From: Nereocystis luetkeana
Taxonomy: Eukaryota; Sar; Phaeophyceae; Laminariales; Laminariaceae
NCBI GenBank assembly: GCA_031213475.1
Contig: JARUPZ010000020.1
Coordinates: forward strand, 9,661,562 to 9,725,561
Reading direction: 5' to 3'
DNA: 64,000 nt
Part shown: positions 1 through 64,000 of the stretch, piece after piece
Layout: every line of letters starts with the position of its first letter
How positions within the stretch are numbered: position 1 is the stretch's first letter
Notes under the pieces: model-generated
Databases searched by the model: none
What the model saw: the letters and a program-made list of their open reading frames with translations, nothing else
What the model was told of the DNA's origin: nothing
Made by a program: the position numbers and the translations under genes

Positions 1-99
1 CCCGCTGCCGTATTGTAGACGGCGAAGGGCAGTGCCACCGCCTAGACTAAGCCTTGTCCTTCTCCGCGCTCCCCCCTCCCCCCTCCCCCCTGACAACAG

Positions 100-832
100 G
101 AGTGACACAGGGAGCGGAGGCGGTGCTAACGTGACCGCCAGCACCCGCACTTTTCTCCCGCAAACATCGCCCATCGCTCCGCCGACGCGGACACCCTCCT
201 CCTCCACCCCCCCTTCCTCCTCTGCCCGAGCCGCGACCGCATCAGCGCAAATACCGACGGAAACCACCCAGTCACCGACGGTAACTACCTCATTGCCGCC
301 AAAAACCACCCCGTCACAGACGGTAACTACTGAATTACCGACAGCGTTACCACAACCGCCGACGAAAACTGTTAATACCACACCGGCGTCGTCGCCGACA
401 GCAGGGGGAGGAGGAGGAGGAGGAGGAGGAGGAGGAGGGGGAGGAGGAGGAGGAGGAGGAGGAGGAGGAGGAGGAGTGGCGAAGAGCCGCCGCCGCTTCG
501 ACCTTCACAAGCTTAGACCCTCCGGGTTCCGCTTCTTCATATGCAGCCTCGAGGTCACTAACCTCGCTCATGGCCGCTTGCGCCCCAGAGGCGCAACCGC
601 CGCGGCCGGGGCGAGGCCGGAGTCTGGCGTTGATGATCCTGGGCCCATGCCCGGCACCATTCCGGGACTGATGAGGTTTGACGTTCTTGATGGGGGGGAT
701 GGAGGCGTCGGCGGGGGGGCAGTGGGAGGGAGAAAATCGGGGGCGTCCGTCGGTTCTGGCTCGTGGCCGAATTACGTGGTGGTGAGCATGGATCTGCTGG
801 GGCTGGAAGCCTTGTGGAGCATCGCGCTTGAG
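100..832 (+). CDS. USP34: Exon 1 (of those visible): Ser/Thr/Pro- and Gly-rich linker plus scaffold helix
   Basis: A strong acceptor (pyrimidine tract then ACAACAG) ends at 99. Only the frame starting with one leftover base stays open, giving an entry phase of 2. That frame is open back to base 2, so an earlier start is possible. The first ~100 codons are Ser/Thr/Pro-rich, followed by about 24 Gly codons (roughly 402-474). The last ~30 codons end GLEALWSIALE, a scaffold motif of this family that continues directly into exon 2. Donor GTGAGG at 833. Confidence 0.75.
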
Positions 833-3800
833 GTGAGGAGGGGATGTGTTGGCGCTTTGAGGGGGCGGGGTGTACTGATGTCGTGCATAGTCGTAGGGTG
901 TATGTCAGTGGTAGACTTTGTCTTGGTCGTATCCCGCCGTTATGACAAGTTGTGCAGGGTCTGCATAGTGCGGATCCAACCCAGGACGCGTGTGCTACAG
1001 CAGTAGATCATGCAGGTTGTGCGGCTCCCACCCGGCAAACATAGGCTGGACCATACAGGTCATACAGATCAATAGTCGTGTCTTCTCTAATAGATCTACG
1101 GTAGATCATCGGGTGGGGATCGGTGGTCTGTCCGACCTGTGGACGCTTCCCCCCTCATCAAGTCCCACAGGCGTCAAGGGGGATACCCGTGGAGGTTAAC
1201 GCTGTCGCTCTCTTTGCCGTTGTCGTGTGGTGGCCCCTGTTTGGCAGGTGGAAGACGAGGAAGTTTCGGAGGCGGCTATTAAAAAGCTGTGCGAGGTGAG
1301 CCTTTTCTTTCTTTTGCCTTTGCCGAGCAAAAACCACTTCATCGGGCTATGATATACTACTTATGTCACAGTGCACTTGGTTGTGCCGCTTTTTGAGACG
1401 ACTGCCTTCGGGGGCAAACGTTTTCTACGTATTTATATTGGAGACCGCGGTTCGACCCCTAGATTGACCGCCCCTCTAGGTTGAACCTAGACTATACCCT
1501 TCGAGAACTACCTGGTATAAGTTTTTTGTTGTTTTAGTTGTGTGGGATCTGTTTTGGAGCAGTAAACGAGTCGATGCTACAAAAGGCCTTGACGCACGAC
1601 GCGTGATTGGGTATATAGGGGTATGAAATAGCACCTGTTGTTTCGGGGGCTTCTGGCTTGATTATAGTATAGGATGACTTGATTATAGTATAGGAGCTCC
1701 ATACCTCTACCTCTTGCAACAATCGACGTTGGGAAAAGAAGTTGACCCTTTTAAGACTGCAGCCCCGTTTTGGGGACGAAACCACTTGGAATTTGACGAG
1801 TTTGCCCCAAAAACTACGTAGAGTTTGACTGGTTTGTCCCCAAAACCATTTGGAATTTGACGGGTTTGTCCCCAAAACTACGCAGTTTGACTGGTTTGTC
1901 CCCAAAACCACTTTGAATTTAACTAGTTTGTCCCCAAAACGGGACTGCAGTTTGCCGTAAAAGGGTCAAGCTGTTACGGGGGACCATGTCAAGTAGGACC
2001 TACGGTACACACCAAAACCTATATATATATCGCTATTTTGACTAACTATATTTGGTTCTATTTACTATGGTCTCCCGCAATAGTCCTGATACTCAATGCC
2101 ATGAGCTATGCAGGCATGTATATTTTACCAGGTAGTACTGTAAAATGCAACACCGGATTGAACGGCATTGGGGAGCTTCCACACGTCGGACAGATGGGAC
2201 AGATCATGATCTATATATGTACAGTAGATTGGCTATATCCTGACCCGCCATTTATGAGAGAGTTGGGTGGTGGCGGCTTTTAAGCCAACTAACCGACTTT
2301 TAGTTTTGTAGTTTCGTAGTTGGAAAAAAAACGATCCGAGTCACAAAAGCGCCAGTCAGATACAAGGACCTAGAAACCCCGGTAATAATGGCACGTAGCT
2401 ATTATTTTCTGTAATGCCTTGCCAACTACTTGCTGCGAGAACGTGGTCGGCGGCAACTCCAACTTACTGCAAGACCTAGCCAACTAATATTTAGTCGGTG
2501 ACTTGACAGCAAGCCGGCTCACGGCCCTACCCTCTACCCTTACCTGTATTACCTGGCTAACTATTTACTAGTCGGCGACTCTAACTTGATCCCCTGGGGT
2601 GTTTTAAGATACCAACGAAGACAATGGTCGGTGAGTTTGGTGTTATTAGAGTTATCAACCATCTAGGAGCAGCGGGAGAGCCCAAGCAGTGAGTGCGGGC
2701 GGCAGATCATGTTGCCTCCTGCGTTCAACCGTTGGAACACGGACGTCAACCATTGTGTCATCCCCAATTCACACAGTGGTGTTTCGCTCTGATCACAAGT
2801 CTCTCTGTTGTTACCGCCATGTTTTCCCCTTCTGACGTCCCAACGGAGGTCAACTGCGATACCTACAACACCTGGCCAACTAAGAGCTACCCTGGTAGTC
2901 GGGAACGTAAGAGTCAGCCAACTCACAGCTCTACCCTTTGCCATTCTCCTGCTTTTTGGCAATTTTTTTTTTGTCGCCCAGCTTTGTCTGCACGTGGAAG
3001 TGTCCGAGGAGCTCCCTGCTGACGCCGTAGCTAGAGAGCGCGCGGCTTTCGTGTCCCGCTGCACCGACAGATTAGCCCGCGCGGCTGAAGTGCTCCGAAC
3101 CAACAAAGCTAGAGGTGGCGGTGGCGGGCTCGAGCGACTCTGCCGGAGCGATGAGGCACAGGTGGGCAGTTTTTTGCTTTTGCTCTATCGATATATAGCG
3201 TTATTTTTTGTCTGCCTGCGAAAGCCTGCTTTTGTCCTGTCTATCTTTTTTCTGTTTGCTTGCCTGTCTGTCTGCCCTTTCACCTGTTTTCCAGAGCGTT
3301 TCTGCATGCTTATGCCTCGAGTGGCTGGTTTAGTGCTCTCGATAACGATGTTTGCGCCTTTTGTCATTGGTGTGTTGCTCTCGGAAACACCGTCTGCGCT
3401 TTTCTGAGTGGTACCCTCTCCACCCCTCCCCCCGCCCCCCCCCCCCCCCCGGGCCTCCTCTCTACTCCTTAGCGGCGAAAGACAGCGGTGGTCAGCGCAA
3501 CTCGCTCTTTGCAGCTGCTCTTAGCGTATCTGGAGGAAGCCGGTGGGCGCATGCGGGCGCAAGGATTGTCGGTCCACAGCCACTGCGGCAATCAGCTCAT
3601 GACAAGGATGGTGACGATTAGGGTTCAGACGACCAGCGGGAAGACGGAGCTAGAGATGTTCCCGCACAATACCTTGCAGAGCCTTAGACAGGTGGGTGGG
3701 GAAAATATGAAGGAGAGCGGGCGTAGCGCGGGGTAGAGGCGTGATGTATTTCAAGCAGAGTTTGTTGAATAGCCCACGTATGTGACACCTTGCAGAGCCT

Positions 3801-6800
3801 TACACTGAGGTAGGTAGGAGATATATGGGGGGGGGAGGTGCAAAGAGCAAGGGTGGGGGAGGGAGGGGGGGGGGGGGGGGGGGGGCGTACTCATTTGTTG
3901 CTCGCCTCAGTCATTCGACCATTGACCACGCATCCCTTTCGAGACCGAGCACCGTTCCTGCTCCTAATAGAGACACCTCCAACAGTTGGGCGCTCATTAC
4001 GTTGTTTCCATATATTACATAGAAACATTTTCGTCATCTTATTCCCTTCCTGTTTGGCCGCCTGTGGTCACCATCTATCTCCTAGGATAGCGATTGTTTT
4101 CTCGCTGCTATATAGTGTATCAAACTCCTCCATGCCACATTCGTCTATTTCCCTCATCACCTCTTCTAACACATCCCGTCCCGCCTTGCACATTTCACAT
4201 TATCCTATTACCTGGTATGCGAGTCCTACTCTTTATTGCTATGCCACACGGGCACATCTGTGCATCTACTTCCTCCTCCCGGCTGCTGGTATACCCTCTT
4301 TCTTCTTTCTGGCAGGTCCAGGTCACTTACACGAAATCGCAGTTTCAGCGTTTTCGCGTTCTTCCTCTCATTTCCCCGTATATCTCTTAAGATTTGTTCT
4401 CCGATTCCATCTTGTTTTTCTTAGCGCTAACCTTTTCCTTCCTTCTATCCTTTTTTTTTTCTTCTGCCTTGTACCTTGCAAACTTCCCGGCGGACATCAC
4501 CTCTTCTTGGTTCCCCCCTATATCCCTCCATACTTTCTCATCCACGCTATCCTACCTTATTCCAGCTCGCCCTTTTGTTACAGTCTGCCATACAGCTCTA
4601 TCAATTGTGGTTGGTAACCTCTTTTTTGGCATGTTCCTTACTTTATATTGCCATTCAACTTTATCATGTCTCAATTTGTCTTGAGTGGGTATATTCCCAG
4701 ATGTACCCTTAATACTCTATCACTATTAATTATCGTACTTGAGCATCTTAGGATTTATTTAGCTGCTGTCATCTGTGCTGTTTCCAACTGTTTTACGAAT
4801 TTGGCGTTCCCTTCCGATACTTCTCCTGAATATTCTAGCTTTGGTACTATCACATTCATCAGGACAAATCTCTTAATCCTAGTGTCGAGGTGCGAGTCTG
4901 TTAGGATCGCATCCATGTTGCCTACGTGTGCTTTACCCTTGCCTATTACTTTTGCTATATGTGTATCCCAAGAGCAGTATTTTGATATCTTTACGCCAAG
5001 GTACGTATACTGGTCTGCGATCGGCAATTCATCTTCTCCCCGCTTCCAGCTGAAATTGCCGGGTTCGTCTTATCTTCGTTACACACAACTGCTGCGCATT
5101 CTTAAGGTTCGCCGTCACCCTCCATTTCCTAGTGTATTCTAGCGCCTCCTCTATTTGTTTCTGCAATCCTTCGGATGGGGTGTGATTTAAACTGCAGGAG
5201 GGCGTGTGAAATACGACAGTGTATTATCTTGCAGAGTCCTAGGCCGATGAGTGGGAGATATATTGGGGCGGGGTGGTGCGAGGGGGGGGTGCTCTTTAGC
5301 TTTGGCAAGGCGCGCGAAATAGCCTGTATATTGCTCCTTGTGCTGATATTTCACACCCGCTCTATTCTACAAAACTATATAGGATGCAATGTGTTGTTGT
5401 AGTAGAGGGCGCGAAATTGTCTTTATCCAATTCCAGGTACCTTGCAAACCCTTAAAATTGGGTGCGATGTGCTGCAGCGGAGTGTGCGTGGTTTTTGTGC
5501 AACATCGTGCTGGGCATTAGACAGATGGACGAGGGAGATATGAAGGGGGCGGGGCGCGGGGAGGGGGGGTAAGGGTTAGGGCACTGAACAGATGGCCGGG
5601 AGAAATATGGAGGGGGCTCGGGGTGGGGAGGGAGGGTAGGGGTGTTAGTTAACTTATAGCAGGGTGTGCCAAATATTATTAAGGGAGCAATCCCATACCT
5701 GCTACATATGAAACAGGGTACATAAATTCCGTTTTTTTCGTTGCTCCTCGTAAAAATCACGTGATAGCTTCGCTTACATTTTATGAAATGTGTTAATGTG
5801 TCACGAGCAAAGCAGAGATCGGTCCCCAGCCTGAATATTATCAGGTACCAGGTGCTGTACCTGGTATACGTGGGATGCACAGACTGCTGTGCCCGTGTCT
5901 TCCAAGGCTGGGCAACGCCAGTCACACCTGCACCACCACACCCTCTGAAGCATACGAGGCACGGTGGACAGGCTGCAGGGGGATATATGGTACTCTGGTA
6001 CCTTCCACGTACCAAGACGTGAGACTGCTGGTGCTGTGAGAGTTCGAGTACGAGTACGGTGCAGTCACAGCTATATCATATCCTACAGTGGTAGGTGTTT
6101 TCACCTTTTGCGCTACTGCTGTATATTTAGATATTGTGCGTATTAAAATTACCATATGCGCATATCTGTAAAAAAAAAATAGATGTATTTGTACGCGCGA
6201 GAGCAAAGCAGGCAGATTCTGAACCTTGTCCATGCAGCTGTGCGGCCCTGCAAACAACGAAAACATGGTCGAAAACGAACCTGCGGCATGGTAGGCCGAA
6301 ACTGACGGGCAAGCGCTGCGCTCGTATTTCCGTCGGTATATCCACGGGGGGGCATAGTAAATAGGATAAAATGTTGTTGATAAAAATTGGTGAATATATG
6401 GTAGGTTTTTTGTGTGTACCGTACCGGTAGGTTCTATTTACTATGGTTCCCCGTGAGTAGCCGCTATCTGCCTTCGGCGGTATCAAATCAAAGCGGAGCT
6501 TCGTAAGATGCATCCGATGCGCATACGAATACGCTGACTTTCAGCAGGCCAGTGTCATCGATTAAAAGCTACTATTGATACGCTGATGTTGGGCTAGGTA
6601 CCGCTCACGATTCTTACCGCGGGTTTCTCCTCGGGCACCATAACCCTACCACCCAGCTAGACACGCCAACGCTGGGCGTTCTGGGCGGTGTGGGTGGGCT
6701 CCGAAAGCTGGATGGTCTCAATTTTGCGTTGGCCCAAATAACTGTACGGGGAAGCTCGGACAAGCTCAAACAGGACCAAAGCATCGAAGGGGCAGATACA

Positions 6801-9353
6801 TACCCACACGCGCAACGGACGACGCCGCTTTCTTCAGGGTGCAGCCTTCTGATGGGCGTTCGAGATGATGGGTGCCGGACGATGAAAGCCAGCCCGCGTC
6901 CCAGGTATTGGCTCGGAAAAAAAGGTTGGACAGGCTCGCTCAGCGCTGCTGGCTGCTCATGCAACTCTTGATTTCGCTTTTGGTTCAAGTTTGGCGATCT
7001 CAGGTTTCTGTGCTCCACCTTTTACGGGCGGCGGTCAAAGTACCAAGATCAACCTGCATCTTCATCGGAGTGGTCGGCGTACCTTTGTTTCTCTCCGTAG
7101 TGGCCGGTCGCTCGCGGTGGCCGACCTGAGCATCCTTCATCCCCTGATGGGCACGGGCTTCGTATGAACTGGAGACTCTCGCTAATTTGAGACGAAATGG
7201 ACGTTGTGTTGATCCATTTTTTGTTGGCCCACAGTCATCCATCCCGCAAAAATAATTTCACGAGGAATTAAGCTCAACACAAAAAGGAAACTGACGCCCT
7301 CTGTACACTCCGGGATTGCTCCCTTGCTAACACCGTGCAAGGTTTCAACACCTTGCACAGATCATCTACAGATAGATCATGATCTAGATCATATTGTTCC
7401 TCACCTGGCGTTGCGAGAGATTGTGCAGAATCTGATCCAACCCAGGAAACATGCCCTACGCCATGCAGGGTCTGTGGCTTCCGCCCAGCAACATGAGCTA
7501 GCTCATACAGATCATACATATCATACAGATCAGGAATATATACACGTTTGCCGTGCGGATCTGTATGGCACAGCTCTTGCGCATGCCGGGTGGGAGCTGC
7601 ATGACCTGTACCGTACAGCTCTTCCATAGCATCTCATAACGACGACTACAGGATCGAGATGATTTAGATCGTCATCCTCTGCACGGTTTTGTAAACTCTG
7701 GGCAGGCGGTGGCGAACAGCCAGGGACCAGACTGGACGGCCGATACGACTCGGTTGCTCTTCAGGGGGCGCGAGATGCAGGGGAATGACAGCACGCTAGA
7801 GGCAAGCTCAAAAAAACATGAGATTGCCAAAAGAATGGGGAAAAAAGGAAACATGTTGCAGCTGTGCTTCCGCCAAAATGTTCATGGCACAGCACAGGCG
7901 CCATTATTTTGGTCGATAGACCTCTCTGGACCTCCAGTAAAAATAACACCCGTGTGGAATTAATTTGATGTCAATATCACACGGTGGTTGTACTGTATAC
8001 TGGGTGCCCAACGGATTGTAACGAAACTCAAGTTTGTTTTGGGGAGTCTGTTTAGTTTTGTCTGTTTTATTTTTCTTGCTTTGCTCCCTGGGTACCTCAA
8101 AAAAAAATATTTTTAATGTGTTTTTTTTCCCGCTCTTTGTTTGTTTTTTTGTTTTTGTGAACGGGTGTCTGCGCCCGCCCTGGATCCTCTATAGGAGCAC
8201 GAGCTGCTGGACGGCGCAGTGGTACAAGCCGCGAGACGTCTCGAGCCGAAGGTCGCCAACCAGGTGATGATCGACCAACGTGAACTCTCTGGCCATAAAT
8301 ATAGCCCCCGTTCAATGGTATATACTGTTGCTATTACGGGGAACCATAGTAAATACCTGGTAGGACCTACGGTACACACGAAAACCTATGTATTTCCTTA
8401 TTTTTACTCACAATATTTGGTCCTATTTACTGTTGTCCCCCGTAATATCAAACGCGGACTATATTCACGTCCGGAGAGGTATGTCTTTCACGTGTCGGAC
8501 AGATGATCTTCGTACAGCGGGTCACCTACAGTAGACACTTTAGTGGCCGCTAGGAGATACCTGGACCAGGGGCTGTGATTACGCTTTTGATTGACACTTG
8601 CCAACGTGCCGACATCTCTTCACCAACTAACCGCAACTCATGTCGTAAAGTGTATACGAACCTATCCCGGTATTGATTCCGTGCAATACCTGTTGAGTGT
8701 ACTGTAGTTACAATAAGGTCAGTAGCGTTTTTGACGCCGATAGTACTGACCCGTGCCAACCGGCAAATCCTTCCCCCCCCCCCCCCCCCCCTTCTCTACT
8801 CCAACCCCCCCCTCCCCCCATACACACACCGACCCCCACTCCACACTCCCACCCACGTCCCTACTCCCCACCCCCCACCGCTACCTCGAACTCCCACGGC
8901 CACCTCCCACGCCTACCTTCCACCCGCACCCCGACCCCCACGCCCATCCCCACCACCACCCCTAACCCTAACCCCACGCCTAACCTCACCCCCGCTCCCG
9001 CTCCTCAGACGGCGAACTCGACTCGCACGAAGAGAAAACATCTGGAGAGACCCACACAATCTGACGAAGCCGGGGGGGCGGCCGCTTCCCTGGCCTCGCT
9101 GGCGCATCATGGCGGGGAGGCAGGGGACGCCGCCGCGACGAACGCGATTGCCGCCACGAGCAACGATAGTCCCGCCTCGGGCTCGCCGGCTGCTCCGTCG
9201 CCGTCACCCCCGCAGCAGCGAGGCCTGAAGCGCGCGGCCTCTTCTGACGCGTGTACCCCTACCCGTGAAGGTCCCACGCCCCCCGGTAAGGCTAGGATTA
9301 ACGGCGGCGGTAGCGGCGGTGGCGGCGGTGGTGGTGGTGGTGGTGGTGGTGGT

Positions 9354-9388
<35 letters not shown>

Positions 9389-11499
9389 AGGTGGAGGTAG
9401 AAGTGCTCCTAGCGCGGGGGGGGCAGGCGTGCGAGACGCGGCGGTGACGAGCACAACTGCTGCTGCCATGGAAGTCGATGAGAGTACTCCGGGGAAGAAC
9501 ACAGAGGGCGGAGACGGTGGTGGTGGTGGTGGTGGTGGTGGTGGTGGTAGCGGTGGCAGTAGTGGTGATCTCACGTCGAGGGCGATGGCAACGATGGCGG
9601 CGAAAAATTCGGCGCAAGGGTTGCCTGGGTTTTTCGAAAGCGGCGTTGGTAGGGAGAGGCTGAATGGTAAGGTTCTCCCCCCCGAGGCTTCGGAGGAGTT
9701 GCGCAGCGTTGGGGTCGTCGGGGACAAGGGGGTTGTCGGAGGCGGAGGCGTTAAGCTTAGGACGGCGCCTCCGGAACTGCCCCTGCTCGAGCTGGAGAAA
9801 CCGTCGACGGTGGACACGCTCTTCGAGCTCATGGAGTACGGGCACAACGCGAGCGTGCTTGTCTGGGACCTATTGATGAAGATGCCGACAAACATGAGTC
9901 TCTACAACGGCTTCTCGTGAGTCGCAGTTTTCATTGTCGTGATCGTCGTGATCGTCCTTTTTTTTCGCTTTTGGTGGGAACGTAGCTCTTGGCGGTAATT
10001 TTTCGACGATAGAACTTTTTTTTTTTTTCTTCTTTTTTGCTTGACGGTAACGAATTTGTTGGCGGAAACGGTCAAAACAAAAGAATTTTGGCGGGGCACT
10101 ACTGCTGTACCATAGAATTACCCAGGAATACGAAACCATTTTTTTTTTTGTGTTTTTTTGTGGTTTTGGGTTCTCAAGTCCGCAAAGCGCTTTTCCGGGG
10201 GGGCATAGAGTCCGGACCGAATATGCTTGGGAAAAAGTACCGGAATTTATACTCGTACCAGGTTGGTTTTTGTGAATATGATGGGTCCTGATCACTGGGG
10301 TTTACTGTGGTCTCCAGCAATACTATTACGGGGGACCATATTAAATAGGACCTACGGTACACAAAAACCTATATATTTACCTGTTTTTACTACCGATATT
10401 TCGTCCTATTTACTACTAGTATGGTCCCCCGCAATATTACTGCTATAGCCTGGCTTCGGTAGCGCTTTTTGCTTGTGCCCATCCGTGGTCACAGCGATTG
10501 CTGTGGGCACGGCCTGTGTACCAGGGGGCTACGGTCACCCTTTTGAGACTAATACACATGCCATTCTCTCTTTACCAGCACCCACAACAATCACACCTCG
10601 GACGGATCATCTACAGATCATACAGATCATTCCCTCATGATGATCTGGATATCTCAGGGCAGGTAGTGTAGATGCCTGATCTGTGTGATTTATCTGTGGG
10701 TATTGATGCCGCGTGGGAGCCGTATTGTTTGCATGGTCTAGGACAGGATTCCCGGGTTGGATCTATACTGGGCAGACCCTGTACAGCACCACATAACGTC
10801 GAGCTATACATAAAATCTGCAGTAGATGATCTAGATCGTGATCTGTGCTTGGTGTGGAATATTAAACGTTGAGCCAATCGAATTTCGAAATGACGACAGC
10901 GCCGTGGACATCGGGGCTCGTTTCCGACCTCGCATGCCCGAATCTTCTTGTCCTGTCCGACGACCGCAATCTCCCGAAACGAACTATCCGAGGAAGTGTC
11001 GAGTTTTTTTACCCCATCCATTCCCACCAACGCACACGGTTGACGACAGCCTCAAAACTTACACCAACGCGGGTTATCCCACTTGAGACAGATCACGACC
11101 CACTGTAGATAACGTACAGTAGATACCAATCTGCCGTGATTTGAGATTTTGGGAATGATCTACAGTACAGGTTTGACCCAAGAAACACGTGCTATGTAGA
11201 CCATGCAGACCATGCGGATTAGCATCCGGCTTCCATCCGGCAACATGAGCTACCCGTAGATGATACAGATCAAGAACGTACCTGTCCTGAAGGGTCTCAG
11301 TGGGAATGATCTGCCTGCTCTGTGCAATCTTTCTCTCGCAAGTCGGTTTTTGGGTGAAGTATGGAGCTCCTGATGTTACTCGTTTCCAGGAAGCTGATGT
11401 ACGTATTCCTTGGTACTCCGCTATTCTTGAGTATATACGTAACCCCTTCCCCCTCGACAATGATGCAGTGGTTAAATTATTAAGGCGAGCAACAAATGT

Positions 11500-11533
<34 letters not shown>

Positions 11534-14500
11534 ACGCGCTATGTACGGTGGCATGATTCCCTTACTACAACAGATCCATCGGCCTCAGCTCCAGACCTCA
11601 AAATGCCTCCGAAGGGCCCCTGTCCCTCCTCCAGCACGCCTCCCCGAGCCGACTCCTGTATTCGCTCATGATTGTGGAAAACCTTCTCGATCGCGACATG
11701 GACGACGGCTTGGAGGACGCCGAGAGCGACCTGGCGGCCGCTCGGCAAGCCTTAGCGGAGGAGGCGCTTGCGGCTGCTGCTGAACGCGCTAGTAGGTCGG
11801 AGGCTGCTGCTGCTGCTGCTGCTGAAAATGGCAGTAGGTCGGAGCTGGGCGGTGGTCCCCGGGGTTCTGTTGAGAGACCGCCGGCAGGTCGGGAGAGTGA
11901 TACCGCCGCCTGGAGAGCGGGTGCTGGAGATAGCGACGGGGAGTGGGAGGTGTTCCCGTCTGCGTTCGGCGTTGTCGCCGGAGGCTTCGGGGCGAGGAAT
12001 GGTGATGGCGGTGGAGGCGGGGCTGAGGTAGGGACTGAGGGAGGTGGAGGTGGAGGTGTGCCAAAGATCGTGAGAAGGACGTGGCGTGACCGATTTGTTA
12101 GCAACGGTGGAATGGACACCTTGGTGGAGTTGTTGCTCGCGAGGGATTGGGATGCCACGCGCGGGGGCGGGGCCGGGGGGGGCAGGGGTGGTGGTGGCGG
12201 CGGCGGCGGCGGGGGAGGCGGGGCTGAAGAGGAGGAGGAGGTGGGCGTGGGGGAGAGCACGGTGGGGATTTCTCTCGCGTGTCTGGCGCTCCTGCTGGTG
12301 CTGATCGAGAGATTCATCGAGGAAGAGTATATGCCGGAACCGCGGCAGCTAGCGAGGATGGTGAGGGTTTCGTACGGTAGACGCGTGCGACGATACCGGT
12401 ACACCACTTTTGTTTTTAGGCTTGTGACTTGAGGAGTTCCGTACCGCGCCTGAAACGGATTCTCGAGGGAGTATGTAGCCTTACAACCCGACGAGCAATC
12501 CCGTGACCTTGCTGTTCGCACGTGGCGAAAATTGTTGTGTTGACACAAGTGGGGTGTAGGGTGGTTAACCCTTTTAGGACCCTAGTTCCGTTTTGGGGAC
12601 AAACTACTTATGATTTGAGTGTTTCGTCCCCACTTATGGGAGTGCGGTGCTAAGAGGGTTAAGTCCCTTCGGTTGAGGAGCTTTGCCACTCTCAATCACA
12701 AATATTTCAGGGAAAAAGGGGCTGCCACCGCTGTCGCAGCAGGGGCCGGTACCGCATCTATCAGTAGCCCTATCGTTGAGCGCTTTAGTCTCTTGCACAT
12801 CAGAGTGGAGGATCGTTTATCAGAATTCGCTTGCTGGACAACGGAGAGGGGTTGCCCAAAGTTGATCGGTACATTTTTTCGGAAAAGCTCTCTTGACCAG
12901 ATGTTCCCCAAAGCACCCTACGTACATGCTCGGCATTAGCAACCTGCCACACTTCGGACGTATAGTTCATTCCCACTCTCATGATCTATATCTAGGACAT
13001 GTTTCCTAGGTTGGATCGGGTTGGGTCAGTGCTGTTCAAATCCTGTAGGACAGCATCTCACAGCGGCAGGATAGGGTTTAGATGGTCTACTACAGATAGA
13101 TAAGATATATCATGAGATGTCTATCCGAGGTGTGCTGAAAACAACGGCAGCACCCCTATGCGAAACGAAAGCGCTTCACGGCCCAACTTTTGACCGCACG
13201 ATGGCCGGGAAGGGTTTTGTATTCAGTAGGCCAGGCATTATTGTGAGAGAGAGAGCCTCGTTTTGTTGTTTTTATGTTGGTGCTCTTTCACGGCATGAAT
13301 GATTTGTTTCCTGGTGTAAGGTGTGTATCGTACGCCCCTCTCCCCGCCTACCCCTCTCAGATTCTGAAGAGTTTTATCCTGAAGGAGGGTAGGCGTGTCG
13401 TGGGGGGCACTATGAGCAACAAACGCAAGTGTACTATTCAGAATCCTCTGCCGCATTGTTTTTTACCCGAAAGCTTTCCCCCCCCCCCGCTATCGTTCAC
13501 CCCCTACCTGTCGACACACAGATGGAGCGCCTTCCAGTGGTGTTGTTGACCACGAGCCGCTGCTATCGCGAGCTGGTTTGCCCTCCCCTCCCCAACCACC
13601 AGCGGCCGACACAGCCAAGCCCGATGGGGTCAGGAGCTGTTACCGCCGTGGCTGCCGCGGCGGCTCCTTCGTCCATGAAGGCGCGGCCAGCTGGCCCTCT
13701 CACTGCCGCCGCCGCTGCTGTAGTTGCTGCCGCAGCGGGCAACACCAACAGTCGCGGTGGCAGCAGCAGCGGCGGCGGTGGGGGTGGTGGTGGTTGCGGT
13801 AGCAGCAGTAACAGCATTGCCGGAGGGGGCGGCTGTAAGGGAGAGTTCGACCCGCTCATTGAGACCGTGAAGGCGGCAAGGTCTTGCTCGACCATCATCA
13901 CGAGCCTGCTCACGTTCCCTCGACCAGCCCCCCCGGTCGAGCCCGGCGAGAGTGTGTCAGCGGCGGCTGCGGCTGAGGCTGCGGGGGGCGGCAGGGTGGC
14001 TGTGTATGGGTGCTTGTCCCTGACGGACCGCGCGAGCATGGCCATGGACATGGTCTCGAGCACGTCTTTCGGAGAGGCTGTTAGGGAGGCGCTGGTTAGG
14101 TCGCCGTCGCGAGAACTGCGGACTAACGCGGTGGGCGTGCTGGCTAGCCTGGCGAGGATTGACCGCGAGATCGCGGCCGCGATGTATGGCGACGGGGGCG
14201 GGGGTGGGGGCGGGGGCGGGAGCGGCGAGTTCATCAGCCAGACCACGGTTATGGTGCGTTCACGCTGCAATTTTTGTTTGTGTTTTATGGAGATGCGTGC
14301 TTCGAAAGGGGTAGAGTAGTGCCGATTGGTTGCCCTCCGTAGTGACGGCTTGGCAGTGCCGGCTGCCCCGCTATGGTGCCTGTGAAATCGCTTGGCACAG
14401 ACAGATGGGACTATCAACCGGTGTGGCAGTGTGCTGTTAATAATGTCGGTGCGGGCTGCCGCTATCTAGTGCCGCCATTTTGTTGGCTGGCGCACACCGG

Positions 14501-17411
14501 CAACGGCACCATAGAGGGGCCATCACTGCTGTAGCGGTTCTTGGGCAAAATAAATCCTGAATACCGTTGCTCCTGCACTGAGGAACTTATTGCACAATGT
14601 GGGCGAAAAAAAAATAATGTGGAGACACTGAACATTGTACATCCTGTAGTCTATGGAAGTATGCTACCATGCCTGGTAGGACACCATCATTAGGCGTACC
14701 GAGAATGATGAAGGATGGGTGGGTGGTTGGGTGGGATTGTTGTTGCTGTAGTTTTTTTTTTTTTTTTTTTCCGAGTTCGTGGAGATGAAATCGTTGTGTA
14801 CCTACTGTAAGTACTGTAGAGTACATGGGCCATCAGCTTTTGTACTTTCGTCATGCTTTCTCAAACGTGATTTTCCGGGTGAATTACATTTGTAGCACTT
14901 CCAGCGAGGAGACCCAGAAAACCAGTGGCCTAATATAGCGCGTGTCTGGAGTAAGGGCGCATGCTTGTTCACGTACCAGTATTTTGTGTTCGATGGGCAC
15001 GGGCAATCACTAGTTTTCACGCACTGCTGCACGAAGTACGTTGTTTTGCGCATCGTACTTTTCTATTGTACCAGTAGCTATTACGGGGGACCATATTGTA
15101 CTACTATGAGCCATGTTGCGGCTCACCATATTAAATAGAACCTACGGTAGACACAAAAACCCATATATATATATCTATGTTGACTAACAATTTTTGGTCC
15201 TATTTACTATGGTCCCCCGTAATAGACTATCGACCGATGCTTCAGCGGGGTGTACCTAGGACATAGTGCCGGCGGTTTGTATGTGTTTAACCTACCCGCA
15301 CCTCATACGTACGTTTCGTACTTAGTTCGGACGAACTGCTGGTCCAAAGTTCGGCCTCTCCGCCATTGCGGCGGAGAGGCCCTGTTTAATCCCTTGTACT
15401 GGTATATGCTCAGCGTACACCTTGAAGAAATAAGCCTGGTATAGTATGGTTTGGCACAAAGGTTTTTTGCCCCATCTTTACTCCTCATGATCCTGGGCTG
15501 ACTGACGTTCACCGATCAGAGCTGCCGACGTATTATTGCTTCCTGGGGTCGGGGCTTCCTTCCTTGTATTTCGCGCATCGGACAGATCCCACCCCCTTTT
15601 CATCACGTCATGGTGTAGATAGTTGGGGGCAGGTATTATATTATATGATCTGAACGACCTACGACTGACTGTAGATCGTGTTGGACGGGTGGGATCTGTA
15701 TGATACAGCTCTTTCGCACGTGGGTATTTTTCCGGGTGGGGATCTGTATGGTACAGCTCTTGCGCTACATCTCACATCGGCAAACATACGATCTGTGCAC
15801 ATATCGATGATTCTACTGTAGATCGTGATCTGTCTCTTATGTTTGAAATACTTCACAGAACGCGCGGCAAGCAAAACATCGCAACCCACACGAGTCCCCC
15901 ATTTTTTCACTGTTGAAAACCCGACGTCCTCCGTCGCGGCATCGTAGGGATGCGACGGTCTATGGTCGTACGACTACGGCCATGCATGACGTTAGTATCC
16001 CCCCCCCCCGCCTGTTTCCCCCCCCCCCCCCAACCTGCCCCGCAGGCTCAGCTGCTGGTGTCCCTAGTGCCCTACTTCCGAAACGAGTCCGACGGCAGCA
16101 AGTGCCGTGAGCTTTACGAGCTCCTCTCGGACTTCATCAGCAAGGGCAACATCGACATCCGCTCTCTCTGCGCCGCCCTGCCGGCATTGCCATCGCCGCT
16201 GCCAACGAGCTACCCCAACGGGGGCGGCGGCGGCGGCGGTGGCGGCGGCGGCGATGATGGAGACGTGGCGAGGAGAATGTCGGAGACGCTGTACGATGTT
16301 GATGGGCCTTTGCCGGGGCCGGCGCCCCCCGACGAGCTCGAGTGGACGTCTACCGCGGTCGCGGCGCTTTCCGAAGCGGTGGCCGCGGACGGGGAGCCCG
16401 CGCTGACCCAAGCGGTGCCGATCCTGGTGTGGCTCATGCGGCTGATCGTTGAGCCTCGGGTGACGACCTCGGACGGACACATCTCCGGCTTGCTCGGGCT
16501 GGCCCGCGTGATCGTGCGCTGGCTCGGGCCGCAGGGGAAGGAGGCGGTGGGTTTGTGGGGGTTGGAGGGGATCACTGCCGTAACGCCTTCTGCGGGGGGA
16601 GGGGGAGGGGAGCAGCAGCAGCGGCGGCGGCGGCGGCGGGGGGAGGGGCTGCTGCACCATGTTTACCACGAGTGTCTGTTTGATATCGCCACGCACGATA
16701 ACCATGGGCCGCTCGCGCCTCCTAAATGCAGGTACTGGTGTGGGTTGAGGTGCGGGGATGGTGTACATATCGTTCGTTTTCCATGGGATATCCCATGAGA
16801 TATTCCATGAGATATTCCAAGGGACATTCCATGGGATACCCCTTAACATGCCGAGTCCCATAGGAACCGTGGGAAATCCCACCGGATACCAAATTGAGAG
16901 ATGTATATATATATATCATTAGTTGATTTGTCATAGAATATCCCATGGGCGGTACTGTAATAGTACCAAGCAACAGCAGCAGAACTGAATGTGGCTTGTA
17001 AACATAGGGGAATACCTGTTTTTTGGGGTTCCGACTAATATGGTCCCGCGTATTAACCTAACCAGTCATCTTTAACTCATTGTCTCGACAACACGCCCGC
17101 ACCGACCGGTGTGCTCTGGCTTTGTTTTGAAATTCCTGACAACTTGTCGTGGTCCCCTTTTTGCTGCCTCCCCCTGCGTCTCCACGATGAAAATTCTTGA
17201 TGGAGCAGGTCCGAGACTTGCAGAGCGAACGCTTTCGGACTGTTGACAGATCTCGCCACCGGCTGCCGCGCAAACGTGGCCGTCTTGGTTAAGCTTCTCC
17301 TCGAGCACCACTCCGGTTCTTCCCCCTGCCAGCCTCCAATGGTCGATCTTCCGCCGCCGCCTTCTCAAAACGCCTCGTCGCCCACGGCTGGTGGTAACGC
17401 CTCTGACTCTC

Positions 17412-17455
<44 letters not shown>

Positions 17456-20400
17456 TTGCCGGCGGGATCTTCCGCCGCTACCGCCGCTGCGGCTGTAGCG
17501 GCGGTAGGAGGAGGTGCCTCTGTCTTTACTGCTGGCGAACTGGGTGGTGTAGGTGGTGACGGGGTCAGTGGTGGTGTTGGTGGTGTCGGTGTTGACGGTG
17601 GCGGTGGCGGTGCTGGTGCTGGTGCTGGTGATAGCAGTGGCGGTGATGGTGGTGGTGGTGGTGGCGGTGGGATTGAGCGCGTTTCGTGGGCGTACGCCCC
17701 TCGCCAGGCGGAAAAGGCGGACTGCGGTTACGTGGGGCTTCAGAACCTGGGGGCGACTTGCTACATGAACTCGCTGCTACAGCAGCTGTTCATGGTCCCG
17801 GCTCTGCGGTACGGGGTCTTGAGCTGCGACCCGTTTGTTCGGACTAAGGAGGACGAGGAGAAGGGGGCGGGGGCGGTAGCTCGGGAGGAAAATCTGCTGT
17901 ATCAGCTGCAGGTGTGTTTTTTTATGTGTTGTGTTGTGTAGGCGTGTCGTGGGTTGGGCTGTGCGTAAGACGTGTCTTGGAGGTATGGCATGCGTTGGCT
18001 GGACTGGACATCTATCAGGTAGTTCCTAAGCACCACTACTCATTGGTTGGATGGCGAAGGAAGCCAGCTGCCGAGAACTGGCTTCGGTATTTATGTTGAT
18101 GAACGGTGTTCGAGGCGCACGATAAAAATACGCGGAAAACCCCGCAAGTTACCACACCGGCGGCTTGTAGTCAGCCAGCTCACAGCCCTACGAAGGTTAT
18201 TGATGTTGATGGTGTTGGTAGCGGTGGCGGTTTTGTTGGTGTTGGTATTGGTGCTGGTTTTGGTGTCGATGCTGGTGGCGGTTGTGTTGCTGGTGCTGTT
18301 GCGTTGCTGCTGTTGTTCTGTTGTTGTTTGTGTGTCTATAGTTTGTGGGTGGGTCGGGTTTGTTGTTGGTCCTATTTTTTTTTACTGTCGATTTGACTCA
18401 TCGCCGTGATCGAGTCCGAAGACTCAACCCTTGTGTCGGTGCTGTCGTTGCTGCTCGCACATTAACTCGTCGCCACCATCTAATAATTGGCCGTTGTCGC
18501 AAGACAGGCTCCAGCAGTTTTGTAGTGGAAGGATGATGCAAATCAAGGGAAAAAATAAGGGGGAAATATGCAGGTGTGTGGGTTTGAGTGAGTGCGTGTA
18601 TATGATATGTATGTTTCGTGTCTCTCACACCATCCGATCTACCAGAATATAGTCGTTAAGTTACGACCGACTGTTTTAGAGTATAGCCGTTCAGCTGGGG
18701 CCAACGGAACTCTTACGCTCATGTCAACCGATTTTCTGCAAATTCAACCTATGGGCTCAGGCCAAGCGGTCTCCGGCAAAAGTAACTGTTGCGCTCAGGC
18801 CAACGGGTGCTTACGCTCAGGCCGACCGATCTGTTGCACATCAAGCTTTTGGGCTCAGGTCACCCGATCTGCTAGCAATACGAATATACGTAGTCGTTTA
18901 GCTAAGGACAGCGACTCTTTTACGCCCAGGCCAACAGACTCACGGCTAATATAGCCGTTGGGGTCAGGTCATCCGATCTACGACACATGTAGGCTTCGGG
19001 TTTCAGGCCAACGGACTTCTTCCCGGTCATGCAAGCCGATCTACAGTAAATACAGTCGTTGGGCTTGGAGCACAGGACCTCTTACGCCCAGGCCAGCTGA
19101 TCTGCTGCAAGCATTACCGCCGGCCTAAAGCCAACCAATCTACTGTAATTATGGCCCTTGTGCTCAGGCCAGCCGATAGATACGGCGCTCACCATTTTCA
19201 TACCCGCCGAGCATTTTCTCTGTTTCTCCTTCCCTCCTCTAGCTGTCGGCACCCCTTGAAAATTATTTATCGAAAAGACACCGCAGCTGTGAGATGGAGG
19301 ATGTCGAAGTTCATGTTTGCAAAACTGCCCGTATTACGGGGGGCCCTAGTTAACAGGACCTATGGTGTACATAAAAACCGATATGTTTAACCATTTTTAC
19401 TAACAATATTTGGTCCTGTTAACTATGGCCCCCCGTAATAGTACTTTCCATCAGAGCGTGCTACGGGTTGTGTGCCACTCTTCACCTGGATATAAAAATC
19501 CTTCACGTGTAATATTAATGTAAGAACAATCCTAATAGTTTGGGACAGAGCAGGATGTAGGCCGGTGTCGCCTCTGGACCTGGGTGATACTAGTACCCCT
19601 TTGTTTGCCCTTGTTGACCCCCCCCCCCGCCCGCCTTCTAGGTGATGTTCGGCTACCTGCAAGAATCAGAGAAGAAATTCTTAGACACGAGTGGCATGTG
19701 TCGGGCTTGCAAGGATGCTGGGGGGCAGCCGGTGGACCCTCTGGAGCAGCAGGTGTCTTGGAATTTGCTCTTCCCCCAACGGCTGGCATGAGAAATGCCT
19801 CAATTATTTGTAAAATACATCAATAATATTCGTCACCGTCACTGCTGTCTTGTTAACGTCGCCGCGGTATTATGAGTTACCGTTACCGCTGTCTCATTAG
19901 CGTATCAGTTACCGTTACTGCTGTCCTATTGGTTACCGTTACGGCTGCAGTATAAGTTACCTTCACGGCTGTGTTGTTGGTTACTGTAACCGCTGTCTTA
20001 TTGGCGTTACCGCTATGTTATAAGTTACTGTTCTCGTGGTCATAAAAATTCTTGTTGCCGCTGTCTCATCAGTTACCCTTGCTGCGGTCTTGTATTTGCC
20101 GTTTTCCGCTGCCCTGCTGTTGTTTATCGTTACCGCTGTCTCTATTAACGTTACCGCTATACTAGAGTTACCGATAGAGTACTAGTTACCGTTATATAAC
20201 GCCTTTTCAGTCACATTTACCGCAGTCGTAATAGGTATCGTTTCGCCGGTCTTCTTGACTACCGTTACCGCTGTCTTGTTACTTCTAGTTACCGCTACCT
20301 CCGTCTTATCGAGGGCTGCTTCCGGGTTGGCCTAGCTTCGGTACGTTGGTTGAAGTATGCTTGACTTTAAACCCTGACCCTACCCCCGGTGAACTTTATC

Positions 20401-23400
20401 CGAACGCCGGGAAAAATATCGGAATGAGTACTCATTATAGTGTGGGCTATCAACCCCTCTGTCGAAACTGGGCCGAGTCGTACACTACCAGGCACTGATC
20501 TTGCAATAACCTTTGCCACGTACGTTTTGGGACTACCGCCAACGACCACATCAGGACGTGGGCGGGTTTCTGCTTTCTGATTACTTACGGTTACCGTTGT
20601 CGTAGTAGCTGTTACGGTTACCGCTGTCTTAATAGTTACTGTTACCGCTGTCTTCATAGTTACCGTCACCGCTCTCTTGATAGTTACCGTTACCGCTGTC
20701 TTCACGGTTACTGTTACCGCTGTCTTCATAGTTACCGTTCATAGTTAACGTTTCCGCTGTCTTATTAGATACCTGGTACCTGGTACTAGTTATGCCTTAT
20801 CATATCTTTTGCCTCATGTTTTGGCACAACCACATCAGGACGTGGACGAGTTTCTGCTGGTGTTCCTGGACCGACTGGAGACGCAGCTCTCGAACCTTCC
20901 TCAGAAGCGCCTACTGCAGCACGTGTTCGGGTGAGAGTAACATTCGCCGCGGCTGTTATGAAGAGGGGCAAATCTGGTTTTGGTTTTGACCGACGGAAAT
21001 ACTCATGACTCTCTACCAACGTAGACCAAGTGCTAGGCTGTGAGTTGGGTGGCCTTCATGGCTAAGTTTTGAGTTGGGCGGCAAAAGCAAGGCGATTACA
21101 GTAGCTGACGTTGCGTTTGTCAGTAGCAAGCAGACGAGCAATAAACGCGTCTGTCGGAAACAAAGGCGCCGCACTCCTCCGCATATCGCAGAACGCAACC
21201 ACCTTGTAACACCTCGCCAACTATTGACCACTGTAGTGAACTTCTAGTCAAGCCAACGCATAGCCGTACCAGATGCTGTATACAGCGGGAGGAGAGGAAC
21301 AACAGCTCACCATTCAATCGTGTCATCCGCTGCGCGTGCATGCATGGGTGCGCGAATATAGCAGAGTTTACCCGAGCGGATGGCATAAGCTGTTGCTGCT
21401 GCTGTTGATGGGCCTAGAAGAATGGGCTTGCGAGCTCTTTCGCGCATGGGACATATCAGATAGATCATACGAATCATTCCCATAGCTCATGATCTAGATC
21501 TTTCAGAACAGATGATCTGAATTATCTGGATGATCTGAATGATGTAGCTCACGTTGCCGCGTGGGAGCGGTACGTGTATACAACCTGCATGATCTAGGAC
21601 AGGTTTCCCGGGTTGGATCTGCCCTATAGGGCAAATCGTGCACAGCATCTTCATAACGGCAGGTTAGGATCTAGATGATCTAGATGATCTAGATGACGAT
21701 CTGTCGATGCTCAGGTATTATTGGCGGGGTCTTTTTCGCCCCCCCCCGCTCTTTTGGTGCAAGCAATGGCTGCCTGGTCGGTGAAAACCCGACGTGCTCC
21801 GTCCCGGCATATTGTAGGGATGCGAGGGTCTATGATCACGCGATATGCATGACATTAGTACACCCTTCCCCCTCCCCCCCCCCCGACCCCTATTTTATAT
21901 AGGTTGGGTTGGCGTCGGTTGGCAACGACACTGTAAAACATGCCGCTCACTACGTGAGCTAGATAACCAGGGTACCGTTTTTTTTTTTTTTTGGCGGTCG
22001 CCCACAGCTGGTTGCCGAGTTAGATCATTTGTGCGAGGTAAAGAACCTTTGCTCCGCACAATTGGGAATGATCGTATTACGTAGTGTTCAAGGTAAGGCA
22101 CCCAAGAGGCAGTTACATAGTACTCCCATTGCTGTCTCTGGAAATGCCTACACCGGAAATTAAATCAACTCATTGAAGCTGTCGTCCATATGCAAGTCCG
22201 CCTCAAAAGCGGTTCTTAGTAGGATGCAGCTCACCCTTCATGCGACTCGCCAGACACCTCACGGCGGTTCGCGCTTGGTGCAAGCAATGTCTGCCTGGTC
22301 GGTGGAAACCCGACATGCTCCGTCCCGGCGTTGTAGGGATGCTAGGGTCTGTGGTCATACGACTACGGCCATGCATGAGATCGAGTACATCTCTCCTATC
22401 GAGTACACCCCCCCCTCCCCCCCGACCCACACATCAATCAGGGGCCGGCTCTGCAACCAGCTGATTGGCCAAGACCGCGGGGAGGCGGTGTGCCCTCACG
22501 TGAGCGAGCGCGAGGAGGATTTCTTCGTTCTCGGCCTGGATGTCAAGGGCAAGCGTTCCATCACGGAGAGCTTGCAGCTTTACGTCGAGGGAGAGGTGAG
22601 TACATGCGCTCTTTCAACCTTTTTTCCCCGCCCCCCCCTCTTCCCCCTATCACCCCAACCCTTGCCCCCACCCCCGTTTCTCTCCCCCCCCCCTCATCGC
22701 AATACCCAACTCCAATATTGCCCCCCCGCCCGCTTCGGCCATGCATGACATGAGTGCACCCGCCCCCACCCCACCTCTACTCCCCCCTCACCTCCCCCCC
22801 CCCCCCCCCCCCCCAGGCCCCCTCCCCAACCATCCCCCTTTCCTACCCCTACCCCCACGCCCACAATATCCCACCCACTTCACCCACCCACCACCACCAC
22901 TGACTATTACGGGGGACCATAGTTAACAGGACCTATGGTATACATAAAAACCTATATGTTTAACCATTTTTACTAACAATATTTGGTCCTGTTAACTATG
23001 GCCCCCCGTAATAGTAACATGGCGCCACAATAGCATACGAAACAAAAGGAGGCCATAGGGATGCGTACTGCAGCCCTGGTGGGAGACCCCGGATCAGGAC
23101 TACTTTTAGCTGTTTTCCATCTCGTGAAATGTTACGTATGATACCCGGTATGGTCCAGCAGCGCACAAACGACACCCCCCCCCCCCCCCCTTCGCCCCCC
23201 CCCCAACCAATCCCCTCTCTCGAAATGCCGCCTTCTTTTTTTGTGTCAGCGGCGAGCGTGCTAGCGGGATACAACGATTTTGAGCGAGCTTTCGTAGTGC
23301 CCCTCTCACGAAGTGTCACGCAATGGGTTGGTGACATGACAGTCCCGCCAATTGTAGGAAATGTAGACTAAAAATGTTACGTAACGAAAGCTACTCGAAT

Positions 23401-26400
23401 TTAAGGCTTCCAAACTCGCTTTCCACCACATTCTCCCTCACTAAACCTGACTTGTCTTTCCTTGCGAGTAAGTCAGGAACCCCGATGATACTCTTGAGTA
23501 TGCAATTTTACCTCCGACTTTTCGGTACCGGACTCAATATGCAATGATCGCATTGCTCTCATCGTTCCTTCCTGGGTGTTTTCTAAGTGAGTGAGTTTTA
23601 CAGGTTCTTGAATATGATGAATGATATTTTCCCCTTTTTTCCTTTTTTTTGGGGGATGAAGGCGAGGATCGAACCACGGTCCTCGCTCTTCACAATCTCA
23701 CACCCTGCCTGCGACGCCATTGTAGGGAATGTAGACTAAAATATGTTACGTAACAAACGCTACTCGAATTTAAGGCTTCTAAACTCGCTTTCCACCACAA
23801 CCCCCCCCCCCCCCCTTCTCCGATATGTCAAAATGCCACCTTCCTTTTTTTCGTGGCGGCGGCGGCAGGTGCTTGCCGGAGATAATAAGTTTTTGTGCGC
23901 GCAGTGCAACAAGAAGCGGGACACGCTCAAGCGCACGTGCATCGCCCGTCTCCCCAACGTGCTGATCCTGCACCTAAAGAGGTTCGAGTTCGACATGGAG
24001 CTCATGAGAAAGGTACACACGAGTCATAGACGAGCAAGGCTTCGCAGGGGTGTCGGTTTGGGGGGGGTAGGGAGGGGTGTACTCGTGCCATGCATGGTTC
24101 TATTCGTATGGCCGCAAGAACCCTCGCATCCCTGCAAGGCTGGGGCGGAACGGAACACGTCGAGTTTTGCACCGACCAGACAGACATTGCCTGGGGGTCG
24201 GGGGTCGTGAGGGGTGTGTTTGGCCGGATGAGGGCAGGGGTGAAGATGGAAGTGAGGGTTGGTAGGAGCGGCGTGGGATCAGATTTGGGTGGGGAGCGGC
24301 GGGGGGGGGGCGTGTTTTGTTGTTGAGGGAGAGGGTGGAGGGTGGGGATGAGTGGGGATGACACGAAACTGTCCTTACATTTCCGAACTGAGTGGGTCCG
24401 GAGTGGGTCCGTAATATGTATTCATGTACGCATTCGTTCATTTGTTTGTTTGTGTGTACGTTTGTTTCTATATATATACTCGACGTATTTCTTTTTTGTT
24501 GTTTATTATTTGTTTTCAACTTTTTTATTGGTTTCTTTCTTTATTTGATCCAGGGTAATTCTTAGTAATCATTTTTCAATTTGTTTTTTGTTTCGTTTTT
24601 TTCATTTTTTTAATGAACCAGTTAGGGTCTGGTCGGTGCATTTGTTTTTTCTTGCAATCAGATGAAATTTCCATGGAAGCTTCCGTGGAAGCTGTGGAAG
24701 CTTCCGCAAGCTTGGAAGCTTCCGTGGAAGCTGTGGAAACTTGCAGCCTGTTTCGCAGTGGGAACCGTGGAAATTCGCAGTGGAAAATTCAGTGGAAATA
24801 TCAATGGGAATTTCCACGGAAGCTTCCAAGGAGCTGTAGTTACTTCCACGAACGTTATTGAGCTTCCACAAAATTTCGCTTGCTTCCACCTGATCATGGA
24901 AGTAAGTGGAAGCTTCCATGGAAGTAGTGGAAGGTTCCATAAAAGTTGTGGAAGATTATTCGGAAGTGAAAGGAGGATCTGCTTCAATGGAAGTAGTGGA
25001 ACCTTCCAGGGATTTCCACGGAGAAATACCGTAGTGCGGAAGACCGCGTAGGTCAGTCGTAGTTGCGGGTACCTTTCACAGCTTTACTGGAGCGGTGGAA
25101 GCTCCCGCGGAAGCTGTGGAACGTTGAAGTTCCCGCTGGAAGTGTCCATGGACGTATCAAAGAAAGTTTCCACGGCAGCTTCCGAGGAGCTGTGTTCACT
25201 CCCAGTGACGTCTACGAACTTTCCTACACGTTGTCTTGGTTCCACTACATCCCACTTTCTTCCACTGGAAGTAAGTGTAAGCTTCCAGGGATTAGTTCGG
25301 AGTTCCACGCAAGCGTCCACGGAAGTGGTGGAAGCTTCCATGGAAGTACACGGGACTTCCATGGAAGCTTCCATAAATAGGCTTCCATAAAATTTGAAGA
25401 AGTTTACTTGGAAGTGGAGGCGGCATCTACTTACATGAAAATTTCAAGACCACGGAAAAAAAAACATCGTGCGAACGACTGCGTGGGTCGGCCGTATACA
25501 AGTATGCGGGGAACTCTCACTACTTTTTACGGGAGCTTCCACCGCTTCCATGGCGCTTCTATGGGACCGGTAGCGGTGGAAGCTTCCATGGAGGCGATGG
25601 GAACTTCCGTGGAAGCTTCCGTGGAAGCGGTGGAAACTGTAGAACTTCCAGCTTGCTCCGCCGTGGCTTTGTTTCCGTGGACGTTCCCGGCGAATTTTTC
25701 CGTGGAAATATCGTTGGAAGTCTCCACGGAAGCTTTTTAGGGACTGTGTTTACTTTTCACGAACCTAAAAAAAACTTCCACAAACTTTCACTACATCCCT
25801 TGTTCCGCTGGAAGTAAGTGGAAACTTGCATGGCAGTAGTTCCATGCGATTGTTCGCAGCTTCCATGGATTTAGTTCGGACTCCCACGGAAGCTTCCATG
25901 GAAGTAGTAGAAGTAAATGAAGGTGCTTTGGACTTCGACGGAAGCTTCCGTAAAAACTGTGGAAGCTTCTTTGGGAATAGAAGCATGACCTTCTTCCATG
26001 GAAGTAGTGGAAGTTTCCATGGACCTCCACGGGGGAAAAAAACGTAGTGTGGAAAACCGCGTGGGCCGGTCGTATATGCGAACTTACACAACTTAACTTC
26101 CACGGGAGCTTCCGCTACCTCCATGGGAGCTTCTACCACTTCCATGGAAGCCTCATTAGTGGAAGCTTCCGTGGAAGTCTTTGCGGGCTTCCACGGAAGT
26201 GGTGGAAGCTTCCATGCAAGTGCTCCAAGCTTGTTCCGCTGGCTTGTTTGCACTCCCGCATGCTCCCCAAGTACAGCGTACGATCGTACGACTGTAAAAC
26301 CGACTTTGACGCCAGTATCTGCGAGTTCGCACTTTTTTGTTCTTTTCTTTTTCGGTGGCTGCGGACGACCACTGTGCCTCTGGATGGGGATAAGGTGGAT

Positions 26401-29400
26401 GTTGGGATTAGGCCGGAGAGGGTCTAATGGGGGTGGCGACAGCTTCCATGGAATCACATGAAGTCATGAAAGTAACTTCCGTGGAAGTAGTGGAAGCTTC
26501 CAGGTTCCACGTAAGCTTCCGCCACTTCCACAGAAGCTTCCAGTAGTTCCATGGAAGCTTCCATGGAACCAGGAGTTACTTCCGTGGGTACCCATGGATG
26601 CAGTGAAAGCTTCCATGGATGTAGTGGAAGCTCGCATGGGTGTAGTGGAGGCTTCCATGGATGTAGTGGAAGCTTTCATGGGAGTAGCGGAAGCTTCCAT
26701 GGAAGTAGTGGAAGCTTCCGTGAAAGTAGTGGAAACTTCCATCACGTACCTTCACGGAAAAAAATAGTACCTGGTAGTGCGGATAAGGAAGTAGTAAAAG
26801 CTACTTCTATGGAAGTAGTGAATGTTTCCGCGGAAACAGTGGAAGCTTCTGGGAGAGTACTGTAGTGGAACTTCCAGGGGGGTAGTGGAAGCTTCCATGA
26901 AAGTAGTGGAAGCTTCCGTGGAAGCAATGAAGCTTCTATGGAATTCCATGTACTTCCACGAAAAAGGCTTGCTATTACGGGGGACCATAGTTAATAGGAC
27001 CAAATATCGTTAGTAAAAATGGTCAAATATATAGGTTTTTATGTGAACCATAGGTCCTATTAACTATGGTCCCCCGTAATAGTGCGAAAAACCGACCGGA
27101 TACCTGGGACCGATATATATATATTTATTTTCTCATCCTCCGGCAGATTGGTCAGTTTTACTAAAAAGATATAAAACATGAGCTCTCCACACTCCCTTAT
27201 CTGGAAGATATGTCGGGGTGTCCGTTTAACTCTGCTGCCGTGGGCAACGGGCGCGCGAGTTGCGCCAGCCTGGGGCGCGTGAGAACCGTTCGACACACGC
27301 TAGTGTATACCAGGTATCATATACCCTGGTACACACCTCCTGAGACATATTTCCGAGCCGAGTTTCTCCAAAGCCTTAACGGGGGGGCACACACGACGAA
27401 GACCGTGGTTTTGGAATGATGTCTCGACGGCATATTTTCCATGTACGCGCCGCTCGTCGTTTGCACCTTCCAAGTTGTCGAGGCAATCAGCTTTTGAGCT
27501 TCCGCCGAAGGGGTGCTGCTATCATGCGTGTTGTACATGCAATATGTGGACCCGACCTGATCCTGAGAGGATCAGGTGAGAGATGGAGATGGCCACCCGG
27601 GGAGTCCCTTCTCCGGGTAGTATTACGGGGGGCCATATCAACCATAGTAGTGGTGTTGACAAAATATGGTGTGTGAACGAAAGGGGATACATGGTTTTTG
27701 GGTCCATCGTGGGTTTTGATTATAACATCAGCCCACCCGGTAATATGTGAAAACGGCAATGAGAACCAAATATGGTGAGTATGGTAAAACACCGGGATAT
27801 ATATATATATATATATGTTTTTTGCGTCAATCGTGGGTTCTGATTGCTAGGTATGGTCCGCCGCAATAGTGTGGAAACCCCCGTTGGCGTACTGGTGCGT
27901 GATCGTGATGGATGCCGTTCTTTTTCCCCCCGTTGTGAACCGTGTTGCTAAAAAAAAATATGACGATGGAGTACAGGTGAAGGTTTACGATTCGTGCGAG
28001 TTCCCGATGGAGCTCAACATGCGACCATACACTAAGGAGGGGCTCCTGGAGCGGAAGGAGGAGCAGCAGGAGCAGCAGGAGCAGCAACAGCAGGGCAAGG
28101 CACCTACCCACAACAACGGAACCAACAGCAGCAGCAGAAGCAGCAATTGCCACCAGAAAGGGGAGAGTGGGGGTGGGGGTTCTCCCCGAGAGGATAAGGC
28201 GTTTCCGGACGCGTACTACGAGTACAAGCTGGCGGGAGTCCTTGTGCACATGGGCACGGCGGATTCTGGGCACTATTATAGCTACATCAAGCGGAGGGAC
28301 ACGCAGGTTTGAGCGGGGATGGGGTGGGACGGGGTAGAACGTTATCGTTGCACACGTGGGACAAATCGCGATCTATCTGATATATCTCTGTATCATCTAG
28401 CTCCCAGCCTGCTGTTATGCTGGATCTGCATAGTTCAGACCCAACACAGGAAACGCGTGCTAGGTCATGCTAATCACACCGCCCCCCCCCCTGCAACGTG
28501 AACTAGTTCATACAGACAGATCAGGAATTTATATCTAGATCATGCAGTGGGAACGGTCTGTATGATCTTTCGATGATCTGTCGATGATCTGTCGGATGGG
28601 TGGAACGTAGCGTCATACAGTGAACCGAAGAACGCAGACCGGGTCGTGCACACGCTTCGCCGCTGGATCCTATTTTCGGCTGTGACCGTGAAATAGATTT
28701 ACTTACGATAGCGCTGTTCAACGCCCCCCCAACTCCTCCCCGCCACCTCTCCCCCCCCCCCCCCCCCCCCCCCTCCCTCCTTTTTCCCTTCCCTCCCTCC
28801 CCTCCCCCCTCCTCATTCCCTCTCCCCCCCTTTAAACCTTCGTTCCCCATCGGGTTTAATTCCCCCTGCTGCGTAAAATTACCGGTACGCAGGGTGGTGG
28901 CGACGGCGGGGAGGGACCGGCGTCGTGGTTCTGCTTCAACGACGCTTCGGTTACGCCCTTCGACCCTGCCAGCTTACCTCTCACGTGCTTCGGCGGTTTT
29001 ACTCTTAGCCCCACCGGGCGCGGCATGTCCGCGAAACAATTCTCCGCCTACATGCTCATCTACGAGCGCGAGTATGTCCTCCCTAACCCAGCTGCTGCCC
29101 CCCATGTCCCCCCCGCGGCGACGGCGGCGACGGCGGCGGCGGTGGCGGCGGCGGTGGCGGCTTCGGCGCCGACACCGTCGACGTCGTCACTGGACGAAAC
29201 GGCACGCACGAGCGAAACGGCGCGAACTGAAACGGCACGGGGTGAAACGGCACGTAGTGAAGCGGCTGGTCGTCGTGAAACGGCTGGTCGTCGTGAAACG
29301 GCTGGGAGTGAAACGACTCGTAGTGAAACCACGCTTAAAACGCCGCGTCGTGAAACGTCACTCGAAACGGCGCGTGTAGGAGGCGTCACGTTGTCTGTTA

Positions 29401-32400
29401 CTGCGGGGAGGGTCGGAGGGGTGGCGAATGGACGGGGTGTGGTGGGGGCAGGGGAGTTTGTATTGAGGCAGGGGGAGGCGGTGTTTGGGGGGGGAGGAGA
29501 ATGGGAGCCGCCGTGGTCGGGAGTCCCCCGGCCATCGGAGCTTGTGCCTCCTTCTGTGTTTCAGGTACGTCAGGATCGTGGGGCGTTGTTCTTGTTGTTA
29601 CTGCTCCTGCTGCTGCTGCTGCCGTTGCTACTGTTGCTGTCGCTGTTGCTGTCGCTGGTGCTTGTACTTGTGCTGATGCTGGTGTTTCTGTTGTCGCTGA
29701 TGCTAATGCTCAGCAGTGTCTTCCTCAGCAAGCACGTGATAATGACAACACCACCATGCCAGTAACAGGGTCCACACAGCTATCTACAGCAGTGTCGCTG
29801 AGCCCCGCCCCCCCTAACTACGGCCGTGCACGGCAAAGGTCTTCCTCCCCCTCCTCGATTCCCCACGTTTGCTGGTTAGAAACTAACCGTTCTTGTCCAC
29901 CAAGAACAGTGCTTTTCAGCAGTTTCACTAAGCCCTACCCACCTCCCCGATACCCCAGGCTTGCTGGTTGGAAAACCGGCTCTTCTTGATGGACAAGAAT
30001 ATCTTCAGCGCAGAGTACCTTAACTGGGTGTGCGACCTTACGGCTCTAATACCGCCCCCTCCGAAAACGCCTTACGCGGCTTCATCGAGAACCTCGACCG
30101 CCTGGGACGGAGAAGGGGGAAGAGAAGGGGCCGGAGAGGATGCCGACGACGTGTTGAATGTCGATGAGGTGGAGGTATCGGCTGCGAAGGTGGCTCTTTA
30201 TCTGGCCCTGGACACGGTTGCGAGAGCTAAGGATAAGGAAAGACTGACGCAACTGATGCGCTACGTGAGGAGCTGGTTTCGCGCGAGTCCGGCTGTTTGC
30301 CGATGGGCTCTCGAGCAGGCAAGAAGAGGGGGGGGGGTACACCCATGTCATGCATGCCGTTGTCGTATGTCCATGTACCCATTTCTTCCCACAATGCCGG
30401 GATGGAGCATGTCGGGCTTTCACCGAGCAGGCAGGCATTGCTTGCACCAAAAGGGGGGGGGGGGATTGGTGCTCTGTGGTGGTGGGATATATATATATAT
30501 ATATAATATATATAATATATGTTTTGTGGGCAGGGGGTGCGAAACGGATGCGACGAGGGCGGTGGTGGTGGGCTTGGGGAGGGTGGGGGTGTTGGTGGTG
30601 TCGGTGGTGTCGGTGGTGTCAGTGGTGGTTTGTTGGTGTTGGTGTGGTTGTCGATGTTCGGTGTTGTTGTCGATGTTGTTGCTTGTGCTGTCGCTGGTTG
30701 TTGCTGTTGCTCCTGTTGTTGTCGCTGGTTGTTGCTGTTGCTCCTGTTGCTGTGCGGTTGCTGTTGCTGGGTGTTCTGGGACCGCTATCAAACCAAGCGG
30801 AATTGTGACACCCCTATTTTCCGACCGCATGAAACGCTTCGTGATGGACGAAAGCAAACACTTCTATGATGATGCAATGGAAAAAACGCAAGGGAATTCA
30901 ACTCTCCCCTTGTCTCACGACCGCCCCCCCCCCCCCCCCCCCCCCCCCTCCCCCCCTCCCTCCCCCCCTACACGTGTTCGGCTCTCAATCAATACCACGT
31001 GCCAAGCAGATGACGATGAACAACTATTGGCAGCAGACGATGCTGCTGCAGTGCACCCTCCAGGGGGTGCGCTACGAGTTCCTCCAGCTTTGCGTCGAGC
31101 TCTGCCGCTGCTTTGCCCCCGCCGAGCGCCACCTGTACTACGAGGAGAACCCCGCTGTTGGTGACCACTTGTACCTCGCTGCCGTGAGGCAGAGGGAAAG
31201 GAAGGAGAGGGAGCGGGAGATAGGGATAAATGCGGGAGCCGGGGTTGGGGTAGGTCGAAGCGCAGCCAATGAGGTGCGGTGTGGGAGGGCGGGGGTGGGG
31301 GAGGGGGATATGGAGGGGAGAGGGGATGTGAAGAGGAGGGGAGGGGAGGGGAGGCGAGGGGAGGGGAGGCGAGGGGAGGGGAGGGGAGGCTAGGCGGAGG
31401 GTTCACATCGGTACACGTAGATGTATTGTGTGAGTTCATTCGTCAGTGCCGGGGGGGATTGTAGTAAAAAAAAACGGACTTTGTATCGCTGCATCGTTTT
31501 AGGTTGCCAGGGGCAGAGGCCATGACCACATGTCGCCGCCTTGTCTGCCTGCCTGTCCGTCTGTTGGTTCCTTTGCCCCTACGTTACCCACTTATGTTTT
31601 TTTCCTTCTCATTTAATCTTTTCTGCATCGTGATTTGTGTCCCGTGTGTTGGTTCTGACGCTCTCGCGGATGGATGCCCTCCAGGCCGTTTCTAGTGGGA
31701 CGGGCGGTGCCGGGTTAGACCTGATGGACGTGATGGAAGAGCTCGATAAGGGCGACATGGCCGCAAGATTAGCTTCAGCAGAGGTACGGACGATCCCATG
31801 TTGGTGCTATAGTGTGCCTGCTACACTAGAGTTGAACCCCGTCCGGCACCCGTTGCAAACGGGTACTCGGACTTTTTGGTATATATCACCGGTACCCGTG
31901 GCCGGGTACCCGTTTCTTCAGGCACACATACCCGGGTGCCCGGGTGGTGCGGGTACCCGGGTACCCGGACAACATACGGAGCTGTGCTGTTGCTGTTGAA
32001 GAACAATCCGAACTTCCCGTCCCACCGTCTTGCTTCAATCCTCGCAATAGCGGGATGTTTGTTACCGGTCTGTTACCAACCGGTTTACTGCACTGCCGTG
32101 TGCTTGCGTATCTAGCACCGGTCCAGTCCTCCGTATATACTCTCTCCAGAATTAAGTTATGTTCAACCTCAATCACGCTAGCTCTCTTTCTATTGTACCC
32201 CCCAACCAAACATGCCTTCCATGTATGTTGATATTCAATTCCCGCTCCACAAACCCCAGATTCCCTGCGCATAGTCTTGATATGAAAGCGGACATGCACG
32301 CGGAAAAGAGCGGGGAAAAAAGTACTATGAAGTAAACATTCTGGACCCGATGACGAGACGATGTTCATGTTTTCGGTCTTCGATGTGTCCTCTCCTCCCG

Positions 32401-35400
32401 TTTTTTTTTTTTTTACGTTTTCCCTTCATGTAATATATTGTGTTTCTTGAGCGTAGTGTATTTTAGGATGCGTATTGTCCAACACGCGTACATTGTATCC
32501 AATCCGAGCAACAAAGCCAGTCGACCGCGTGGCCTAAACGCGGCGGTGAAGATGAGGTGGCCTTCCTACCGTGTAGCAGCAGTCCTACGTGATGTTTTCT
32601 TAGTTAGAATGTTTTGCACGGCAGAGACGCGAGTGTTGGACTTACAGGTAGTAGCACGCAGCAGCGGGGCTTTTATTCTCTTTGTGTTTTTCTTCGCTTT
32701 GTGCAAAGTTTCGTGTTTTTTTTTTTTCCAGTCTTCGCTGCCGTGGCCGCACGGTAACAGTGTCCCTCCGGACATAATAGGTTTGAATTTCCACCTACGC
32801 AGGTCTTCGGCTTGTCCTTGTTCGTCCCTCCAGGCCACAGGCGAACGTCGGAGGTGTTAGGCCCGCAGCCCGTACTCAACTTGTTCTATTTCGCTTTGCC
32901 TTTTTTTTGTGCTTGGGTGAATAACTCCTGATCCGCAGTGTACCATATGCCCCCTCCGTCTCGAAAGGGGCGCGCGGTCAATCAAACGACTAAGGCAACC
33001 AACAAATGAGTACCCCCCCTCCCCCCCCGTCTATTTCCCCTCCCCCCCCCCCCCTCTCCCCTCCCCCCCCCCCCTCGTTTGTGTCCTTTGCGCGACGTGA
33101 AAATGTGGCTCGCACGCGCGCGCCTCGAAGGAAATGGGGGCACCGTTCGCGCCCGGCGACGTGGGCAGGGTACGGGCACGGCTCAAGGAGATGGAGGAGG
33201 CCGGCGAGGTGATCGGCTACCGCGGCAGGATGAGGACGGGCTCCAGTTCGTCGTTCGAGTCTACGGACGGCACCGGGGGCGGCTCTGACGTGAGCAAAAC
33301 CGGGAGCATCATGGTGCTGATGCGATGCGGTCCTTTGTTGTTCGTGTGTTTGTGCGGGGTGTGTTGCAGGTCTTCGTTTTTGCAGTTTGTTCCTGGGCAG
33401 TTCTGGCTCCAACTCGAACCAATCCACACGCAACCCACACCCACACCGAACCCAGTCCGGTCGAACTCAACTTGACCCAACCCAGCCCATTCCAACCCAA
33501 CTCCGACCCAACCTATAACCCAACCCAACCCAACTCAACCCAACTCAACCCAACCTAAATTCAACAAACTCCAACCTAAACCCTAACCAAAACTAAAACC
33601 CAGCTCCTAACCGAAAACCCTCTCCTGCGCGCTCCCGACGGCCCAGATTTTCCCCACGATGGGGTCGGGTAGCGTAGCCAGCGACGACGCAGACTTTGGC
33701 GACCGCGAGGAGGACATCTGGCCTCCCCTGTCCCCTCCCCTGGAAGAGTACATGGAAGCCCACCACGACGCCGACCGCGACCGGCCCAGTGACGGCTCCC
33801 GTGACGGCTCCCGTGACGGCTCCCGTGACGGCTCCCGAATGATGGTTGACCAACCCGGACACGCCGAACGCGATGACTGTGGTGATGGTGATAAACGTGG
33901 AGAGGGGGTGAACGGTGGCGCCGACAGTGTCGGAGGAGGTTCGAAGCAGCCGCGTGAGACTAGCGAGGCGGGAGGAGAAGGAGGAGATGTCGGCGGGGGT
34001 AGCGGTGATGGGCTTCCGGCGATGTTCACTCCGGGAGCGGCGAAGAACGAGGGGTCGGAGATGGCGGCGGAGGTGGCTGCGGTGGCTGCGACGAGTTGCA
34101 GCTTGTCAAGGCCTGCGAAGGTGGGCGCTAGGGGAGAGGTTGCGGCGGGGGCGCAAGGGGGAGGGGGCGGGGGAGCGGGGAGCAGGGAGCGATCGACGTC
34201 GCCGACTTTATCTTCGTCGTCATCTTCTTCGCTGCTGCTGCCGCCTGAGGACTCGCCGCGTCCGACTTCAGCGCGCCTTTCTTCGGAGAGGGGGGGGGGG
34301 TCCGGGGGGGGGGAGGACCCCTCCGCGCGAAAGCCACCATCGCCATTGTCGTCTGCGGTTGCGCCGGAGCAAGGCCACGATGGAAGGGGCGAAAGCCTCC
34401 CCATCGCTAGGGGGAGGGGGGTGGGGGTTGGAGAAACCACGTGCGATGCTGCGGAAATAGAAGCTCAAGCCAAAGCGCAAACGGAAACGGAAGCGGAGGC
34501 GGAGCAAGCGCAACCGCAAGCAGAAGCAGAAGCAGACGCGGCGCGAGACGAAGCAGAAGGAGAGCAGGTGGAAGCCGAAGCGCAGGCGCAGGCGAACATC
34601 GCGGGCATGGCTAGGCTGATGGGGGTGGGCATGACGATCTGGACTCGGCTCGGGCAGCTGGCCGCGGCGCGCCAGCTGCAGGACGGTGTGGACCCGCCGA
34701 GACATGACCACGGTGGCCTCGAGCAGCATGGACGACGGAGTGACGACCACCATGATGGTGGGGCGGCAACAGCAGCAGCAGCAGCAGCAGCAGCGGCGGC
34801 AGTGGCAGCGGAAGCGGCGGCTGCTGAGGATGCAAGGGTAGCGGCAGCGACAGGGTTAGCGAGCGGACAGCAAAAGCGACCGAAGCGGAAGGGCGAAGAA
34901 GGCGGTGGCGGTGGCGGTGGCGATGGTAGTGGCATGTGCGTCGGTAACGGAAGCGACGGCCAAAATTCATCAATATCGGAAGCGGTAACGAAAGCGGCAA
35001 CGGCGACTGAAGCGGTAACGGGAGCGGTAACGGCGGCTGGAACGGTAACGGAAGCGGTAACGGTGGCTGAAGCGGCCACACAATCGGTAGCGGAATCAGT
35101 AACGGAATCGGTAACGGCAGCTAAAATAGAAAAGGGAGCGGGTAGGGGAGCGTCTGGGTCGAAGAAGAGGCCTCTGTCGGCGCTGGAAACTGGGCGGGAT
35201 GAAGGGAGAGCGATGCCTTCGGGTCGGGGGGGTGAGGGGACGGGTGTGGAGAGCGGCAGTCCGGGCGGCGGCTTTGTCCCGGCGGCGGGCGCGAAAATTG
35301 ATGGGCAGAGGGGGAAGAGGAGACTCGCCGAACGGGACTCGTCGCGGCAAGATGTGAGACGATGTGAAACGACACACACTGGTTTGCCTTGTCAAAAGTA

Positions 35401-36503
35401 CTTCTTTTTTTCACAGTGGACTGTCTTCACTCGTAGATCGTAGAGAAATTGACTGGAATTACTGGTGGGTCATGGAGACAAGATGATGGAGAGTGAAGAA
35501 TGTGCTTGGCTTTGCGGGAGTAGAAAATGTGGACGGCAGCTACTACTAGAGAATGCTATTCTTGGACAAAAAGTTCGTCAGCGTACCTACTCGTAGCTTT
35601 TTCCACCAGTTTTGTCGTGCTTTCTGGGGTTCCGAAGGAGTTCAACATGGCATGGTGCTTTCCCCTTCACGCCCTATCGTTTCACTGTGATCCTTTCCGC
35701 CGTTTCCTCTCATTGGGTTGTTGCTGCTTTTTTTTTAACGCCTATTCTTTCACGCTGTTCCTTACAGGCCTTTCCCTCTCTTCACGCCCTGTTCCTTTCA
35801 CGCTGTCCCTACCACGCCTTTCCCCTTGCACGCCGTTCCTTCCGTTCACGATTCCCCCCTCCGTGGTGTTCTTTCCATGCGCTCCCTTTTGCGCTTTCCC
35901 GTTCACGCTGTCCCTTTGCTCGCTTTTTTCCCTTTTGCACTGCTGCCCCTTTCCACGTTTTTCTTGATTTTTCCCCGCCATTGTCTTTACATTTATTTTG
36001 TTTTCCCTTATGCTGTTGTCCCCCCTCTTTTCGTAGCTCGAGCCCCAGCTGAACCCCGAGGAGGAGGGCCCGCTGAATACGACGAGCGTTTTGTTCGAGG
36101 AGGTGGTGCAGCGAACACGGTGGTGGAACTCCCGGGCTCTCGTCCCTCGATTCGTCGGAACCATCCTCGACTTGTTGCAGGAGGTGCGGTGGGATATGTT
36201 GGTGGCGGTGGTAGTAAGGAAGGGGGGAGGACGGGGTGGTAGTGGTGGTGGTGGTGGTGGTGGTGGTGATAGTGTTGCTGGTTTTGGTGGTTTTGGTGGT
36301 GGTCGTAATTCAGGCTGTCGCTGATGTCTTTCGTTGACGATTGTTTCCCACCCTCTCCGACACGCCTACCTCCAAGCCCCACCCCTACCCTCGCCTCCAT
36401 CGCCACCCCCCACCCACCCCCAACCCCCTCTGCTACCCCCGACCCCTACCCCACCTAACCCCGCTTCTTTCCGTCGATGGCGTCTTGCAGCTTCACGCCC
36501 CGA

Positions 36504-36536
<33 letters not shown>

Positions 36537-39500
36537 GCAGCGGCGGCAGCGGCGGCAGCGGCGGTGGCGGCGGCGGCGGCGTTAGGGGTGTCCCAGGGCG
36601 GTCAGCTGGCGGCGGCTGCGGACCAAGAAGGGGTACGCCACTGGTGCAGATGCGCAAGCAGTCGGAGCACTTGTTCGCTTTCCTGCTGGAGATAAGCCGC
36701 ATAGGCCCAGAGGAGAAGCGGTGGCTGGTTCGCGCAGGAACGATTCCTAGGTGAGGGGGGGAAGTCGATTCCAAAAGCCCAACCCCCCTGATTGGGTAGC
36801 CAGCCTCGCTGATTGGGTGTGGGGTGTGGGGGCGGGTGGGGGCGGGGGGGGCGGGTGGAAGGGATGGGGGGGGGTATTGTAGGTGGCTGAGCGGGTGAGT
36901 GAAGGTGTGCGCATTGTGTGTGGTTTTGTTTGGTTGTGTGTTCGTGCGTGGGGATGTGTTCTATAGCTTGCCGCGTGGCTTGTTGAAGATCACCAAGCAC
37001 GACGCGGTGAAGCGTAACGCGCCTTGACGGGCTGGGACCTGGGACCGGTGACCGGCCGTGACGTGTCGTGACGTATCGTGACATGACGTGGCTCATGACG
37101 TGTCCGTGACATGTGTCCGTGACTGCTGACGTTCGTCGGGGGGTAGGGGTGGGAACAGATGTGGATGTGGGGGAATGTGGGCTCGGGATGGGGTCGAGGA
37201 AGAGTTGTGGGAAGGGAGTCGGGGGCGAAGGGACTCGTGGTGCGGTTGTGAATAGAGGCGTTGTGTCATGTGTGCTGAGGATGTGTCGTGACTGGTGATG
37301 TGTCGTAACTAGATATAAGCACCGGATCTAGATATAAACGGTTCTCAACGGTTCTCGGAAACCCAGAAGGCATGCGTGTTTGTTCTTTTTTTCAAACAAG
37401 AACTGGCAGTTTCCGAGGTCCGGCTATCACCGGTTTCACCGGAAAACTGGTTATTTTTTTTCGTCCTAAAATGTGCCTGCAGCAGTGGATAACGTATTGT
37501 TAAACTTGACTGTTAATACCAGTTACTAAACGTGACAGCATGAAAGTTGGTTGATTCGACGTCGCTTGTGCCTACCAGGGTACCTTGATAATTATTACTA
37601 TTGCGGGGGGCCATAGTTAATAGCACCTAATATTGTTAGTAAAAATGGTTAAATACACAGATTTTTATGTATACCACAGGTCCTATTAACCCTTTTAGAA
37701 CCGCAGTCCGCCTTTGGGGACAAACTGCTCAAATTTCAAGGCGTTTGCCCATGAAACGGGACTGCGGTTCTAACGGGGTTAACCATGGTCCCCCGTAATA
37801 ATAGTCACGCTGACGACAACCCGAAATTAGGTGGATCCCAGCATCGATTGTGCGGGATAATCGACGTTGAATCACACCACACCCAACACTCGTGTCATGT
37901 TTAGAGGCCAGCAGAGCAACTGTTTGCTTGTACTCGTCGCACGTAGCCGTGACGGCAATTTGTTGAGCTTCGGGATCACTTATTGGTCGGGTCTCTTGTG
38001 GTGGTTTTTGTGCATTCTGACTATTAATAGTGTTGGTAGTGATTCAAACAAAGGGCTTGATTTGACCTTTGTTTTTTTTTAGCCTTCTTTGGTTGGTTAA
38101 TCATGATCATTTGAGTGCTTATCTTGTATGGCGTTTAGTATGGCATACTATTAATAGATCCTTTGTGCATATTTTTATGGCACTTTAGTATGGCCATGCT
38201 GAAACCCATACGATATATTTGTGTACTAAAATGCATACCAGTACACTTTTTGTTTTTGCAGGTTAAATAAGGGGCATCCTGTGAATCCCTTACACTTTAT
38301 TTATATGGCGTTTATTTTATCACACTAAAAAACCATACAGCTAAAATAACGTTAAAATCAAGGACCTGATGATCAGAATACTCTTGACTAGAATTCTTGA
38401 TCAATTATGTTTTTTTGTTGATTCCCAGCGCTTGAGTCTGACGTCGTGCTTTTTACTCATACGCGCTGATCAACAACAATACGCGTGGCAATCCATGCCA
38501 AAGAGACGCATTATTTGCGAACGGAACCAAACGCGCTCTTGTGAGTACACCGCAAGGTGCCACGCAATGAAAAACCAACCTGGTTTGCAGTGTTGTGCTT
38601 GGTTTGCCACTCGAAATATTCGATTAACCGGTTAAAACCGGCGAAAGAACCGGTGTAAAAACCGTTTTTTTTTTTTTTTTTTCAGAATAACGCCTCCTAT
38701 CCGGTTTTCGATTTTTCGAAAATGCCATCCGGTGGCCATCTCTGGGTGTGATACGTCGTGACATACCATGACTGGTTACATCCCGTACCGTGACATGCCA
38801 CTACCGATAACCGCAGGGTGCTGCACGCCGTCCTGGGCGAGGCCTGCATGATCGTCCCGGAGGAGTTCCTGGAGAGATGTGGCGGCGCGAGCCGCTGCAC
38901 GGGGGGGGACGACGACGTCGATTTGTACGGGAAGGATCCAGCGTCCGACGAGTGGATTTCGGGTACCGCCGCCTTCGCCCCTTGCCTTCGGCTGCTCGTG
39001 GAGTTGGCGTGTTCCTGTGTGGTTGTCGGGGATAGCCCGCCCCCGTTTTTCTTCGGCGGCTTGGAGGAGGCAACTCCCGGTGGGTTTCGATAGTTAACAT
39101 GACGCTTTTGGGGGCCCGAGGTGTGGTAACGTTTCACCCTCAGACGAATGAAAAAAAAAAGTATCCCACACTAATTCTGTCCAAGCGATGTGTCCCAACA
39201 AAATTTTGTTGCAGTTCTTAGAGGGGTTGGAGTGTAGAGGGCGGCAATTGCGGCAGTACTAACCGGCAGTACTGGCCGTCCATGGGAAGGACCAGTAAAG
39301 CAACAGCAGTACACGTGCCACTATGCTTTATCTATGGTGTGTCGCAGATAAATATCCCGTCACGCTGCACGTCGGGAATATAAAAATATCGAAGCATCCC
39401 CTATCCCCTGCCGTACGTAGCAGCCCGGGCCGTTCGTTTCGTGTGGCCGATGGTTGATGCTGTATCCGTCATGTTATTTCCGACGGTTCCATACCCTCTG

Positions 39501-42500
39501 TAGTCCGACAAGGGTTCGCGGGTCGGGCCGGGTCAGGTCGAGTCGGGTCGGGGGTGGATGACCCGGCCCGACCCTTGAGGGTTTGAAAACCTTCCGACCC
39601 GACCCGACCCGACCCGTGATATTTTAAGAAGTTCTTGACCCGATCCGGGTCGGGTCATGACCCGCGGAGAGCTAGGCATTCCCTTTACAGCTGGACCCAC
39701 TTTTTGGAGACAAACTTCTTGGAAGTAGAGTTCGAAGTGTTCGTAGTGGTGGAGGCTAATGTGTTGAATGTGCTTGGATGTAGTCCTGTGGGTTTTATTA
39801 TTATAGTTGATGTATTGGGTGCGTGAGTACACGGTTAGCTCCAGTAGTAAACAGGCTTGAGTATGTTGAATGTATTGTGGGTTTTAATATGCAGTAGGTC
39901 TCAAAATACATGTTTCCTTGTACAGCAACATCAGGTACCTGGTATGTTTTGTTTATGCCAGGTGTACAGCAGTGGTTTTGAATATAGCAAGTCTGTTTGA
40001 ATTCAAGGCGGGTTCCAATGTGGCGTATCGTCCAAAATTCGTTTGCTTCAGAGAATAGCTGTATGTTTCAATATTCCCTCTCTTTCCCTTCTAGTCTCTT
40101 GTCACTTTCTATAGCATTTTGTGACTTTTGTGACTTTTGTCATTTCGTAATTTAAGATTTTTGTCACACTATGTTGTCACCTTTTTCGTTTCAACATTTT
40201 TTTCAGGTCTGCACTGCCACTTCCGTTGCTTTCGTCGCTTTTGTCGCTTTTATCACTTTCTCGTTTTTGTCATTTTCGCCACTTGATCGCTTTTTTCACT
40301 TGTCCAGTAAGGTATTTAACGCCACTTTTGTCATCATTACGACTTTGTCCCTTTGTCGTTTTTCCTTTTTTTTTTCACTCGTTCTTCGTTTTTTGTCTCT
40401 TTTGTTTTTGTTGTCACGTCTTCACTTGTCAGTTGCAGCAGTCGCTTTCATCACCTTTGCCAATTTTGTCCGATATGTCAGGTTTTGTTCTCGTTGCTTG
40501 GTCCCTTTTGTCATATTTGTTTGTCAACTCACCCCCCCCCCATTCAATCTCTTTTTTTTCTTTACTCTTGTCGCCTTTGTTACGTTGTAGGGCTAGGGTT
40601 GCTGGCTACGGGAGGTAGAGCGCCGAGCCTGGGCGGATGCCGCGCAGTGGCATCCGTAGCGACCGAAGAGTACGAGTCGTGCTTGCCCCCAACCATGGAT
40701 AAGGGGACCCGAGAAAAATACGTGAGTTTGTTTTGTACGTTCGTCTCGTGTGACAATACGTCACACCTCGAAAATATCAGACATATCACGGTCTATGTAC
40801 TACTGTAGATCGTGTAGAACCTAGCCTGCCTTGCTGATGCTGTGCAGACTGTGTATAGTACAGATCCAACCTAGGAAACTTGTACTAAATCATCCAGAAT
40901 ATACGAGTCCCACCCGGCAACATGAGCTAGATCATACAGATCATACAGATCATCTGCCCTGAAAGATCTAGATCACTGAGTAGAGATCAATCTGTCCGCT
41001 GTGCGCAATGCTTCCATCGCGCGTGCTATATGATACACAAGAGTGTATGGCCTCGATGTATCTGATCTGTATGATCTAGCTCACTGAGTAGAGATCGATC
41101 TGTGCGCGGTGCCGCAATGCGTCCATCGCGCGTGCTATATGATACACAAGGGTGTATGGCCTCGATGTATTTTTGTTCCTTCCTTTCCTCTCCTCCTTCT
41201 CCTCCTCAGGACGAGGAAGTGATCGTGCTGCCGAACGAGGGGGAGGTGAGGATGCTCACGGACCCGCTAGTGCTGGAGGTGATGCTGGCGGGCAGGGCCA
41301 AGGCGGCAACACTCCCGCTAGTGCGTATGCACTCGGAGCAGCTGCAGTGCGTGCTCCGCCTCTCGAGGGTAAGCGCCCTCTCGGCACCAAGATGTGGGTT
41401 GACGGCTGACCGCAAGCTCGACCCGTCATGGCCTCTTCAACCTGTTTCTACCGCCCGTGTTTTTGTTTTTCTTCCCCATTTGTTTCTATTCAGCCTTATT
41501 TTCTTTCTCCCTCCTACTAGTACGGGGGGGCCATAGTAAATAGGACCAAATATTATTATTGGTAGTTAAAATAGCGAAATATTTAGGTTTTTGTGTGTAT
41601 CGTAGGTCCTATTTAATATGGTCCACCGTAATAACGGCAGTCGTAACTCAGATCCGGGGTCACATACATGGCAGGCAGTCTCTCCTCTCTCTCCCCCCCC
41701 CCCTCCCCACTACGGCTTGTTCGTGCCTTCAGTGACATTTTTATCGCGAGAAGACTTCAGCCCTTTTTTTCCCTCGTCGACTCGCGACTAATCACATGGA
41801 GTACGTTAATTTAAGTCTGAGTCCAAGCCGAAGCGGTTTTGTCCCTACACGGGTTAAGATTTGATATGCTTTACCACTCTGTTCCGAACTATAATCACCG
41901 TTTGGTTTAATAATTAGTGAAAAAACGTTTATTATATAGTGGGACGGAGTGGTACTGCTGTGGTTGTAGTATGTGGCCGTGACGGTCTAGTTTTGGCCCG
42001 TCAAGGTCTCTTTGACGAGATGTAATGCACTGTTTTTAGTGTGGGTTCCGTGACGGCCTTGACGCCTGTCCGTCAAGGGGCGCCGTCAAGGGGCAAGAGT
42101 GCGGTCAACCGGAAAATATTCTCCCCTATACTGATGTTGATGTGAGGATTTCCTTGACGGCCTTGACGGCTGTCCGTCGAAGGGCAAGAGTGCCGTCAAG
42201 TGATGGATTTTCTCCCGGGGGTGGTACTCGTGCTGCTGCAGTAGGGGGGGGGGGGGGGGGGAGGGTCGAAATGTATCGGTTGAAAATGAAGCGTAACGGT
42301 TCAAATGAAACTAGCGGTTGAAACGAAACTTGACGGCCTCGACGGCTGTCAGTCAAGGAGCAAGCGTGCCGTCAACCAGGCTTATTTTCTCCTGGGTAGT
42401 ACTGGTGCTGCCGCAAGGAAAGGTGGGGTGGGGGTGGGATGTAGGTGTTGACATGATGCGAAACGGGTGCACTGAAACTTGGTGGTTGAAACGAATTTTG

Positions 42501-45500
42501 GCGGTTACAACGAAACTTGACTGTTGAAATAAAACGCAACGGTTGGAATAACGTACCGGTTGAAACGAATCGTAGCGGTTGAATTGCAACGCATGTAGGG
42601 GTTGGAATGAAACATGAAAACGTAAACGTAACGGTTCAAGGGAAAACGTGGTGGTCGGGATCTAGCGTATCAGTTGAAACGAAGGCCGATGTATCACACT
42701 CAGCTTGCAAATTCCAAGGCTCTTCACCGGCCATGACTTAATCCGCGGGTCGTATTTAGGTGGCCTTTCAAATATCACGGATCGGGTCGGGTCAGGATGG
42801 TTTCAAGTTTTCACGGTTTTTGCCAGGTCACCCTGACCTGACCCGACCCGACGCGATCCGACCCGATCCGGCCCGACCCGACCCGACCCGACCCGACCCG
42901 ACCCGCGACGTTTGGCCTGACTCATGTACAACCCTGGAATTTTTTCGAATCGAACGTGATTCTCGAAAAGTCACTGCTGACATTTGTTTCGTGCTTTTAC
43001 AGTTTTTAACGAAACGTGACCGTTTGCACGAAACACTTGAACTGCCTCGGCTCTCGGCTCTCGGCTCTCGGCTCTCGTTGCATCGTCGTCACTCAGCATC
43101 TGTGCTGGAACAGCCCAAGAGCGACGGAGGTGGTCCTGAACGAATGCTCCCGGGGGCTTCACGAAGGCCAGATGCATACCTTCCACATGCACCTCAGGGT
43201 GCTGCTGGGGCTCGTCGGCGTGGAAGACCAGTGAGCAAAAGGGTGGCGCTTACTGTGTTGGGATTGGTGGGGGATAGACGAAGGCCAGATCGACACCGTC
43301 CATATGTGCACCTAGGGGCGTGGTGGTGGCGGGGTTGGGGTTTGTGTTGCGGTTGGAGTTGGGGCCGGAGTTGGTGTTGGCTGTGGTGTTGTTAGGGTTG
43401 GCGCTGGGACCGATGTTTTGGGTTGATATTGGAGTGGGGGCTGGCGTTGTTGTTGTTGTTGCTGTTGTTGCTGTTGTTGCTGTTGTTGTTTTTGTTGCTG
43501 CTGTTGTTGATATTGGTGGTGGTGTTGTTGCTGTTGTTGATATCGGTGGTGGTGTTGTTGCTGATGTCGGTGTTAGCGTTCAGCCGTCTCCTTGAAGCGT
43601 CAGCAAGAGTGTTGGTGTTGGTGCCAGTATTAGTGTCGACGTAGCGTAGCGCTGGCGTTTGTGCTAGCCCTGTTGGTGGGGTGCTGGTGTCGGCGTTGAT
43701 GTTGGCGTCGGGGAGATCGATGGGGCAGCAAGCGCAATGTAGGCGTTTTCGCTGTTCACCCATCTTCTACTGTACATGACACCTAAATTCAGCTCTATTT
43801 CGAAGTGATTCGTCCCCACCATGGGAGGGCAGCCCTTAAGGGCTTGAGACTACTGTAGGGAACCGACCAGCGCCCCGAAAAAGGGAATGGAGATTGTGTG
43901 CTTGAGTACGAGCCTTTCCATTTTTGTCGTCATTTTGACGTTCCCCGTGTCTGGTTTTATCGCAGGCACCAACCTCGACGAGTGCTGCAGGTTGTCGATC
44001 ACTTGATCAGGGCGGCGGAAATGAATTTGGAGTTCAACAGAGAGGTAAGGCGTGTGGCGTCTTTCGGGCTCGTTTTCGGTGTCGTTTTTTTTTTTTTTTT
44101 GCGGGACGGTTCGGTGTGCTGAAACCGAACCTGCTCCTCTCGGGGGTCAGGTCGGGTCAACGTGCCCAACTGGGCTAAATTGACACACGACACGAACGTG
44201 GAAGTGTGGTGAGCTTAAGCTTTATTTTTACCAATCCGCCGGAGGATAAAATAAAAAAAAATAAAAAAAAATAAAACCGAAACGAACAAGCGAGCGCAAC
44301 GACGAAGCGAACGGAATGCATCACGTTCCGCGCGGTTATTCACTTGGTATTTCCACAAACGCGATCACCCAAGCAATCCCAGTTGCTGCTGTCAAAGTAA
44401 GCTACGTACTATCAAATCTATCAAACTCAGCCAAATAATATGAATCATAACGCCGAATTCTCTCTATTATGACAACAATGTGCAGATTGTTGTCATATCG
44501 GTTCTCGATCCCTAGAAATATTTTTATGTTTGTGTCAATACGATGCCAGTTTTTTTTCGTTCATGATCCCGATCTCTACCATATCGTACAGACATAGAAG
44601 CCTTTTCTCGCTATCACGTCATAACATGGCATATCATATCATATAGTGTCACGTTTTATCGCATGATATCATACCTGGTATATTAATGGTATCGTATCAT
44701 ACATCATACAAGGAATCGTACAATACATCCTGCATATCTATCATGCTGTTTCCGTTCATGACGTGTACCGACCTCTTGCCCCTCCCCCTCAGTGTCTGGA
44801 AATACTGCGCGTTTTGGCGAGGGGCCTGCTGGGTGTGACGCCTGAAATTATCCCGCCCAGCTGCCTTCCCGGCCTGAGGGTGGCGCAGCTGGGGCAGACG
44901 GAGTCGTTGGTGACCAACTTCGTGCTCAACACGAAGCTATCCGCGGATGTGAGTGTTGCGGTGGAAACCCTCAATTTTTGAGCTTAAGCTTTATTTTTAC
45001 CAATCCGCCGGAGGATAAAAATAAAATAAAAACTCAATTTTTATGGAGAGGGGAGGGTAGGGGATGGGGGTGGGGTGTTGCTGGTGGTGGAGGTGGAGAC
45101 GAAGTCGTTGGTGACCAAATTTGTGCTTTGTCCGAAGCTTTCCGCGGATGTGAGTGGGACGGTGGAAGCCACCAGTTCTTGTTTGTGGTTGGGGGAGGGT
45201 GGAGTGATGGGACGGGGTGGAGTGGGGCGGTGGTACTGGTGGTACTGGTGGAGGGGTGCGGTGTGGGGAGAGGGGTAAGGGGAGAGGAGGGGAGTTTGGG
45301 GCAGACGGAGAACGGTATTGAAGTGGTGTGCTGTTGATGATGGTGTTGATAGCGACGGATGTGAGTGTTGCAATGGAAGTCCGCAGTTTTGGTAGGTGAG
45401 CGGGTGGCGTCGTCTGGTTGTTTCGAGCGGAGGGGGGGGGGGTGCGCGTGGGCGTGGGGTTGGCGAGGGAGGGCGGGGGTTGGGGTTTGTGGAGGAGGGT

Positions 45501-48500
45501 GGTCGTTGGTGGTGTTTCCATTGATCAACCCGTGCTGTTTCTCCTCCTTGCCCTCCTCCTCCTCTTAACATCCTCGTACCAGATTCGGCAAATGGCGGCG
45601 TTGTGTCTACAGCTGATCATCCCGGAGGTCTGGGTCTTGAACGGCTCTTTCGCGCCGCGCTGCTTCCCGTTACACAACCTCAAGTTGAACTTCGCCTCTC
45701 CTCCCCCCGCTGCACATACCAACGCGAGCACCAACTCCAACAACAACACCACTTCACAACGGAGTGGCCATGACTTGCTTCGGAAACAGGCGGAGGTGCG
45801 TTGGTGCATGTGTTTTTGTTTCGTGTGGTTGGTTGCTTGGTTATGGGAGAGACAAGGGAAGGGAGCGGGGGGGGGGGGGGGGCGTGTGCTCATGGCATGC
45901 ATGGCCGAAGTCGTATGACCATAGACCCTCGTGTCCTCACAATGCCGGGACGGATCGCGTAGGGTTTTCACCGAACAGGTAGACTTTGCTTGCACCATGT
46001 GCAAAGCGCGGTGAGGTGTTGGGTGAGGTCGGTCGCGGTGGGCTGCATTTTTCCTACCAAGAACCGCTTGTGAGGCGGGCTTTCTTGCAAGTAGGTGACA
46101 GCAGCATCGGAGGCGTTCTACGATAGAGGTTCACCCCAATTTTTCTGAGGCTCCTCGCTTAAGGAGCTCCATGCCTCACCCGAAAACTGACTTCAGCGAA
46201 AATCGCATCGCATCGCGGCGAATAATTCCACGGCCCGAGTCTACAAAACGTTTTTTTCGAAATCAAGACTGGCATTCCGACGATTTCGGGTCAAGGAACC
46301 CCGTCTTTCAGAAACAAAATAGCGGGAATGGGCTACCTCTATCGTAGAACGGGTCATCATCGACTTCATTCGTCTGTTTTCAAAGGGGGCGGGGTGTGGG
46401 TCGATGGCATGTCTTCGAAAGGTTCGAGGAGTGGTCGCAGTGTTTGCCGCAACGTGCCAGCCCGTGTCTCCGTCTGGCTTGTTTCAGTGTACCGCTTAGG
46501 AAGGGAAATATCAAGACTAAACGGTACTTGCGGTTTCGTCCGCAGCGATATGTTTTGGAGTCCTTTCCGTACCTTTGTCACCCTGTGTTCATGTTTATAC
46601 ATAAACGATCCCTGCATTTTTTTTGGGACGCTAGGTATGGGTTCGACTAGCTCTTACAGACTTTTGCCTGTATCTCCCTCTCTTTCGTGTTGCTTCGTCC
46701 GTGCAGCAGATACCTGCCCTTCCTGAGTACGTATGTTTTCCGTCTAGTAATAGCAGCCTTTCTGAATTCCTTACGTCGTTGGTATTCTGTTTTTTTCTTT
46801 TTTTTTCTTTTTTTCATTTTTTCATTTCAGATTTTTGTTTTTTCTATTTATTGTCCTTTAGCTCTATTTTTCCGGTCTTGCTTGTGTTGTTGTGTTCTCG
46901 TACCCGGTACGCTGACGCTTCACTTGCTTGACACTTGAATTTGCGATTTAGTTTTTATTCCTGTCTCACAGTCTGTGACCACAGAATCAGTATCTCTCTA
47001 GGATAGGGAATCAGGACGGACACTGGGTGTACTGATGAAGCTGGTAGAAAGGACGATTTAATGTGAAGACAACAACAGCAGTGGGAATGCTGATTCCTCT
47101 GCGCGATGAATATGAAGGTATGCATACCGGGGGCAGAAGGGACGATACCCTTCAACGCGGCTTGTTTTGGTGTCCTGAAGACCGTTGAGGGCAGTAGTAC
47201 CTCAAGCGGATTTAGCTGGGAAATAAATAAGAGTTCATGTTTCCTTCCAGCATGTTGAACGCAATGCTCACACCTCGGAGAGACAGATCATGATCTTGAT
47301 CATCTACAGATAGATTATCTAGTTCCTTCACCTGCCGCTGTGAGAGATTGTGTAGGATCTGTATAGTACAGATCCCACCCAGGAAACATGTGCTACAGTA
47401 GACCCTGCAGATCATACGGGCCCCACCCGGCAAAATGAGCTAGATCATACATGAAATATCGGGAATAGATTACCTATATCTTCCCTGAACTATCTTGATC
47501 ATTAGACCTTGTGGGAGTCGGTGATCCGTCCGAGGTGTGTAAAGTTTCATCCCAGAAAGCTCGTCCCTTTCTTGTCGACAAGGACTACAGTATTAATATT
47601 GTCTGTAGACTATGTCGACGTATGTGCTTACCGTGTTACTATAACACGCAAGACAATACCCCGCCCCCCCCCCCCCCCCCCCCTCCTGGGATAGCGTTTC
47701 AAAGAAGATGTCCTTGAAAGAATACCCCGGAGATGGTGGCTTTGAAAAAATCTCGTCGATTTTTTTCCGTAGACGCGTCGCTCGGCGTTCACGCTCTCCC
47801 CGTTGTTAGGAAAACCAGCTACAGTCTACAGTCTACAGTCTCAGTGACATTCTTCCCAGGGAGTGTATGTATTGTCTTGCGTCGTTTTCGGTGCATACGG
47901 CGCGTTCTACGATAGAGGTACCTGTGGCACATTTCCGCTAAAATGATTTCTGAAAGACGGGGCTCCTTCTGCCAAAATCGTCTGAATGCCAATACGAACT
48001 GCTTCCAAAAATGACGTTTTTTGTATTCTTGGGCCATGGGATTATTCATCGGGAGGCAATTTGATTTTTTGCTGAAGTCAGTTTTAGGGTGAGGTATGGA
48101 GAGCTCCCCAAGTGAGGAAGGATTAGGGTTAGAATGTTCGGGGTGAACTTGTATCGTAGAGCGCCTCAATCACGAAAACAGCTTGAGTAGCAACGTATCG
48201 CCTGAGTTGGGCAGAGAGAGAGTGAGGGGGTCTTCTTCGGTTTTCCTTTGAACAAAAAATTAACCCTCTCGACCCCCCCCCAAAAAAAAAATGAAGAATA
48301 AAAAATATTTTTTCATCCCCTATTTTACGTTTTGTTCGCCTCCCCTAAAAACTAATGTATTGGTTGTAGGCTACTCCTTGTAGAGATCTCGTCTACTGCA
48401 TCATACAGTAGCGTATAATGTGAGGGTGCTTGAGTTGGCAGAGACTAATGACACCTTCCTCGGCTTGGTTGATTTTTGTTCTTGTTTTTTTTTGTGTTGC

Positions 48501-51500
48501 AAGTATAGGATATAGATTATGCAATGTAGATCATGTAGATAGATAGGTAGATAGATAGATAGATAGATATGTAGATATATCGATAGCTATATCGTAATTT
48601 GTCCGATGTGCGAACGGGTTTGCTTTGGAGTGGGCAAAGGCTAATGGTGCCTACCTCGACTTCTCTGTTATTTCTGTGTCTTCCTTTTTTTCTGTATTTT
48701 TCGTCTCTTCTCGATTTATTCTAGAATTACATGTTTTCTTTTTCGTGTTTTTTTTTTGTGACTCGTATTGCAAGGATGCGGCGGAGACGCAAGCGGTAGC
48801 CGCGGCATTCACGGACAGGGAAGACGCGATGCGAGTGGACGGAGAAAGCAGCGCCGGCAGCAGCGATGAGGTGAGCTACTGCTGAACACCGGGTATATTT
48901 TAGCTGCCAAGCATGTATTACATTTTGATGACTGGCCGCCATGATTGTTTGACGCGGTGCGCGAAATGAAGTCGTACGATATTGCTCGCGCTGCTCCGCG
49001 CTCACACTGCAGTAGAAAAACGACCACCGAAGGGGGAAAAAACTCGCAAGCTGGCCGCACTTTGCAGTTTTACTCTATCTCAAGTAAGGTTTGTGGAGTG
49101 TGTACTCGTGTACTCGATATACTGTAGATATGTTTATGTAACGGTGCGGAGGATTACCTAGAGAGCAAAACGCATGTCATCACCCGTGCCTACCAAGCGC
49201 TCCTCGAACGACACGTACGACAGTAGTACTATATATATGTACCTGGTATACATACCCTTGGAGTCCTGCCATCATGAAGGCCCATCCATGAAGCCATCCC
49301 GGCCCAGCCCACCCACCGGAGACAGTGCGCACCAAAGGTGCACGAGAGTATAGTCATGCGTACGGAGTGAATGTCAACTATAAATACTCCGACGTATTCG
49401 AGACGGAGTGGTTGGCAAGATCGGACATTTTTTTTCGGGCCATTTGCACCTGGCCCCTGGGCCTGAAAGGGCTTATAACCCCCAGAGGCTGCGGCAATTC
49501 CGTTCAACTCTTCTATCCCGCAATGTTTTCGTTCAACTCTGCATACAGGTTTGTATTTATACGGGATCACTCGAACCTGCGTACAGTTTTAACTTGCCCC
49601 GTTGGGGGCCCACGGATACATACCGACATTTGTTCTTCTTTTTTTCCTGCTTGGATTTTCCCGGAAATTTCTCGGTGGGAAAAATTGGCAGGTCCAGATC
49701 GTTGGTGTGGTTCCAGGAGTTCCCCCGAAAGTTGGAAGGATTGGTGACGTTACCCCCATCGAGGCTGGGTCGGGGCCGGAGTGCGTCGCGAGGCCGCAGC
49801 AGCCTGGGCCCCATCAGCATCGGCAGCAGCAGCAGCAGCAGCAGCAGCAGGCCAACGCAGAGAGCAGTGGCATTCGAGGCAAAGGTAGGTCATCTAGGGA
49901 TGGTGATCCTTGTGTGCCTTCGTGATCCACCACCGCCGCTCTACGCTCTCACTTCGTTGCAATTGTGTTTGTTTCCGTTTCCCGTCCCTTTGTGTATCTA
50001 TGCTCTCGAGCTCAGCTCGCAGGCGCTTTTGCTTTTCCCGCTCATTATGACCTTCTGAAAATTCCGTGGTCGAAGGTGTGTACCGCTGTCCATTCTATCC
50101 CTCCACCCCAGCTCCATGCATGGCCGTGGGCGGAGGGGGGTTGACATTCCCGCTGCTCGTCGATTTTTTAGGAAATGTCGTAAAGGTAGAAGATTATTAG
50201 AGATCGGGAGCCTTTTCTAGAATAATCCGTTGTTTATTGTTGTAGAGAGAGTCAGGCGTTTGGTTGTTATGCTTTGGACTTGATTGACAATTGACCTTGT
50301 TCATGGTAGCCATTGGTCGGTTGATCGCGTAGGTGGGACTACCAAGTGGATGCAGCGCGGGACGGGGCTGGTAGACGGCTGCAAAGCATACGTGTTGTTG
50401 CGTTGGGGCCCGCATGCTCTTGGCGGGACGTCCCGCTTTTCGCAGAAACCAGAGATGCATGCAACGACTTTCAGGCGACGAATCAAGAAACCAATTAGTT
50501 AGACGTGTTGCCGTGGAAACACGTTGTTTCAAAGTTTTGTTTTTAAACATGGTGTCTACAAAAAACAGCTGAAGATATTCTCCTACCGCCGCTATCACGT
50601 TTTTTTTTTTTTTTTCTTTGTTTGTTCACACGGCTGCAGGCGGCGCAATTTGTTATTTCTCGTTGTGAAATGTCAACACGTTGATGAAAAACCAGCTCGT
50701 GCGGCGGTAGACCGTCGATCTTGAAATAGACTCAGCCCACGGCCAACCCGCTTGGTGTCGGACAAGGACAACGAATCTAGATGACGGCCTCGAACATATC
50801 AGGTGGATCCATGGTCTAGGGGGCGAGAGCTTGTTCGCGGCGTCCTACGCTCTTTCCCAAACCTAAAAAAAAAAGTAGTTTTTGCCATCCGAGAGGGATC
50901 GAGTTTTTTTTGTCATTTTTTTTCTGCACACCAGCGGCCAATTGTTGTTGTTCCATCATGCGCCTGGCCAGTGCCCTCCACTTATCACCGGCCATTGTGT
51001 GAAGACGGTGACCCTAGGGTGTGCCGGAACCCCAAAGTAGCGCGCCCCGTTCAGTTCATGACGTACTAATAGTCGTTTATTTTGTCGATCGACATCTGTC
51101 GAGAATTCGGAATCTCACCGCTTCGAACCAAACATTTGGCTGAGTTTTTCTCTCTCAAGTCGATATGTGCCCAACGTTTACCCCATAATTGTTTTTTCTC
51201 GTTTTTTCCCACATATAGTTTGTAAGTTTTGTTGTGCGAAAAGCGTGCTCATAGCACGCGGGACTGAAATATTCATTCGGGTATCTTCGAAATTCAAAGT
51301 TTTAGTGGGAACATTGCATTCCCCTTGTCGTCGGTATTACGTGCCGTATAAAAAACGATCAATCCGGACATCCGATCAATCAAGCAATCAGCAAGCCAAT
51401 CAACCAAGCAAGCAATCAAGCAGTCAAGGTACCAACCCACCAGTTGACCAATCTCGACTATACCCATCAAATGAACGAACCAATGAACCTATCAACCCAA

Positions 51501-54500
51501 CCTACAATAGCAATCTAGTTACCGGTCAATGAACCAATCAATCAATGATGCTAGTAAAACAACCAAACCAAACAAGCATACCAATCCAACCAACCCACCC
51601 AACCAACCAATCGAGCACACCAATCAGATCAACCAACCAATCAACGAATCAATCAGCCAACCATCCGGTCAATCAGTCGAGCATCTCAGTCAGTTCTATC
51701 TGGTATCGACCGACCACCAAATCGACCATTCCAATAAAACAACCAACCAATCCACCAATCAATCGACGAATGGATCGATCAATCAATCCACCCGTCAATT
51801 GACGAATCAGATTAGCCAATCAACCAACCAACCAGTCGCCCCAAAGAGTCAATCAACCAACCAATCAACCCACCAACCCCAATCGATCGCCGAAAAGCAG
51901 GGGTGGCTGAACCGGAGAAAGAGACCCAAATCGAGGGCCTGTCCAAGGCGTCCATCGAGCGTGCCGATTGGTTGCTTCACCAGCTGATGCTCGAAGTCCC
52001 GAGAGTGGTGGAGGTCATTGAGGTCACCACCGCAGCCGCAGAAGAGGTGACAAGACCCCCGCGAAAACTCGAAAAAAAAAACGTGCAGAGATTGGGATAC
52101 GGTAGACCGCTGCTACGACTACGGTGGCACCTACTTTTGCCCTCTGAGGCTCCTCGCCTGCGGGGGTCTTTACCGCGCCCAAAACTGACCTTTGGAACAT
52201 CTGAGTTAATATTGACCCTTTTAGAACTGCAGTCTCGTTCTGGGGACAATTGACAGATTACTTGGAATTTGAGTGGTTTGTCCCCAAAGCGGGACTGGAG
52301 TTCTACTAAAAGGGTTAATTATCCCGGTGGACAAATCCGTGACCTCCGTAGGTGTTATTACTACAGTAGCGAAAATGATTGTGTGTAACACAAGTTCGGT
52401 ACTTGATACCAGATAGTTTCGAAAAGTGAAGGAGAAGGTCCGTCAAGTCATAAAAATCTTCGGCCAAGATGTGCTGTAAATATATCCCGGTTGTGTCACG
52501 TTTCGGTAGCTCTCGCTAGGAACTCGCGCCTGTTTTTTTTTTTTTTTTTTTTTTTTCTGGAACTTTCGCGAACTGAGGTATGCGCTGGTGGAAGGCATAG
52601 CGCACGCATACTTCGTACCTGGTAGGTCACTTTGTTGTCACTTTGTGCATGCCAGCTTTCACACAAATAGCAGGGCTTGCCTGCCCGCGCCGTCCCAGGC
52701 CCAGGGCTTCCTGGTGCTATGCACCAGGTCATGGCTCACGACCACGTGATGAACGACATGCTGCCTGCACTCTTCTCTGCAGTCCTGGCCCATTTTACCG
52801 AAGATTGCGGGCCTGCCACAAGTTTTATCTCCTACTATGTAGATTCGTAAATGTCTTATCTCCCAATATGTAGATTCGCAATGCCGTATCTCCCACTAAG
52901 TAGATTCGTGTGGGAATATCCCCTTAAGACTACGCACGCTCGCCACAAGAGCGTGCCCATCGCATTATATTCAAATATTATCGAATAGCAGGATACTCCG
53001 GCGAGCAGTTGGACTTTTCGACGAAAAACGGACTTTCAAAACTCGAGTCAGAATCGAAAAGCAGTCAAAACTGGGTGAGACTCCGTTGCAATTCTAAATT
53101 CAAGGTAGTAAGCCCGCCCACACCAACTTCAAGATGAAACACTTTGACCAAAAGTGTAGTCGTTGCGACATCTATGTACTTTTGTTTCCTCTTGAAAATG
53201 CTGTGGTCGGAAATTTATCTTGGAGCTATAGTGGGAACATTTTGCTCAGTTCGCGACTGCCTTTCGATTCTGGATTGGGGTTTGGAAATCATGTTTTTAC
53301 TTTGTTCCGACTTTTTTCCGACTTTTTTCCGGCTTTTTTTTATTTTTATCTCGACGTTAGGAACGTGTGATTTTTCATCTTGAACTTGATGTTTTTTTCA
53401 TCTTGTACGTGCACTAGTGTTTTTTTTCTTATATCGCATGCAGTTTCGCACATGTATTTTCTCCTGAAATGATCAGGTGGAGTATCTTGTTTCTCGTTTG
53501 TCGGTTTTATTGAGGCGAAACGACAGGGAGGATCGCGTATTTCAGCTGGGTTCTGCGCATGGTTTCGCATGGGTAGCCCTTGATCGTACTATACTGTAGT
53601 AACGTGCAGTGTGCTATTAATAGTGCCGGTTGCCGGTATAGTGCCGGTATTGTTGGCCGGCGCATACCATACCGGCACTATAGGGGAACCATTTCTGTAT
53701 ATGTACCAGGTACTTTATATCGTAGATTTTCGGTCGGACGGCGCAGATCCCCGGCTTCATCCCGCTCAAAGGTAAGGCAAGAAGCAAGCCATGCCCTATA
53801 TCGTAGGCGGTTGTGTAAGTTAGCAACCCATCGTGATAGGTTAACGCCGCTATGATGGAAACCCCATTGAAACGCCTTCAGAACTGCACTCACGGTTTCG
53901 GGCACAAACCACCTGGAGTTAGCGTGGGATCAGTTTTGCACTACAGTAGTGGAAGGGTTGAATCGAAACCCTCCCCGTTTTTGCGCAATTGCTTCTTGTA
54001 GAGACCCCACGGTGAATGTAAACCCTCTCTATGAAGCCCCCGCTGTGAAACCGTTTACGCGCCGCCTCTATATATGGAAACCTCCTTAAATCGAAACCCT
54101 GTTCCTTTTGCCCAGCGTCTGTTGTGATGAAACTCCCTTCAGGGGCCGCTGATGAACTGCTTAATGCGTTCAAACACCTTAATCTAACACCGACCAGGTA
54201 TATTAGTAAAACCCTATACCAGGATATATAGAAACCTTTACTTAGGAATATACCGGGTATATAATTCAGTAAACTTGTGAAATATCTACTTTAGTAAAAC
54301 CCTCTGATGAAACGCCTGCTTTTCTGACAGAAACCCTTTGAATTCGATCACTGTCCAGGTTAACGACAGGACGGCCCAGCCGCACTTCACTGACCTGTTG
54401 CAGGTGATGACAAATTGTCTCACCGGGAGCGGCACCGAAAAAGAAGACCTCGCGAGGAACCTTCCGAGTTTTTTCGACAGCTTGTTCAAGCTCGACAGGT

Positions 54501-57500
54501 GCCTTTTTACTTTCCGTTAAATTAGTAGACTCCAAATATGAATACGTCAGCTGTGAATTCGATCGATTGAGTGGTGTATATTGAACTTTCCGAGTGGAAC
54601 AAAAATACCTCCCCAGGAGCCTTCCGGGGTTTTTTCGACAGCTTGTTCAAAGTCGACAGGTGCCTTTTTTTTGTTGAAATTGTGACTATCTATACCCTGC
54701 ATCGCTAACCTCGCTTCACTACGTTCATCGCTCGCGAGTCAAGGACTGCATAACTGGTTCTAGGTGTTGCTCCATGATAGACTACACGAGTACGGTTAAC
54801 TCGTGATGATGTGACTGATTGCAACATCTCCCGTACAGGAACAACTATTTTCTCGTACCTCGATATTGTTAACCCCTTTAGAACTGCAGTCCCGTTTCGG
54901 GGACAAACTACTTGAAATTTGACTGGTTTGTCCCCAAAACGGGACTGCGGTTCTAAAAGGGTTAAGCACACGAAACGTAAGCTGTGAGTGTTCGAGCGAT
55001 TGTGTTGTTGATGTCGAACTTTGCAAGCTAAGATATTCCTGGTACGTCTGCCGCGCGTATTCCATTTTCCATTGAAATGCGTTTTATTCTCATATGGCTT
55101 AAACTGCAAACACCGTACTGTAGCTGTGAGGTGGAGAACCTGGCCAGAAAGCAAATATTTTGCAAGCGGCGTGTAGGTTCATTTTGTTCGGTTCAAAGGT
55201 TCATGTGTGTGTGTTATGCGTTGTCTTCACAGTAAGATTTTATTTCTAATCATGTATAATAGTAGATCACTGCATCCAGTGTTCGTCTTGGTTATCAATT
55301 CAGCATTCAGCTTACATTCTTTTTTTGTCACAGTCTGTTAAGCAGGAAAAAAAAAACATCGACGCAAGTGCATATATTGAGAGCTCTTCACAGGTCGTGA
55401 CCGAACCTTCGAGTCGTCGGATTTTTTTTTCATCTCACGGGGTCGCGTCGAGTTGAGTCGGACCAGGAGGTATCTGAACTCTCGCCAGTCGGGACGGGCC
55501 ACCCTTAGCCGACCCGACCCGACTTAACCCGCGAGGTTTGACCCGACCCGTGAACAGCTGTGCGTACAATATAATTGCACGTACAGCCGAGGACAATATC
55601 GAATCATGAGCTACCCACAAGCAGCATTGAGTACATACGTCGGTAGAGCGGGTATGCGTATTTGGTCGGTCTCAATGTGAAAAGACAGATTCGCCCTTCT
55701 TTGAGACGCCGGTTGTTCTTGCTGTGTTTTCAGCGCATTTTTCTGCTGGCCAATCGGTGGTGGTCGTGATGGTGGTGATGGTGACGATGGCGGTGTGTTT
55801 CCTTCGGAGGATGCGTTCGTCCCTCGGGTTTCGCCAATTCTTACAATATCTTTGCTTCGTTTTTGTCGTCCTTTTTTTATGTCTGCGCCGACCGTTCGGT
55901 AATGGGGTGGATGGCGGTGGCGGTGGGGGTGGTGTGGGTGGCGGCGGTGCAGAGTACGGCGAGAAGACGACGAAACGAAGGGAATGATGCTGAAGTTCCT
56001 CGCCAAAGTCATGGACAAACACCCGGAACTTTGCCGCTTCCTGGAGCAGGTACGGCAACAAAACAGAACAGTACGCGATACCGCTTACAACATAATTCCC
56101 AAGTTATTTGTCCCTGACAAAAAAAAATATAGGTGCTGTGCTTAAGAGGTTACAGTGGACTCTTTTTTTCGGCCGGGCTCATTTTTTTTGTGTGGCTCAA
56201 CGCGTATGTTTGTTGTTTGCTTGTGTTTTTTCATCCCATTCACTATTTTCGCGCTTGTTTTGTTTCTCCCTCCTGTTGGTAGTCGAAACTCAGATCCGGG
56301 GTCACATACATAGCAGAAAGGCTCTCCTCCCCCCTCCCTGCCCACGACGGCTTGCGCCTTCCGTTTTTATCGCCAGAAAAGTTCAACCCTCGTCGACTCG
56401 TGTGTCCGACACTCAATTCGGTGTCCCCACTACTGAAGTAGGTTTTTATTTTTTATTTTTACGTTTCGTTCAAACGTGCAGGCTACACCTCTTGAGGATG
56501 TTTTTTTTTTTCCAACGTTTTTTAAGGTGGAGGCAAAAGCTCTTGAATCCCACTTCCTTGAGTGTTGTCGCGTATCGTGCAGATGTAGTACCTAGCGCGA
56601 GCGATTTTGTTCAACTTCCCGTTCCACGTTTTGTTTTTGCGATCGTTCGCTGATAGCAACCAAACGACCCAACGGTCCTTGTTTCAAGACCGTTGGCCGA
56701 TCGGACAGGCGGGGGACTCTGCCGATGATGAAATACCGCCACTCGACTATGCTCTGTACTCGTGCCCTGCCTTGTCCTCTCTTTTTCTGCCGGATCGAAG
56801 CACCCTTTTTTCCTTTTTTCCTTTGATAATATTTCGAGGGCTTCCTTGCGTTTTTGCATTGTTTACCCCCTATGAGTAATTTTGCGCCTTGGCGCGACTA
56901 CCTGCGAGATTCTGGCAATTGCCGAATGTGAGATCAGTCAACAAGCAGCAACAGCATAGATAGCCTCTGCCGAGAATGTCATGAATTTATCATTACGTAA
57001 AGCGTACCTGGTACCGCTTTTTTGGAAGATTCACATGCACACATTCATTGGTCAAATATTGTTTTTTCGGGACATTTCATCGGTCAAGCCAGACATGTCC
57101 TTGCACCTAGGTCCCGCTGGGCTCCTTAAGTCCACGCCGACCTGGTTCCACTTGGAGCTGAGCTCTCCCAATAGTCGCTGGGCATGCGTTTATTAGCAGT
57201 CGCCGGTAGGGCCCACCAAGAACCCTGATCGCACGCCGCCCAACATCGAGAGCCGGCCACAGCCAGCTAACATTTTCGCCGAATACGTTGCAACTGCTCT
57301 TGTTTCTCTGCATGTATGATACCGTACGTAGTTCGTTTTTCTCCCGTCTATCTTCAAGCCGTTCACTGGAGTGCTGTTCTTGGTGTTTTTCTTACTGTAA
57401 TTTGCTTTTCTTGGTTCTGTCCTCAGTCTGTTCTTTTGTGCTCTTCTTACTGTAGTTGCTTCTCTCGGTTCTGTTGTTACAGCAGTGTTGTTCCAGGTGT

Positions 57501-59636
57501 TGTTCTCGGTGCTATTTTCGGTGCTGTTCTTAGTGCCGTTCTTGGTTCTGTTCTTGGTTCTGTCCCTAGCGCTGTTCTCAACGCTGCTTTTGTTTTTTGC
57601 GTGGGTTGCTGTTGTCGGTGTTGCCGTCTCGGGGGGGGATCAGGACGAAATCGCGAGCTCGCTGATGGTGTTCTTCATCTTCTGGCAAGAGAAGAAAGCC
57701 ACCATCGACTACAACATCGCCTACTCCTCGGTCTACTACGAGATCCTGTTCAAGGGGTGCACGCTCTACCCCTCGTTCCTTTCCCTCTTGAGGCGATCGA
57801 ACAACCTGCAGTGGTGAGAAGCACATGTAGATGCTGTCCTACCTATTCATAGGAGACCGCTCTGTTTTCGGCGCGTCAACACTCCTCTCGTGGGTTTCAT
57901 AGGTGTGGGGAGGCGGTCGGTCGGTCAAACGGGTCAAGCCGTGGTCTCCTATTATTTATAGTAGCAGGTTATGTGTGATGAGGAACACCTGTGTTGCACT
58001 GCCCACAAAACTCCTCTCGTGGGTTTCATAGGTGTGGGGAGGCGGTCGGTCGGTCAAACGGGTCAAGCCGTGGTCTCCTATTATTTATAGTAGCAGGTTA
58101 TGTGTGATGAGGAACACCTGTGTTCTGCCCACAAAATAACCGATATATTGCCGAATCTCTCGATACAAACCCTGGAACCACGTCTGCCCCCCGTTTTTTT
58201 CCCCTGTACGTAGGACATTTTTTTTTTTTTTTCCTGTTGTACCTCAAAGCGTTCCCATGAAGTCAAAGTTTGGGCAGGGCAGGTACGGGCTCCTTGGTGC
58301 ACCCCCGTGAGGGTGCCAAAGCGACAGCACTTCGGTGTCCTCCTTCGGGGCGGACCTCGTTGCTGAAGTATGAAAACGTTTTTCAAGGCGCTTGATTATT
58401 CAGTTTCTCGTACTGCAGTTCATATCTACGGTGCCAATTTTTGGCTTCGTGGGAAGGTTCGGAGGTGGAACAGAAATGTCTTACGTGCAGGGAAAAAACG
58501 GGGGCAGACGTGGTTCCAGGGTCTCTGTGTCGGGAGTTTTCGTTCGTGTTTTGTGGGCAGTGCAACAGAAGTGGGAGCTTCGTTAGTACGACGGAACTTG
58601 CAGTAGTTATCAGAACTAAATATGCTGTGTAAACATAGGGGGATACATGGTTTTTGGGTCCATCGTGGGTTCTGATTACAACATTAGCCCACCCGGAATG
58701 GTGTCGACTATTGAACACTCTGCCGAAGCTGGACCAAGTCGTACAGACTATCAACCATTTTTTTACCGTCGTCACTGCTTTATGCTGGGCTACGCTGGTT
58801 AAGTGTACACGCTCGTTCCGTTCCGTCAAACCCTTCGGGACCTTCGGGACATTCGGTACGTTCGGGACTTGATTAACTTTATTTATGGTATCGAGGGAAA
58901 TAGTTACGACAAAAAATGACGATATTCCGTTACAGGTACAGCATCGGTCACTGCTTGCTTGGAGGATGGCATCGTTGCACAACTCGAGCAATTACAGCAA
59001 GCAGGTGCTCACTTCCGTGATGCTACATCTTTCGAAGGAGATGCACGCCTGATCTTGCATGACTTCCAGCTCATCTTGCCGGTCGGACCCGCATAATCTA
59101 CGTAATCTACTTTTACAGGACGGGTTTTCTTGGGTTGGATCTGTACTATACAGATTCTGCACGGCATATCATAACCGCAGGCTAGGGTCTAGATAGTGTA
59201 TCTGTAGATGATGTATCAGTAGCTGATGTAACTGTAGATGATTTATCTGTAGAGGATGTATCTGTGGATGATGTATCTGTGGATGATGTGTCTGTGGGTG
59301 ATATATATGTGGATGATGCATATGTAGATGATCTATTTGTAGTCGTTCGACGAGAGCGCAGCACGATCGCGCACATACTGTACTGCTTGCGCACTCACAC
59401 AAACTGGATGTTCGGTGTGAACGAAGGTTTTCATTTTGTGGTTGTTGCTGTTGCTGACACCGCATGCCACGCATGAAAACACGTTCTCTTGAACGGATCT
59501 TCCATGCATATGCCTGGTTTACATGAAGTGCTGTAGATATGTTTCCTGGATTACGGGGAAAGTGACGAAACAAAATACCGACCCGATCGATGCGCACTGC
59601 GCACGTCGATGAAAACACAATTATCACTGTGTGCCG

Positions 59637-59667
<31 letters not shown>

Positions 59668-62600
59668 CCCCGCCCGCCGCATTTTTTAGAGGGCGTTGTC
59701 TCGGCAATTCGTCCGTAGGGTGTGTGCTATCAATCTAGCAGTGATCGAAATATATACCCTTCTGGAGTCTGATGTCAATATTGATCACAGGGTCATTATA
59801 TTATCGGCGAGAGTGGTGTACGGTATTTCTGGGCCCGAATAGTTTTCTTCACCAGGTACCATTCTGCCCGAAAAGGTGAGCAGTGTTTATTTATGGAATA
59901 TTTTCATTGATCAACTAAATCTTCCTCGTGTCCCGGCAGTGGGTGGTGTCATACTACGGTAGAAAATTCCTGGAACGTTCCATCGGCCCTAAGAGCGCCA
60001 CCCTTGTGCGTCCCTCGTTTGTCTCTCGTGTGTCCCTCGTGTGTCCCTCGTGTGTCCCTCCACAGGTGTCTGGAATGGTTTCTCCTCCGGAATTGCGCTC
60101 CCACCATTCGGATGGCGACGACCCTGATGTCCATCGTTAAGCTCTGCCTGCAGCGCTTCCGATCGCGCTTCGCTGAGGATGCGCTTTCGTGGATTTTGGG
60201 TCCGGAGGCTAAGGACGTCTACCTCAAGGTTAGGGGGTGGGATGGGATTAAATGGGATTAAATGGGATGGGATGGGATAGATGAAAATTCATGTGATGGG
60301 ATGGGATGGAAATTGATGGGATGGGAATTGATGCGGCGGGATGAATGGGAATATGTGGGATGGGATGAGATGGAAATTGATGGGGTGGGATGGATGGAAA
60401 TATGTGGGATGAGATGGGATGGAAGTGGATGATACGACAATGGGAAGAGGGTCGGATGGCATATAAATTGGATGGGATGGGATGGGATAGGATTAGATGA
60501 ATGGAAGTATAGGGGGAGGGATGAGATGGGATACAAGTTGATGGGACGAGGGTGGGATGGGATGGGGTCGGGTGGGGTGGGATGGGAGTATTGGAGATGT
60601 ATGGGATGACATGGGGCGGGATGGGAATTTATTGGATGAGGATGGGAGCGGGATGTAATGGGATGGGATCCGGTGGGGTGGGATGGGGCGGGATCGGGTG
60701 AGGTGGGGTAGAATGGGAGGGGAGAGGAGGGGAGGGAATGAGATGGGATGGGATGGGATGGGATGGGGGGGATGGGGTGGGATGGTAATAAATGGGATGG
60801 GATGGAATGGGAGGGGAAGGGAGGGGAGGGTAGGGGAGGGTAGGGGGGAGGGGGGCTGTGGAGAGGGAAAAGGAGATGCTGCCTACCAGGGGCTTTGGTC
60901 ACTCTTTTCGAGACATGCAAGCATGTCATTCCCTCTTTACCAATAAACACTACCAGGTAGATAATTTCGTAAACTCCGTAGACTGACCTGGACTATCTCA
61001 TCATTTGCTATTTTACCGTTTCTTTTTATAGCCCTAAAAGCGGAGTTGTATTGACATGGCGTGCGTGTTCAGGTGGGGGATGGACCGAACGGAAAGATGC
61101 CTGTGTACGCCCTGTGGATGCTAGAGGTTTGTCTTAGAGAGATGACGCCGGATGGGGAGGGAGGCGTGGTGGAGACGTTCGTGAAATGCGGTGGCCTCGA
61201 TCAGGTGTGTGCGGAAAAGTGGAAAGGAGATGCAGAACTGTGTTAATGAATTGTGGATGGAAAACGGGAAAAAGAGAAAAATGGGAAGGGACTACAAGAA
61301 GTATAAACAGTCGATATCGTTGATATCGAAAGGTATCGAGTGATATCGAACGGTATGCGACGTTATGAACCGATAGCGAACGACCGCGAACGATTTTGAA
61401 CGTTCTCGAGCGTGATGGAACGGTCTCAAACGTTTTCGGACGTTGTCGGATGATGCTGATTTTTGGTCGAACGTTGTTGGACGTTATCGAACGATAACCA
61501 ACGATACCTATCGGTATTTGACAGCAGTATCGAAACGAAGCGAACATTATCGAACAATATCAAATGGATATTATCGAACATTATCGAACAATATCAAATG
61601 GATATTATCGAACATTATCGAACAATATCGAATGGATGTTATCGAACGGTATCGAACAACATCAAATGGATGTTATCGAGCGTTTTCGAACGGCATCGCA
61701 CCTTGTCGAACGGTATCGAACATTCTTGGACCTTCTCCCACATTATCGACGGGTGTATGAACGCTCTCAAACCTTCTATCGCACATTCCTCCCTCTCTCG
61801 AACCTTTTAAACACTCCCAATCCTCCTCGAATGTTATGAAGCGTTGTTAAACGTCATTCATTGTTGCCAAATACTCTCGGGCCGTTACCGGATGTCATCG
61901 AACGATGTCAAACGATACCGAACGACATCAAACGATGTCAATCGATGTTGAATTATATCAAACGATATCGAACTGCAGTACATCAAACCATATCAGACGG
62001 CATCGAGCTGCAGCATATCAAACGACACCAAACAATATCAAACAATGCTTAACGATATCGAACGATTTCAAACGGTCTCAAAACGATGTTGAATGATACC
62101 GAACAATATCCAGCGATGTCGAAACGCTCACAATTACGTTGCCAAACGAACGGCGCAGGTAACCTTGATCCTCATGCACGTCATGAACGCGGAGAGATCC
62201 CCTCGTCAGACCTTCAGCCGCTCACAGGCGGTAACCCAAGAGATAAATCGCAAAGTCGGGGTCCTGTGCGAAAACATATTATTGAATGTCTACGCTTGGC
62301 TCCATGAAGGGGCCCACAACGACTCGAGGAGGGCATCCGCGGCGATAGCGGCCGCAGCAGCGGCAGCACAAGCAGCGGCACAAACAGCGGCGGCGGCGGC
62401 GGCGGCCGGGGAGGCGGCGGGGGCGAGATTGGAGGCAGTGGGGGCGGGTACGCCATCGGCGCCGCGAGAAGGAAAGCGAGCCCGAAGCGGAGGAAGCAAG
62501 ACGGACGTTGGGGGAGGGGGCGGAAGCGACAACAGCGGTGACAGCGGTAGCAGCGCCGCTCCTTCCCCCGCTAGCGCGCAGGCTGCGGCAGCGCAAGCTG

Positions 62601-64000: not shown

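Follow-up and report, generated by a model that had tools for sequence, protein, structure and literature searches.

Partial copies of exon edges in the introns of a USP9X-like gene are probably products of short local duplication

Short duplications of nearby DNA, some of them involving exons, have been described in several systems, four of which are summarized here. Pace et al. 2009 described repair duplications in vertebrates that arise by capture of proximal DNA and lie inside interrupted transposons (PMC2671141). The proximal class had a mean of 162 bp, 753 of 1,136 lay within 3 kb, four donors were partial exon/intron pieces and one copied exon was inverted; local repair-mediated duplication that includes partial exon/intron donors is, for human, already published (PMC2671141). 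Moreover, Schimmel et al. 2021 demonstrated experimentally, in human and mouse cells, that small tandem duplications form at DNA breaks through fill-in synthesis (PMC8355091). Tandem duplication has also been connected with introns themselves: Ma et al. 2016 reported an intron gain in potato RdRp by tandem duplication across an intron-exon boundary (PMC4974935), and Lehmann et al. 2010 traced new intron positions in Drosophila to coding sequence duplicated in tandem (PMC2891723). Among the best-ranked openly available papers, none described decayed exon-edge copies as a class. Gao and Lynch are said to have surveyed internal gene duplications in 2009, and such duplications may reportedly include exon-intron borders; that survey is not known to have set worn edge copies apart as a group.

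In the present study, six edges of a large USP9X-like gene were found to carry same-strand partial copies in the adjoining intron, within the window (the whole stretch of 64,000 nucleotides that was analysed). These edge copies probably belong to a background of short local duplication in which one of the two copies is held by coding selection, and by analogy with vertebrates break repair is probably the source of the duplications. The duplications are real, though no mechanism directed at exon edges was supported. The exons are mostly predicted. The exon 12 and exon 14 acceptors were backed by a continuous alignment of the joined protein with human USP9X (5wch), and the other edges were placed by coding potential and splice consensus; a homology comparison of the later exons with solved structures gave no credible match, and these edges remain predictions. 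No known RNA family matched the window at gathering scores. An earlier note on this DNA named seven exons without coordinates for each, and these presumably correspond to the exons of the gene model given below. Donors with an intron copy lay at 3691, 44948 and 54498, and acceptors with an intron copy at 20839, 23869 and 29959; the main alignments of the six edge copies measured 57-102 bp.

3473..3691, + strand: exon 4 (predicted, gene model), donor edge 3691; donor CAGGTGGGT, score 6.3
3787..3864, + strand: first copy of the exon 4 donor edge; identical columns 20/23 in the exon part and 35/55 in the intron part; donor-like GAGGTAGGT, score 5.5
5225-5285 and 5500-5570, with weaker 5438-5464 and 5588-5662, + strand: further exon 4 donor copies, by alignment
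20839..20930, + strand: exon 12 (DVDEFLLVF..., UCH domain), acceptor edge 20839; gene model and USP9X 5wch alignment
20506..20574, + strand: copy of the exon 12 acceptor edge; 18/20 exon and 31/49 intron columns identical
23869..24012, + strand: exon 14 (VLAGDNKFLCAQCNKK...), acceptor edge 23869; gene model and USP9X 5wch alignment
23195..23289, + strand: copied acceptor edge of exon 14, without the aligned AG; 24/34 exon and 50/69 intron columns
29959..30264, + strand: exon 17 (predicted, gene model), acceptor edge 29959
29847..29906, + strand: copied acceptor edge of exon 17, without the AG; 30/44 exon and 16/20 intron columns
43152..43208, + strand: copied interior stretch of exon 27 (predicted, end 43230), by alignment
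43269..43329, + strand: copy of the exon 27 interior, in the following intron; 45/61 columns
44793..44948, + strand: exon 29 (predicted, gene model), donor edge 44948
45083..45181, + strand: first copy of the exon 29 donor edge; 55/70 exon and 24/32 intron columns; donor 9-mer identical
45300..45390, + strand: second copy of the exon 29 donor edge; 35/63 exon and 24/30 intron columns; donor 9-mer identical
54331..54498, + strand: exon 34 (predicted, gene model), donor edge 54498
54597..54687, + strand: copy of the exon 34 donor edge; 53/63 exon and 25/33 intron columns

The claim of the earlier note that at least seven exons have edge copies was therefore retained for six true edges; exon 27 was rejected as an edge case, the copied piece stopping 22 bp inside the exon. 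The exon 14 copy is partly poly-C and poly-T, which inflates its match, and it scored only 13 with simple sequence masked. In the masked test, five of the seven cases reached the threshold (3691, 20838, 29958, 44948 and 54498), whereas exons 14 and 27 did not. Weaker intron-side edge scores were also recorded in the window at 28306 and 42399 (score 14) and at 38962, 54330 and 57813 (score 13). Identity, summed by hand over the six main alignments, was higher in the exon parts (200/254 columns) than in the intron parts (181/258), a weak difference that was reversed at exons 14 and 17.

As in Pace et al. 2009 (PMC2671141), the copies are short, come from nearby DNA and have partial exon/intron sources; unlike there, the edge copies lie on the same strand and in a genome that, by its gene structure, appears to be non-vertebrate, and pairs less than 50 bp apart were excluded in that work. 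In the potato RdRp case (PMC4974935), the duplication likewise spans one intron-exon boundary and carries the splice signals along; however, a new and used intron resulted there, whereas here the copy is, judged by sequence, apparently unused and lengthens an existing intron. The Drosophila cases (PMC2891723) share the local duplication of exonic sequence with one copy ending in an intron, but the intron position is new there and no position change is known here. Intron gain by tandem duplication under the AGGT model was rejected for the present gene, since each copy apparently lies within a single predicted intron, on that side of the used site which does not code. The view that no described element does this was sound only in so far as no element is needed, local repair-mediated duplication being already published for human (PMC2671141).

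The copies proved to be true local duplications. Edge windows searched against 700-bp stretches of other loci gave no match among 1,648 at score 18 (4 at 16 and 11 at 14), and none of 209 edges had a reverse-strand copy at score 17. In the intron-side search, 8 of 206 edges reached score 18; of these, one belongs to a false exon (L053 3900) and another, at 60065 in the window, to a simple tandem repeat. The edge at 60065 adjoins an 11-bp tandem repeat; it counts at score 18 in this intron-side search and is absent from the edge-profile matches. Furthermore, at 40-300 bp the same-strand self-similarity in the window (score 20, arrays included) exceeded that at 8-32 kb about 50-fold and that of the opposite strand at equal distance about 8-fold. 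The direction described earlier, with copies of 5' edges upstream and copies of 3' edges downstream, held in 6/6 cases in this gene and in 2/2 in other genes (the L046 acceptor 6021 and the L053 acceptor 4405, both in UCH genes), and the wrong-side search gave 1/203 at score 18, again the false exon in L053. This rule fits a duplication with one copy kept in use, because a copied edge would be usable only where it is joined to the rest of its exon.

A tandem origin, as had been proposed, is borne out by young pairs away from the edges and not by the spacers of the edge cases. The young tandem duplications in the window are as follows.

40952..41170, + strand: young intron tandem duplication away from any edge, 108-bp unit, 90%
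57877..58136, + strand: young tandem duplication (background), 129-bp unit, 97%
63616..63801, + strand: young tandem duplication (background), 94-bp unit, 100%

Four non-mobile pairs of at least 60 bp and about 90-100% identity fill their spacing at 0.96-1.04 and are clean tandems; nine short pairs (25-38 bp, about 90-100% identity) and element terminal repeats are not tandem. These four longer young pairs, clean head-to-tail and about 94-168 bp, resemble the duplications of Schimmel et al. 2021 (PMC8355091), where the mechanism was experimental; here we infer it. The edge copies, in contrast, are older and spaced. When their spacers were compared with a full tandem unit (500 shuffles), 8 of 9 comparisons were not significant (p 0.15 to 1.0), exon 14 giving p 0.026. 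A clean old tandem unit was rejected for the edge cases on the failure of spacers to align in these 8 comparisons, and a piece pasted a short way off fits them as well as tandem birth does. A 24-bp minisatellite separates the exon 12 acceptor edge from its copy, and a dispersed repeat lies in the spacer in three edge cases (exons 14, 29 and 34).

23353..23799, + strand: TRIM-like mobile element in the exon 14 edge-copy spacer, 447 bp, TGT...ACA, terminal direct repeats of about 85 bp
44979..45031, also 44210-44261, + strand: dispersed repeat of about 53 bp, between the exon 29 edge and the nearer of its two copies, with matches in L033 and L046
54535..54589, + strand: dispersed repeat of about 55 bp, by genome search, forming most of the exon 34 edge-copy spacer

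The TRIM-like element has at least 47 genome matches (40 of 315 candidates scored, its own place and partial pieces included), and without it the spacing of the exon 14 edge and copy would drop from about 606 to about 159 bp. The repeat of about 55 bp was found at six further places (C16, C19, C20, C15, C5 and C2) at 85-87%. Exon 34, the one of the six edge cases searched in this way, had a copy whose genome matches at E<=0.01 were itself and the real edge only; a mobile element carrying exon edges was therefore rejected for the exon 34 copy, which occurs nowhere but beside its own source.

The rates at edges and in introns were compared in 27 stretches of a 465-Mb genome (255 kb, 127 exons), 5 of which gave no exon; the sampled genes were all UCH genes except for three kinesin stretches, and most exon edges were ab initio predictions. 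Non-window exons with a coding score below 8 and targets shorter than 200-300 bp were excluded before counting. Query windows were dropped if masked by more than 50% in the first window tests and in the intron-side search with its other-loci control, and by more than about 42% in the edge-profile and edge-vs-intron tests, where TRF arrays of period <=60 were also masked; one acceptor test window was set at 27979 and was displaced by 2 bp from the correct 27977. Such duplications are abundant in the sampled introns, and three test designs found no enrichment specific to edges. At score 17, 7/209 edges had a local copy compared with 74/1,868 intron windows 60-360 bp from an edge (one-sided Fisher p 0.72), p values here being rough since the intron windows overlap each other; deep exon windows, 90 and 120 bp inside, gave 1/254 at the same score. 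That exon edges are a preferred target, for example through breaks at splice-site R-loops or chromatin borders, is very unlikely. Six edges of one gene do carry copies, and the edge rate in the window (5/53) was nominally above that of its introns (28/467) and of edges elsewhere (2/156), as was the pooled rate at score 24 (6/209 vs 35/1,868). However, significance was reached neither in the window (p 0.24) nor pooled (p 0.72, 0.50 and 0.23 at scores 17, 20 and 24), the other loci showed 2/156 edges vs 46/1,401 introns (p 0.96), the profile running from 360 bp into the intron up to the edge did not peak at the edge, and the window was chosen because copies had already been noticed there. The idea of exon edges as special targets was thus given up, and the matches, which do exceed those with unrelated introns, occur at similar rates in the introns of the gene itself. 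In the 27 stretches 70 local pairs were listed, 9 in contact with a predicted exon and 61 clear of any. Outside the sampled genes the background was clumpy: around seven copies of the exon 14 element, 43/478 flanking windows had a local partner, but 28 of the 43 belonged to L006, where more pieces of the element occur, and the remaining ones to L003 and L008, with none in the other four; with L006 set aside, local partners occurred in 2 of 6 flank loci.

Maintenance of the copies as decoy or alternative splice sites would account for the donor copies whose site is at full strength and unchanged while the surroundings have drifted to about 56-84% identity. Three of them (exon 29 twice and exon 34) keep the 9-mer of the used site, the first exon 4 copy nearly equals its used donor (5.5 vs 6.3), and the exon 12 copy has an acceptor of 5.5, better than the 2.1 of the used site. 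Nevertheless, this explanation is slightly less probable than a preference for edges: the exon 4 copies at 5225 and 5500 have no usable donor, the aligned AG is gone from the exon 14 and exon 17 acceptor copies, and reading on beyond the donor of exon 29 or of exon 34 runs into a stop codon after no more than about 35 bases, so that use of the copies would shorten the protein. The joint claim that edge-crossing duplications are commoner here than in the introns of the gene and are partly kept as decoy sites is just as improbable. The least probable explanation is that small elements, on insertion, produced the duplications as target-site duplications of unusual length. An element does separate edge from copy at exons 14, 29 and 34, and likewise the copies in L042, and the homology at exon 34 stops 3 and 7 bp from the repeat, but exon 29 (2 bp) and L042 (2 bp) fit on one side only. 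Across 99 element copies of ten families the proposal was unsupported: similar flanks (score >=20) were found in 7 (7.1%), compared with 65 of 1,500 random places (4.3%), and the positives include the cases that prompted the idea.

Short local duplication with coding selection on one copy agrees with copies that lie near their source, at a rate far above that at distance and equal in introns and at edges. Under this explanation, same-strand duplications, from tens to a few hundred bases long and for the most part no farther than about 1 kb apart, would arise often in introns, and some would cross an exon edge by chance. They may originate in break repair as tandem or near-tandem products, through fill-in of staggered breaks or short-range template capture. 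Only the copy still attached to the remainder of the exon would keep the reading frame and hence be used and selected, the other decaying in the intron, and the one-sided placement of the copies would follow because only the exon-joined copy keeps the frame. Later insertions of small elements and growth of minisatellites may then have pushed edge and copy apart, in an order deduced from the arrangement, and coding selection would keep one partner recognisable for longer.

These results suggest that steady short local duplication is one of the ways in which introns grow longer in an intron-rich, apparently algal genome, and that exon edges may act as a recorder in which the coding copy is held still and old duplications stay readable. 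The edge copies need no new element or mechanism. Moreover, exon-edge copies with good splice sites can mislead gene finders. The gene model called one edge copy an exon (L053 3835-3900); this false exon was left out of the edge profile but counted in the intron-side and wrong-side searches, one of its edges contributing to the 7 intron-side matches at score 20 and the other being the sole wrong-side match.

The window occupies positions 9,661,562-9,725,561 of contig 20 in a genome of 465 Mb and 1,987 contigs, and its plus strand carries a large, intron-rich gene; the poly-residue runs, a G+C content near 53% and the lengths of the introns resemble those of brown algae. The joined catalytic exons matched the Pfam UCH family (PF00443) with an E value of 3.4e-54, and their best match among solved structures was human USP9X/FAF-X (5wch; E 7.5e-62). 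The gene model was built from codon-pair scores and splice-site matrices, and the exon numbers of the earlier note were mapped to it by us, through near agreement of numbering and places. In this study, partial same-strand copies in the adjoining intron were found to cross six exon edges, with main alignments of 57-102 bp.

Exon edges crossed by partial copies (window positions, plus strand)
3691, donor edge of exon 4, with more than one copy
20839, acceptor edge of exon 12
23869, acceptor edge of exon 14
29959, acceptor edge of exon 17
44948, donor edge of exon 29, with more than one copy
54498, donor edge of exon 34

Edge copies had been proposed for seven exons; the proposal stands for these six, and at exon 27 an interior stretch is copied rather than the edge. 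The exon 14 copy gives a long unmasked alignment that leans on poly-C and poly-T, and its masked score of 13 is below the test threshold. When edge windows were compared with 700-bp stretches of other loci, none of 1,648 trials reached a score of 18 (4 reached 16). Intron-side copies at score 18 were found at 8 of 206 edges, two of the eight being one false exon and one simple repeat. In another sampled UCH gene (locus L053; stretches 3818-3905, 4074-4135 and 4389-4475), the exon start at 4405 has two upstream copies, one of which was called as an exon by the gene finder. The edge copies are a real set of local duplications.

The suggestion that exon edges are special as duplication sites was not borne out. 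The sample combined the window with 15 stretches of 10 kb from around other UCH genes, three short pieces of kinesin sequence and eight further loci that the UCH search had given. It amounts to 27 stretches and 254,710 bases, with 127 exons, 32 of which are in the window. Each edge was tested with a 60-bp window centred on it, for which a local copy was sought on the intron side; windows 60-360 bp inside introns and 90-120 bp deep in exons served as controls. At score 17, copies were found for 7/209 edges versus 74/1,868 intron and 1/254 deep exon windows (one-sided p 0.72); the counts were 6/209, 50/1,868 and 0/254 at score 20 (p 0.50) and 6/209, 35/1,868 and 0/254 at score 24 (p 0.23). Thus, no significant edge excess was found at these three scores in the pooled stretches, the p values being rough because intron windows overlap one another. 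The window alone gave 5/53 edges versus 28/467 introns (p 0.24), and the other loci alone 2/156 versus 46/1,401 (p 0.96). A less masked earlier count at score 20 gave 7/206 edges versus 258/4,614 intron windows (5.6% per side). Furthermore, the offset profile had no peak at zero, the edge position. Since edge and intron rates are alike and this peak is absent, the edges are affected by a general process about as often as the introns are. Self-comparison of the window showed same-strand similarity at short range to be raised about fifty-fold, and predicted exons were touched by only 9 of the sample's 70 local pairs. Local duplications are most readily recognised at exon edges, but they are not most frequent there.

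The earlier note had also placed copies of 5' edges upstream and copies of 3' edges downstream, which holds at all six edges. This rule would follow from gene layout: by whatever mechanism a duplication arose, the copy in use has to be the one that continues into the remainder of its exon. For a duplication across a 5' edge that is the downstream copy alone, so the upstream copy would go unused; for one across a 3' edge it is the upstream copy alone, and the downstream copy would go unused. Edges are probably good recorders of duplication, one partner of each pair being held by coding selection. Over the six main alignments, a hand sum gave identity in 200 of 254 exon columns and 181 of 258 intron columns, the direction expected under coding selection, with the order reversed at exons 14 and 17 and the columns not independent.

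In the sample, every non-mobile pair that was 60 bp or longer and about 90-100% identical (four pairs) was a clean tandem (fill 0.96-1.04); pairs of 25-38 bp and similar identity were not.

Young tandem pairs in the sample
40959/41067, window
57877/58006, window
63616/63710, window
2857/3025, locus L035

The edge cases are older, and their spacers range from 32 bp to about 510 bp. These copies could have arisen by tandem duplication followed by junction insertions and loss, or by nearby pasting of a short piece during break repair. In eight of nine comparisons at the edge cases, the likeness between spacer and sequence beyond the copy that is expected of decayed full tandems was absent. Later insertion may partly explain the spacer contents: a 447-bp TRIM-like element separates the exon 14 edge from its copy, a dispersed repeat of 55 bp takes up most of the exon 34 spacer (65 bp), a 53-bp dispersed repeat lies in the exon 29 spacer, and a 24-bp minisatellite parts the exon 12 edge from its copy. 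Break fill-in that yields tandem duplication is described in PMC8355091. Nearby pasting would resemble the short-range copying in break repair that PMC2671141 describes for vertebrates, where the donors include four partial exon/intron pieces. Because elements abut some copies, long target-site duplication by elements was also put to test; similar flanks were found at 7 of 99 element copies versus 65 of 1,500 random places, which gave it no support.

The splice sites of the copies have fared unequally. The used donor 9-mer is kept in both exon 29 copies and in the exon 34 copy, the first exon 4 copy has a donor score of 5.5 versus 6.3 for the used site, and the exon 12 copy has a stronger acceptor than the used one (5.5 versus 2.1). 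Two further exon 4 copies (5225 and 5500) lack a usable donor, and at exons 14 and 17 the acceptor copies no longer have the aligned AG. As read from the sequence, splicing at the exon 29 or exon 34 copies would bring a stop codon into the message. A decoy role for the copies seems unlikely.

Several repeats were delimited in the window.

Repeats in the window
23353-23799, TRIM-like element of 447 bp (TGTAGG...CCACCACA) with 85-bp terminal direct repeats
1971-2083, 6344-6454, 8330-8447, 10323-10439, 15125-15225, 19332-19443, 22904-23016, 26972-27083, 37596-37690 and 41517-41633, copies of a dispersed repeat of about 110 bp, in both orientations
19830-20800, 24-bp minisatellite (GTTACCGTTACCGCTGTCTTCATA) flanking the exon 12 edge copy on both sides
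24600-26960, intron after exon 14, long degenerate array of TGGAAGCTTCCA-type palindromic units with periods 12 and 21
44979-45031 (about 53 bp) and 54535-54589 (about 55 bp), two very short dispersed repeats, each at several places

The TRIM-like element has at least 47 genome matches, pieces included (40 of 315 candidates scored). Of three other full copies with flanks inspected by eye, those in loci L007 and L008 have a 4-bp flanking repeat and that in L004 does not; the window copy has none. Around seven copies of this exon 14 element, 43 of 478 flank windows had a local partner. L006, a locus with more pieces of the element, accounts for 28 of the 43, L003 for 12 and L008 for 3, and the other four loci had none. 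The local-duplication background in these flanks is clumpy, and our background rates come from UCH-gene introns with a little kinesin sequence, so an even genome-wide rate is not claimed.

The sampled loci hold 24 near-full copies of the repeat of about 110 bp; in locus L042, a copy separates units of a 61-bp tandem array. UCH matches of near-identical scores form series of 11 on contig 20 (about 5.38-6.30 Mb) and 18 on contig 10 (about 9.93-10.91 Mb), mostly about 40-60 kb apart and nearly all with stops in the matched stretch; these look like amplified regions.
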